From NCBI GenBank assembly GCA_021234155.1, contig JAJEKV010000002.1, positions 17,608,041 to 17,672,040 of the forward strand: a stretch of DNA of 64,000 nucleotides. Reading direction: 5' to 3'. The stretch's first letter is position 1, and every line of letters starts with the position of its first letter. The notes under the pieces are model-generated. The model made no database searches, was not told the origin of the DNA, and saw nothing but the letters and a program-made list of their open reading frames with translations. Positions 1 through 64,000 of this stretch are shown piece after piece. This DNA is from Isoetes taiwanensis. Taxonomy: Eukaryota > Streptophyta > Lycopodiopsida > Isoetales > Isoetaceae. The position numbers were made by a program, and so were the translations under genes.

Positions 1-1306
1 TGTAGTGTTGACATTGCATTGGCTAGATATTAAAGGTGAGTTTGGATGTTTTGTAACACATTCACAAAAATGTTTTGCATGTCTATGGTGTATGATTTTA
101 TGATTTGTGTAAAACGGGCTTATATATCTTCGCCAATACCCATGACACAAACTCAAGTTGATTGAATTCGAGCATGTTGTTTTTAGCATCGGGCTTTAAC
201 ATACCCAAGTTCTTATGCTTTGGATGCCATACAAAGAAAGCTCTGCCATAAACAGGTAATGACCATGGTTGATCCATCGATCATCAATTTAGTAAACCTC
301 ATCAGCATAATTCTGTTGTTTGCATAAACAATCGACTGCAATGCACAATGTTGTGCAGTATGCAATGGCTTAAAGCGGTGAATTTGATGCTACAGTGTTA
401 ATTGATTTCTAAATTACGGTGATCAATCACTATGCAGGGTTTCTAGGTAGAATGTTATAAATGTTTGTCTACAAATTGAGATGTTCCTATTAGGATGCAA
501 CCCCTTCTACAATACAAATGCCTGGTGCTTACCAATCCCATTTAAAATCCAAAAACTTCTGTATCTACAGCTATGAACTAAAAATCTGTATAAATAAGAC
601 AAAATGAAGTTATTTGCAGATTTAAAAGATGGAGGCCTCCCATGATGGGCAAAGCTTTTTTGGCAGCAAAATAATGCCTCAGTTTTAGAGTTTTCATACA
701 AAACCAATAATTCAAGAAGTAATATTGTATTGAAATTCATATGTTTAAAGGCGTAAGGTTCTTACAGATTTAATATCCCCATTAGAATTTCATGTATTGA
801 AATTCATATGTTTAAAGGCGTAAAACATATGCATCGGATCTTCAAACATTTATCTTTTGCTCCTTGTGTTGAATCCCTTAAAAACTGGATTATTCTGCAG
901 ACCAATCAAGGCTGGGAGCAACAATGCAGAGAATCCTTGCTTTGGCCGGATCTTGGCAAGCATGCGAAGGCATAAAACAGCTGCAAGTTTGGCTTGCTAG
1001 TTTAGAATCCATTCAACATAGCATTCAAGCAGAGCTGTGAGCAGAGGAAAGATATTAGAAAAACGATCTGCTCCAAATCGTAGCTCCACAAAATCGGCAT
1101 CACAGAGCATCTAGGACTTCACATGGCATCAGACTTGGTGCTATGACCACCTCCAGCGGCCAACAAACCCTAGAAACCAAGCTTCGAGCATCTGCATGCA
1201 GCTTTTGTTCTAGAGCCTGGCCGTGCGTTTTTCCTTCCTCTCGCGAACCCTAAAACTTTGTGACATGGCATCATCCTCACCATCTGTTTCGTCAAATCTG
1301 GACCGT
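1..1306. other. Intergenic AT-rich DNA, no gene recognised
   Basis: Frames on both strands are short and look random, with no recognisable motif or convincing splice structure. The only structure I see is the direct repeat listed at 726-823. A distal promoter or intron of a gene outside the window cannot be excluded. Confidence 0.6.
726..823. repeat. 31-bp direct repeat, two copies 67 bp apart
   Basis: The stretch TGTATTGAAATTCATATG plus the following 13 bases occurs at 726-756 and again, identically by eye, at 793-823. It is probably a local duplication and carries no coding potential. Confidence 0.8.
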
Positions 1307-1390
1307 CCAAATTAGGGCGTGGTCCATTACAAGACATTATAATATAATCCAAATTACGGCGTGGTCCATTACAAGACATTATAATATAAG
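1307..1390. repeat. 42-bp tandem duplication
   Basis: Two adjacent 42-bp units (1,307-1,348 and 1,349-1,390) beginning CCAAATTA differ by about one base. This is a simple local duplication. Confidence 0.85.
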
Positions 1391-1399
1391 ATAAGAAGA

Positions 1400-1755
1400 T
1401 TGCTATTCAAACATTGCAGCCATACAAGTACAAGAAGTATTACCTCTTAGACCTTTTACTCCTTAACATTTATGCTAACGTTGCAAAAAGAGTAATGGAT
1501 ATTCGAACAAGATGCTCAAAGCAATCATATTAAAGGCATATTTCTATCATAATACCTTGGACATTCTCACGATTCTTCTGCCCCGAATACTTATTGTGAA
1601 ATTTTAAATTCCTTATGTTTGTCCAATATTAATATTTCCTGTCCTATTATTTTTCTTTTCTGAAAGGCGCCTCAATCTTTTGGTGTGGGGAAATGCCACA
1701 TTTATTAGCTCGTTCGATATATTTTGATATATTTGTACCTTGTGTTTGTGTCTAT
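1400..1755. repeat. Trace copy of the duplicated mannanase 3'-flank segment (copy A)
   Basis: Positions 1,400-1,552 match 39,041-39,209, and positions 1,553-1,755 match 61,808-62,010, almost base for base. In copies B and C these two blocks lie about 2 kb apart, so here the intervening sequence has been lost or never arrived. The junction falls at about 1,553. No mannanase exon lies upstream of this copy. It is noncoding and is useful as an empty-site reference for the LINE insertion at 53,673. Confidence 0.8.
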
Positions 1756-3959
1756 TATTTAATATTGTGGTTCTTTATCCTACATTACTTGAATGAAATG
1801 ACCTTATTATAAGCCTCTGGTATAACTACTCTAAGATGCCACAAGAAAGACAGTCACTGCTATCCCAATTTTCATTGTTTTGCCAATATCCATATTTGCA
1901 TCTCTGGTCAACAAGATTTTAGTTATTAGAATTTGAAAGGCACCCAAGTAGATAGTCTAATCTTATGCCCACCTTCACTTGCATCTTCACTACGTGCAAA
2001 ACATTTGCAACATTTGCACACGTTTATTTAACCACATTTTTAGTTAACTACACATTACGTTTACACACTTGGACAATGCCCAAGTCCCATGAATAGATAA
2101 AATATTATAAGCTTTGAGCAATAATTAAACTCTACACACTCCGTTACGTTTAGCTTGATTCCACTTGAATTAGCAACCTGCCATTTAACTGCCATTATAG
2201 ACGTGGCAGTTAATAGACTTTTTTCCCAAAATATAGACTCCAATAACAAACTCTTGATTAAAGGACGGACAAGTTCTCCTTCAGAACACAAATAATTGGC
2301 ATTGTAGAGGTTTCTGCTGCACATATGATCTTTAGAAGCAATGGAAAATTATTAGTTCATATTGAATTTTAACTTCTTGTTAGATGTTCCCTGTCTTACT
2401 GTAGTTTCGGGACGCCTCCTGCATAAAAAGAAGGTTTAAGTTAAAGTTTCTTCGGCAATAGTCAACTCTAGGAATCTCAAACTATCTATGCGTTCCATTT
2501 CATCCCCCTTTTTTTTTGTCTCATCATTTCTAATTTTGGGATGCTTCATGTGTACAAAGAGGGTGCAAGTTAAAGTTTCTTCGGCAATAATCTTTGGGCT
2601 CTTAACAATCTCAAACTATCCATTTCACCTCATCATTCTGTTGAATTTATAGATTTCACATGCTTTGCACATTTCACATGACTACGACTAATACCTGGCT
2701 CAACTAACTAGGCTGGTCCGGTTTCACCTGAAGTTGGACATATCAACTAGAGTTATGATGCCAGGTTTGGCGAAAGTAGAAATCGAAATATGCTGAAGAT
2801 TGCTTGAGCTTAGTTATTTTGTTTGGAGTTATAAAATGTATTAGCTTTGCCACAAGCTTCACCATGCACTAGATATTCCACTACAAATCTTAGCTTCCGT
2901 CTACACATTCCATTATTTCTACCCATTTCATGCACGCGCACATGGCTATTGCCTAACCTTTGGCACTATACTACATCTATGGATGTGAGTACATTTATAA
3001 CTCTTTATCCCCCCACAAACTCTATAATGTCTACCTATTCCACACGTCCATAATCAATGCTCGCCATTGCTGGTCACACATTTCTAGTCAATGATGGAAT
3101 AAAATTTCAACGGGTTTCAATTATGAATCACTGTTCATCGGGTATTGCTAAAGCACTGTTTAAGTGTTGACCAAACAATGCATTCGATATCTCAAAGTAA
3201 TTCTTCAGCATGATAGCCCAAGCGCAATCTCAATCATCCGACTCCATCTTCAGCTTTTCCTCTTGCCCAATTAATCATGTAGCAGTTGAACTTATCCTGC
3301 CATATTTCACCGAGATGCAGAGTTCCTGACTATCAAACTTATTTTGCCTAATATCAACTATCAAACTGTAGTTTTCCTATTGCCCTTAGACTTCTAATTT
3401 TTGTTCAACATGCCATATAGGTAATACTTCTAGATGCCTCACATCTATGTTATGCTCACATCTCCAAGCAATATAGGGAAGATGATCGCATCTGCATGCA
3501 GGGAAAATAAAATCACTCAGATTCATTTAACGATTGGTCACACCATAATCTGCTTAACAATATTCCATTATTATAACATGATAAGTTTAACACCCACTTC
3601 ATTCTGTCGCGAATTGTCCTGTGCAAAGCAACAACCAGAAAAACATCTCACCCATCCGCCATGGCTAGGCTGCCCTCCCCTTGCCGCCTTGCCTTGGAAA
3701 CCTCACGCCATGGCCATCCGGCCCTATCTTGCCACCGAGAATAGAAACCTAGCTGCCATACAAAGAAACTAAAAAAACAAACAAACCACAGGACATTAAA
3801 AAAAAAACCAAACTACGTCATTTTTATACGGTTTTATAGCATATCATACTTGCCAAAACCATATATAATAGCCTACTTGCAAAAAATTCCTATTCCAAAT
3901 AATCCTTATTTTTCTTTTCTTATCGGTTTTTCTCTCAACTCTCAATTATGACCATTGAT
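1756..3959. other. Intergenic, no gene; one ~130-bp spaced duplication
   Basis: No coding signal was seen on either strand. Around 2,408-2,460 and 2,539-2,589 two related 50-bp blocks share AAAGTTTCTTCGGCAATA and are about 130 bp apart. The remainder is unique AT-rich sequence up to the GGAA tail of the LINE at 3,960. Confidence 0.6.
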
Positions 3960-4001
3960 GGAAGGAAGGAAGGAAGGAAGGAAGGAAGGAAGGAAGGAAG
4001 G
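3960..4001 (-). repeat. (GGAA)n, the 3' tail of LINE-A copy 1
   Basis: About ten GGAA/GAAG units abut the conserved 3' end of the LINE. On the element's own strand the tail is (TTCC)n. Two sister copies in this window end in (TTCTA)n instead, so tail composition varies within one family. Confidence 0.85.
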
Positions 4002-4086
4002 CTCTTTTATCGTCCGCGGAGGCCAATCGGCCTATGGGACCCAAATTACACGGGTGCAGCAAGCCCGTTGCTACCCGGATTAAAAA

Positions 4087-4106
4087 ACCCCCCTTAGGAG
4101 GGAAAA
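4087..4106 (-). other. LINE-A 3'-UTR hairpin, copy 1
   Basis: On the minus strand the segment between GGTTTTTCCC and GGGGTTTTTTAATCC can pair as CCCT/AGGG. It occupies the same place as hairpins at 59,537-59,556 and 61,283-61,301 in the sister copies. The flanking T-rich blocks are strongly conserved, which suggests a structure recognised by the element's own reverse transcriptase. Confidence 0.5.
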
Positions 4107-4319
4107 ACCGTCGCAGCAACAAGCCTGCTGGCAGCTATACAAATATACATATACACATGAATTCCCGGCACCTCAGGTAGGCGCCCGGGGGCAGAGGTGA
4201 GTCTGCAGATCCAAGACCTCCTGGAGGTAGGAGCCAAGGGATCGAACTGACGGCGTACTGAGTAGCTCGTGCAGGAGCAGACCAGGTTGCACCAAGAGAA
4301 TGTAGCGAAGTCCGATCGA

Positions 4320-5657
4320 CTATAGGTCGGATGACTCACGGAAGGCATGGCTTTCATCCTCAACAACCCCCGGGCCGGCAACACCGACAAAAGCCCACGG
4401 CGGCGGCTCTCCAACCCACCGACCCGTCTCAAGCCGAAGATGGTGGGCCCCTGTTCGAATGGACGCGATGATCTTGCGCTTCTTCATGGTCAACTGAGAA
4501 CGCAGGTAGAGTTGTGGACCTCGAACCAGGGTGGGGTTTATGTGTTGTTTGTAGTGTGCCATCTTTACCTGTTCCAAAGCATGGTGGTCCCAGAGCTTCC
4601 CCAGGAAACAAGAGTCCAAGTACCCCCTCAGCCTATCCCGGCCGACGTCTATGTGCACTTGGACGCACCTATGTGCGTCTACGTTCCAGCGCGCCAGCCA
4701 CTGGGCTCTCTTGTCCTTCCAACAAGCCCTGAGTCGTTGCGGGCTCATCGCCACAGCATAAGCCAAGTGCGGGAGCCGAGTGTCACCCATGCTGGCCACC
4801 TTCTGGAAATAAATAATGTGTCTATCGAGGGCCGCATGCTGCAGGGGCATGAATCCTGTCTCCTACAACAAGATCGATATGGGCGGGGCTTGACCCCAAG
4901 TGCCCGCGTCAAAAATGCCTTCTGGACCTGCTCTAAGTCGTTCCAAGTCGCCAAAGACACTACTGGACCCCACACCTCGACCCCATACAGAAGAACTGGC
5001 TCCACCAATGCCCGGAACAGATGTGATTTGGTGGCCCTGTGCATCTGACTACGCCTGTGACTATTGTTTTGCATTGCGTACAACGCCTTCCAACCTGCGG
5101 TCACCCGAAGGCGAATGGATGCATCCCAATACATTGAGGACGGAAATTCCACCCCCAGGTACTTGTAGCTGGGTGTGACCTCTACCATCTGCCCCTGATA
5201 AGTGAGCGCCGGAGGTGCTGGATGACGTGAGGAGGATATGAGGACCACCTTAGTCTTGGCCAGGTTGACACGCATGTCCGTCGCCTGGCAGAATGTGTCC
5301 AGGGCATCTAGGTGTGCCTGCATGCCCTCTGGTGTATGGGCCAAGAGGCCCACATCATCCGCATAGATGAGCTGCCCGATGACTTGGTGCAAGAGCTGTA
5401 TACCGTCCTCCCCATTGGCAGCAAGCCAGGCTTCCAACTGGTCAATATAAAGTCCAAAGAGTGTGGGTGAGAGAGGACAACCTTGCCTAACTCCAATGCT
5501 ACTGGCAAATGACTGTCCTTCCGGTTGCATGCGGCCTGTGCAGCTCTTGTACAGTCTGTACACTGCGTTCTGCAAATCCATAGGGAGCCCCAGATGGTGC
5601 AATCTCGCCCACAACTTTTCCCGGGGTACTGTGTCGAAAGCTTTTGCAAAGTCCACA
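4320..5657 (-). pseudogene. LINE-A ORF2 fragment: reverse transcriptase palm/thumb and C-terminus
   Basis: Minus-strand frames encode the RT region from FVDFAKAFDTVPR through VRQGCPLSPTLFGLYIDQLE to the catalytic box YADD (about residue 100 of the 305-residue frame ending at 4,745). The thumb follows, with YKYLGVEF and LFRALVEPVLLYGVEVWGP. A frameshift near 4,800 moves the coding into another frame (4,850-4,320), which contains the C-terminal conserved stretch ASIRTGAHHLRLETGRW. Such proteins copy their RNA onto nicked chromosomal DNA. Both the frameshift and the split at 5,657 make this copy non-functional. Confidence 0.85.
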
Positions 5658-5688
5658 CACACTCACCCCGGTTTTTGGTCCACTGTTG
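5655..5688 (+). repeat. Left TSD (ACA) plus left 31-bp terminal inverted repeat
   Basis: ACA at 5,655-5,657 belongs to the LINE target. The terminal repeat is 5,658-5,688 and ends ...GGTCCACTGTTG. It pairs with 34,019-34,049 with five mismatches (element positions 5, 7, 14, 15 and 26). Confidence 0.75.
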
Positions 5689-5699
5689 AAAACATCAGT

Positions 5700-6400
5700 T
5701 TTGGTAGGTACATGTCCTGTTTTCAAAGAATCCTACATGTGGATTTGTGGAGGTATGGTTTTGTTCGATAATGGTGTTCTTTTTTCAGTGGACTAAAACA
5801 TCCACTGTTGTTTTGTAGTTTCTTCTATTGTGACATGTCATTTTATAATACAATCCACTGTAGGAAAGAATACTTAAATTTCTACATGTCTAATAATTCT
5901 ATTGTCACATGTCTTTATAGATGTAGGAAAGAATATTTGATTCTCTACATGTCCTATACTTCCATTCACATGTCTTTATAGTAGTAGGACAGAGTACTTT
6001 ATTTGCTAAGGCATTGTAGGAAAGAATACATGAATTACGACATGTATAATACTTCTATTGTCACATGTCTTTATAGAAGTAGGAAAGAATACTTGATTCT
6101 CTACATGTCGTATGCTTCCATGTCACATGTCTTTATAGTAGTAGGACAGAGTACTTTATTTGCTAAGGCATTGTAGGAAAGAATACATGAATTACGACAC
6201 GTGTAATACTTCTATTGTCACATGTCTTTATAGAAGTAGGAAAGATTACTTGATTCTCTACATGTCCTATCCTTCCATATCACGGGTCTTTATAGTGGTA
6301 GGACAAAGTACTTGATTTGCTACATGTGCATGATTTGCTGCACGTGCACGATCACATGTCCTTATACTAGTATTCCATGTAAGACAAGTTACTTCAACTA
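5700..6400. repeat. Left subterminal repeats with fifteen ACATGT palindromes
   Basis: ACATGT occurs fifteen times between 5,710 and 6,359, mostly as TACATGTCC or CACATGTCTTTATAG. Part of the zone is a ~159-bp tandem repeat: the block beginning GTAGTAGGACAGAGTAC starts at about 5,979 and again at about 6,138, with a decayed third copy near 6,296. Dense short repeats just inside the TIR are the usual transposase-binding architecture of CACTA elements; that function is inferred here. Confidence 0.75.
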
Positions 6401-6419
6401 CTTCAATTACTTGACACCT

Positions 6420-6930
6420 ATTTTTGCATAACAAAACCATCAAGAATTTGATTTGTATTCCTTGAGGGAGTGCAGGACCGCTGCAACAAATCCCTAAGCA
6501 TTAATGTCATAGGACCACGCAAAATCCTAACAATATCCTAACATTTTGGATATTGTTAGAGAAAGACCATTAAACCACGCCTACATTTTTGCATAACAAA
6601 CCATTAAGAATTGTGAGATGTATTTTTTTATGGAGGATAGGACCATTGCAACAAATCCCCAAGCATTAAAATGGCAAGACCATGCAATATCCTAACATTA
6701 TTCCCCCATTTTGGATATCGTTAGTGGAACACCATTAAACTATTCCTACATCTTGGTATAATTTAGACCATTAAGAATTTGAGATGTAATTGTTTATGGG
6801 GAATAGGACCATTGCAACAAATCCCCAAGCATTATAAAATGGCAAGACTATGCAATATCCTAACATTATCCCCCCATTTTGGATATCATTAGTGGAACAC
6901 CATTAAACCATGCCTACATCTAGTTGGTAC
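6420..6930. repeat. ~170-bp tandem repeat, three copies
   Basis: Three diverged units share ATTTTGGATAT, ACACCATTAAAC and CCATTGCAACAAATCCCC-like blocks, with starts near 6,546, 6,712 and 6,885 and a partial copy before them. There is no coding potential. They lie between the subterminal zone and the 1.1-kb satellite. Confidence 0.8.
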
Positions 6931-7079
6931 TAAGGTTCGCTATAGACAATCCAATAGGTATCCACGTCATCCAATGGTTTTAATTGTATCTAATTTATCT
7001 TATCCAATGGTTCTTTCTAAGAATGCAATGGTTCTTTGAAAAACAAGATAACTTATTGCACTTAGACGATTTGCACTAA
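6931..7079. other. Spacer, nothing recognised
   Basis: Short AT-rich spacer between the 170-bp repeats and the first satellite unit. I see no feature in it. Confidence 0.5.
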
Positions 7080-7677
7080 GAACATATCAAACCGCAAAGT
7101 GTCCTGCAGTCGACCGTGTAGAAACCCAAGTGTTTTGTCGTTCGGGCAGTACAAAGGCTCCGGAATGGAGATTTGACTTCGCCATGTCATCCGAAACAGA
7201 GAAATTACCCTAGAGACCAAGTTACACGGTCATTTTTTGCAGCAAAAGAAGCACGAACCCTCTACATGGCAGTATTCTGCACCCTCCGCTAAGGCCAATT
7301 CACTACGAACGTGTTGGACATGAGCTACTTTGGCGCTTCCTGGAGCAGGGGTGGTCTTCTGCCCACGAAACTTGGTCTCCAGGGTAATGTCGATGTTTCG
7401 AGTCCGTTGGCAGAGTCAGATCACAGTTCCGGGGTGGGAGAGTTGCCCGTCCGTGGCCAAGGACCTTCCAGAGAGGACCTTTTGGGTCGAACTGCTTCTG
7501 GAAGGTTTTAGGGCTCCGTCTTCTGGCATCAACGCCCTCCCACTACCTCATGACATTATGCAAGCTCCTGGTCCAATCTGGCTAGGGTATGGGCTCCAAA
7601 ACGTAAACCCTGTGCCTTGCCAGGTTATTGTAGGGTTTACGTTATGGAGGTCGGGCTTTGGTCCGTTGCACTTGGGA
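7080..7677 (+). repeat. 1.1-kb satellite, left part of a unit cut by the Gypsy insertion
   Basis: It begins GAACATATCAAACCGCAAAG, exactly like the units starting at 21,564, 22,683 and later. It runs to CACTTGGGA, where the Gypsy LTR interrupts; the unit resumes at 21,015 with TGGGACATGGTCG. Open frames across it are not conserved between units, so I treat it as noncoding. Confidence 0.9.
7592..7652. repeat. Satellite palindrome, about 61 bp with ~20-bp arms
   Basis: The arm GGCTCCAAAACGTAAACCCT is answered by AGGGTTTACGTTATGGAGGTC after about 20 bases, so the sequence can fold into a hairpin or cruciform. Related palindromes occur at two positions in each full satellite unit. Confidence 0.85.
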
Positions 7678-9323
7678 TGTGACGCTCCCTGAACATATAC
7701 GACCCCCGGCCATATACATACGGGGATTTTCCCCTCCCATGGCGACCATATCGCCACGAGCAGGGCCCTCCGTCTATCCCGGGCCATCTATAGAGAGATG
7801 CCCGAGTGAAGGGCACGGAGGTGTCATTCGGCCCACGCCTTCAGTGGGACTCCTACGTTGCGGAAGCGTGAATACATGTTAGCACACAGCATAAATCATA
7901 TATAAATAACCACCACGAAGGGTGGCGCATCCATCCAAATACCGACGGCAAAGAATATGCATCTAAACTAAGAAAAACACCCCAAACCCCAGGTTCTACC
8001 CCGTTCGAGACTCGTGAGGATAGGCCCGGCGGCTCGGCCTCAAGAGATCAGTGACGAGAGATATAACTTTGGCGTTGGCTGGCATAGAACATCGGCTAGG
8101 GTTGTCCACTCCATCCGCCCCCTCCGTGCACACTTTGCGGATGGGTCGATTCACGCTATGGCCGCTATAGCCTTGGGGAGACGCAGCTCGAGGTATCACC
8201 CCACGAGCCTACTCGGGGTTCATGGCGCCCGGTCCGATGAGGCAGGTCGGGGGAAGCGTCCCCTTCCGGGATCACGGTGGTTCCATGGGTGAGCTAGAGA
8301 ATACGTGCGCATCGGCGACCCCGCATCCGTGCCGACTTACTCAACCCTAAATCTACTCAAAGTGCAAGATGCCCCATACGGGTCACACCACTATACCTGG
8401 GAGTGTCGGGACCCATACCCGGCCCCTCGTGACCGGCTATCAGGCCTAGCCCACTGTAGGAGTCTCAAGAGCCTTTTATGTTCGTGCAAGACCCCACCCC
8501 CACTTCACCACTGTGTCCCTTCTTTGGTGCTAAGCCAATCCATAGCATCTATGACCCGGTGGTCTCTTGTACACAGGCCGCATCAAATAGGATACTACAG
8601 GGCTCTATCTAGGAGCATACTACAATAAATGGCCTCAAAGGTCTCTACCCCCGTAATCCCCATCTGCGAGTGCTAACTACACGAGAGAACTACCAATCCA
8701 TCCTTTAAGCAAAACCATAATCAAAATATAAAGAGAACTTATGTTTACAACCAAGGGTTAGTTCCTACTACCAGAACACAGAGAGAGCAGAGAAGACAAC
8801 ACACAAGTGCCCAACTGGGGCGCTACCCTAGAATTCACAGCTATCCTAGCCACCCACCTGAGTTCTGGCTGGACCCGTTACCATTGGGTGCTTCCATCTC
8901 CTGGGTCTTGGGGTTCAGCTTCAGCTACACAGGTGAAAGTGCTTGGTATGGTGGCGCTCTGCTTGGTATGGTAGGCGCTCAGTTCCTGCTCCTTTTTGGA
9001 CGAATTTTGGGAGTCAATTGGGAATAGGGATCAGGTTGACAGCCTAATTTGGAAGTCCCCATGTTGGCCAATCGATTTGGGCCAGGTGGCGCCTTCCCAA
9101 AGCATTAATTAGCCTAAGTAATCCAATTAACCCTTAATTCCCTAATTATAGGTTATAATCTTTAATAATTAAATTAGCATAGCTAATTTAATCCCTTTTA
9201 AGACAACCCCCTAGGTTACAATACCCCATGGTGGCGTACCTTTAATGGGTGACGTGTCAGTATATTTATACGTATACCGTATAAATACGTTACGTATACC
9301 GTATAAATACGTGAAACGTCACA
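7678..9323 (-). repeat. Gypsy 3' LTR (1,646 bp)
   Basis: Matches 19,364-21,014 along its length, with scattered small indels and many differences at CG dinucleotides. On the minus strand it starts TGTGACGTTTCACG and ends CAGGGAGCGTCACA. Near its U3 start (9,264-9,312) a ~22-bp unit built on TATACGTATACCGTATAAA is tandemly duplicated; it may include promoter TATA signals but I cannot place a start site. Confidence 0.93.
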
Positions 9324-9340
9324 TTCTCCCCTCCTTAAAA
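9324..9340 (-). other. Gypsy polypurine tract
   Basis: On the minus strand the bases immediately upstream of the 3' LTR read TTTTAAGGAGGGGAGAA. A purine run in exactly this place primes plus-strand DNA synthesis in LTR retrotransposons. Confidence 0.85.
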
Positions 9341-9879
9341 ATAATGCTGTCCTCAGCATTGGGGTTAGTTGTTTGGAGACAGGTACTTAAAGAACTGAAT
9401 TAGAAAGCAATACATTGCCGTTAAAAATGTACATTAATACGTTGCTGAAATTATAGCATTTCGGATAGTAATACATTGAAGTTGAAAAAAACAAAGTGCA
9501 AGCACTAAAGTGCATTTTACAAACTTATTATCCGAGAAAGTTCGGGGACCGAAGTCCGATTTAACAACATCATAGACGACGAAAGTCACAGATGTAAACA
9601 AAGCGAATCCGAAAAGTTGGGTCATCAGCAACCCTCTATACATGGGCAGGTCACGAACTGCTCACTGGCCTGCACATGTCAATATATAAATATATATCAA
9701 TAATATAATTAGATTGTGGTTGAAGGGACCACCCCCTATAAATAAAGGAAAACTTATCTAGAAGGGAACCTATCATGACTATAGTTTGCAATTCATTGCG
9801 GCATAAGGAATGGTCAAATTTCCATTATAGCCGAGGACGAACATGATTGTCAACTACATGCCTTCGCAGCAATTTGTGG
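9341..9879 (-). other. Gypsy 3' untranslated interior
   Basis: AT-rich DNA between the end of pol and the polypurine tract. The short frames seen there are not recognisable, and I find no further gene. Confidence 0.5.
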
Positions 9880-10341
9880 TCATGTCAACATCAACAGTAG
9901 ACCACGTCCTAGAGAACAGAAGGTGATCTCATCATCGGTAGCTATTATTAAATACGATGCATCTACCCCTCTACTGCATGATTCGCGGCGAATCAAGCCT
10001 TCAAGCTTATCGTCGGGAGCGGGGTTGATCGCATCGTTGATGGTGCGGCCTTGAGACTCGCGCATGAAATCCGGATAGTGCTTCTCAAGGTCTATCTTCA
10101 TCACCCAAGTAGCATCTTCCACTGGTAAGTGCTTCCACTTAACCAAGTATTGCAACATTTGAGTCCTTCTGGTTTGTTTATAAGCTCGATCAAGAAGAGC
10201 TTCGGGCACTATCTCCAGTTGCTCCTCGGTCATTTCTAGGAGGGTTGGGGTATCCAAAACCTCCTCTGAATCAGGGGTGTGTTGTTTTAGAAGGCTCACG
10301 TGAAAGACCTTGTGGATCTTCAAGCGGGGTGGCAAATCCAA
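9880..10341 (-). pseudogene. Gypsy pol C-terminus: integrase tail plus chromodomain
   Basis: The frame opens with an integrase C-terminal signature, LPPRLKIHKVFHVSLLK. A chromodomain follows at about residues 45-95, with LQYLVKWKHLPVEDATWV and LEKHYPDF as its core strand and helix. The two tryptophans of the methyl-lysine cage (VKW and ATW) are present. Chromodomains at the integrase tail direct insertion to particular chromatin. The frame overlaps the preceding pol fragment by about 20 bases in another phase, so a frameshift separates them. Confidence 0.85.
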
Positions 10342-10754
10342 GCGATATGCCTGTTCTCCAACACGTTGATAATCTTGAGCGGCCCAGTATCGGGTGCCAA
10401 TTTCTTGCGATTACCAATCTTAAGCTTGGCCTGTTTTACTTTGATCTTAAGCCAAACTGATTCGCCCACCTGGAAGACTCGGGGGGTTCTGTGTTTATCC
10501 GCCACACTCTTCTGACGACTGCGTGCAGCTAATAAGTAACCACGAACTTCTTCAACCAAAGCTTGCATTTCGAGAAGGAGTTGTTGAGAAACCTCCACTT
10601 TAGAAACAGGGTTATGCCATGTGTCGGGAGTAAGGCATTGATAGCCGTAATTTATCATGAAGGGAGACATTCTGGAAGACTCATGTTTCATACTGTTATA
10701 GGCAAACTCTACTAGATAAATATAGTCAGCCCATTGTGATTGTTTACTCCACAC
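10320..10754 (-). pseudogene. Gypsy integrase C-terminal part
   Basis: Contains VEFAYNSMKHESSRMSPF and NYGYQC, the conserved end of the integrase core where target DNA is held. This is followed by a charged helix and the VGESVWLKIK element of the C-terminal SH3-like domain. It is separated by frameshifts from the core upstream and the chromodomain downstream. Confidence 0.85.
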
Positions 10755-11131
10755 ATAACCAGTAGCATATCCTCTATAATACGATTAGTGCGTTCTGTCG
10801 ACCATCCGTTTATGGATGATAGGCCGTACTCATAGCAAGCTTGGTCTGGATGGTGGCGAAGAAGTCTTTCCAGAATGCACTTACAAACTTGGGATCTCGG
10901 TCGGATACAATAACTCTTGGCATTCCGTGCAACCTGAAAATCTCCTTTGCAAATAGCGGTGGTGTCGAAGGCGGTGTCGGTAGTTCGACATGGCAAGAAA
11001 TGAGCCATTTTCGACAATTTGTCGACCACTACCATCAATGCATCATATCCCGCGAGAGTAATTGGAAGGCCCACAATGAAATCCATGGTGATCACTTCCC
11101 ACTTTGCGTTGGGCACATCCAAAGGTTGCAA
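10712..11131 (-). pseudogene. Gypsy integrase catalytic core, first part
   Basis: The stretch WEVITMDFIVGLP carries the first catalytic Asp, and [15 protein letters not shown] follows as expected of Gypsy integrases. After about residue 60 the frame departs from the family consensus, so the second Asp and the Glu are not in this frame. The enzyme would cut and join cDNA into the host chromosome, but this copy is broken. Confidence 0.85.
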
Positions 11132-11144
11132 CTCTCCCGAACTC

Positions 11145-11363
11145 TTAATTGCTCAGCCTTGGTTTGTTGACACACCCCATTAATCGCTTAATGTATCTAG
11201 CAATATCCTTCTTCATCGAAGGCCAAAAATAACTGGAGCGGATCTTAAAGTAAGTCTTCATAAAACCTGCATGTCCAGCTATAGGGCTGTTGTGTGTGTC
11301 ATGGAGAATCAGCCACGTACTCGAGGTTTGAGGTACACACAACTTATCCTTGTAATATAGCAA
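11145..11363 (-). pseudogene. Gypsy integrase N-terminal zinc-binding domain (defective)
   Basis: The segment HDTHNSPIAGHAGF supplies the His pair of the HHCC domain, followed by the usual YFWPSMKKDI. The closing CxxC is reduced to a single Cys (LMGCVN), so zinc binding is probably lost. It joins the end of the pol frame at 11,309 through a frameshift. Confidence 0.8.
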
Positions 11364-13600
11364 GTTGCCCTCTCTTTCTTTATCTCTGAACGGAAAGCTT
11401 CGCGTTCTTTGTCTGAGCGTGCTTCCTTATTCAAACTACCCCAAATATCACAGAATTCGGGATCTATGGCTAAGGTCTGTTCTATTTGCTTCCCAAACTC
11501 ACTGGTGAGCGTGGAGATTGCGTTACAATGGGTTCGGGTAATCAAAGGATGGCGTGATAACGCATCCGCAACCACATTGTGCTTCCCAGGCTTATACATA
11601 ATCTCGAAGTCATATTCCTCCATAAATTCCATCCACCTTCTCTGACGGAGATTGAGATTTGGCTGGGTGGATAAATAACGGAGACTCTGATGATCCGTAT
11701 CCAGCTGAAATCTTCTACCAAGAAGGTAGTGTCTCCAAATGCGCAGAGCGCGGATAACTGCTAACAATTCCTGATCATGGGTACGGTATCGCTGCTCCGT
11801 TTTATTCATTTTCTTTGAATCATAGGCAATAACCCTCCCCTCCTGCATTAGGACTCCACCGGTAGCAATCTTACTAGCATACGTTGCCACTAGCTTGTCC
11901 TTTTCAGGATCGGGCAAAGTGAGGACTGGTGCCGACGTTAAAGCATCTTTAAGCTTCTGGAAACCTACCTGGACTTTGGTTTTCCAATGTTCCATCCAAT
12001 CCTTCACCTTCTCGTGCTTTGTGAGATCAGTAAGAGGTGCGGCAATTGTAGCAAAATCTTTAACAAATTTCCGGTAATATCCTGCTAGTCCCAAGAAACT
12101 TCGGACTTCCGAGACATTACCCGGAATAGGCCAATCCCTTACTGCTTCTATCTTTGCTGGATCTGTAGCAATTCCCTCTGCTGAAATGATATGGCCCAAA
12201 TAATCGACCTCTGGAGTGGCAAACTTGCACTTAGAGAACTTGGCAAAGAGCTGATGACGTCTGAGCTTTTGCAGGGCCAACCGAAGATGTTTCTCATGCT
12301 GCTCCAAAGTTTTACTATAGATGAGAATGTCGTCAAAGAAAATGACAACAAAATCATCCAAGTATTGTCGGAAGACATCATTCATTAATCGCATGAAAGT
12401 TGCAGGAGCATTAGTTAATCCAAAAGGCATAACGGTAAACTCATAATGCCCATATCTCGTGCGAAAAGCAGATTTATGGATGTCCTCCTCCTTTATCCTT
12501 ATCTGATGGTATCCGGAGCGTAAATCAATCTTTGAGAAATATTTGGCCCCTTGCAACTGGTCCATTAGATCATCTGCCCTAGGCAAAGCATACCGATTCT
12601 TGATGGTATGCTTATTGAGCTGCCTATAATCAATACACATCCTCAAGGAGCCATCCTTTTTCTTAACAAAAGGATAGGGCGTAAAAGGCGAAACACTAGG
12701 TCGAATGAAACCTAGGTTTAGTAACTTCTGAAGTTGCTTCTTAAGCTCTGCCAACTCTGGGGGACTCATACGGTACGGGGCCTTACTGGTAGGCTTAGTA
12801 CCTGGTTCTAGAGCGATCTCACATTCTACCCCTCTAAAAGGAGGAAGCTTCTGAATCTCATCTGGAAAAAGATCGCTAAATTCTCGGAGAAGGTTGGCAA
12901 TCCCTTCCGGTAAGGTGTCAATTACTTGCTTCTGCTTAACATCTGACTCAATAGAAGCAAGTCTAATGATGCAAAGGAGCTTTCCCTTGCGTAACGCTTT
13001 TTCTAACTGCGTGATAGACATAGACTGCATAATAGGGTTGAATGGATCACCTTTTATAGTTACGCGAGTTCCGTTAGCGGCGTTGAAGGTAACCTCTCGT
13101 TTCTCGCAGTCTATATTGGCCTTTGCAGCTGCCAAAAATTCCATCCCAACAATAAGATCATATTTGCCAATGTCCATTAACTCGGCACCCAATGCAACTG
13201 GTGCACCTGGCAGCTGCATCTTAAGGTTAATGCGGCGGCCATGAGTGTGTCTGATCTTGCCACTGGCTAACGTGACTGGCTTTGGTCGGGATCTGAACGT
13301 TTCAAGCTGCAATACCTGGGCCATTCTAGGAGAAGCAAAATTATGTGTACTACCCGTATCCATCAAAATTATGAAAGGCTTACTGCCTACTTGGCCTATG
13401 GTGGAAATAACAGAAGGCTGGTTTTCAGCGTTTCCAGTTTCAATGGCTGCAAGAATATGAGACGCACCGTGAATGTACTCGGGAGCCTCGTCCTCGACAG
13501 GTGGTGTGGACTCAAGGTCATCCCAATCAAGATCGGCCATGGCCAGTTGGGCAGTCTGCGTGACATAAGGACAGTTCTGCATAAAGTGGCCGGGTCGCAT
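11309..13600 (-). CDS. Gypsy pol: protease, reverse transcriptase, RNase H (763 residues, partial)
   Basis: The frame continues directly from the gag zinc knuckle, so the first Met (13,600) is internal. Protease is marked by [10 protein letters not shown] (Asp81). RT spans about residues 270-470, with [16 protein letters not shown], the [11 protein letters not shown] box, MPFGLTNAP and the catalytic FFDDILIYS (421-429); most Gypsy enzymes have L or V where this has the second F. RNase H covers about 565-690, ending in VVADALSR. Its first catalytic Asp, normally in a TDAS motif, is Tyr here (VATYAS, residue 574), while Glu611 and later Asp residues remain. RNase H activity is therefore doubtful. 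The frame runs past the RNase H end toward the integrase before it closes. Confidence 0.93.
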
Positions 13601-14760
13601 ACACCTGTAGCATGCCTTATCTCGGCGGAGCTGTTCTCGAGCCTCTTTAGGAATAGGCGTAAAGGTTAGAACTTCCTTGCCGACATTATTACGCTTATCA
13701 GCGTCTTTGAAGGTGACTCTCTTTTCGGGCGCGCCCCGAAAGTGTTTTGTTGAGAGGGTCCCGGACTGGGTGAACGGCCCTTGTAAGGGGTATACGGGCG
13801 CTGGCTGGGAGTAACGATCTTGGGACGTTGGTAATGGCGGCTTGGCGTATCCTCTTCAAGGCTCAATGCCTTAGCCTCGGCCTCATAGCCCGACTTGGGG
13901 TCTATGGCCTTAACCATTCGTTTAATGGAGGGGCCAACCCTTCAATGTAGCCCTCCCGCCCTCTTCTCATTCATACCTGGTACATATAGCCTCGGCGCAT
14001 GAACTCATCGGTGTAGGCTTGTACCGACATTCCCTTCGCTCTAGCCTATAGAAGGTGCGGATCTGTTGGCATTTGTGCGCCACGAGGCACATAATGCGAC
14101 TTAAAAGGCTTTGGCAAACTTTAGAAGTTGCATCCGCTCCTATCAAATGCTTGGCTCTAGCATAGCCCTTCCACCAAATACGGGCAGCTCCTGTAAGGTT
14201 TGTGGTGGCAACCTTTCTGTATCCTTTTTAGGTCATGCCATAGGATTTTCCAAATTCCTTCATCTCGTCGAGCGAGGACTACGCATTCAGCCCCCCTCTA
14301 GATTTTCCATCAAATTGAGCCAATTTCCTATTCTTCCATATCTTTGGTTATGGCGGTATCAACTGCTTTTTCGGTACTCCTTATCCCGAGCGATGCGCAT
14401 GGCCACCGGATGACATAGACGAGTCGGAGGACTCAGGAAGTCGCCATCGAGAAGATGTTTGTCCTTAGAGGAACCTCGATGACGTTTGTGACGGTGCCTC
14501 TTGATGCGGGGTCGCGGGGAGGCTGGATTCGGTAGAGAAGGTTCTTTGTGGTGGGGACTTGGCGGTGCGGAGGTAACTCCGGTCCATCCTCCCGGCATCT
14601 TGCCGCGGTGGGTTGGTATTCAGCACATAAGTCCGCAACTCAACTAGTTGCCTTTTCATCGGCGGGAGTTCACGCTTTCGGGGAGTTAACCATTTGGCAT
14701 TCGAGGGTATGCGCGCGGCGGCGTTGCACCGTCTATATTGAGCAGAAGAAGATTATAAGC
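13571..14760 (-). pseudogene. Gypsy gag, decayed, with CCHC zinc knuckle
   Basis: The knuckle [14 protein letters not shown] (C-x2-C-x4-H-x4-C) lies at 13,571-13,612 in the pol frame. Upstream, pieces of gag appear in different phases: a Pro/Ser/Lys-rich linker at 13,666-13,917, a capsid-like piece ARAKGMSVQAYTDEFMRRG near 13,990-14,050, and an N-terminal stretch at 14,359-14,659 starting MKRQLVELR. Gag packages the RNA in virus-like particles. At least three frameshifts are needed to link these pieces. Confidence 0.75.
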
Positions 14761-15024
14761 AGAGTTACATCAAGTCTCACAAGAAGAGAACAACATGAAG
14801 TCCCATAACAAGATCATTTGTGTAGTATCGAAGAAAGAGTGAATACGAAAAGACAAGAGAAAAGCTTTCGATTAAAAGTCAAAACACTATTACATTGGAA
14901 AAAGTTCACTCTGAAAGTGGTTATCACTCAAAGTTATATAGTACAGATGTGGATTTCTTTTATACATGGGCCACTTCTCTAATCACACTGAAACATAGCA
15001 ACACAAAACTGAAGAGGTCCTGGC

Positions 15025-15484
15025 CTAGGGGTTCGCGAAAGGGTACATAATGGAGTAGCGAACACTTTCACGTACAGCTCTGATGAGCTTGTAACGTGCC
15101 CAGGCTTGGACGATCACAGGCTGATAATCCCATGTGGGGCTGATAATGAGAAGGTTGAAAAGCCTCCTTAATGCATAGAATAATTGCCATAGGTGGTCGT
15201 TGGAATCCTCGAAAGCTTCGTGCCTGGACATACTCCAATAGTCCCATGTGCGGCGAAGGGTCTGCTTTAGGTCGTCGAAGGCGCGTTCTCGGAGGATATT
15301 AACTACCTCCATACCCTTGTCAGGATCATAAGGCTCTTGCGGCTCTTCGGGTTCATCCATCTCTTCGACACCCTCTCGTTCCGGGTATTCTCCATACCTC
15401 TGGCCATAATCTTGTTCAGGAGGCCCCTGGTCGTCCATTCTTATCAGATCGGTGATCCTGTCCTCGTACTCCTCAAGTGTTTCT
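15025..15484 (-). CDS. Extra Gypsy ORF P3, function unknown (about 150 residues)
   Basis: The frame ends at 15,025 with ...SIMYPFANP. Its Met is at 15,438 but the frame is open upstream to a possible splice acceptor (CTTGCAG before 15,484), giving EETLEEYEDRITDLIRMDD. The N-terminus is very acidic (MDEPEEPQEP) and the C-terminal half is a Trp/Arg-rich helix (RRTWDYWSMSRHEAFED). I recognise no family. It lies between gag and ORF P2 on the element's strand and may be a separate protein or the last exon of a spliced P2/P3 product. Confidence 0.45.
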
Positions 15485-15730
15485 TCTGCAAGACGACAGG
15501 AATAAATATATATACATTGAACAATTTCCTTCTACTCCAACTTTAAGGAAGATAATTAATCATTAAAAGGAGAAGACAATTCAATGGCTTTTAACAGTGC
15601 AAGGAACATAAGAAGATATCCTGAATATATATAAAATTGAAACAGTACATAGATTTTAGTGTTGGCCCACTAGAGGTAATACCAATCAAAATTAACAAAA
15701 TTTCATACGATGACCCAATGAAACCTAAAA

Positions 15731-17135
15731 CTAAGAGGTCGATCCTTCAACATCTTGTGCTTGAGTATCAAACTGGGGCTCTGGTCGATGCTGTAGGAGT
15801 AGCACGCTAGGATTAACTGATGAGGCAGCTGATGAAGCTATCTCTGGAGGGACATTTGTAGCCAATGGCGCCGCAACCAGCAGACTCATGTTCATCCAAG
15901 AACCAATCTCATGGTCAAACACTGCAATGGCAAGATCACGGTTCACCATGATGACCTGCTCAAGGTTAGGAGCTAACTTCTTATGGCCGGCTGTGGTCGA
16001 AAGTGCCCTGAGTGCCCATCTGCCCGCCCTGGGGTGCAATTGCCTTAGCAAAGAAGAGAACATGCGCTTGTAAAAGCCGACAAGAAAAACCGGGTAATAT
16101 GGCATTTCAGGCCCTGAACCATTGGATGGGTTGAAGAGGCCAACTCAGACTCCAAATTCTGAGGCAGTTCCTCCTCCATGGCAAAGTCTTTCTCCTCCTG
16201 AGCATACTGGTTCTCATCACATAAATCCTCCATGGTTGGGTCGTCTCTTGATCTTGGCAGCGGCGTCGTTGATATTGGGCACATGTGGCCAGAGCCTGAA
16301 AAAACCGATTCAGGAATTGAAGATGGGGTACCCTGAATCATTAACTGGCGTAAAGATAAGAGTGTGCTGATAGGCTCAACATCAAGAGGCTGATAGTTGA
16401 GCAGTTGGTGTATCTCCGGCTCATAGGCGGGGCGAGAATAATCAATGAAGTCATGCTGACCCTGACAATACTCGGCCAGCTCATAGAGAAGATGAACGGT
16501 CTTCTGCTTACCCTTATTGGCGATATGCTGATACGCCCATTGAATGTAAATTTCGGCGACAAATAGTCTTGATTCCCAACCTTGATGGTAGGAAGCGAGC
16601 TTAAGCCCGATAAGAGCGTGGCCGTACTACGGGGTAGAGGTTTCTCTTTGGCCAATGCCCTCCATCTTACGAAGTCGGCATAGCTTATCTGCTCATCCTC
16701 CTCAGGATCCGGAGGAAGTGGGGACTTAGCTTGCTCCAAGGCCGTGTCGGTACCATCAATATACCTATCCATGATAAGAGCAAGGGCAAACTTGGCCTCA
16801 AAGTATAGCCCATTAGAGCCACAATCAATGATGGGGGCGTGCTTAGCACGTCTAAGAATGCCCTTAAGAATGTCATAGCTATGGCGATCATCCCCAAACA
16901 TGTTCTCTAAGAGGTCCCTATGAAGATAGGGTTGAGGCGGCTCCCCGAAAAACTCTGCCTGAGGCAGGATTTCCTCATCATAGAACTCTAGGAAGGTCGC
17001 ATAGTCAGGGTGTGCACGCATGTTGTCGATGAGATCAACTGTACACTGCATCATGGGATCCAAGAGAGGGTAGGGAACCTGAGGGTCCCATTGCTCGCCT
17101 CCCATATACCAAGCTAAGCGGCCAGCGTACTCCAT
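15731..17135 (-). pseudogene. Extra Gypsy ORF P2, unknown protein (about 468 residues, two frameshifts)
   Basis: I start it at MEYAGRLAWYMGGEQW (17,135). The first frame is coding-like to about 16,560. Coding then shifts to the phase reading FVAEIYIQWAYQHIANKG and ELAEYCQGQHDFID and continues through 16,341-16,100 with an acidic region (DLCDENQYAQEEKDFAMEEE). It then shifts to 16,105-15,731, which ends ...QHRPEPQFDTQAQDVEGSTS. No transposon or enzyme motif is recognised. Balanced amino-acid use over the joined frames supports real ancestry. It sits between ORF P1 and P3, same strand, ahead of gag. Confidence 0.5.
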
Positions 17136-17416
17136 TACTGCAGACGGGCGGTGGGAGGAGGAAGAAAACAAGAGGAGTAAGAAATAATGAAACCCTAAAA
17201 TGCATGTCAATTTTAAAGTTTCTAGGCACGGCGTTCGAGGCGCCAGCTCATCCTTATCTTTATTTTTTTTGTTTTATTTTTATTAATATATTATTATTAT
17301 TATTATTTTTTTTCCGTAAAAGAAAGAAAATCACAGTTAAATAAAAAGTCCAAACAGTAGTTGTATTAATATATATATACCGATTTACATAGATACAAAA
17401 TTGTTATGGTACATAA

Positions 17417-18775
17417 TCATGGCCGTTCCCCACGGATCCAGCGTGCCAACTGTAGGTCTTTTGTCATGATCGTTACTCGCTTGGCATGAATTGCACATAG
17501 ATTAGCATCGCCAAAGAGAGCCACTAAATAGGCCTCGGCTGCCTCCTGGAGTGCTAGAATGGCATGAGTTTGAAACCGGAGATCTGTTTTGAATTCCTGG
17601 GCGATCTCTCGGACCAGACGCTGGAAAGGAAGTTTCCGTAACAAAAACTCAGTGGATTTCTGATACTTCCTTATTTCCCTAAGTGCCACTGTGCCAGGCT
17701 TATAACGATGCCTCCTCTTAGGCTGGGGTAAAGCTCCAGGAATAGTTTTCCCCGCTGTCTTTGGATGCCTGGCCTTTCGGATGATCTCATCTCGTCGGTT
17801 ATCCCCTGCAGCCTTAGCAATACTACCCCGAGCCTTAAGCTGGTCCTTGTATTGTGCACCAGATCTTTGGGGTGTCTTCTTCTGTTTTCGGCGGGGGACA
17901 CGAACTTCTGAAGGTGGCTGTTCTTGCCGGCGCCTTTCTTCCTCTTCTTTTCTCAGCCGCTCCTTTACGGCCTCTGTTGTTTCTCTTGCCCTCTGCTCTG
18001 CTTCATCCTGCATTCTCTTCAGGTGTTGCTCCCGTTCTACCTGCTGCTGATTGCTAGTATCCTCACGAAGCTTAGCAGCCTCCTCCGTCAACTGTGTTGC
18101 CTTCTGTGCTTGCGCCCGGAGTGTGGCTTGCTCCTCTGCTTGCTTCTCTTTGGCTATCCTAATCTCCGTTCTTCTTGTAAGCTCCATGAAGTAACGTGGG
18201 GGATTAGCTTGCATATCTCGCTCAACAGCCCGCTGAAAGTGATCTGTGAAATACGAGGGTGTTCCCGCTTCCCAGAGGATACGGTTGGTCTCCTCTTCAT
18301 ATGAAAACGATGGGAGAGTGTAGGCTCCCCCATCAAAGAGGCACATGCCGTTTCCCAGGTAGCGGTATCCTGAAGCCGGATTATCCGATGCTAGCCACTG
18401 TAGATCCACCTCTTGGGCCATTTGCAAACTGTTTTGGGCCTGCGTTTGTAGGGCCTCCTCCTCAGCTTGTTCATCCCCTCCTGGCGGGAAGAACCGGGCA
18501 TACTTCTGGACGCCATCTTCCTGTTCAATTATCATGCAGGTCTCCCGAATGGCGTTGAGCTTAAATACAAAACGCTCATTATAGCAAAAGAGCGGGTATG
18601 GTATTACGACCCCTTCATTAGAAGCGCTTCACGAAATATTCGGTATTTCTTGAGTTTTGCTTACAGCGTCCCGGGTATTTGGGTTTTGTTGTGGCATCAG
18701 CTCAGCCATTAAGAACTCTATAGGGGTTTGAGAATGACGGGGTTTGCGCTTATACACTTGCTTGGGTGTCTCCAT
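17417..18775 (-). pseudogene. Extra Gypsy ORF P1, coiled-coil protein (about 452 residues, one stop)
   Basis: The frame begins MDTPKQVYKRKPRHSQTPIE at 18,775 and stays in one phase to 17,417. One TGA near 18,636 sits between QEIPNIS and [12 protein letters not shown], consistent with CGA decayed to TGA. The middle (about residues 210-320) is rich in Glu, Gln, Lys and Arg in a heptad-like pattern ([29 protein letters not shown]), so a coiled coil is likely. A basic region follows ([13 protein letters not shown]), then an aliphatic C-terminal helix. No known retrotransposon domain is seen. It is the first ORF after the primer-binding site, where gag is normally found. Confidence 0.55.
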
Positions 18776-19002
18776 CCTTGAAAGGTAGGCGCTAGGCGGG
18801 CGCTGGGCAGGCGCTTGGGGGAGGAAGGTGAAGGGCGAGGTTTGGCTATGGCGGAGGCCTCCTTCTAGTTCCGGCGGCTATGGCGGCTAGGCGGAGCTCA
18901 AAAGGGCGCTAGGTATTCCAGAAAAGTGAAAGAAAAAGTCACTTTTAAAATTTTAACCCTAAAAAAACTTTTTATGAAAAAGTGGCGGAGCGCGCTTTTC
19001 GA

Positions 19003-19168
19003 GGTGGCGGGCACCCCCTACCTCGACGTCGCCATTTGGCCAGGCCCGGCGCCGTCGGGTACCCCTGCCCGCCACTTTTTTTTTTTTTTTTTTTACGAGG
19101 TGGCGGGCACCCCCTACCCCGAGGTTTCTACGGGCGCCAGCGACACCCGGGTACCCCCTGCCCGCCAC
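19003..19168 (-). repeat. Two tandem GC-rich palindromic modules in the Gypsy leader
   Basis: Each ~70-bp module (19,003-19,075 and 19,100-19,168) opens GTGGCGGGCACCCCCTACC and closes GGTACCCC(c)TGCCCGCCAC, so its ends pair. A run of 19 or more T separates them. Read on the minus strand, the right module closely resembles the module inside both Copia LTRs (44,851-44,919 and 49,634-49,702), including the shared context ACCCTAAGTGGCGGGCA. Confidence 0.8.
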
Positions 19169-19350
19169 TTAGGGTTAGGGTTTGTCACCGGGTACACTCC
19201 TCTTAATTACACTTAAACCACGTTAAAGCAAGCATGACGGCATCCATTACACCACCCAAAACTCATACTACTCCAAAATCCTCACTCACTAGCTAACGAT
19301 CTATCGAGTTAGTATGTGGCCAGTGCAATAGTTTGGCTTCCCAGAACCAT

Positions 19351-19362
19351 GCTCTGATACCA
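19351..19362 (-). other. Gypsy primer-binding site (initiator-Met tRNA)
   Basis: On the minus strand, one base after the 5' LTR, the sequence reads TGGTATCAGAGC, complementary to the 3' end of plant initiator methionine tRNA. This is the standard primer of plant Copia and many chromoviral elements. Confidence 0.93.
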
Positions 19363-19363
19363 C

Positions 19364-21014
19364 TGTGACGCTCCCTGAACATATATGACCCCCGGCCGTA
19401 TACATACGGGGACTTTCCCCTCCCATGGCGACCATATCGCCCGCGGCGTGGCTCCCCTCCGTCTATCCCGGGCCATCTATAGAGAGATGCCCGAGTGAAG
19501 GGCACGGAGGTGTCATTCGGCCCACGCCTTCAGTGGGACTCCTACGTTGCGGAAGCGTGAATACATGTTAGCACACAGCATAAATCATATATAAATAACC
19601 ACCACGAAGGGTGGCGCATCCATCCAAATACCGACGGCAAAGAATATGCATCTAAACTAAGAAAAACACCCCAAACCCCAGGTTCTACCCCGGTTCAGAC
19701 TCCTGTGAGGATAGACTGACGGCTCGGCCTCAAGAGATCAGCAGACAGAGATATAACCTGGCGTTGGCTGGCATAGAACATCGGCTAGGGTTGTCCACTC
19801 CATCCGCCCCTCCTGTGCACACTTTGCAGATGGGTCGATTCACGCTATGGCCGCTATAGCCTTAGGAGACGCTTGGGCTCGAGGTATCACCCTAATCGAG
19901 CCTACTCCGGGGTTCATGGCGCCCGGTCCAGATGAGGCAGGTGGGGGAAGCGTCCCCTTCCAGGATCACAGTGGTTCCATGGGTGAGCTAGAGAATACGT
20001 GCCGCATCAGCGACCCCCGCATCCGTACCCAACTTACTCACCCTAAATCTACTCAAAGTGCAAGATGCCCCATACGGGTCACACCACTACACCCAGGGAG
20101 TGTCAGACCCATACCCGGCCCTCTACGTGACCGGCTATCAGGCCTAGCACACTATAGGAGTCTCAGGAGCCTTTTATGTTCGTGCAAGACCCACCCCACT
20201 TCACCACTGTGTCCCTTCTTTGGTGCTAAGCCAATCCATAGCATCTATGACCCGGTGGTCTCTTGTACACAGGCCCATCAAATAGGATACTCTGGGGCTC
20301 TATCTAGGAGCATACTACAATAAATGGCCTCAAAGGTCTCTACCCCCGTAATCCCCATCTGCGGAGTGCTAACTACACGAGAGAACTACCAATCCATCCT
20401 TTAAGCAAAACCAGAATCAAAATATAAAGAGAACTTATGTTTACAACCAAGGGTTAGTTCCTACTACCGAGAACACGAGAGAGAGCAGAGAAGACAACAC
20501 ACAAGTGCCCAAGCTGGGCGCTACCCTAGAATTCACGACTATCCTAGCCACCCACGAGTTACATTTGGACCCGTTACCATTGGGTGCTTCCATCTCACGG
20601 GTCTTGGGGTTCAGCTTCAGCTACACAGGTGAAAGTGCTTGGTATGGTGGCGCTCTGCTTGGTATGGTAGGCTTCGGCTCTGCTCCTTTTTGGGACGAAT
20701 TTTGGGAGTCAATTGGGAATAGGGATCAGGGTTGTGACCTAATTTGGAAGTCCCCATGTTGTGTCGATTTGGGGCGGTGGCGCCTTCCCAAAGCATTAAT
20801 TAGCCTAAGTAATCCAATTAACCCTTAATTCCCTAATTATAGGTTATAATCTTTAATAATTAAATTAGCATAGCTAATTTAATCCCTTTTAAGACAACCC
20901 CCTAGGTTACAATACCCCATGGTGGCGTACCTTTAATGGGTGACGTGTCAATATATTTATACGTATACCGTATAAATACGTTACGTATACCGTATAAATA
21001 CGTGGAACGTCACA
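19364..21014 (-). repeat. Gypsy 5' LTR (1,651 bp)
   Basis: Pairs with 7,678-9,323. Differences are frequent in the 19,690-20,130 part, many at CG sites, and include several small indels. The element is therefore clearly older than the Copia in the same window. Confidence 0.93.
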
Positions 21015-24000
21015 TGGGACATGGTCGAGTAGCTGCGTTTGAAAACACGAGGCAGTAGAAATTGCAAGAATGGGGTTTGGATTTATTCTCCTCCTAGTTT
21101 TACAATTAAAAGTGTAGAGCGCCTTATGCAGTAGCAAAATTGTTTGGGGTCACTCGGATTGGCGAATAGATCGAAACTCTGTTATTTCAGTTCTCATGGC
21201 TCCCCATGCATGTTTAGAAATGGTCCACCTAGTTATCAAAGAAGTCAACCACGTTTTGGCCTCCAAAACGTAAACCCTGTGCGTTGCTAGGTTATTGTAG
21301 GGTTTACGTTATGGAGGTCTAGTTTTATTCAGTTGCACTTGAGACATGGTCGAGAAGCTGCAGTTGAAAACAAGAAGCAATAGAAACTCACGAAATGGGG
21401 TTTGTTGGATTTACCGAGGCAGGCTTTCCTACCAGTGCTCCTCCGGGAGGGCAAATGCCAATGCCTCCCTTCCCGGAGCCCGGTTTCCCTATCCGACCGT
21501 TGAATTCTCCATTCAAGTAACTTGCTTCGAGCGGGTTCAAACAAATTCAAAATCTGTCCGGGAGAACATATCAAACCGCAAAGTGTCTTGCAGTCGACCG
21601 TGTAGAAACCCAAGTGTTTTGTCGTTCGGGCAGTACAAAGGCTCCGGAATGGAGATTTGACTTTGCCATGTCGTCCGAAACAGCGAAATTACCCTAGAGA
21701 CCAAGTTACGGTCATTTTTTTGCAGCAAAAAAGCGAACCCTCTACATGGCGGTATTATGCACCCTCCGCTAAGGCCAATTCACTACTGAGCGTGTTGGAC
21801 ATGAGCTACTTTGGCGCTTCTGGGGCGGGGGTGGTTTTACGCCCGCGAAACTTGGTCTCGAGTAATGTCGATGTTTCGAAGTCTGTTGGCGAGTCAAATC
21901 CGCGATTCGAGGTGGGAGAGTTGCCCGTCCGGTGGCCAAGGACCTTCGGAGAGGACCTTTTGGGTTGGCGCTTACGGAAGGTTTTAGGGCTCCGATCTTA
22001 CGGCATCAACGCCCTCCCACTACCTCATGACATTATGCAAGCTCTGGTCCAATCGGCTGGGGTATGGGCTCCAAAGCGTAAACCCATTTCCCTGGCGGGG
22101 TTATTGTAGGGTTTACGTTATGGAGGTCGGGCTTTGGTCCGTTGCACTTGGGACATGGTCGGCAGTGCGTTTGAAAAAACGAGGCGTGGAAATTGCAAGA
22201 ATGGGGTTTGGATTTATTCTCCTCCTAGTTTTACAATTAAAAGTGTAGAAGCCTTATGTAGTAGCAAAATTGTTTGGGGTCACTTTCGGATTGGCGAATA
22301 GATCGAAACTCTGTTATTTCAGTTCTCATGGCTCCCCATGCATGTTTAGAAATGGTCCACCTAGTTATCAAAGAAGTTGACCACGTTTTGGCCTCCAAAA
22401 GCGTAAACCCTGTCGTTGCTAGGTTATTGTAGGGTTTACGTTATGGAGGTCTAGTTTTATTCGATTGCACTTGAGACATGGTCGAGAAGCTGCGATTGAA
22501 AATAAACAATAAGCTGGCGAAATGGGGTTTGGATTTCCGAGGCGGGCTTTCCTACGGTGCTCCTGCGGGAGGGCAAATGCCAATGCCTCCCTTCCGGAGC
22601 CGGTTTCCCTATCCGGCCCGTTGAATTCTCCATTCAAGTAACTTGCTTGGCGGGTTCAAACAAATTCAAGATCTGTCCAGGAGAACATATCAAACCGCAA
22701 AGTGTCTTGCAGTCGACCGTGTAGAAACCCAAGTGTTTTGTCGTTCGGGCAGTACAAAGGCTCCGGAATGGAGATTTGACTTCGCCATGTCATCCGAAAC
22801 AGAGAAATTACCCTAGAGACCAAGTTACGGTCATTTTTGCAGCAAAGAAGCACGAACCCTCTACATGGCGGTATCGCACCCTCGCTAAGGCCAATTCACT
22901 CTGACGTGTTGGACATGAGCTACTTTGGGCTTCACGGGGCGGGGGGGTGGTCTTACGCCCACGAAACTTGGTCTCGAGTAATGTCGATGTTTTGAGTCCG
23001 TTGGCAGAGTCAAATCACAGTTCCGAGGTGGGAGAGTTGCCCGTCCGTGGCCAAGGACCTTCTAGAGAGGACCTTTTGGGTCGAACTGCTTCTGGAAGGT
23101 TTTAGGGCTCCGTCTTCTGGCATCAACGCCCTCCCACTACCTCATGACATTATGCAAGCTCCTGGTCCAATCTGGCTAGGGTATGGGCTCAAAAGCGTAA
23201 ACCCTGTGCCTTGCCAGGTTATTGTAGGGTTTACGTTATGGAGGTCGGGCTTTGGTCCGTTGCACTTGGGACATGGTCGGAAGTTTGCGTTTGAAAACAC
23301 GAGGCGATAGAAATTGCAAGAATGGGGTTTGGATTTATTCTCCTCCTAGTTTTACAATTAAAAGTGTAGAGCCTTATCAAGTAGCAAAATTTTTTTGGGG
23401 TCACTTTCGGATTGGCGAATAGATCGAAACTCTGTTATTTCAGTTCTCATGGCTCCCCATGCATGTTTAGAAATGGTCCACCTAGTTATCAAAGAAAGTA
23501 AACCACGTTTTGGCCTCCAAAACGTAAACCCTGTGCGTTGCTAGGTTATTGTAGGGTTTACGTTATGGAAATCTAGTTTTATTAGGTTGCACTTGAGACA
23601 TGGTCGAGAAGGCTGCGATTGAAAAAAACAAGCAATAAACCGGCGAAATGGGGTTTGGATTTACCGAAGTGAGGCTTTCCTACGGTGCTCCTCGAGGGGA
23701 AATACCAATGCCTTCCTTCGGGCCCGGTTTCCCTATCCGGCCGTTGAATTCTCCATTCAAGTAACTTGCTTCGGCGAGGTTCAAACAAATTCAAGATCTG
23801 TCGAGGAGAACATATCAAACCGCCAAAGTGTCCTGCAGTCGACCGTGTAGAAACCCAAGTGTTTTGTCGTTCGGGCAGTACAAAGGCTCCGGAATGGAGA
23901 TTTGACTTCGCCATGTCGTCCGAAACAGCAAAATTACCCTAGAAACCAAGTTACACGGCCATTTTTTGCAGCAAAAGAAGCACGAACCCTCTACATGGCA

Positions 24001-27000
24001 ATATTCTGCACCCTCCGCTAAGGCCAATTCACTACGAACGTGTTGGACATGAGCTACTTTGGCACTTCCTGGAGCAGGGGTGGTCTTCTGCCCACGAAAC
24101 TTGGTCTCCGGTGAACCCTGTGCCTTGCCAGGTTATTGTAGGGTTTACGTTATGGAGGTCGGGCTTTGGTCCGTTGCACTTGGGACATGGTCGGCATTTT
24201 GCGTTTGAAAACAGGCAAAGATAGAAATTGCAAGAATGGGATTTGGATTTATTCTCCTCCTAGTTTTACAATTAAAAGTGTAGAGCGCCTTATGCAGTAG
24301 CAAAATTGTTTGGTATCACTCGGATTGGCGAATAGATCGAAACTCTGTTATTTCAGTTCTCATGGCTCCCCATACATGTTTAGAAATGGTCCACCTAGTT
24401 ATCAAAGAAGTCAACCACGTTTTGGCCTCCAAAACGTAAACCCTGTGCGTTGCTAGGTTATTGTAGGGTTTACGTTATGGAGGTCTAGTTTTATTCAGTT
24501 GCACTTGAAACATGGTCGAGAAGCTGCAGTTGAAAACAAGAAGCAATAGAAACTCACGAAATGGGGTTTGGATTTACCGAGGCAGGCTTTCCTACCAGTG
24601 CTCCTCCGGGAGGGCAAATGCCAATGCCTCCCTTCCCGGAGCCCGGTTTCCCTATCCGACCGTTGAATTCTCCATTCAAGTAACTTGCTTCGAGCGGGTT
24701 CAAACAAATTCAAGATCTGTCAGGAGAACATATCAAACCGCCAAAGTGTCTTGCGGTCGGAGGTGTAGAAACCCAAGTGTTTTGTCGTTCGAGGCGGTAC
24801 AAAGGCTCGGGAATGGAGATTTGACTTTGCCATGTCGTCGAAACAGTGAAATTACCCTAGAGACCAAGTTACCGCGGTCATTTTTTGCAGCAAAAGAAGC
24901 CACGAACCCTCTACATGGCGGTGATTACGCACCCTCCGCTAAGGCCAATTCACTCTGAGCGTGTTGGACATGAGCTACTTTGGCGCTTCTGGAGGCGGGG
25001 GTAGTCTTACGCCCACGAAACTTGGTCTCGAGAGTAATGTCGATGTTTTGAGTCCGTTGGCGAGAGTCAAATCGATTCACGAGGTGGGAGAGTTGCCCGT
25101 CCGTGGCCAAGGACCTTCAGAGAGGACCTTTTGGGTCGAAGCGCTTACGGAAGGTTTTAGGGCTCGAATCTTAAAGCGTCAACGCCCTCCCACTACCTCA
25201 TGACATTATGCAAGCTCTGGTCCAATCGGCTGGGGTATGGGCTCCAAAGCGTAAACCACGTTCCCTGCCGGGGTTATTGTAGGGTTTCACGTTATGGAGG
25301 TCGGGCTTTGGTCCGTTGCACTTGGGACATGGTCGGCATTTTGCGTGAAAAAACAGGCAGTAGAAATTGCAAGAATGGGGTTTGGATTTATTCTCCTCCT
25401 AGTTTTACAATTAAAAGTGTAGAAGCGCCTTATCGCATTAGCAAAATTGTTTGGGGTCACTCGGATTGGCGAATAGATCGAAACTCTGTTATTTCAGTTC
25501 TCATGGCTCCCCATGCATGTTTAGAAATGGTCCACCTAGTTATCAAAGAAGTCCACCACGTTTTGGCCTCAAAAGCGTAAACCCTATCGTTGCTAGGTTA
25601 TTGTAGGGTTTACGTTATGGAGGTCTAGTTTTATTCAGTTGCACTTGAGACATGGTCGGAGAAGGCTGCGATTGAAAAAAACAAGCAATAGAAACTCACG
25701 AAATGGGGTTTGGATTTACCGAGGCGGGGCTTTCCTACCGGTGCTCCTCCGGGAGGGCAAATGCCAATATGTCTCCCTTCGGAGCCGGTTTCCCTATCCG
25801 GCCGTTGAATTCTCCATTCAAGTAACTTGCTTCGGCGGGTTCAAACAAAATCAAGATCTGTAGGAGAACATATCAAACCGCCAAAGTGTCTTCGGTCGGC
25901 CAGGTGTAGAAACCCAAGTGTTTTGTCGTCGGGCAAGTACAAAGGCTCGGGAATGGAGATTTGACTTAGCCATGTCGTGCGAAGCAGTGAAATTACCCTA
26001 GAGACCAAGTTACGGTCATTTTTGCAGCAAAAGAAGCGGGGAACCCTCTACATGGCGGTGATTACGCACCCCTCGCTAAAGGCCAATTCACTCTGAGCGT
26101 GTTGGACATGAGCTACTTTGGCTTCCCCGGGCAGGGGTGGTCTTACGCCCACGAAACTTGGTCTCGGGGTAATGTCGATGTTTTGAAATGCGTTAACGAG
26201 AGTCAAATCACGATTCGAGGTGGGAGAGTTGCCCGTCCAGTGGCCAAGGACCTTCGAGAGAGGACCTTTTGGGTCGAACGTTTTACGGAAAGTTTTAGGG
26301 CTCAAGATCTTACGGCGTCAACGCCCTCCCACTACCTCATGACATTGTGCAAGATCACGGTCCAATCGACTAGGGTATGGCCTCCAAAGCGTAAACCTTG
26401 TGCGTTGCTAGGTTATTGTAGGGTTTACGTTATGGAGGTCAAGTTTTATTCGATTGCACTTGAGACATGGTTGAGAAGGCTGCGGTTGAAAACAAGAAGC
26501 AATAAGCGGCGAAATGGGGTTTGGATTTACCGAGGGGGCTTTCCTACGGTGCTCCTCAGGGGAGGGCAAATGCCAAATAATGCCTTCCGGGCCGGTTTCC
26601 CTATCCGACCGTTGAATTCTCCATTCAAGTAACTTGCTTGAGCGAGGTTCAAAAAATTCAAGATCTATCCGGGAGAACATATCAAACCGCAAAGTGTCCT
26701 ACAATCGAAAGTGTAGAAACCTAAGTGTTTTGTCGTTCGAGGCATTACAAAGGCTCAGGAATGGGGATTTTGGCCGCCATATCGTCCAAAACGGTGAAAT
26801 TACCCTAGGGACCAAGTTACCACGGTCATTTTTGCAGCAAAAGAAAACACGAACCCTCTACATGGCGATTATCGTCGCACCCTCGCTAAGGCCAATTCAC
26901 TACTGAGCGTGTTGGGCATGAGCTACTTTGGCGCTTCTGGAGGCGGGGGTGGTCTTAGCCCATAAAAATTGGTCTCGGGGTGATGTCGATGTTTCGAGTT

Positions 27001-27815
27001 AAGTTGGCGGTCGGATCCACAGTTCGGGGTGGGAGATTGCCCGTCCGTGGCCGGGGACCTTCGAGAGGACATTTTGGGTGAAACCGCTACGGAAGGTTTT
27101 AGGGCTCAATCTTCCGGCCTCAATGCCCTCCCACTACCTCATGACATTGTGCAAGATCCTGGTCTAATCTGGCTGGGGTATAGCCTCCAAAAGCGTAAAC
27201 CCATTGCCTTGCCACGTTATTGTAGGGTTTACGTTATGGAGGTCGGGCTTTGGTCCGTTGCACTTGGGACATGGTCGGACATTTGCGTTTGAAAACAGGC
27301 GCAGAAAGCGCGGAATGGGGTTTGGATTTAATCTCCTCCTAGTTTTGCAATTAAAAGTCTAGAGCGCCTTATGCAGTAGCAAAATTGTTTGGGATCACTC
27401 GGGTTGGCCAATAGATCGAAACTCTGTTATTTCAGTTCTCATGGCTCCCCATGCATGTTTAGAAATGGTCCACCTAGTTATCAAAGAAGTCGACCACGTT
27501 TTGGCCTCCAAAACGTAAACCCTGTGTGTTGCTAGGTTATTGTAGGGTTTACGTTATGGAGGTCGAGTTTTATTCAGTTGCACTTGAGACATGGTCGAGA
27601 AGCTACAGTTGAAAACAAGAAGAAGAAATGGGGTTTGGATTTACCCTCCTCCCAGTGTCGCAATTAGAAGTCAAGAACACATTATGTAGTAGCAAATTTT
27701 TTTGGAATGATTCGGGATCGCCAATAGATCCAAACTCTGTTATTTCAGTTGCCATGGCTCCGCATGCATGTTTGAAAAAGGCACACCAGGTCCCAAGTGC
27801 AACTGACCACGTTTT
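21015..27815 (+). repeat. Tandem array of a ~1.1-kb satellite, about six units
   Basis: Unit starts (GAACATATCAAACC) are at 21,564, 22,683, 23,808, 24,726, 25,866 and 26,675. Spacings are 1,119, 1,125, 918, 1,140 and 809 bp. A full unit has about 510 bp, palindrome P1, a ~290-bp block, palindrome P2, and a ~270-bp block. The sequences following P1 and P2 are related (both TTATGGAGGTC...GTTGCACTTG(g/a)GACATGGTCG), so the unit is itself an ancient duplication. The 918-bp unit lacks part of the first block (junction near 24,110). The 809-bp unit has P1 fused to P2 (near 26,400). Frames are not conserved between units. Confidence 0.92.
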
Positions 27816-27877
27816 GGCCTCCATAACGTAAACCCTACAATAACCTGGCAAGGCACAGGGTTTACGTTTTGGAGGCC
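27816..27877. repeat. 62-bp palindrome at the inversion point of the satellite array
   Basis: Arms GGCCTCCATAACGTAAACCC(T) and AGGGTTTACGTTTTGGAGGCC pair at 20 of 21 positions around a 20-base loop. Left of it the satellite reads forward; right of it the satellite reads in reverse complement, so orientation flips at this hairpin. Confidence 0.88.
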
Positions 27878-28540
27878 ATACCCTAGCCAGATTGGACCAG
27901 GATCTTGCATAATGTCATGAGGTAGTGGGAGGGCGTTGACGCGAAGAGGCGAGCCCTAAAACCTTCGAAGCAGATTCGACCCAAAATGTCCTCTACGGAA
28001 GGCCCACGCCACGACGCGGCGCAACTCCCACCCCGAATCGCGTGATCCCGACTCACGCCAGCGAACTTCGAAACATCGACATTACCCTGGAGACCAAGTT
28101 TCGTGGGCAGAAGACCACCCCTGCTCCAGGAAGCGCCAAAGTAGCTCATGTCCAACACGTTCGTAGTGAATTGGCCTTAGCGGAGGGTGCAGAATACTGC
28201 CATGTAGAGGGTTCGTGCTTCTTTTGCTGCAAAAAATGACCATGTAACTTGGTCCCTAGGGTAATTTCGTTGTTTCGGACGACATGGCGAAGTCAAATCT
28301 CCATTCCGGAGCCTTTGTACTGCCCAAACGACAAAGCACGTGGCTTTCTACATGGTCGACTGCAGGACACTTTGCGGTTTGATATGTTTTCTCGGATAGA
28401 TCTTGAATTTTTGAACCAGCTTGAGGCGGGGTTACTTGAAAAGTGGATTCAAGGTCGGATGGGAAACCGGGCTCGGGAAGGAGGCATTGGCATTTGCCCT
28501 TCCTGGAGGAGCACTAGTAGGAAAGCCGCGCCTCGGTAAC
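27878..28540 (-). repeat. Inverted satellite segment
   Basis: This is the reverse complement of the first block of the satellite, from the CCATACCCTAGCCAGATTGG end through TTTGCGGTTTGATATGTTTTC to the mirrored GGAGGGCAAATGCC-like block. It ends where the 19-bp minisatellite begins. Confidence 0.88.
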
Positions 28541-28576
28541 CTTTGTGATGTCCAGTCTCACGGGGTCGGCCTGCGC

Positions 28577-30757
28577 AACATGCCACGTGAGCTCAAACAT
28601 GCCACATAGGCTCCAACATGCCTCGTGAGCTCTAGCATGCCACCTAGGCTCCAACGTGCCACTTAGGCTCCAACATGCCACCTAGGCTCCAACATGCCAA
28701 GGTGGCTCCAACATGCCACCTAGGCTCAAGCGTGCCAAGGTGGCTCAAACATGCCACGTAGGCTCCAACATGCCACGTAGGCTTCAACATGCCACGTAGG
28801 CTCCAACATGCCACCTATGCTCCAACATGCCCGTGGGCTCCAACATGCCACCTAGCATGCCACCTAGGCTCCAACATGCCACCAAGGCTTCAACATGCCC
28901 ACGTAGGCTCCAACATGCCACCTAGGCTCCAACATGCCACCTATGCTCCAACATGCCTCGTGAGCTCTAGCATGCCACCTAGGCTCCAACGTGCCACCTA
29001 GGCTCCAACATGCCAAGGTGGCTCCAACATGCCACCTAGGCTCAAGCGTGCCAAGGTGGCTCAAACATGCCACCTAGGCTCCAACATGCCATGTAGGCTC
29101 CAACATGCCACCCACGCTCCGGACATGCCGTGGGCTCCGGGCATGCCCGCGGGCTCCAACATGTCACCTAGCATGCCACATAGGCTCCAACATTGCCACC
29201 TAGGCTCCAACATGCCACACGGGCTCCAACATGCCACGTGAGCTCCAACATGCCAAGTTGGCTCCAACGTGCCACCTAGGCTCCAACATGCCAAGGTGGC
29301 TCACAACATGCCACCTAGGCTTAAATATGCCAAGGTGGCTCAAACATGCCACCTAGGCTCCAACATGACAAGGTGGCTCAAACATACCACATGGGCTTCA
29401 ACATGCCACCTAGGCTCCAACATGCCAAGGTGAATCAAACATGCCACATGGGCTCCAACATGCCACCTAGGCTCCAACATGCCATCTAGGCTCCAACATG
29501 CCAAGGTGTCTCAAACATGCCACGTTGGCTCCAACATGCCAAGGTGGCTCTAACATGCCACCTAGGCTCAAACATGCCAAGGTGGCTCCAACATGCCACC
29601 TAGGCTCCAACATGACAAAATGGCTCAAACATGCCACCTAGGCTCCAACATGCTCAAACATGCCATGCGGGCTCCAACATGCCACCTATGCTCCAACTTG
29701 CCAAAGTGGCTCAAACATGACGTGGGCTCCAATATGCCACCTAGGCTCCAACATGCCATCTAGGCTCCAGCATGCCAAGGTGGCTCAAACATGCCACCTA
29801 GGCTCTCCAACATGCCACGTGGGCTCCAATATGCCAACGTGGCTCTAACATGCCACCTAGGCTCAAACATGCCAAGGTGGCTCCAACATGACAAAATGGC
29901 TCCAACCTAGGCTCCAACGTGCTCAAACATGCCACATGGGCTCCAACATGCCATCTATGCTCCAACTTGCCAAGGTGGCTCAAACATGCCAAGGTGGCTC
30001 AAACATGCCAAGGTGGCGCAAACAAGCCAAGATAGCTCAAACATGCCACGCGGGCTCCAACATGCCACATAGGCTCCAACATGCCATGTGGGCTCCAACA
30101 TGCCAAGGTGGCTCAAACATGCCACCTAGGCTCAAACATGCCATCTAGGCTCCAACATGCCACCTAGGCTCAAACATGCCAGGTGGCTCAAACATGCCAA
30201 GGTGGGCTCAAACATGCCACCTAGGCTCCAACATGCCACCTAGGCTCCAACATGCCACCTAGCAACATGCCAAGGTGGCTCAAACATGCCACGTGGACTC
30301 CATAATGCCACGTGGGCTCCAACATGCCAAGGTGGCTCAAACATGCCACCTAGGCTCAAACATGCCACCTAGGCTCCAACATGCCAAGGTGGCTCAAACA
30401 TGCCACCTAGGTGCCAAGGTGGCTCAAACATGCCACGTGGGTTCCAACATGCCACCTAGGCTCCCAACATGCCAAGGAGGCTCAATCCAACATGCCAAGG
30501 TGGCTCAACCATACCACGTGGGTTCGACCAACGTGCCAAGGTGGCTCAAACATGCCACCTAGGCTCCAACATGCCAAGGTGGCTCAAACATACCACCTAG
30601 GCTCCAACATGCCAAGGTGGCTCAAACATGCCACGCGGGCTCCAACATGCCAAAGTGGCTCAAACATGCCGTCTAGGCTCAAACATGCCGTCTAGGCTCC
30701 AACATGCCACCTAGGCTCAAACATGCCAAGGTGGCTCAAACATGCCATGTCGGTTCA
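28577..30757. repeat. 19-bp minisatellite, 2.2 kb, about 115 units
   Basis: Two main unit types alternate: CATGCCACCTAGGCTCCAA and CATGCCAAGGTGGCTCAAA. Others have CACGTG, CACGCG or CATCTA in the variable hexamer. Because 19 is not a multiple of three, every frame cycles through the same 19-residue peptide (PPRLQHA..., HLGSNMP...). Stops appear only when CCTAGG falls in one phase, so long open frames here are artefacts of composition. The array sits between inverted pieces of the 1.1-kb satellite. Confidence 0.93.
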
Positions 30758-30784
30758 CAATGTCATCACGTAGAGGGAGCGTGT

Positions 30785-30850
30785 CGGCACCAGAAGACGG
30801 ACCCTTAAAACCTTCCGGAAGTAGTTCGCCCTAAAGGTCCTTTCTCGAAT
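30785..30850 (-). repeat. Short inverted satellite fragment right of the minisatellite
   Basis: The stretch CACCAGAAGACGGACCCTTA and the following bases are the reverse complement of the satellite segment near 7,455-7,525. The minisatellite has therefore grown inside, or been inserted into, an inverted satellite unit. Confidence 0.8.
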
Positions 30851-31802
30851 GATTGTAATGGATGTATTGAGAAGGAAAAGAAATTCTTGAAATAGATTGT
30901 TATAGAGAAAAAGGATCATCAACTAATGCCCTCGACATATTTCAACCTATTTCAATCGGATCAAACTATCGATGTCAATGTCTGCCAGGCAAGAAACGAC
31001 AGGCAGGGCAAAAATGGAAAACAAAAGCAAGAGGTTCGAGTGCACACGAGCAGGGTATTACCTCTAGAGCCATAATCCATCAGCCTAGATGTATGGCGGC
31101 ATGGAATGTGGAAAGTGGATTCCAGGGGACCCGCGACCGGCGGGAGCCGGGAGCGGGTCTGGAATCCGCGACCCACTTCCAGGCCGCCACAACATGGCAA
31201 CTGGGAGTTTTGCTTAGTTCTTACCCGCATGTGACCACTTGAGCGGAATTGCTGTGCCGCTTTCCATTCCGGAGGCGGAATCGCCGACCCAGTTGCCATG
31301 TTGTCAAGGGTCTCAAAAATGATAAGGCCCGGCAATGTGGCAAGATTAAACGCAAATTTTGTTGGCAAAAATTGATAAATCTGATATCAAAATCACTTAT
31401 GTAAAAATAAGCAGCATGTTCAATGCGAAAACGCGAGACTTGAGCTTAAGGAGGTCTGCTATGACGAAGAATTCACGACTTGTTGGGCTTCTTGTTAATC
31501 ACAGTGATTTATCCTCCTAGTATAAGTAGGCTAGAGGCATTTCAACAAATAAAAAAAGAAATGGAGGGTCACTTTTAAAATTATAAAGAAGAGGCATTTT
31601 TAGAATTTTCGTTTTCTATTCAACCTGCATCCCCATCTAACGGCCGAGGTGAGTTGAGATTAACGGCCTAGATTGTGATCCAGGCTTTCTCATCCTATTG
31701 GTTGGCCTTAATGGGCCAGTTTGTGTTTCTCTGTTTCCCGCGTTGCCCTGTGCCCAGCTATGGCAATGACTGCTTCATCTTGCTCCTCCAACTATAGCGA
31801 AG
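30851..31802. other. Single-copy DNA inside the giant element, one hairpin
   Basis: No gene is recognised. A GC-rich patch (31,130-31,300) contains a perfect 17-bp inverted repeat, ACAACATGGCAACTGGG at 31,189-31,205 paired with 31,288-31,304 around 82 bases. An ATTGG box occurs near 31,700 upstream of the gene-like region, but I cannot show it is a promoter. Confidence 0.5.
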
Positions 31803-31995
31803 GCGAAGCGCATGCAAATCCGGCAATGTCCCTTTGGGTTCCCCAAACCTAAGCTCTTCCCCCTTTCTTGAAGCGCATGCAAATCCGGCAATGTCCCTTT
31901 GGGTTCCCAAACCTAAGCTCTTCCCCCTTTCTTGAAGCGTATGCAAATCCGGCAATGTCCCTTTGGTTCCCAAACTAAGCTCTTCCCCTTTCGTT
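31803..31995. repeat. ~66-bp tandem repeat, three copies
   Basis: Units start near 31,805, 31,870 and 31,935 and share GAAGCG(c/t)ATGCAAATCCGG and CCAAACCTAAGCTCTTCC. The third copy has small deletions. The first copy may lie in an exon of the gene-like region that follows. Confidence 0.85.
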
Positions 31996-32620
31996 TTTTA
32001 CTGTTAAAATCTGTCAATCTACTGGCTGCATGGCATTGCCGTCATTTCCCTCCCTCTTCGATTGGGCTCTGATGATTTTTTGGTCATGGGTGCATGCTTG
32101 AGCGGAAGTCTGGCTGAGCGGGACGTGCTTGGCAGATTGGAACACTGTGCGATGCTTCCCCAGGTGCGTCTATCCTGGTATTGGATTCTAGTTTGCCTGC
32201 CTATCATAGGTCGATCTATATAGAGCTGAGTTACACACTTCGGGCATGTAGGAAATGTTTACCTGGCTGTTATAGATTGATTCATTTAAACAATACAGAA
32301 CTACTCAACTCGGGCCTGTCCAGCAATCAAAATATTTTTTATGCTTGAATTTGTTTCCTCTCTGAACGGGTTGACAGTACAAATCTGGTAAACTATAATG
32401 CTAATAGAAGTATATTGCTCTATTTAGCTACATAGATTTGTTTAGCCTACTACTAATTTGTTAAGTCTTTTCCAGCAAGCTAAGTCCAGCAATTTTAGAC
32501 GATGGAAGTGAAGGCAAGTAATCTTGCTGGATTTTGCATTTGCGTTTCTGCCATTCTTCTTGCTCTACTCCTTACTTCTGTTAACTTTGTTTGCAGAACT
32601 AGCCCTTTTGCTCTTCAATC

Positions 32621-32899
32621 GATCTGAACTGAAGAAATGGATGGGCAAGAAATTAAAAAATGATGCTCCTAAATTTGAGGAGCTAAAGCAGCCTAAGAAA
32701 ACATCAGAGGTACATGTGGCATTTGTTTTTTTTCTCCAATTTGAGATTTCAATCATGTTCTCATCATAATTTCTTTGTCAGGTTACAGAGAAGAAAAATG
32801 TTGCAGCAGTACTATTGCATTGCCGCACAGATCGTGTAAAATCAAATGCTCACAAGCAACTGGAGAAACAATCCATTTCAATTTCGTGCAGTTTGTAAT
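32621..32899 (+). pseudogene. Possible captured host-gene fragment: two exons and an intron
   Basis: A Lys-rich stretch, MGKKLKNDAPKFEELKQPKK followed by TSE, ends at a plausible donor (GAG|GTACAT, about 32,710). A T-rich tract and acceptor (TTTGTCAG|GTTACAGAG, about 32,783) follow. Joining them keeps the phase and continues VTEKKNVAAVLLHCRTDRVK to a stop at about 32,899. Further upstream, TTTGCAG before 32,600 could be another acceptor. I do not recognise the protein. CACTA elements commonly carry host-gene fragments of this kind, but expression and origin are unproven. Confidence 0.3.
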
Positions 32900-33386
32900 A
32901 TAATAGGCAAACCATTAAGATTTGAAAACTTACTAAGGCACTGCAATATAGAATTTCAATGTTTTGAAAAATGCATCCATTGGCATTGTTATATTGACTC
33001 AGTATTCTGAACTTTCTCACAAAACAATAATCCACTTAAAATCCAAAAGATATTATTAACAAGCATCCTATAATCAATGATAGAATTTTAAAATTTGGAT
33101 TACAAATAAATAACTTGTTTGGGTTCGATTCCCAAAAGGCTTTTTTATTTTAAATTAAGCAATTCATGATATATTGATTTTTGGTACATATTAGTTTTTT
33201 TTAATGTGCCACGTGTCGATATTTCATTGATAAAAATAATGAGTTTTTATTTAAAAAGCATGCACGTGTTAATATTTTATTGGTTAAAAAACACTTCAAA
33301 AGCAACACCTCGCTTTTCTATGTGTGATAATAATGTTTTTTACATGTCCTTATTTTTAAAAAACAATAGTTGGTAGCATTAACAAC
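32900..33386. other. AT-rich DNA, no gene
   Basis: There are no open frames of note. GGGTTCGATTCCC at 33,120 resembles a tRNA B box and is followed by a T run, but no A box or cloverleaf is present. Confidence 0.5.
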
Positions 33387-33745
33387 AATAGCTAGATTTA
33401 AATAGCGCATGTGGTATTTTATTAAACAACATGTAATTTTTTTTAAAAAGCATCGATTTTGATGTTGTCATATTATTTTTAACCTGTAGTAATATCTAAA
33501 TCTACAATAGCTAGATTTAAATAGCGCATGTGGTATTTTATTAAACAACATGTAATTTTTTTTAAAAACCATCGATTTTGATGTTGTAATATTATTTTTA
33601 ACCTGTAGTAATATCTAAATCTACAATAGCTAGATTTAAATAGCGCATGTGGTATTTTATTAAACAACATGTAATTTTTTTTTTAAAAACCATCGATTTT
33701 GATGTTGTAATATTATTTTTAACCTGTAGTAATATCTAAATCTAC
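33387..33745. repeat. 119-bp tandem repeat, three copies
   Basis: AATAGCTAGATTTAAATAGC begins at 33,387, 33,506 and 33,625, an exact 119-bp period, and copies 2 and 3 differ by only a few bases. The array is AT-rich and lies just inside the right subterminal zone of the giant element. Confidence 0.92.
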
Positions 33746-34018
33746 GCATGTTATTTAGAAGACAAACAACGTATAGCTCCTTCAAAAACTACAGTCAAGA
33801 AAAAAACCACACGTTGAAAAAGTTCGGTAAAAACAACACTGAAAAAAAGGACACGTTGACAAAAAAACAAAAAAGTGTCAGAAAAACCACCGTGGGATTT
33901 TTTTTGCCAAAAAACCACTGTCTCTTTGTGCAAATCCGGATAAACAGGCCACGTGGACTTTTGGGGCCATTTTGGTGTTGTTTTTGGCATAAAACAACAC
34001 TTCCGTACAAGTAAAAAA
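33746..34018 (-). repeat. Right subterminal repeats of the giant element
   Basis: Read toward the interior (minus strand), about seven copies of a degenerate motif like AGTGTTGTTTTT or CAGTGGTTTTTT occur at intervals of about 35-40 bp, beginning in the TIR itself (CCACAGTTGTTTTTT). Related forms occur just inside the left TIR (CCACTGTTGTTTTG near 5,805). Confidence 0.6.
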
Positions 34019-34052
34019 CAACTGTGGACCAAAATTCGGGGTCATTGTGACA
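34019..34052 (-). repeat. Right 31-bp terminal inverted repeat plus TSD (ACA)
   Basis: The TIR is 34,019-34,049, ending ...GGGGTCATTGTG. ACA at 34,050-34,052 repeats the ACA at 5,655. The LINE-A reading frame resumes immediately after it. Confidence 0.75.
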
Positions 34053-34900
34053 AAACAGCAGTACAGGTCCTCCCGACGGTTTCTGCTGTCCTCGACCAAG
34101 GCCCTGAGTGTGAAGATGTGATCAATGGTCGAATATCGGGGTCGGAAGCCTGCCTGGGTAAGTGCCCTGACTTCCACGCCTCGCCCATCATCGGTTACTG
34201 TTGTTCGAAAATGCGCCGCCACGCCTTGGCAAACACCGAAATGACCATGATGGTTCGGTAATTGGGTCGGATAAAGGTGGGTCCCCCGCCTTGTAGATCG
34301 GAACAACCACGCTTGTGGTCCATGGCCGGGAAAACCCTCTTGCAAAATATACTGTTGAACAATCGCGGCAGGGGGCGGGCACCATGGGCTGAACATCTGT
34401 CCACTTGAGCAACTCCGCTTGCGGGCCGTCTAAGTCGATGCCTTCCCATTAGCGGTGGCTGCGGCCCTCTTCGACATCTTCTTTCGTGATCACCCGGTGG
34501 GCCATGTTGGGGGGGCACATCGCCCATGTTCGGGGATCATAAAGCCATTCAGAATGTACTTGTTGCACCCGCCGTGATGTTCCCCGTCAGGGTCTGGCCG
34601 GCTGCAGCAGTACCCTGCGCCGAGAAAGTTCTCGGGTGGCCGGCCCGATAGGCGAACATTTCTCCTTGGTGCCTTGCCGGTACCTTGCCTTTGTTTCCTT
34701 GAGGAAGGCGCGGTAATGGCTGGTGGCTTCGAAAGCTTCGATGTCCTCGATCCACGATGAGGCGAGTGCGGCGTTTTGCGTTCCTTACACTCAGCATCAA
34801 ACCATCTGTTACGCGGGAAGGTTGCGGCCTCTGATCTCTGGCGTGGGGGAGGTCTCCCAAGGCACCTGTCTGCCCCTGTTCTGGGTAGCATATTCATGGC
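34050..34900 (-). pseudogene. LINE-A copy 2, 5' half of the split LINE: linker and RT N-terminal part
   Basis: Minus-strand frames match the region between endonuclease and RT palm of the copy at 57,190-57,970. They include a degenerate NRWFDAECKERK linker (34,770-34,800), VVVPIYKAGDPPLSDP (RT motif 0/1), and AGFRPRYSTIDHIFTLRALV, ending ...LYCCFV at 34,050, where the giant element interrupts. Several frameshifts are present. The 5' truncation is near 34,900, judged by loss of similarity, so that edge is approximate. Confidence 0.82.
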
Positions 34901-37660
34901 ATTGTGCCAGATCCACGGCCACTAACATTTTGCCAAGAAAAACACATGCCATTTCCTATGGTACATTGAAAAAATTTAAACCATGGTCTCACAATCGATC
35001 AAGCCTGAGGCAAGAAACTGCCTGGCCTCCATTGAAACTGTGCCGATACAGATCTACGTCCAATCAAAGAACCTGGTGCTGCCACCTTGTGGCAGCATGT
35101 AAGAGCAACTTCACAAAGAAAACACAAAAAGATCAAAACACATTTGCAAGGCATTTCTATTTGGAGCTCATTGTTTAGGTATGAAGACAAATCTTTACAC
35201 CAAGTTGAAGACCAATGGAGAACATTCAAAGGAGCATTCAAGTTAGCAAAAGTAAGCAAGACTTGAGTCAAAGGTTGGAAAGGAAGTAAAAAAGAGAAGA
35301 CCCCTAGTCAAAGATTGGAAGACCCCAAAAGAAGTATGTTGTCTTGCCACCTTTTGAGATTTTCACACTATCTTAGAGATATTGGCTCAAGAAGGCATTG
35401 CTCACATCTATACTCATTCTTCATACCCATTCCTCATCTCATTCATCATATGTCCATAGCTAAGTTTTTTTCCCTAGAAATCTCACACACCACATATTTC
35501 ATACGTATGCACCATGTACATCACACACACACATCATAATCCATGACCATGCATATGACAAGTCATTAGAGGCACACTCTCTCTCTAAAAAAGGGAAAAA
35601 GAAAGAGGAGAGAAGCTCCACAAGTCCATTACATGACCAATTCAAGACCAAAGTATGGGTCAAAGATCAAATCCCAAAGGCCCAAAGTTGACTAGTCGAA
35701 AGAAATCAATATCTAGTGCCACCTCACCTTCAAAAGTCATGCACACATCATCCACATCATCACCAACTCACCCAACACGTGTCACCCACACCTTGTTACA
35801 CTTCATCAAGATTTTACCTAGGGAAAATTTCTTTGACACCTTGCCTTCCACCTCACCATGCCACATCATCAACATTTGCCTAGTCATCACCCATGTGCCA
35901 CATGTCCCTGTACACCATGGAAAAAAGGCCCAAAAATGAAGTTGCTTATTTTTAAAATTTGTTTTTCCCATCTGAAAGCCCATGAAAAATCATGCAAAAT
36001 GGTGTCAAAGATTCTCATTTTGACCAATCTAGCCCTAGTTTTAGTGGTTCTCGGGATGCGCGCCCTACCCTAGTTGTGCTAACATTTGGCTTAAATTACC
36101 CCCAAAAAATCCATGTCACGCCCCAACCAACCATATTCAGCCGCGTGGAACCGCCAAGCCCATTTTTCGCCAAATGCCTGTGGGATATATCCATTTTCGT
36201 GAAGAACCCTAGAATCATGGCAAGATCCGAAACATTAGCCCAACCAACTGGCAAATCATGATTAAACCGGCCAAATTCAGCCCTTTGATGCCAAGAATCT
36301 CGCTAAAATGGTTGAAAACTCATTTATTAATGTCAGACAAGAGCAAGGCCACGACAAAGGGGATTATTCGAACGAAAAGGGGGCTTCGCTTTGAGGAAGA
36401 AATCATGATTACTACACCACAACCGATTGACTTGCAGATCAAGAAGGTATTTACAGGCGGAAGAGGCAAAAACCGATCTGCCTTATCAAGAACTGACCGG
36501 AAATTGTCAAATTTAAGAGGTCATTGAGGTTTCAGAATTTTTTCGAGCACCCCAGCGCCTTGAGTGATCTAATCCAGCATGCTGCTGTTGGGAATGACCT
36601 CTGCTTGCCCTGTGCTGCCTCCTTGTGTTAGATTTCTTGAAGATCTGGTGCAATAAAGTCCTTTATTATCATTTGAAGACATGTATTACCCTTGTTTCTT
36701 TCATTTTATGAATTTCTCCAATGACAAATCACTGGAAAATTCTCTCATTGTAATTCTTGAAGGCTCCTTTGAATGAAAATTTGAAGTTGGTGAAGATCAT
36801 GTTTTGCTTTTCCTAAAGATCGAATCTTGCTGGTTCAACTTGTGCTGTAGCAGTGTTTGAATCTCAACAAGAAGCGCAACTGTGGTTTGTATAAGTTGTT
36901 TTCTTAACAAAAAATCTCAGCCTAGAGTGCTTGTTCAATACTGCATTATCAAGCCAGTGAAAAACTCCTCAAAAGACCAAAAAAAGTCTAGTCAAATAGC
37001 ATTTTACACTAGATTTTAATCATCTGAAGTTTGTTTTTCATCTCTTGTAGGCCAACTCCATCATTTAAAAGCTAAAAAGTCATCTTAAGCCACAATCCAA
37101 AACCTCTTCTTTAACTCTGTTATAGACAGTCACAAAAAAAAAAAAAAAAATCATAAAAATGGCATTTGTGCACATCACTGCATATTTTCTGTTGTCTCTA
37201 CATGATGCACGTGTCCTCTAGGTTAGGTTGAAAGTGTCAGAGAAAGAAATCCAAAAAATATCCTCATAAATCTTCATCTGCAAATTTTAGCTCTCTGCCA
37301 GGGTTATTGACTCAAAATTGACCCAGTCAGGAAGCTGTTTTTCACCTAGCTCTGGTTAACCACTTGCCTCTAACTTTTGTAAGCATCTTCTGGATTCCCT
37401 TGAGCATCGATTGCAGCTGTTCCCAACAAAAACCAATCATCCCACCTCATTTGGCAAATAATTTCTGGCAGACAGTTTTTTCTTGTTTAGGGACAGGTTG
37501 TTCACAAGCTAGTTTGAGTTGATTTGTGCAGGGATTTGGCCACAGATTGGTTGCCTCAAGCAACCTGGAGGTTCTCAACCACTAAGTTGAAGGTTTGCCA
37601 GGTACACCTTCAACATCTTGGAGGTTCTACCGAGATCACATCACCTGGATCTTGGAATTC
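34901..37660. other. Intergenic AT-rich DNA, no gene recognised
   Basis: Nothing convincing was seen on either strand. A run of 17-18 A occurs at about 37,133-37,150. The last part may be the leader or LTR remnant of the element whose gag starts at 37,661, but I found no TG...CA repeat and no PBS. Confidence 0.5.
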
Positions 37661-38581
37661 ATGGCTCCCAGGAGAATTGTTGATGCTACTGAACATACTG
37701 AGTTACTAGAAAACCCTGAATCATCATCAATACCACATGTCACACTGCCAAATGGTTCAGGCATGCCTTGCACATATTTTGAGCTGAATGTTCCTACTCC
37801 TGTCCCCACTTTTGATCCAAGCATCAATGCCAATAACTTTCTGAAGACCTTTGAAGAATATTATCAAGAGTGTGGCTATAAGAAAGGGAGTAAGTTTGCT
37901 GAATTTAAGAAATGCTTTAAGAATGAGGAAGTTAGAGCTTGGTTAGAGTATGTGATTAGTGATGGTGCTAACACTTGAGAGGAAATTGTCACGAAATTCT
38001 TGGCCAGCAGAACTTTCACATCAAAAATGGTGAAACAATTCACCAATATGTTGAGAGGTTTAATTGCTATCTCACCAAGTGCCAAGTGCACAAGGTGCCT
38101 AACCACACTTTACATTTGGTTGCCTCTTTTGTCAGGGGATTAAGCAGCAGACCTCGAGTCTACAGAAAAATGCTGAAGCTGCAAAGGCAAGAAGGTTTTG
38201 ACACCATACACAAAGCTTTCACGAGATCCATTGAAGCATCTGAAATGTTGGCCTATCTCCCTGATGACCTGCAAGCTTCAAATGACCCTTTTTTCCCTGA
38301 GTATGATCAAGAATACATAGGATCTGCCCCTGTGCCTGTCTATGCCATTCAAAAGGAGAAGAAAAAAACTAAGACTGATGATGCAAACTGTTCTGAGTCA
38401 GACATGAGAGCAGATCTCAACAAAGTCACTGAGGCCTTGGCTGAGGTGACCAAGCAACTCATGGAAATGAAGGCCAACCAACCAGAAAGGAGAGTTTACC
38501 CAGCCTGTGCTCACTGCACCAGAAACACCCATTCTTCAGATTATTGCTGGTATAGGACATGTCTAAAATGTGTTAAAATGT
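37661..38581 (+). pseudogene. Retrotransposon gag remnant with CCHC knuckle
   Basis: It starts MAPRRIVDATEHTELL. A capsid-like segment follows: FLKTFEEYYQECGYKKGS and RAWLEYVISDGANT, then a TGA (37,976-37,978) where family members have Trp before EEIVTKFLA. A frameshift within the next 60 bases leads into FHIKNGETIHQYVERFN and FVRGLSSRPRVYRKML. A helix with KVTEALAEVTKQLMEMK precedes the zinc knuckle CAHCTRNTHSSDYC (38,506-38,547; C-x2-C-x4-H-x4-C). The pol part and LTRs are absent. The frame runs without a stop into mannanase sequence at 38,582. Confidence 0.8.
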
Positions 38582-38814
38582 GCTCTTCGGGCTTCCAAGC
38601 TGCTGATAGGGAGCTATTCTTCTCCACAATCTACTCAAGCATATACCAAGCAGCAGCAAAAGGATTGCCAAGCGCTGGAGGGCTGCTATGGCAAATCTTC
38701 CCAGATGAAATGGATGCTGCATGGAATGATGGTTTCCAAATCTTCATCTCCAAAGATACATCCCTCGTCAACATTATTCGTGCTCAATCCGACAAGATGG
38801 CCCTCCTAAAATGA
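38582..38814 (+). pseudogene. Endo-beta-mannanase C-terminal fragment fused to gag
   Basis: From GCTCTTCGGGCTTCC onward the DNA matches 53,172-53,404 closely. It encodes SSGFQAADRELFFSTIYSSI through GGLLWQIFPDEMD and ends ...QSDKMALLK at a TGA. This is the end of a plant GH5 endo-1,4-beta-mannosidase barrel. The nucleophile segment TEFGKS is missing because gag DNA replaces everything upstream. The reading frame is continuous with gag from 37,975, giving a 279-residue chimeric ORF. No mannanase activity is expected. Confidence 0.9.
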
Positions 38815-40455
38815 TCGACACCTCTATTCATTCATCTAATGTAATTTTTTCAGATATTCTTATTACAATTCATTCATGAAAATGATTCAAAACATATCCT
38901 GCTTCAGGGATGAGATTTACAAATACTATTCATTTTGTTGTGTTCATTGAAGCTCATTTTCCTTCAGTGTAGAGTGTCATTAACAATAATCAACAAGTTA
39001 GTACACCCACAACCCAATTATCGCTAAACTTCTTACTGCATTGCTATTCAAACATTGCAACCATACAAGTACAAGAAGTATTACCTCTTAGACCTTTTAC
39101 TCCTTAACATTTATGCTAACATTGCAAAAAGAGTAATGGACATTCGAACAAGATGCTCAAAGCAATCATATTAAAGGCATCGGATATTTCTATCATAATT
39201 ATGGCAAAACCATATCTTGTTGATGGATGATATTCGTTCTATGCTAAAAATTGCATGTGCCACCTTCATCAAAAATGTATATGCAAGACCAATCTTGCAT
39301 ACATACTTTTGAGAAGTGCATGTGCATATGCATATAAACCATAGGTTCTTGAAGAAGTGCATATACAACAACAGAAAGAAAAAATGGTAGCAAATATATT
39401 GAAGTGTGCACGCGATAACATGCACTTGCGATGTAATTGTATACTCACTTCGGAGTCTTGTATATGCAGCTCCAAACTGTGTACACACTTCTCCAGCTCT
39501 GCACACGCTTGAATTTTTGGATGGCCAGTTTAGGCGCATGTTTTACGTATGCTACCTCAAATACCGAGTTTTAGAACTCACAATACTTTTGGAGTATTAT
39601 ATGTTTGTTGTAGGTTTAGCTAATCTTAACTTGAATAGAAAAACATTTAGGGCCCTTAAAATTTGCCCTGATCTCTGCCAAGGACGCTTATAGTTTGACT
39701 TGGCTAGACTATTACGCGTGGGGGAACTGGTGGCTGAAAATATCCATTTGCGATCCAAGCTTCGTACTGAATACGTATGGCAAGTTCATAGTTGATATCT
39801 CTTGGGACAGGCACTTTGTTAAAACTGCAAGAAGCATCTCACTGTGCAGCCTCTTTTGTCTTTCTCACCTCAATGGCAACGTCCAGCTCCAATGTTGTTC
39901 ACCGACTAGTTTGGTTCTCAGACAAGAACATCCCCCTCCCCCCTCCCTCCAACCCCCCGATTTCCCCAAGGAATGTGTTCTCCTCTGTCAAGTTCTGCAC
40001 ATGGAGCTCAAAATTAACATCAGTTCGCTATTTTAAGCGAGTTGTCAGCCCTCTTTATCTAGTAGTTTGCAAAGTTGCTCTTAAATCGATAGAGCAATGT
40101 CTTGTTTTATGTGATCATCTCCCTTCCATTTGGGCAATTGTTTGCACATCATCCCTACATGGCATATTGTACCCTACAAATCATCTACATAGCATATTGT
40201 ACCCTACAAATAATAGACACGATCTTATTTTTGCATGTTAAATACTGTCTCTCTCGCTATATTTTGCAGGCACTGCTGATTTTTTAATGCATGCCTGCAC
40301 TCCACGGCAACAAAAGAACTGCAAGCAACTGTAGTACAATAATATCCCCAGCAACTTAGTTCTTTTTACCTTTTCTAGGTTGAGTGGAACTAAAGCAAGC
40401 ATGGCATGTGAAGCCCATATATTTCAAACAGCGGGGTTGGTTATTGTTTGATGCA
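38815..40455 (+). repeat. Duplicated mannanase 3' flank (copy B), uninterrupted
   Basis: It matches copy C in pieces: 53,405-53,672, then 59,703-60,881, then 61,411-61,607. Copy C has a ~33-bp addition near 59,860, and copy B has small additions near 39,720-39,830. A probable polyadenylation region follows the stop (TAATGTAATTTTTTCAG). No other gene is seen. Similarity ends near 40,455. Confidence 0.88.
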
Positions 40456-42123
<1,668 letters not shown>

Positions 42124-42185
42124 TCCCACATGATTGAATTTTTTGCATGAGAGACGATGAGAGGTGATGAGAGATGCGAGAGGGA

Positions 42186-42214
42186 GGTGAGAGTGGGGAA
42201 AACCCACTCTCACC
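42186..42214. other. 12-bp-arm hairpin
   Basis: GGTGAGAGTGGG and CCCACTCTCACC pair perfectly around a five-base GAAAA loop. It lacks the following T run expected of a transcription terminator, so its role is unknown. Confidence 0.85.
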
Positions 42215-42453
42215 TTTTATGCCCCGAGAGTCATTTTTTTGCTTAACTGGCGGACGGGGCGTTTCCCATCGGTTTCCGCCCGTTAAGCTTAACCCCTGCT
42301 GGAATGTTTTTCGCTTGCTAAAATGGCATTTCTCTGTTCCCGCGAATCTCCCCTGTTCCAGCGGTGACAGATCTTTGTTCCCCTGTTCTCTGAGCTTCTT
42401 GGCGCAGATCCGACCGGAGCAAGGTCGATTGTCGTCGAGGTATGCATTACTAC

Positions 42454-42700
42454 CTAAGAATTTAAGATTCTCGCATTCCATTCCATCTCGGTGCAACCCA
42501 AAATCTTCTTGAAGGCCTCTTTAATCTGGCTGTCCCCAACAGAATCAAGGTAAATTGACAGCAAGTCATGAGTCGGCTGCATTCTATGGTTTCAGTCTCC
42601 ATAGCTAAGTCTAAGAGCTCGGAATCGTGATATGAATCCATCAGGTTTAGGCAAAACTGCTGCAATGCAATGCCGAGCATAATTGTGCGCAAAACCATTG
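42454..42700 (-). pseudogene. Unrecognised coding remnant
   Basis: One minus-strand phase reads GFAHNYARHCIAAVLPKPDG, then ISRFRALRLSYGD, a TGA, then MQPTHDLLSIYLDSVGDSQI and KEAFKKILGCTEMEW to a stop at 42,454. The balanced composition on both sides of the single stop looks like a decayed exon. I cannot name the family. A competing frame in the same place gives an 88-residue ORF of less protein-like composition. Confidence 0.35.
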
Positions 42701-43056
42701 CAATCATCCCCAAAATCAGAGGATCCATATCAAAATATTGTTAATGCCGGACCATAACAGCGATTTGGGAAGCAAATGGAGGAAAATAAAATCCACTGAG
42801 GTCGGACTGTAGCAGAGCTTTGGGGAAAATGAAAGAAAGAAGGCCATTTCATGATTCCAAGATTGGTTCGCGCCAACAAATTGAATTCCGGCAGGCCGGT
42901 GGAATTTGTCGCCTTCGATTCTGGCAGAACTCAGTGGAAACGCCTGTTAAGGCCCGAGAAGAGCTCCCCTCGAGCTCGAGAGGAGCTATACGCATAATTT
43001 TATCTCTCACGTGATATGGCGAGAGATACAAAATTCAAGCGATCATGTGGGAAACC

Positions 43057-43208
<152 letters not shown>

Positions 43209-43210
43209 GT

Positions 43211-43247
43211 ATTACGTCTGTGGAGGCCTCTAAGGCCTATAAGACGG
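43211..43247 (-). other. LINE-B 3'-end double-stem hairpin, copy 1
   Basis: On the minus strand CGTCT...AGACG forms an outer stem and AGGCC TTAGA GGCCT an inner one, directly before GTAATAC and the (CT)n. Copy 2 keeps both stems but with AGACC/GGTCT as the inner one, which is a compensated change. Confidence 0.7.
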
Positions 43248-43271
43248 CATTTTTACATATCTGCCAAAAAG

Positions 43272-44564
43272 TTAATGAGTTTCAGTTTCCTCATCTAACT
43301 CCTCACTCTCACTCTCATCATCATTTTCGTCCAAGAAAATATTTACATTGTGTACACAAGTCTCTCTGTAAAGTATTACTTCTATCAAGTATGAGCCTAC
43401 CCTGTCTCCCTGGAGTTGGAAGAACGTAGTAAGGTCTTTTACCTCTATCCCATAGCGGTCGCGTATCATCGTGTATGCAGGGCACCACAACAAAACATGT
43501 TCCTCATCTTCAACATCATCACCACCACATACCTTGCAGTCTCGTCTCTCTCGCGGGATGGATCCCCATCTTCCTACCTCAAACCCGAGACGGTGAGAGC
43601 TCAGGCGTACCCTACTGATTGTAGGCCTCTTTTTAACTGATATATCTTCACGCAGGTGTTTTGCAGCACATAACTCCGAGTTCATGCCACAGCTTTCGCT
43701 TGACCTTGCCATGTACCCATTGTCTAAGGTCTCCATCATATAGAACTGCATCCTCCCAATTAATCTCCCACCTTCTTAGCCAGTTCTTCACATCTGAATA
43801 CCAATGCATAGCATGATGTATTAGCCTTGTATTATCTGCTCTCCTAACCTTCTTAAGATATCAGATGCATTGGAGTATTGCTTCGCCCTCAAGAGGCATT
43901 AGACCACACTCAGCCAGCATCATTTGGTATGGCGTTTGTATCTTCACTCCTAATTCCAGTCGCAAAATTTTTTTCAATACTTGTTCTACATCTTCCCATA
44001 AGCATTTCGGTAGTCCCAGTCTCCAGATCTCACAGCCATATAAAACCACACTCTGCACCAAAGACTGGAATAATCTGCTTTTTAGCTGCCAATTCCACAG
44101 CGAGACCCTTCTGCACATGCTTTGCATTGCGTATAGGGATTTCAGCCCTCCTTCAACTCTTTGCGTTACACAGGTGTTCCACCTGTGATTCCTGCTTATG
44201 ACCAGTCCCAAATACTTATACGAGTCACACGTTTCCAGTGGTTCTCCTTTGTATTTAAAAATATAGTCTTGCTTGAGTGCACCAACCGTCATGACCTTGG
44301 TCTTTTCCAGATTAACCTCCATGCCATTCACTTCACAAAAACCGGCCAGAGAGTCCAAGTGTTGTTGCATATGTTCTTGCGTGCGCGCAAAGATGACCAC
44401 GTCATCAGCATACATGAGCAGCTGTATAACATATCCATTTAGGATTGCTCCCCCTTCTCCATGACACCTGAGCCAATCCTCTAGACCATCAATGAATAGC
44501 CCAAATAAAGTTGGGGACATCGGGCATCCTTGTTTCACACCAACATTACTGTCCACACAATCTG
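43272..44564 (-). pseudogene. LINE-B copy 1 ORF2: RT and C-terminal zinc knuckle
   Basis: The frame 44,556-43,861 contains GVKQGCPMSPTLFGLFIDGL, the catalytic LLMYADDVVIFART (YADD), EVNLEKTKVMTVG, YKYLGLVISRNHRWN and SVVLYGCEIWRLG. After a break the frame 43,751-43,272 carries LSSHRLGFEVGRWGSIPRE and the knuckle CKVCGGDDVEDEEHVLLWC (C-x2-C...H-x4-C), which ends LINE ORF2 proteins of this type. Short frames and a stop between the two parts make it inactive. Confidence 0.88.
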
Positions 44565-45085
44565 TGTTAGAATCAAAGCTTAGGATATGAACTCAAGTAT
44601 ACCAAGTATAAGCTTCTGCCTCTTCCAACCCGCACCTATCACTTCATCTGCAACAGATACATACATCTATCCCCATCATCCCTATATATATGAATATTTT
44701 CTTGCCAATCTGGACATATCCACTTGTCAAATCGTGCATGCCCTTCATATAGAAAGTTTTCCAACTTGCCTAGATAATAGGATGCCCTGCTGTCCTTAAG
44801 TTCCAGCTGTCGTTGACTTTGACCGTTGACCAGTCAACCCAAAACCCTAAGTGGCGGGCAGGGGGTACCAAGCGATTTCTGGCGGGCGTAGCAACCTCAG
44901 GGTAGTACCTGCCCGCCACTTTTTAATTTCAGAGCTTTTCTTTCTTGCATTCACTGCCACTGCTTCTCATGAATGCTTGTATGAATCCTCATTAGCCTAG
45001 GGGAGCCAAAATGTGGTCACTAATCCCCTTATGTGCTCGAATATCACATGACACACTCTTATGCAATGACCTCATTTTTCTAACA
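44565..45085 (-). repeat. Copia 3' LTR (521 bp)
   Basis: Differs from the 5' LTR at about seven positions. It contains the palindromic module at 44,851-44,919. Two short identical motifs in this LTR, TATATATATGAATATT and CCTATATA, could supply a TATA element, but the transcription start is not visible. Confidence 0.96.
44851..44919. repeat. Palindromic GC module in the Copia 3' LTR
   Basis: GTGGCGGGCAGGGGGTACC opens it and GTACCTGCCCGCCAC closes it, with TGGCGGGCGTAGCAACCTC inside. It closely matches the Gypsy leader module at 19,100-19,168 read on the other strand, although the two retrotransposons are otherwise unrelated. Confidence 0.85.
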
Positions 45086-45096
45086 CTCCTCCTTCA
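45086..45096 (-). other. Copia polypurine tract
   Basis: On the minus strand the bases immediately upstream of the 3' LTR read GAAGGAGGAG, the expected plus-strand primer. Confidence 0.8.
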
Positions 45097-45202
45097 TTGC
45101 ATAAGCAATTAATCTTTAACTGCTTTTGAAAAAATGTAAACTTACTTTCTGGAAGCCCTTTTGTGAAAACATCTGCTATTTGTTTGTCGGATTCGATATA
45201 CA

Positions 45203-45920
45203 TCATTTGATATTGCCCTTCTTCGCTTCATCTACGATGTAATGCAAGCTTAACTCAATATGTTTAGTTCTCTCATGTTCAACTGGATTTTTGACTATTG
45301 CAATGCAACTTTGGCTATCGAAAAAAAGATAGTTGTAGGATTTATCCGTTTGATATCCAACTCTTCTAGAAGTCTTTCGAGCCAAATTATTTCTCCGACA
45401 AAAGAGATGAGGTCGCATATTAAACCTGGCTGAAGATAAGGCTATAGCAGATGTTTTCTTGGTTCTCCAACTTATTGTGCCTCCTCCAAGAAAAAAAATC
45501 ACATAACCTCGTAGTAGACTTCCTTTTTCGTTTGATCCCCGCCTGATGCAGATCCGAATAGGCATACATTTCTAGATTATTATCATTGAAAGTTATCCCA
45601 TAATCTTGAGTTCCTTTCAGATATTTTAATACTCTTTTTGCAGCCAACCAGTGAACCTTCTCAGGATTGCTGCATCTTCTGCTCAGGATATTGACAGCAT
45701 AGGTTATGTCAGGCCTAGTACTGTTGCTCAAGTACAGTAAACACCCTACTAGAGCACGATATGAGACCTGTGTCATGTACTCCAGTTCATCTGCATTAAC
45801 CTCAGAACTTATAGTTAGACGATGGCCTGGTACAATTGGAGTTTTGACAGTACAAGCTTGTTGCATATTGAACATTTTAAGCATATTTTCTATATGCCCT
45901 TTTTGTTTTAATTTCAGCAA
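45203..45920 (-). pseudogene. Copia RNase H and pol C-terminus
   Basis: The frame 45,920-45,420 shows GCLLYLSNSTRPDITYAVNI, then KRVLKYLKGTQDYGI, the connection and start of RNase H. The usual YSDADWAG motif is YSDLHQAG here. A second frame (45,565-45,203) continues with RVGYQTDKSYNYLFFDSQSC and KNPVEHERTKHIELSLHYI, the conserved pol end. Frameshifts separate the pieces and one active-site region is altered. Confidence 0.88.
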
Positions 45921-45993
45921 CTGCTTTTTTCCCTGTCTCTAATCACCTCAATTCCGTAAATTTTTGCAAGGGCCCTAAGTCCGTCATCTTGAA

Positions 45994-46446
45994 TCAGGTT
46001 TGTAGAATATTTTTGCAAACTTCTATAACTTGAGTGGAATTAGCAACCATGATGCAGTCATCTACATACAAGGCTATAATACAAAATTTATCTTCTATTT
46101 TGTATCTATATAAGTTACCATCATTTTGAAATTTTTCAAACCCTTGCTCTCTTAGAAAAGTGTCTATGCAAAGATACCATTCTCTTGGAGCTTGCTTCAA
46201 ACCATATACTGCCCTATTCAATTTCCAAACCAAATTGTTTCCTTTCTCAAAACCAGAGCCTGTTTCATGAAGATGTCTTCCTCTAGTATAGCATTTAAAA
46301 GCATTTGTTTTTACATCCATGTGATGGATTTCATAGTCAAGAGCATTGGCCAAACTTAACAATACCCTTAGGCTAGTGAGCTTTACTATGGGTGAATAAG
46401 TTTCATCATAATCTTGTCCCTGTTTTTGAGTAAACCCCTGAGCCAC
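45994..46446 (-). pseudogene. Copia reverse transcriptase core
   Basis: Begins MAQGFTQKQGQDYDETYSPI and continues IHHMDVKTNAFKCYTRG, a degenerate form of the family's DVKTAFLNG motif. LNRAVYGLKQAPREWY follows, then the catalytic IIALYVDDCIMVAN (YVDD). It ends near the connection domain, where a frameshift precedes the piece at 45,920. Confidence 0.92.
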
Positions 46447-47142
46447 TAAACGTGCTTTATATTTTTGTGAACCATCTGCATTGGTTTTGATTTTAAAAAT
46501 CCATTTATCGCCAACTATGTTTTGTCCAAAGAGGGTTGCTCAACAACATCATAAGTATGAGTATCTGCAAAAGAGCTTAACTCATCATGCATAGCCTTTT
46601 TCCATTCTTACGCATTAACACTTTCTAAGGCCCGCTCAACTATTTTCGGGTATTTCAATATCTTCAATTATTGCCATAACTGCTCAATGTCATCCTCTCG
46701 CTTGATTTGGTTGCTTGTGGTTCCAACCTACGCTCCCCACCTAAAGGATTTCTTCCATAGACTTCTTTGTCAAATTTAATTTCATCTTGCGAGTCTTTTG
46801 TGCTTCTCGATCTCCTCTTTCGAAGTCTTCTTCTCGGTGCTTTATCCGCTTCAAGAACTTCGTTTCAGCCTTCGGATCTCCGAGTTTGAGGTATTTGATC
46901 TGCAGACTAATCCATCTATTTTATCCTCCTCCTCCTCTTCATAATCAATTTGATTATTTGTCATCTGTGAAGCTTGAGGAGTAGGCAATTCCTTTTGAAC
47001 TTGATGTCTATGTTTGTACAAAACATCTTCACGAATATCACATCCCTACTAATCACAATATTTTTATTTTCTGGAATAAAAATTCTATAGCTTTCGAAAG
47101 TGGCTATCATAGCCTACAAGAAAACCAATCTCAGCTTTGGCA

Positions 47143-47705
47143 TCAAGCTTTTTCCCCGAGTTCATCCGGTTTATGAACATAAGCCCGTGCAGCCATAAAC
47201 TTTAAATTTTTCATAATCAATTTTGAACCTTCTCCATACCACATTAAATCGGGAATATTCCCTTGCAAGCTTGATGAAGGCGGTTTATTTTGTATGGTAT
47301 TGGTGTCAATAAAGCTTCTTCCCATAAATAATTTGGTAATCCACCGTTTTAATCATTGACTGACCGCATTCATAAGCGCCCTATTTCTTCTTTTTGCTAT
47401 TCCATTTTGTTGGGGATTTGTATCTACATGTTAATTGTCTCCCGATGCCATTTGCAATACTGAAAACTCTTAAACTTGGCTGAAAGATACTCTCCCCCTC
47501 TATCAGATCTTATGCACTTTAATTTCTTACCTGTTTGCCTTTCTGATTCAGCAACAAACTGTTTGAAGGCTATCAAAGCTTGAGATTTGTTGGCTAGCAA
47601 GTAACATTTACATTTCCTGGTATAATCATCAATGAATGTGATAAAATACCTTTTGCTTGTCCTACCTCTGACATTCAAAGGTCCACACAAGTCAAGATGA
47701 ACCAA
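47143..47705 (-). pseudogene. Copia integrase
   Basis: The frame 47,705-47,424 has MVHLDLCGPLNVRGRTSKRY, FITFIDDYTRKCKCYLL and IRSDRGGEYLSAKF, including the first two catalytic Asp positions. Its end diverges before the Glu. A second frame (47,325-47,143) carries the later integrase part, KLIMKNLKFMAARAYVHKPD. Broken by frameshift. Confidence 0.88.
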
Positions 47706-48220
47706 TTCCAGTATCTCCTTACTTCTTTTCTTTTTGCTTTGAGGAAAGGCAATCTATTAATTTTGCCTAGCATGCATCCTTCACATATATGCCCTTTTTC
47801 CTCATTTTCATATTTGATGAGTCCTTTCTTTGCTAATAACTTGAGATTGTTTGCATGAGTGTGTGCTAATCTATTGTGCCACATCTCAAATTCTGACAGC
47901 ATCAACATTTGACAAGGTAAATCATCGACATGCTCAAACTGAAATAGTTTACCAACTCGCTTAGCATGAAACTTAATTTCATTATTCAACCATATGTTAC
48001 AGCCAACATCATCAAACACTACTCTGTAACCCAAATCAACTAATCGGCTAATGAGATATAAGATTTTTGATAATTCCGGTACACACAAAACATTTTTAAT
48101 GTTCACTATATTTCCTTGCAAATCCCATAGCTGCAATAATCCCCTTCCTTCAATCTTTTGCAAGGCTCCATTTCCTACTTGCACACTTTTGGCTTCTCCT
48201 TGTTCCAAATTTTTAAGCAA
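47675..48220 (-). pseudogene. Copia protease end and GAG-pre-integrase domain
   Basis: The N-terminal part, QVGNGALQKIEGRGLLQL and NIKNVLCVPELSKILYLIS, is the usual end of the Copia protease region. It is followed by the zinc-binding pre-integrase domain, MWHNRLAHTHANNLKLLAKK and HICEGCMLGKINRLPF (HHCC type). The protease Asp motif lies further upstream in a damaged segment near 48,220-48,350 and is not clear. Confidence 0.88.
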
Positions 48221-48351
48221 ACGAAAGCAGAGTGGACTCTCGATCTTTCAGCTCCACTATCAACTACAAGAGCATGAGATAATTTGTTAGCATTGTTCTT
48301 ATTTTCAACAATCAATTCAGCAAGTTTACCTCATCTTCATCAACAATCTTT

Positions 48352-48600
48352 TCACCTTCTTCGTGTTCTTGTGCAATAAAAGCACCAAAGCCAGATTTCC
48401 GCCTCCCCTCGACCTCTTGATGCACCTCTTCCTCTCGCTAGAGCTGCCTCTACCTCTTCCAAGTTCCCTTGGAGTAGGACACTTAGATGCCAAGTGGCCT
48501 TGACCACCACATGTGTAGCAGTAAAACTCTTTTTCTTGAGCTTAGGACAATTACTTTTGACATGACCCGGGTTCATGACGTGAAATAACATATGATTTTA
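48352..48600 (-). pseudogene. Copia gag C-terminus with zinc-knuckle remnant
   Basis: The frame includes MNPGHVKSNCPKL, the second half of a CCHC knuckle, followed by a second degenerate Cys/His stretch and an Arg/Gly-rich tail (RGRGASRGRGEAE). A frameshift separates it from the gag core upstream. Confidence 0.7.
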
Positions 48601-48650
48601 TCTTGTCTTTTACCAAAGATACAAAATTTCAGTTTTCTCTTCAACTCCTT

Positions 48651-49319
48651 TTACAACCCTTTTTTTGCTCCACCTCTGTTTCTAATAATTGTTTCAGCCT
48701 CTTCCCTGTTCTTAGCAATGTTTCTTATAAATAAACTCAGCTGATCATTATCTACAATTGCTCTAGCAACTGCTAAAACCTGGTATCTCTCAGTGAGATC
48801 TACTCCAGCCCCACTAAGATCAGCCACTATATTATCAAACTTGTTAAAAAAGTCTGAGACATCATCCTCGTCATGTAACTTAAGATTTCTGAGCTCTTTA
48901 TCCAATAAATCTATTTGTGATGAGGTTTTCTCTTCATAATGTTTGAGCATAAACATCCACATCTCCCTAGGACTCTTGTTTCTCAATTTTAGCCTAATTG
49001 TAGGACTAACCTTTGAAGCAATGATTCCTTGTGCCTCTTTCACTTTGGCCAAACTAGATCGACCCCTAGCTCCACTGCTTTCTCCAGAGGTAACTTCTTC
49101 ACTACTGGCAGCATCTCCTTCCTGTCCCTTTGCAGCAGAGGCATTAACAACACTGGAACTTGCAACTGTGGTTGCAACACCTGCAGTAGGATCCACAAGA
49201 TCCCACAAGTCTTCTACTTCCAACACATGTTTCACAGCATCCTTCCAGATCTGGAAACCAGGCCCTCCTTTGTAAACTTCAACTGTTGCTAACAATCCAG
49301 CTCCAAAACGGCTAGACAT
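48651..49319 (-). pseudogene. Copia gag core (UBN2-type)
   Basis: I choose the Met at 49,319 (MSSRFGAGLLATVEVYKG) because the earlier Met lies within the primer-binding site. The frame carries FQIWKDAVKHVLEVEDLWDL, then REMWMFMLKHYEEKTSS and LRNLKLHDEDDVSDFFNKFD, the conserved gag order. An Ala/Ser/Gly-rich insertion sits at about residues 60-105. It ends in a frameshift just before the zinc knuckle. Confidence 0.9.
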
Positions 49320-49333
49320 GTCTCCCAACCTGT

Positions 49334-49345
49334 GCTCTGATACCA
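49334..49345 (-). other. Copia primer-binding site (initiator-Met tRNA)
   Basis: On the minus strand, two bases after the 5' LTR, the sequence is TGGTATCAGAGC. The Gypsy at 7,678-21,014 has the same PBS. Confidence 0.95.
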
Positions 49346-49347
49346 AA

Positions 49348-49868
49348 TGTTAGAATCAAAGCTTAGGATATGAACTCAAGTATACCAAGTATAAGCTTCT
49401 GCCTCTTCCAACATGCACCTATCACTTCATCTGCAACAGATACATACATCTATCCCCATCATCCCTATATATATGAATATTTTCTTGCCAATCTGGACAT
49501 ATCCACTTGTCAAATCGTGCATGCCCTTCATATAGAAAGTTTTCCAACTTGCCTAGATAATAGGATGCCCTGCTGTCCTTAAGTTCCAGCTGTCGTTGAC
49601 TTTGACCGTTGACCAGTCAACCCAAAACCCTAAGTGGCGGGCAAGGGGTACCAAGCGATTTCTGGCGGGCGTAGCAACCTCAGGGTAGTACCTGCCCGCC
49701 ATTTTTCAATTTCAGAGCTTTTCTTTCTTGCATTCACTGCCACTGCTTCTCATGAATGCTTGTATGAATCCTCAATAGCCTGGGGGAGCCAAAATGTGGT
49801 CACTAATCCCCTTATGTGCTCGAATATCACATGACACACTCTTATGCAATGACCTCATTTTTCTAACA
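49348..49868 (-). repeat. Copia 5' LTR (521 bp)
   Basis: Pairs with 44,565-45,085. It contains the palindromic module at 49,634-49,702, with two of the seven LTR differences in or next to it. Confidence 0.96.
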
Positions 49869-50064
49869 ATCTGGAATCTCCAGAGCAAGAGGCATAGATA
49901 GCTGCACTAAAACCTTTTCATATAGTATACGTACTGTATCCTGTAAGTCTTTAGGCACATTTAGCTTATCCATTCTTTCCCAGATCATTTTTCTTGGCAC
50001 TTATATCAAATGTTTTTTTAAAATCAACAAATAATGTATATACAGTTTTTTTGTACCTGAGAGA

Positions 50065-50189
<125 letters not shown>

Positions 50190-50212
50190 AATGAAATGAA
50201 ATGAAATTTATT

Positions 50213-50248
50213 ATTACGTCTGTGAGACCATCAGGTCTAGAAGACGTT
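50213..50248 (-). other. LINE-B 3'-end double-stem hairpin, copy 2
   Basis: On the minus strand ACGTCT and AGACGT form an outer stem, and AGACC TGAT GGTCT an inner one. Compared with copy 1 (AGGCC/GGCCT), both sides of the middle pair changed together (A-T for G-C). Confidence 0.7.
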
Positions 50249-50257
50249 CACATTTTA

Positions 50258-52741
50258 TCAACCATTATCAAACATTATCTCATCCAATGCGTCCTCAGTC
50301 AGTAACACATTGGTCTCCTCCTCCTTTCTCTCTAACTCCTCCATTTCCTCGCTAAGTGGATTAAGAGCCATCTCTCGGTATTTTAATGCATATTCCAAGA
50401 AGTTGCCGATTTTGCTTGCTGGAAGCTCAAAAATTTGCAACATGTCCACTGAGGTAATATTGTATCTGTCTCGAATATTTGCATAGGCTGGGCAATATAA
50501 AATTACATGTGCGTCGTCCTCTACCTCATCTGCTCCACATATCTTACAATATCTCACCTCATGTGGTATGTTACTCCATCGTCCAATTTCGACTCCTAGC
50601 CTATGAGAGCTTAGTCGCATACAACAAATTGTATGTCTCATTTTCATGGATAACTTTGCACCCAAATATTTAGCCTCTTGTAGCATAGGATTCATTACCT
50701 TTCTATAGTACTCTTTCCTTATTTCTGGTACATTCCATGACTTATGCATCACACTTTCTTTCACCCATTCCCAAAGTCTCCCTTTGTTGTTTTCCAGATC
50801 ATCCGGATTTAGACCCCATTTTCTCATCCAAGCTCTGCCGTCTGCATACCAACCCTTATCTATTGTGGCTTCTATGGCATAAAAAGGGACGCTACCTTCC
50901 CCTTTCATATACTTCACTTTATGTAAGTACTGCACGAATCTGTAGAGTGCTTCTAGGGGAATCATGCCACTTTCCGCCAAAAGCATATCATAGGGTGTTT
51001 GCATTTTTGTCCCTAATTCCGTATGGAAGACTTTTTCTATTTTTTTCCAACTGTCCATAGCAAGGCCAGGTCCCCATACTTCGCACCCATATAGCACTAT
51101 AGACTGCACCAATGTTTTAAATAATGTTCTTCTCATGTGGAATGTCCATATCTCAGCCTTATTGCATTTCCTTTTGCATCGCATAGAAAGACTTCATGCC
51201 CCCCAACACCCTCTGTTCTATTGCTTGGTTCCAACTAGGGCTTTTATCAACCAATATGCCAAGATATTTATAGTTATCAACCACCTTTATCTTCTCTCCT
51301 TTATAGTAGAATGCAAATTCATCCCAAAGATGATCATCTTTGTTTTAGCCAGATTTACCATCATACCTTTGTTTTCACAAAAACTTGATAGCGCATCCAA
51401 GTGATGTTGCATGCCTTGTGGGTCTTTGGACAAAAGCACAATATCATCTGCATAAAGGAGCAGCGGTAGCACATATCTCGCTAGCAGCATGCCATTTCCA
51501 TCGTCCTGTTTGATCCAGCTTTCTAGCTCATCTATAAATAACCCAAAAAGGGTAGGCGAGAGGGGGCAGCCCTGCTTGACACCTATGTTGCTTGTTATGA
51601 GGTCTGGTTTTTCCATAACAAGCGGGGAAGACAATTGGACCAGCACATGTTCATATAAAATTTTCACTGTTGTTTGGTCATTAGGGATTTTTTGAGATCA
51701 TAAAAGGGCCTTCTAAGAACTGCTGACTAAGCTATATGAACTACCAATCAAAAAACAGAACTGGTAATCCAGTCAGCAAAACAGTTATAACTAACTAATT
51801 GGATCACATTTTCTAGCATAAGTGTTGATAGAAAAGTTCAAATGAGCTCTCGTTTGGTGCAATAGATAGATCTCATTGAGATCTTTCCAACCTTGGGTGG
51901 TTTGCATATCTTTTAGCACCGTAGGATAGTAAAAAATGGCAAAAACCATATTTTTTGGAGTTTTGACAATCATAAGTGGTTACAATATGTGCAAAGCACC
52001 TAAGATTGGAAAGATCTCAACGAGATCTATCTATTGCACTAAACGAGAGCTCATTTGGACTTTTCTATCAATAGTTATGCTAAAAAATGTGATCACTGAT
52101 CCAGTGAGTTAGTTATAACAGTTTTGCTGACTGGACCTGTCAGGCTCTGATTTCTGATTGGTAGTTCATTTATCTTCATTTAGCTTAGTTGGCATGTTTT
52201 GAAGGCCCTTTTTTAATCTCAAAAAAACCCTTAATGATTCTAAAGGGACCTGCAAGTGGTCCATTCTTTGCCATATATTCCTCCTGTCTAGCATATCAAA
52301 TGCTTTAGTGAAGTCTACGAACAATGCAAATAAAGGTTTTTTAGTGCCCTTGACCATGTCCATAGCAGCCCTCATAGTGACTAGGTGATCAATAGTAGAT
52401 TTGTGCCTTCTGAAACCTGCTTGCCCCTTTGCCCGTATTTTATTATCCTCCACCCAATCATTAATTTTAGACTCTACAATTGAGGCAAATAATTTAGCAT
52501 ACAGATTACTAACCATGATCATCCTGTAGTTGTTGGGATCCAGCTCATCTCCATTTTTGTGTATTGGAACAACACGGTTTATTCTCCAGGTTGAGGGCAT
52601 GCCTTCCCGAATAGCTGCATTAAGCATATTTGTAGTGATTTTCACAATAGGTTCTCCTCCCCATTTGAGCATTTTTGCCATAAGCCCAGTTGAATCTGAT
52701 GCTTTACCATTTCTTAGTTTTTGCAATCCTTACCATTTCTG
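50258..52741 (-). pseudogene. LINE-B copy 2 ORF2: RT and C-terminal zinc knuckle
   Basis: The first piece (52,726-52,238) has MQKLRNGKASDSTGLMAKML, RVVPIHKNGDELDPNNYR, RRHKSTIDHLVTMRAAMD and LFVDFTKAFD. After the foldback insertion the frame 51,667-51,287 supplies GVKQGCPLSPTLFGLFIDEL and LLLYADDIVLLSK (YADD). The frame 51,184-50,258 (308 residues) covers the thumb, SIVLYGCEVWGPG, and the knuckle CKICGADEVEDDAHVILYC, ending in an acidic tail. The insertion and a break at 51,184-51,287 disable it. Confidence 0.9.
51678..52237. mobile_element. 560-bp foldback / MITE element with ~200-bp inverted arms
   Basis: The left arm (51,678 to about 51,893), starting TCATTAGGGATTTTTTGAGA, pairs with the right arm (about 52,005-52,237), which on the minus strand starts TCATTAAGGGTTTTTTTGAG. 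The arms share long blocks such as GATAGAAAAGT(t/c)CAAATGAG and CAATAGATAGATCTC. The loop is about 110 bp and no ORF is present. It sits in LINE-B RT sequence. I could not define a target duplication, so the superfamily is open. Confidence 0.88.
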
Positions 52742-52765
52742 AGCTCGTGTGTGCTATTCTTCCAG

Positions 52766-53404
52766 TATTGGATCACAAAAATGGCAAATTTTGTTAAGTC
52801 AATCAATAGTAACCACATGCTAGAAGTCGGACTTGAAGGATTCTACAGTAAGAAAAATCCTGGAAATTCGAGCCCTGGCGGCTGGAGCGAGGATCTGGGC
52901 ACCGATTTTTATTAGAAATAATCTCATCCCGCAGATTGACTTTGCAACAGTGCACATATATCCGGACAATTGGTAAGTCGACAGGATCAACAGTCAATAG
53001 TCAGCAATCTAAGTTATTATTCTGATGATGCTTATCAACATTCCAGGATGCCAGATAGAGCATACGAAGAGCAGTTGTCATTTGTGAAGCAGTGGATCCA
53101 AGGACATGCCCAAGATGCTGCAGCACAATTGAAGAAGCCAGTCCTCTTTACGGAATTCGGCAAATCCGATCGCTCTTCGGGCTTCCAAGCTGCCGACAGG
53201 GAGCTATTCTTCTCCACAATCTACTCAAGCATATATGAAGCAGCAGCAAAAGGATTGCCAAGTGCTGGAGGGCTGCTATGGCAATTCTTCCCAGATGAAA
53301 TGGATGCTGCATGGAATGATGGTTTCCAAATCTTCATCCCCAAAGATACATCCCTCGTCGACATTATTCGTGCTCAATCCGACAAGATGGCCCTTCTAAA
53401 ATGA
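52766..53404 (+). pseudogene. Plant endo-1,4-beta-mannosidase (GH5), last two exons, frameshifted
   Basis: Exon 1 starts after TTCTTCCAG at 52,766 and encodes YWITKMANFVKSINSNHMLE and VGLEGFY, then LGTDF, IRNNLIPQIDFATVHIYPDN. A run of five T (52,906-52,910) shifts the phase inside DFIRNN; one T fewer restores it. The intron is 52,973-53,046 (GTAAGT...TTCCAG, 74 bp). Exon 2 completes W and runs MPDRAYEEQLSFVKQWIQGH, the nucleophile segment LFTEFGKS (Glu codon 53,153-53,155), to the stop at 53,404. These enzymes cleave mannans in cell walls. Earlier exons, with the acid/base Glu, are not in the window. The shift could be a sequencing error, since everything else is intact. Confidence 0.88.
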
Positions 53405-53672
53405 TCGACACCTCTATTCATTCATTTAATGTAATTTTTTCAGATATTCTTATCACAATTCATTCGTGAAAATGATTCAAAATATATCCTGCTTCAAGGA
53501 TGAGATTTACAAATACTATTCATTTTGTTGCGTTCATTCAAGCTCATTTTCCTTCAGTGTAGAGTGTCATTAACAATAATCAATAAGTTAGTGCACCCAC
53601 AACCCAATTATCGCTAAACTTCTTACTGCATTGCTATTCAAACATTGCAACCATACAAGTACAAGAAGTATT
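53405..53672 (+). repeat. Mannanase 3' flank (copy C), first part
   Basis: Matches 38,815-39,082 with few differences. It ends at ...AGAAGTATT, where LINE-A copy 3 begins. The 12 bases ACCTCTTAGACC present next in copies A and B are absent from C on either side of the LINE. Confidence 0.88.
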
Positions 53673-54540
53673 GGTTCAGAGATCTTTCCAAAGGTGTATG
53701 GTACCTGCATGCTTGGCTTTGTTTCTGTGCTCAAATCTGCTGTTTTCCGGGCTGTGTGCTAGGGTTTCGGTGGCAACCGGTAGACACTTCGACAGACTGT
53801 ACCTCTCACATCCGGTGTCGGATTTTTATGTGCTTGGGCTTGTTGGAAAGCTGGTTCAGAGAGCTTTCCAACGGTGTATGATACCTGCGTGTTTGTCTTT
53901 GTTTCAGTGCTCAAATCTGCTGTTTTCCGGGCTGTGTGCTAGGGTTTTTGTGGCAACCCTTCTTCTTCCTTCTTTGAGAAGTATAGCCCTCGCCTGATGC
54001 CGTTGTTGGCCTTGGCCACGCGGTGTTGAAAGGTGTGTGTTGTACTCTTATTGAAGGTTACGAGAATGTTTTACTAATTCATACCGTAGTTCCTGATGGT
54101 GTTGTTGATGAAAGTCCGACACCAATATAGGGATTGGCGTATGTTTTAGTAAGTATTCGATTGGTCTCGCTTCTTTGGCAGAATTTTGATCGGTCATATC
54201 TCTCGTGATCGGTGTCGATTTTCATGTGCTTGGGCTTGTTGGAAAGCTGGTTCAGAGATCTTTCCAGCGGTGTATGGTATTTGCATGCTTGGCTTTGTTT
54301 CTGTGCTCAAATTGGCACTTTTCCAGGCTGTGTGCTAGGGTTTCTGTGGCAATCGGTAGACACTTCGACGGACTGTATCTCTCACATCCGGTGTCAGATT
54401 TTTATGTGCTTGGGCTTGTTGGAAAGCTGGTTCAGAGATCTTTCCAACGGTGTATGATACTTGCATGCTTGTCTTTGTTTCAGTGCTCAAATCTGCACTT
54501 TTCCGGGCTGTGTGCTAGGGTTTTTGTGGCAGTCGGTACA
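53673..54540 (+). promoter_or_regulatory. LINE-A 5' UTR with four ~180-bp repeat units
   Basis: GGTTCAGAG(a/g)(t/g)CTTTCCA marks units at 53,673, 53,851, 54,249 and 54,431. Units pair as 1-2 and 3-4 with spacings of about 180 bp and a unique 240-bp spacer between pairs. All carry GCTGTGTGCTAGGGTTT. Repeated 5' UTR monomers often hold the internal promoter of LINEs; that role is inferred here. Confidence 0.75.
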
Positions 54541-54583
54541 CACCAGATATCCAGGAGTCGTCGCCCAAGTCATACCCCAAGTC

Positions 54584-56125
54584 ATGGCCACAGACACAGT
54601 CCCGTGTGTGGACCCACACTTGGTTGGTGAGCTACCTCAGACCACACCAACCCATCCTGGGAAGGCCCAAACACACCAACCACCGGTTGACCCCACGCAG
54701 GCAGAGCCCTCTGGGGAAGACCATGAAGCGGGGCCACCAAGGAAGAGGGCCGAGGAGGGAGAGACGTCTTCCATGAAGAGGGAGGCCCGAGCCAAGGCAT
54801 CGACCCGACAGGCGGGCCACATAGGCAATCCGCGGTCGAACCTTGGAGCCGCGATCCAGCGCAGGGTTGAGGCCAGCGGCACGCCTTTGCGTGCCTCCCG
54901 ACAGAGGTGGAGAACATAACATCTCGGATGTTGCGCAGATTGGTGCGTAAAAAACGATGAATCACGTAATTGGAGGATCGCGCACGACGTGCGGATGATA
55001 GCATCCACTTGCTACAATTTGACAGACAGACAATACCGCCAGGAGCTTGCGATATGAGGGGGTGTAGACACCCGTGTTGGCGGTTTATGGAAGCCGGACG
55101 CAGATGTGAACCGGGTAGAGCAGAGACACTTTCGTAACCGTCCCCGGATCCGCACCGCAGGTTGAGGAGGCTAAGGCCACGGCCCGAGGAGCACAGCCGC
55201 CGCCTGCCGAGGTTCGCGGAGGCCGCCATCGCGGAGACAAGGGATTCCGTGCTGCTTTGGAAGCTAGCCAGGCGTAATCGAAGCGCTCCGGAGTAAGGAT
55301 TTAGCGGATCGGAGCTACAGAGCCGGGCGCCGTTGCCCAGCAAGGCAAGGGCCTCCATGCCGAGGCACATGAGCAACTCCGCCATTGCACGTGGGAGATG
55401 GCAAGACATGACAACGTCCTGCAAGAGCTGAGCTCCAGACTCGGAGAACGTAGAAACCACAGCAAAGAACACACCAACCCCGCGAACCCACCAACCTACA
55501 GGACGTCAACCTGGAACACATGCTGCGGACACATCAGATCACGCCGGGCCGCCACCACCCCGGCGCCGGCCACAGCCTATGCCTCACCCACCTCAACCAA
55601 CACCTGGTGCGGCCCCCGCCGAACTTCAGGAACAGAGACGCAGGAGCCGCAATGTGGTAGTCGCGAGGCCTGACGGAGGAGTCGGGAGAACATCTCACTT
55701 CCGAGCTCCTGCATTGAGATCTTGGACCGGATGATGTTTCCAAAGACTGTGACCATTGGAAAGGCGAGTCGTCATGGAATTCAGCGCCCTGATCGCCCCC
55801 GGGTGGTCATCTTCACAGTTGAGAGCGTGCCAGAGCGGGTGGCCATCCTGCGTCAGGGCCGGAAGTTGAAGGGGACGGCTCAGACGTTGACCGGGACTTG
55901 ACCCGGCCATGCAAAGAGACCCGGCGTGGCTGGCCAAAGTCGGGGACCGCCAAGCTTGAACATGGAGGGGGCGGGGCTGGTCCGGGGAAGGATCTGTAAT
56001 TCAGCGACCAAACGGGGGATGCGAGGGCACTCCGCCCCTCGAGTCCCCCCTCGAGGGGGCTCAGCCCGCCAAGAGAGCATCCACATCTTCCGCTCCCCTT
56101 GGGACCACCACTACCAGGACTGAAG
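54584..56125 (+). pseudogene. LINE-A ORF1 (RNA-binding protein), decayed
   Basis: It probably starts MATDTVPCVDPHLVGELPQT at 54,584; the first frame closes at 54,919. It is rich in Pro, Glu and Arg (PPRKRAEEGETSS). Later pieces lie in other phases. Near 55,735-55,890 the segment MFPKTVTIGKASRHGIQRPD is followed by RVVIFTVESVPERVAILRQG and RKLKGTAQ, resembling the RRM-like nucleic-acid-binding core of LINE ORF1 proteins. At least three frameshifts interrupt the ORF. Confidence 0.6.
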
Positions 56126-56134
56126 TGGCGATGC

Positions 56135-57125
56135 ATGCCACTAAATAGGGATCGTGCCTCGGCGTGGTATCCTCGAATTGCCGCGGGCTTTCCATGGCGT
56201 AGGGGACGATCTCAATTCCGCCGCCATGGACATGGACCTTATCTTCCTCATGGAAACATGGGAACATCCGGGTCACAAGCTACGATTTGCCGGGGATACC
56301 GGCCTACTCTCGGTCTTCAATGAGTGCACCGGGAAACGAGGACACGGAGGAATTGCGTGTTATTACCGGGCGACTTTGGCCCAATCGGTCTCCTGTGTAA
56401 GGCGTGACAGTGCAACAGAGATATTGTGGGTGCGTCGCGAAACGGCGATGGCGACCCTCTCTTTGTGGCGGCTTGCTACTTCCCACATGCCGAGAGCAAC
56501 TTTTACCACACGCACTTGGATGTGGGCGGTAGGGAGCCCTATGTCGATCTATATGATGACATACGCCAGCATGCACAATTGGGCAAGGTCATGTTGCTTG
56601 GAGATTTCACGCGCCGCATCAGGGCGAAAGCAGATCCCAAAATTCGCACCTCTAGCCGAGGATGTGTTGCAAATGGACCCCGGCAGAGATGGTTTGGCCA
56701 AGGGCGCCGATGACGACCCGTGTGACACGGTATGGCCGTACCGCCTGTTCTTTCGGGCGATATCTTTGACCTGGTCATTTGCAATGGGGTGGCACAGGGG
56801 CAGCCCCTCCGGCCGCTTCACTTGTAGACGGGAGAACTGTGGGGGCGGCACCGGTGTGGTGGATTACGTGCTAGCAGACGAGCAATGCCTACACTTGATC
56901 ACTCGCCCGGTGTCCGGGGACAGTGGCGGGACGAGGAAGTAGACTCCGACCATCAGCCCCTGTTCTTGCAGATAGATTGGCAGGCCAACCGAGCACCCAT
57001 TGCCCCAACACCCCATGTACCACGGTTGCGTCATGGACTATGATCATGCGGCGGTCTATGCGAGGATGCTTGAGCATGAGCTGCCGGGAGTCTGCCGCAA
57101 CTCCCCACACCTCAACAATGAGGCG
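56135..57125 (+). pseudogene. LINE-A ORF2 part 1: apurinic-type endonuclease
   Basis: Fragments in two phases give the family motifs in order: MDMDLIFLMETWEH (metal-binding Glu), HGGIACYYRA, AACYFPHAESNFY, VMLLGDFTRRI (canonical GDFNAR, here altered), GVVDYVLAD and DSDHQPLFLQ. This domain nicks the target DNA that primes reverse transcription. The Asn of GDFN is replaced by Thr in this copy and the phase changes several times. Confidence 0.82.
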
Positions 57126-57189
57126 GCCTAGCTGAACCCCGGCTCGAGGGTAGGGGACATATGCTTTGGGAGAGACCGCTCGACGATCC

Positions 57190-59340
57190 ACGTGGGCTGC
57201 AACCACCTTCCCCGCAATCACTGGTTCGATGACGAATGTCGGGAGCTGAAACGATGGCTCCGCCAAGTGCTCGACCCCACCATTCGCCCGCAGGCCGTCC
57301 GTCAATACCGCTCCTTCCTCAAGACCAAGAAAGCCAGGTACCTTGCGGAGCACCAAAAACAGATGTTTGGTCTTCTAGACCGCCACCCTAGGGCCTTCTG
57401 GAGAAAGGTCTTGAGTAAGCCTGCACAGCCCACAGGAAATATTACCCCGGAACAATGGGTGAGATACTTGCAGCAGCCTATATGACCCAATGGGAAGCCG
57501 GGCACCGCCTCTCCGCAGCATGTGCCTAGTAATCGGGTCATTATTGAAGGGGTGTCATAATAGGCCCGCAACGCCCGCTAACGGGAAGGCAAAGAGATTT
57601 GGATGGTATGCGTGGTGAGCTTCTCAAGTGGGCGGGCCCCAATGGTGCGGTTCACAAAGACTCTTCAACAGTGGCATTGCAAGAAGGCTTCCCCGCCTTT
57701 GGACTACCAGTAGAGTTGTGCCCATATACAAAGCGGGGACCCCATGACCCAGCCAACTATCGCATTACCATTATGGTGCTTCCGTCTTTGCCAAGTTGCT
57801 TTTGCCGGGATTCTTGAGCGGGCGATTGACACTTTGGGCGGAGAGGATGGAGAAGTGCGGCTCAAGACGCCAGCGAAGCTTCCGCCCCGGCATTCTACTA
57901 TTGACCATATCTTCACTCTGCGAACACTCATAGAGGATAGCGGAATCGGCCGCCTTTAACTGCATTGTTGCTTTGTGGATTTCGCAAAGGCTTTTGACAC
58001 AGTGCCTCGGGATAAGTTGTGGGATGATTGAGACAGCTAGGGACCCCCGTCGACTTGCAGAATGCTATATACAGACTATACGAGGCTTGCTCCGGTCGTC
58101 TCACACTGTCGGGGGAGCCCGTTGTTAGTAGCATTGGGGTGCGCCAGGGCTGCCCTCTATCCCCGACGCTCTTCGGCTTGTACATTGACCAGCTAGAAGA
58201 ATGGCTAGGCGAAAGCACTGGGGGGGAGGCGTTCAGTTGTTGATGCACCACATAATCCCGCAACTCATATATGCCGATGATGTTGGCTCGCTTTCGATAT
58301 ACCCCGGAGGACATGCAACGCCACCTGGATGCTTTGGACACTTTCTGCCAATTCACTGACATGAGAGTTAACTTGGACAAGACAAGGGTGCTGCTGGTCC
58401 CATCATCTCGGCACCCACGTCTTCCCTCATTCACTTACCAGGGGCAGGTAGTGGAGGTGGCTCAGTCTTATAAGTATTTGGGCATTGAGTTTTCTACTAC
58501 CACACACTGGGATGCATCCATCAGGTTACGGGTCCTTTGCAGTCGGAAAGCCCCGTATGCAATGCAAAACAACAGTCACAAGGCGGTAGTGTATGCATGG
58601 GGTCACCAGCACACTTGTTCAGGGGCCTTGGTTGAACCGGTCCTCCTCTATGGGGCAGAAGTGTGGGGGCCAGTGATATCCCTCACCACTTGGAACGATC
58701 TAGAGCAGGTACAGAAAGCTTTCTTGGCCCGGGCACTGGGAGTGAAATCCACGGTCCCATATCAGATCTTGCTCCAAGAGACAGGCTTCCTTCCATTACA
58801 GAGGGCTGCGCTGGAACGTCACATTATTTACTTCGGAAGGTGGTGGCTATGGATGAAGCCCGGCTGCCCAACCTTGCTTTGGCGTGGCGATGGGCCCTTG
58901 GCGACTCAAAGCTTCTTTGGAAAGACAAGCAAGCCCGGTGGTTCTCACTATGGAATGTGCAGCACACGGATGTGGACCAGTGCATACATACAGGAAAGCG
59001 CCGCCTTGAAGCAAGCTTGGATGCTTGCTTCATGGCCAAGCTTTGGGATCTGAGGCCCTGTCACATGTCAAGGTGGCAAATTATCGGCAAAGCAGGTTAA
59101 TCCCATGCTCACGAGGGGCCCACACCACTACGTGCACCCATCTACCCATGAAAAGCGCCAGGTGATTGCTTCCATTCGCGACAGTGCACACCACCTCCGC
59201 ATTGAGACAGGGAGATGGATTGGGAGCCGCGTGAGGGCAGAGTCCGCCGAGTCTTTGCCAATAGGGCCATTGAGGATGAAAGTCACGCCCTCCGGGCCTT
59301 TGTCCGCTGCTGAGCATATCGGGGCTCGGTATGCTTTCGG
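57190..59340 (+). pseudogene. LINE-A ORF2 part 2: linker, reverse transcriptase, C-terminal region
   Basis: The linker GCNHLPRNHWFDDECRELKR opens it. RT pieces follow: GMRGELLKWAGPNG, HDPANYRITIMV, PPRHSTIDHIFTLRTLIEDS, CCFVDFAKAFDTVPRDKLW, then GVRQGCPLSPTLFGLYIDQL. YADD is encoded at about 58,268-58,279 (ctcatATATGCCGATGAT), just before a phase change. The thumb (EPVLLYGAEVWGPV) and C-terminus (ASIRDSAHHLRIETGRW) follow. At least five frameshifts and an in-frame stop are needed to connect it. Confidence 0.85.
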
Positions 59341-59536
59341 TTAGTTGTGCCCCATCAGGCCTTGCATGAGCTCTCGAGCACGGCCTCTGAGGGCTTGTTG
59401 GGATCGTACCTCAGGGAGGTAATGGATCTGCGGACTCGGTTATGCCCCCCGTCCAGGCATTAACCTCGGTTTGTACTTGTGATTATGTATATAATCTGTC
59501 AAAGATGTCAGCATCCTTATTGCTACTAAGGTTTTT

Positions 59537-59556
59537 CCCCCGAAAACCCTTCGGGG
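59537..59556 (+). other. LINE-A 3'-UTR hairpin, copy 3
   Basis: CCCCGAA and TTCGGGG pair around AACCC, flanked by GGTTTTT on the left and GGGGTTTTTTAATCC on the right. The same position in copy 4 reads CCTTGAAA/TTTCGAGG, with paired substitutions. Confidence 0.7.
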
Positions 59557-59653
59557 CGGGGGTTTTTTAATCCTGGTAGTAATACGCCTGCTGCTCTCTC
59601 TCTTTGTACTTGGGTCCCATAGGACAGTTGGTCTCCGCGGACGATAAAATCAT

Positions 59654-59702
59654 ATTCTATTCTATTCTATTCTATTCTATTCTATTCTATTCTATTCTAT
59701 TC
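59654..59702 (+). repeat. (ATTCT)n tail of LINE-A copy 3
   Basis: About ten pentanucleotide units directly follow the conserved GTCTCCGCGGACGATAAAATC of the LINE end. Confidence 0.92.
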
Positions 59703-60881
59703 TTTTACTCCTTAACATTTATGTTAACATTGCAAAAAGAGTAATGGACATTCGAACAAGATGCTCAAAGCAATCATATTAAAGGCACCGGGTATTTCTA
59801 TCATAATTATGGCAAAACCATATCTTGTTGATGGATGATGTTCGTTCTATGCTAAAAATGATATTATTGCTAATCACAATAAGTATCGCTCTCCCTTGCA
59901 TGTGCCACCTTCATCAAAAATGTATATGCAAGACCAATCTTGCATACATACTTTTGAGAAGTGCATGTGTATATGCATATAAACCATAGGTTCTTGAAGA
60001 AGTGCATATACAACAACAGAAAGAAAAAATGGTAGCAAATCTATTGAAGTGTGCACGCGATAACATGCACTTGCGATGTAATTGTATACTCACTTCGGAG
60101 TCTTGTATATGCAGCTCCAAACTGTGTACACACTTCTCCAGCTCTGCACACGCTTGAATTTTTGGATGGCGGTTTAGGGCGCATGTTTTACGTATGCTAC
60201 CTCAAATACCGAAGTTTTAGAACTCACAATACTTTTGGAGTATTATATGTTTGTTGTAGGTTTAGCTAATCTTAACTTGAATAGAAAAACATTTAGGGCC
60301 CTTAAAATTTGCCCCGATCTCGCCAAGGACGCTTTTATAGTTTGACTTGGCTAGACTATTACGCGATGGGGGCGGTGGCTGAAAATATCCATTTGCGATC
60401 CAAGCCGTCTTGAATGCCTATGGCAAGTTCATAGTTGATATCTCTTAAAACCGCAAGAAGCATCTCATGCGGCCTCTTTTGTCTTTCTCACCTCAATGGC
60501 AACGTCCAGCTCCAATGTTGTTCACCGACTAGTTTGGTTCTCGGACAAGAACATCCCCCTTCCCCCCCCCCCCTCCCTCCAACCCCGATTTCCCCAAGGA
60601 GTGTGTTCTACTCTGTCAAGTTCTGCACATGGAGCTCAAAATTAACATCAGTTCGCTATTTTAAGCCAGTTATCAGCCCTCTTTATCTAGTAGTTTGCAA
60701 AGCTGCTCTTGAATCGATAGAGCAATGTCTTGTTTTATGTGATCATCTCCCTTCCATTTGGGCAATTGTTTGCACATCATCCCTACATAGCATATTGTAC
60801 CCTACAAATGATCTACATAGCATATTGTACCCTACAAATGATAGACACGATCTTATTTTTGCATGTTAAATACTGTCTCTC
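59703..60881 (+). repeat. Mannanase 3' flank (copy C), second part
   Basis: Resumes the match to copy B (39,095-40,243). It contains a 33-bp addition near 59,860-59,893 relative to copy B. I see no gene in it; short frames repeat those of copy B without conservation of phase. Confidence 0.85.
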
Positions 60882-61410
60882 ACCAGGGCCCCAAGCTTAT
60901 TTGCTTGCTTCATTGTCCAAGAACAAGCTTGTAGCTATTGCATCAATTCGCACGGGGTCCCACAGGCTACGGATTGAGACAGATAGATGGGAGCGGCCGC
61001 GAATTGCCGCGGAAGTTTAGACTATGTGCATGTTGCCGCTGATGATTATTGAAGATGAAAGCCATACTCTTCCTCGAGTTGCCCCCGCTTTTGAGATAGT
61101 CAGGAATCATTTTTTCGACCCTAGCATTCCATTCCACGCTTCCACAACTTCTTCAAGCACCATCCGGTGCATGACTTGGCATTATACATACTTGAGGTTC
61201 TAGATAAACGTCTGCAATTACTGAGCCCTCAGTAGTCATTATCTAAGCTTGTGTAGTATCATCATTACTGCAAAGGTTTTTCCCTTGAAAACCTTTCGAG
61301 GCAGGGGTTTTTTAATCCTAGTAGAAATAATTGTACTAGCCCATTGTATGGGTCCCATGACCTATTGGTCTCCGTGGACGTTAAAAAAACTATTCTATTC
61401 TATTCTATTC
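60882..61410 (+). mobile_element. LINE-A copy 4, 3'-end fragment (529 bp)
   Basis: Starts in the ORF2 C-terminal region (ASIRTGSHRLRIETDRWERP), continues through a 3' UTR with the hairpin at 61,283-61,301, and ends (TATTC)3-4. It interrupts copy C exactly where copy B reads ACTGTCTCTCTCGC. The site duplication is only 2-4 bases (TC or TCTC) and ambiguous because of the CT-rich target. Confidence 0.88.
61283..61301 (+). other. LINE-A 3'-UTR hairpin, copy 4
   Basis: CCTTGAAA and TTTCGAGG pair (one G-T) around ACC, at the same place as the copy 3 hairpin, with the same T-rich flanks. Confidence 0.65.
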
Positions 61411-62010
61411 TCTCGCTATATTTTGCAGGCACTGCTGATTTTTTTAATGCATGCCTGCACTCCACGGCAACAAAAGAAATGCAAGCAACTGTAGTACAAT
61501 AATATCCTCAGGAACTTAATTCTTTTTACCTTTTCTAGGTTGAGTGGAACTAAAGCAAGCATGGCATGTGAAGCCCATATATTTCAAACAGTGGGGTTGG
61601 TTATTCTTTGATCCCACAAAAGAAACATTTAGCTGTTCCACAATGTCTACTGGCAGGATATGTAATCAGGGTATACAAAGGTCGAAATATGATATTTTGA
61701 CATTCTCATGTGTGCTGGCCTGATCGACTTGGTATGAAATGGTCATAGCCCAATGAAGAGAACTGGATGATCGTTGACTTTGATGATTGGTAGATCAAAT
61801 ACACAAGTACCTTGGACATTCTCACGATTCTTCTGCCCCGAATACTTTTGTGAAATTTTAAATTCCTTATGTTTGTCCAATATTAATGTTTCCTGTCCTA
61901 TTATTTTTCTTTTCTGAAAGGCGCCTCAATCTTTTGGTGTGGGGAAATGCCACATTTATTAGCTCGTTCGATATATTTTGATATATTTGTACCTTGTGTT
62001 TGTGTCTATC
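61411..62010 (+). repeat. Mannanase flank (copy C), third part
   Basis: 61,411-61,607 matches 40,244-40,455; then 61,808-62,010 matches 1,553-1,755. The 200 bp between has no counterpart in the window. It ends in TGTGTCTATCAATCAATC, a short (TCAA)n run not present in copy A. Confidence 0.82.
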
Positions 62011-64000
62011 AATCAATCAATCAATCTTGTTAATTTGGGATTTTCAGGTTTGGCCAAAAACTTTTTTGGAATTTTTTTTAGCATGATTTCCTAAGATTTC
62101 AGGGTTTTTAGATACCGGGAAATATTCCGATTATCCAAAAATTGCAGAAAATTAATTCGTTAAGATTTTTGGGGCTTTGGGATTTCGTGGCTTGGGTATC
62201 CATCCCCAAGATTTCTTTTCCTGCTTACGCTGCTATCTCCCATGTTCGAATACAGGTAAAGAAGGTCGTCTCCATTTAGAAAATAATCCAGGCAGATGCC
62301 AGAGAAAGTCAGTCGCAGCAGCAGATCCTTCGAGGTAGAGTCAGTGCGGTGACAGCCTCAACGACGGTAGATACGATGTTCACCTCTCGGCTACAAAGGC
62401 TAGAGCAACGCTCTGTAGCTCAGAAGCTGGGTGTACAGGAGGAGCTACGACCATCTGTATCCAAAATTCGTGATGGTATGCAGATGCAGGGTTTTTGTTT
62501 GAAGCCATGTAACTCTGTATGTTTTATTTCTAAGTATTGCAGAGGTTTGGAGGCTCGATTTTGTTTTTAATCTTGATCTTCCTCAGGGTGTATGCATCGG
62601 GATTTGCTGCATCAAGAAACTCTAAGGTGAGCATTTGTTCCTTATCTTCACATGCATATTCTTATATTTGTAAACCTAAACTTAGGAAAATCTGTACTTG
62701 CTTTGTTTGTACAGCCTAGAAGTGCAACCCCATTAAGCTTTTGAATCTACTGCAGAACATGAGGGAACTTGAGTTTAACACCCTAAAGCTTCCATATGGC
62801 CATCATAATTTCTAATCGTGCTAGCACCAAACCATACACAATCTTCGTTTGTGCAATTTATGGAGGCAAACTAGCATACACAATGCATTTCCTTTTGCGA
62901 GCTAACTAATATAATCTGTTTTTTGTTTATTCAAGCTTCTTTTGTGCAATTTGTAGAGGCAAACTTGCACAATGCATTTCCTTTGATGAGTTGTCATTGC
63001 GTTATTATTGTTCATCTAAGTCCAGAGAATCTATTACACAATGGCACTAAGTATTTAAACAGGCATAAAAGGCTAGAAATGTGAGGCCAAAATTCAGAGA
63101 TGTCTGGCTTTCAGGGGCAATGATACCTTTGTACAGACTACAGAGCACTACATTTTGGTAATTAGTACCTCTCAAATTGTAAGTCCTTGATGCTTCTGCT
63201 TTATGTTAAGAAGACCCATGACATCAGGTGTGCTGCAAGCTGATATCTTCAGATCATATGGGTTAGCAGGAAGCGTACAAGTTCTGCTTGCTCCAAAACA
63301 TGAGGTGGGCATTTTCTGTTCCTTATCTTCTATAAGTTACCCAGAAAGTGACATGTAGCTAAAGCTCAGCAAGACCATCTTCGTCAAAGTAGATCTTTCG
63401 AGCTTCATATCTTTACCCCATATGCTTTGTGATGCCTTTCTACACAATTGACATGATAGATGCACATCCTTGCTAAGGTAGAAAATCCAAATCTCTTTTG
63501 TGCACGACTGTCTATCTATTTATAGCAGTTTAAACTAGAGTAAACAAGCGACATTTTGATGTACCATTTGATGCATTGTTAGTCTGCTTAGCATTGCTAT
63601 ATCTTGCCTAACATGAGGATACCTTGCACTATCTGCTCTTGCATGCATGTCAAGTTCAAGAGAAGGTAAAGCATTTTCAAGCTGTGGTACACATTTGAAT
63701 CATGCCATTAACAGGTTCAAGTTGTACATGCGTGACTTCTTTTAAGCCCTAGGACATGATAAAAGTTGATGCTATCTTTTACTTACTTCCTGCACTAAAT
63801 TTATGCCTATTTTCAAAAGATGGCATATTGTCATCTCGCCAACCCCCTTGAACCCCCAAATTCCTCCATCCTCTTGCATGAAGGTGCACAGTTATGTTTC
63901 TTACAGTATTACTTGAGATAACTTACAGCTTTAATGGTTCGGGCCAGATATCCACTTGAAGCCTTTTCTGCTTACAATTGCCTCATATGTTTACCAGTTT
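62011..64000 (+). other. Terminal region with weak exon-like stretches
   Basis: Three stretches have paired splice signals and open phases. The first is 62,280-62,475 (acceptor CATTTAG, donor GATG|GTATGC), encoding a Gln-rich IQADARESQSQQQILRGRVS and MFTSRLQRLEQRSVAQKLGV. The second is 62,587-62,626 (CCTCAG...AAG|GTGAGC). The third is 63,228-63,304 (CATCAG...GAG|GTGGGC), encoding VLQADIFRSYGLAGSVQVLL. I recognise no family and cannot show that they belong to one gene. The rest is AT-rich and empty. It could be part of a gene running off the right edge. Confidence 0.25.

Follow-up and report, generated by a model that had tools for sequence, protein, structure and literature searches.

A CACTA-like transposon splitting a LINE in Isoetes taiwanensis harbours a chromodomain Ty3/gypsy retrotransposon that encodes a histone H3 fusion

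Introduction

Hosts silence transposons through marks on the tails of histone H3, and retrocopies of H3 genes are common. Among mobile genomes, giant viruses encode histones as whole sets or doublets. Ogre/Tat retrotransposons, which are not chromoviruses, possess an ORF upstream of gag, and this ORF has no histone domain. In plant chromoviruses, as described in parts of PMC6317226, the LTRs enclose a primer binding site, a gag with Ty3 capsid, protease, reverse transcriptase, RNase H, integrase and a C-terminal chromodomain. Orchid Ty3/gypsy elements carrying an AlkB-like m6A demethylase have also been reported, and the captured domains named in the relevant sections of PMC9289625 are CHROMO, PMD, AIR1, AlkB, G-patch, KOW, ArgoL2 and B3, but not histones. 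The word "histone" is absent from the main text of PMC7264820, which deals with plant LTR elements with extra ORFs, and we found no retrotransposon carrying a histone H3 fusion in print.

Here we analysed a 64,000-nucleotide stretch of the I. taiwanensis genome (contig JAJEKV010000002.1, positions 17,608,041 to 17,672,040), hereafter the window, which contains a retrotransposon with such a fusion. Like giant viruses, this element is a mobile genome with a core histone of its own; unlike theirs, the histone is one H3 only, near H3.3 in sequence, which is joined to a coiled coil and located in a retrotransposon. It shares with Ogre/Tat an extra ORF before gag, but it has an integrase chromodomain and its extra ORF has a histone domain. 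It is similar to the plant chromoviruses covered in PMC6317226 in all the components listed above, including the TGGTATCAGAGC primer site, but differs from them in having two or three extra ORFs before gag, one of which is the H3 fusion. As in the orchid elements, a host-derived regulatory domain has been kept as an extra ORF through many replication rounds; unlike in the elements treated in those sections of PMC9289625, what has been captured is the chromatin substrate itself, the most constrained of the parts that we measured.

Results

The TIR transposon and the split LINE

The features of the outer element and of the LINE are as follows.

4745 to 5657, minus strand: LINE reverse transcriptase ORF (RVT_1, 3e-23), 3′ part of the split frame, joining in frame with 34053 to 34429
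5655 to 5657: left target site duplication (TSD), ACA
5658 to 34049: TIR transposon of 28,392 bp, CACTA-like and apparently non-autonomous (TIRs, TSD, family copies)
5658 to 5688, plus strand: left TIR, 26/31 against the right TIR, its start common to the window and seven other fetched loci
5658 to 6500: left subterminal region with ACATGTC 14 times and a 157-bp tandem repeat
7047 to 7677: tandem repeat resident in the family, lying to the left of the nested element
21015 to 28412: family-resident tandem (satellite-like) repeats of about 1.1 kb, resuming right of the nested element, also in L005 and L008
28576 to 30747: 19-bp minisatellite, about 115 copies, also in sister copies
33385 to 33745: right subterminal 119-bp repeat, three copies
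34019 to 34049, minus strand: right TIR, 26/31 against the left TIR; copies L005 and L008 terminate in similar ends
34050 to 34052: right TSD, ACA
34053 to 34429, minus strand: LINE ORF, 5′ part of the split frame (joined frame)

The interval from 5658 to 34049 is a real, multicopy TIR transposon, CACTA-like and apparently non-autonomous. The best of 200,000 random 31-mer pairs drawn from the window matched at 20 of 31 positions, and none reached the 26 of the TIRs. Forty genome places were scored for the left end and eight were fetched (the window's own and seven others); all eight start with CACACTCACCCCGGTTTTTGGTCCAC and have different flanks. Two complete sister copies, of 10,628 bp and 6,752 bp, are smaller relatives of the kind that the first-pass annotation had proposed to seek, and have exact 3-bp duplications of ACA and TTA, respectively. 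Thus a 3-bp target duplication is present in all three complete copies (ACA, ACA and TTA, the window counted), while the right end was not reached in three further copies, each read over 11.7 kb.

That this insertion had cut a LINE was borne out by the 26/31 inverted ends, the ACA duplication and the frame itself: excision of 5658 to 34049 together with one ACA produces a single LINE frame through CCFVDFAKAF without a stop. No uninterrupted LINE copy was found for comparison. An assembly error uniting two unrelated LINE halves is extremely improbable, as the family ends recur in the window and seven other loci, TSDs flank 3/3 complete copies and the LINE frame is restored. The same three observations make it very unlikely that the sequence was wrongly joined at 5.6 or 34.0 kb.

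The assignment to CACTA stood in part. The CAC ends, the 3-bp duplication in 3/3 complete copies and the dense left subterminal motif agree with it: there are 14 copies of ACATGTC in the left 843 bp, two in the 26.8-kb interior, one in the right 750 bp and 10 in the rest of the window. But strict CACTA/CACTG ends are not present, the left end being CACAC and the right end CACAA. With respect to CAC ends, 3-bp TSD, subterminal motifs and tandem-repeat cargo, the element is similar to CACTA/EnSpm elements, including the satellite-linked Jozin, as described in PMC7320549; it differs from those in its CACAC/CACAA ends and in the lack of a recognised transposase in the copies checked. On this last point the earlier observation holds, since none of seven interior frames outside the nested retrotransposon gave a Pfam match at 0.01, and the Transposase_21 matches listed include none in the window, in copies L005 and L008 or closer than 150 kb to any of the 40 left ends. 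Transposase_21 is abundant in the genome (at least 167 matches, with 150 of 2311 candidates scored), and movement of the TIR element in trans by such an enzyme is plausible.

The satellite and minisatellite cargo reported by the first-pass annotation is a property of the family, the tandem repeats being carried by all three complete copies. Together with the reality and multicopy nature of the family, this would favour the view that the noteworthy thing here is a giant CACTA-like transposon carrying and seeding satellites. However, nearly half of its length (13,337 of 28,392 bp) is a later insertion, an LTR retrotransposon that had been missed. The TIR element is giant because this 13.3-kb element is nested inside it; without it about 15 kb remain, and its sisters measure 6.75 and 10.6 kb, which partly refutes the claim of size. 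Nor is it unusual as a satellite vehicle, as satellite-linked CACTA elements are already described in PMC7320549. We therefore regard that view as quite improbable: the TIR element illustrates well a nested, CACTA-like family that carries satellites, but one of ordinary kind. The nesting suggests that the LINE came first, then the TIR element, and that the retrotransposon would have entered the tandem repeats of the latter.

The nested retrotransposon

The protein-like content of the nested part consists of the retrotransposon's own genes, histone H3 among them.

7673 to 7677 and 21015 to 21019: TSD, TGGGA
7678 to 21014, minus strand: nested Ty3/gypsy LTR retrotransposon, 13,337 bp (LTRs, TSD; two family copies measure 13.1 and 13.2 kb)
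7678 to 9323, minus strand: 3′ LTR
9324 to 9336, minus strand: polypurine tract
9880 to 13855, minus strand: protease, reverse transcriptase, RNase H and integrase region with C-terminal chromodomain (Chromo, 1.6e-8), integrase part frameshifted
13855 to 14790, minus strand: gag, frameshifted in the window copy (Ty3_capsid, 7e-16 in the relative L024)
15025 to 15531, minus strand: ORF3, about 150–170 codons
15731 to 17135, minus strand: ORF2, frameshifted in the window copy (homologue P0001)
17417 to 18628, minus strand: ORF1 with N-domain, coiled coil and C-terminal histone H3, 403 codons open (Pfam Histone, 8e-41; PDB H3.3, 4e-51)
19351 to 19362, minus strand: primer binding site (PBS), TGGTATCAGAGC, which we take to be of the initiator-tRNA-Met type
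19364 to 21014, minus strand: 5′ LTR, K2P 0.072 to the 3′ LTR

The nested element is a chromodomain Ty3/gypsy retrotransposon, with LTRs of the form TG..CA, a 5-bp TSD, a PBS and a polypurine tract. All three full copies have 5-bp TSDs (TGGGA, AAAGT and GGAAA), are 13.1–13.3 kb long and contain the H3 ORF at the identical place. In the window copy, Pfam identified RVT_1 (5.8e-39), RT_RNaseH (2.8e-30), RVP_2 (1.5e-12) and an SH3 domain of Tf2-type integrases (2.5e-10); the CCHC knuckle of Gag matched weakly (0.017), and the integrase core gave no Pfam match in this broken copy. Several genes of the window copy are broken, and the start of its ORF1 is cut off by a stop. The extra ORFs are located between the 5′ LTR and gag. 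ORF2 is open for more than 500 codons from stop to stop in L019, L024, L030, L037, L053 and L055, and three of the 10 low-identity loci searched for ORF3 have it. Structure modelling gave a useless result for ORF2 (pLDDT 35.8) and one for ORF1 that was weak outside the coil.

The H3 fusion family

Fifteen near-canonical H3 loci (97–99%) were found in the genome, as well as at least 226 other H3-domain loci (103 scored loci and 135 below the canonical group, 12 being shared), of which 41 were read and some of the rest may be host variants or pseudogenes. Because similarity to ORF1 was the basis for finding these loci, conserved copies are favoured; a low-identity set removes this bias only in part. 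ORF2 adjoins the histone ORF in 40 of the 41 loci read. Forty loci were examined for composition, revealing H3 in 40, the N-domain in 40 and ORF2 in 39, and the 41st (L062) has both ORF1 and ORF2. Of the 30 family loci extending far enough upstream to include the PBS, 24 have it within one edit, 22 of them at the same distance from ORF1, and gag is present in 9 of the 10 examined loci that extend to it.

The histone part has the H3 fold with a near-complete, conserved core (86–89% core identity, six element rows against the H3.3 chain). Between lineages the core is 85–99% identical, and the whole ORF1 falls to 42%. The best PDB match is H3.3 both for the window ORF1 and for L054. H3.3 is marked by H87 and L90; H87 is found in 40/41 loci (F in L062) and L90 in 40/41 (a stop in one). 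In what we assume to be the standard H3 numbering, departures from H3.3 among the 41 loci are T107A (41), I124L (40), G102A (37) and D77E (35), with the host residue retained at D77 in five loci and at G102 in two, and E105 is replaced in all 41 (G in 34, S in 6, R in 1). The presence of T107A in 41/41 points to one capture of H3.

Could these ORFs be host genes or processed H3 pseudogenes lying in repeats by chance? The canonical host frames are likewise uninterrupted, and the list of canonical and lower-identity loci includes short frames. However, in the loci read the H3 ORF lies after the PBS and before ORF2 and gag, the same N-domain accompanies it in 40/40, H3 changes are shared across 41 loci, and the H3 ORF diverges together with the element's other genes. 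This explanation is highly improbable, and for the 41 loci read it is already contradicted by the data.

Selection and changes in the H3 tail

The H3 core gave a dN/dS of 0.037 over all 38 usable loci, 0.024 in the 30 top-scoring loci and 0.056 in eight usable loci of the 10 chosen at low identity, where dS is near saturation (1.25); pairs lacking a defined dN or dS were left out (32/703, 12/435 and 3/28, respectively). The same changes dealt at random gave 0.64 (range 0.59–0.68). A stop is present in 6 of the 38 cores used. The corresponding values were 0.13 for ORF2 (n = 9 sequences), 0.068 for ORF3 (n = 7), 0.148 for gag (n = 11), 0.156 for reverse transcriptase (n = 3) and 0.09–0.16 for the N-domain, the last indicating purifying selection.

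Such selection on the N-domain is what a partner-binding module would show, and the retrotransposon also has a chromodomain. Both fit a targeting tether, in which nucleosomal ORF1 at chosen sites (e.g. those of H3.3 exchange) would use its N-domain and coil to draw in the pre-integration complex, replacing the chromodomain or acting beside it. We consider this unlikely, as it leaves the changes in the ARKS motif unexplained, and three full copies are too few for any integration preference.

These changes belong to a rebuilt tail. ORF1 has no free N-terminal tail with K4, K9, K27 and K36; instead, the H3 tail is joined to the coiled coil and is longer by about 25 residues. The K9-like stretch differs from TARKSG in 30 of 35 readable loci, the match of TARKSG to the H3 tail being read by eye, as the HMMER alignment starts at about H3 residue 18. 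Along the tail series of a 21-row tree, TARKSG persists in early-branching copies and TPRKSG comes next, while the copies nearest the window mostly have TPQRSG, TPSKSG, TPNKSG or TPHRSG; copies with TPRKSG, TPSKSG or TPNKSG still have lysine at the K9-like position. In the outgroup L049 the stretch reads TVHRLG, and in the distant L062 it reads DRKSG. Loss of the K9-like site is thus neither total nor limited to copies near the window. The K27-like lysine is retained in the copies aligned, which is unexpected under an anti-marking role.

Discussion

Our overall account is that a TIR element split a LINE and that the chromodomain Ty3/gypsy family nested in it encodes an H3 fusion predicted to enter nucleosomes, with a likely anti-silencing effect through its H3 tail; we judge the chances for and against it to be evenly balanced. 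The expression of ORF1, its entry into nucleosomes and its anti-silencing role are predictions from sequence. Since the histone part is nearly unchanged in the copies read, the element likely shapes its own chromatin with a self-made histone. ORF1 would be produced from the element RNA and pair with host H4, and host H3.3 pathways could then deposit it on the element's chromatin. Without the standard ARKS site, this chromatin would not carry the silencing mark, and the N-domain may recruit ORF2 or Gag.

The location of ORF1 ahead of gag within one element and the largely kept histone core would also suit a protein for packing the DNA copy or the RNA of the element in the virus-like particle, like a nucleocapsid, in nucleosome-like particles. 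But the closeness of the core to H3.3 throughout suggests that it pairs with host H4 inside the nucleus, and Gag has, by its weak Pfam match, a CCHC knuckle of its own. Packing therefore seems quite unlikely to us.

As a tentative extension of the anti-silencing account, to which we give somewhat less than even weight, H3.3 may have been captured once, long ago, and become an element-owned variant with ORF2 as its dedicated partner, forming silencing-resistant nucleosomes; the stepwise erasure of the H3K9 site in the lineages nearest the window would then be a record of conflict. If this is true, the family would possess, in an H3 of its own with a constrained core and an altered K9-like site, a direct counter-weapon against silencing. 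The element H3-domain loci (at least 226, 41 of them read) appear to outnumber the 15 canonical ones, so that annotation and assays based on H3 would be affected in this genome, and the family would be a natural experiment showing which H3 residues matter for silencing.

Inverted-end element and its family

Our analysis confirmed the first-pass claim that a 28.4-kb element with inverted ends (5658-34049) interrupts a LINE. The ends are identical at 26 of 31 positions, against a maximum of 20 matches between random 31-mer pairs from the window (200,000 draws). Both are bordered by ACA, and deletion of the interval with one ACA leaves the LINE frame uninterrupted. Searching the genome with the left end, as also proposed at first pass, gave at least 40 scored places among 1,623 first-look candidates; copy counts are lower bounds. 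All eight fetched loci (the window and seven others) start at the identical base, with differing flanks. Two smaller complete relatives were found, one of 10,628 bp with ACA duplicated and one of 6,752 bp with TTA duplicated; no matching right end was found in three other family loci (L004, L006 and L007) within the 11.7 kb read. An assembly chimaera is rejected, given the family ends, the target site duplications (TSDs) and the restored LINE frame. Since the sister copies also contain the 157-bp subterminal repeat, satellite-like repeats and 19-bp minisatellite, these are a property of the family, and a separate insertion of the satellite-like repeats is thereby rejected.

The description as a giant CACTA-like transposon holds in part. 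A target duplication of 3 bp, ends that begin CAC and a clustering of the ACATGTC motif are compatible with CACTA elements, although the ends depart from the exact CACTA/CACTG start. The size does not stand, because the 28.4-kb length is due to an LTR retrotransposon nested inside (7678-21014), without which the element would measure about 15 kb. Seven interior window frames outside the nested element, and one frame from inside L007, gave zero Pfam matches at 0.01, which leaves the suggested captured exons in the element proper unsupported. The earlier statement that no transposase is recognised holds for these seven frames. The Transposase_21 domain had at least 167 matches in this genome and none in 14 control genomes (150 of 2,311 candidates scored, matches only partly listed). 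Among the matches listed, none lies in the window or in the other complete copies, L005 and L008, and the shortest distance from one of them to a left end, over all 40 left ends, is 153 kb. With no Transposase_21 of its own among these matches and many in the genome, a partner acting in trans is likely.

Several further observations were made on these loci. A second left end follows TCA at position 7469 of L006 (with L059); it points the same way as the first and lies 6 kb inside the copy, so the family may insert into itself. In L007 (1022-1642, element strand) the left end falls within a long open reading frame of unknown family, and this copy may have disrupted a gene. Just beyond the right end of the L005 copy, an open frame in its right flank (L057, 12641-13249 of the joined 13.2 kb) matches Replitron_HUH (3.6e-8), suggesting a rolling-circle type transposon in the genome. 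LINE copies adjoin long (AG)n microsatellites at 41965-42120, 43061-43206 and 50059-50186, and also in L004 with L058, as if this family inserted into such repeats or terminated in them. The regions 37972-38814 and 52940-53404 encode a common protein segment (...ELFFSTIYSSIYxAAAKGLPSAGGLLWQxFPDEMDAAWNDGFQIF...), which we take to be mannanase-like; it had no Pfam match at 0.01.

A histone H3 domain in the nested retrotransposon

The nested element is a chromodomain Ty3/gypsy retrotransposon, and its main features are as follows.

7678-21014, minus strand: structurally complete LTR retrotransposon with two LTRs, TSD, primer site and polypurine tract
18628-17417, minus strand: ORF1, with a C-terminal histone H3 domain (Pfam 8e-41)

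Its LTRs are 1646 and 1651 bp long (K2P 0.072) and its TSD is TGGGA. The gag contains a Ty3 capsid domain, and a chromodomain lies at the integrase end. In the window copy, stops or frameshifts interrupt several genes; individual genes are open in other copies. ORF1 occupies the identical place in two further LTR elements of full length, which are flanked by 5-bp duplications (AAAGT and GGAAA).

The PDB chain best matching ORF1 is H3.3 (4e-51). N-terminal to H3 are about 145 residues forming a conserved domain of unknown family (the N-domain), and then a predicted long coiled coil. Searching the genome with the ORF1 protein gave at least 103 scored loci (109 matches), many full-length, from 18,202 first-look candidates, a count that is a lower bound. 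We examined the best 30 (L009-L038, including the window's) and 10 hand-chosen, mostly low-ranked loci (L047-L056). The H3 domain and the N-domain were present in all 40, and ORF2 in 39. The primer site was found in 24 of the 30 loci extending to it, 22 of them at a constant distance, and gag in nine of the 10 reaching it; three of these 10 have ORF3. No ORF3 was seen in L052-L055, where a YSCKLSS segment, perhaps near a splice acceptor, replaces the YSCRLAEE of others. No homologue of the N-domain was found among 1,924 candidates, and a second search gave 3,885 matches, with query coverage of at most 51% among the 120 listed. Phage records searched with ORF1 yielded no match.

ORF2 has about 470 codons. 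Of the candidates scored in a search of 5.8 billion database proteins, one proved to be a relative: P0001, an unnamed protein of 471 residues from an ENA contig of 2953 bp. P0001 and ORF2 share 40% identity over 99%. From this match, ORF2 is likely present in another organism. No match to ORF2 was found by PDB profile search or in viral contigs, and its predicted structure, with a pLDDT of 35.8, was too poor for fold comparison.

Origin of the H3 domain and its tail

The ORF1 H3 core matches H3.3 best. Among the 41 loci read, T107A is present in 41 and I124L in 40, and E105 is replaced in all (G in 34, S in six, R in one). Positions 102 (G102A, 37/41) and 77 (D77E, 35/41) are variable, and a reading of five changes common to every lineage was dropped. 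This pattern points to one capture of H3 with changes afterwards.

Upstream of the core is a stretch that we interpret, by eye, as left over from the H3 tail. Early-branching copies have TARKSG here, resembling H3 residues 6-12 minus one residue; the next-branching copies have TPRKSG, and those nearest the window mostly TPQRSG, TPSKSG, TPNKSG or TPHRSG. This K9-like stretch was readable in 35 of 40 loci: TPRKSG in 11, TPQRSG in seven, TARKSG in five, TPSKSG in four, MPRKSG in two, and TPNKSG, TPHRSG, TPRKSD, TPLKSG, TVRKSG and TVHRLG in one each. In a 21-row tree with some weak forks, TPQRSG occurs on non-neighbouring branches, and L049, the TVHRLG locus, has a long branch of unsure placement. 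A lysine is retained at the K27-like place. The reading of a tail entirely without K9 was dropped once the TARKSG series was found.

Selective constraint, copy number and age

The H3 core is under the strongest constraint among the parts measured (dN/dS table). Dealing the identical base changes randomly gave 0.59-0.68 for H3.

dN/dS in parts of the histone-bearing element
Open ORF1s (17 of 30 fetched; 13 excluded for lacking an open frame of 400 codons that reaches the end): H3 0.030; N-domain 0.086; coil 0.17; 5′ extension 0.31
H3, all aligning loci (38 of 40; six contain a stop): 0.037
H3, 30 top-scoring loci: 0.024
H3, eight of 10 low-identity loci: 0.056 (dS 1.25, near saturation)
Other genes: ORF2 0.13; ORF3 0.068; gag 0.148
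RT (three sequences): 0.156
RNaseH-INT (three sequences, noisy): 0.39

A canonical H3 query, with 150 of 9,103 candidates scored, found 15 full-length loci at 97-99% identity, after which identity falls sharply to 72-87% in the remaining 135. As 12 of these 135 overlap the 103 ORF1-search loci, there are at least 226 H3-domain loci outside the canonical group, a small part of which was read. Seven loci have 420-codon frames, and L062, the one of them read, would be a member of a 420-codon subfamily of the fusion. Its ORF1 is 42% identical to the window type overall and 90% in the H3 part, and an ORF2 of 46-47% identity adjoins it. Such divergence, together with the locus numbers, indicates that the family of histone-fusion retrotransposons is old and diverse.

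Possible function and relation to known elements

We have very little doubt about the anatomy of the histone-bearing element. How it works is a tentative best guess, which we consider somewhat improbable as a whole: ORF1 would pair with host H4 and enter the element's nucleosomes via H3.3 deposition, where its tail would be unreadable for the K9 methylation machinery, and the N-domain would recruit ORF2 or Gag. Anatomy and mechanism taken jointly might equally well hold or fail. The main rival is that the fusion serves as a targeting tether. We put lower the possibility that the integrase chromodomain reads a mark placed on the histone encoded by the element, since this chromodomain, by eye, is without the first and third cage residues, which corresponds to type II in PMC6317226.

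In the parts consulted, PMC9289625, PMC6317226, PMC7264820, PMC6431247 and PMC3350952 name no histone gene in a transposon. No title or abstract start in a full-text literature search, its scope excluding most subscription papers and bioRxiv, described a histone-carrying transposon. Captured domains are already known in plant Ty3/gypsy elements; as far as these searches go, histone H3 is new among them.
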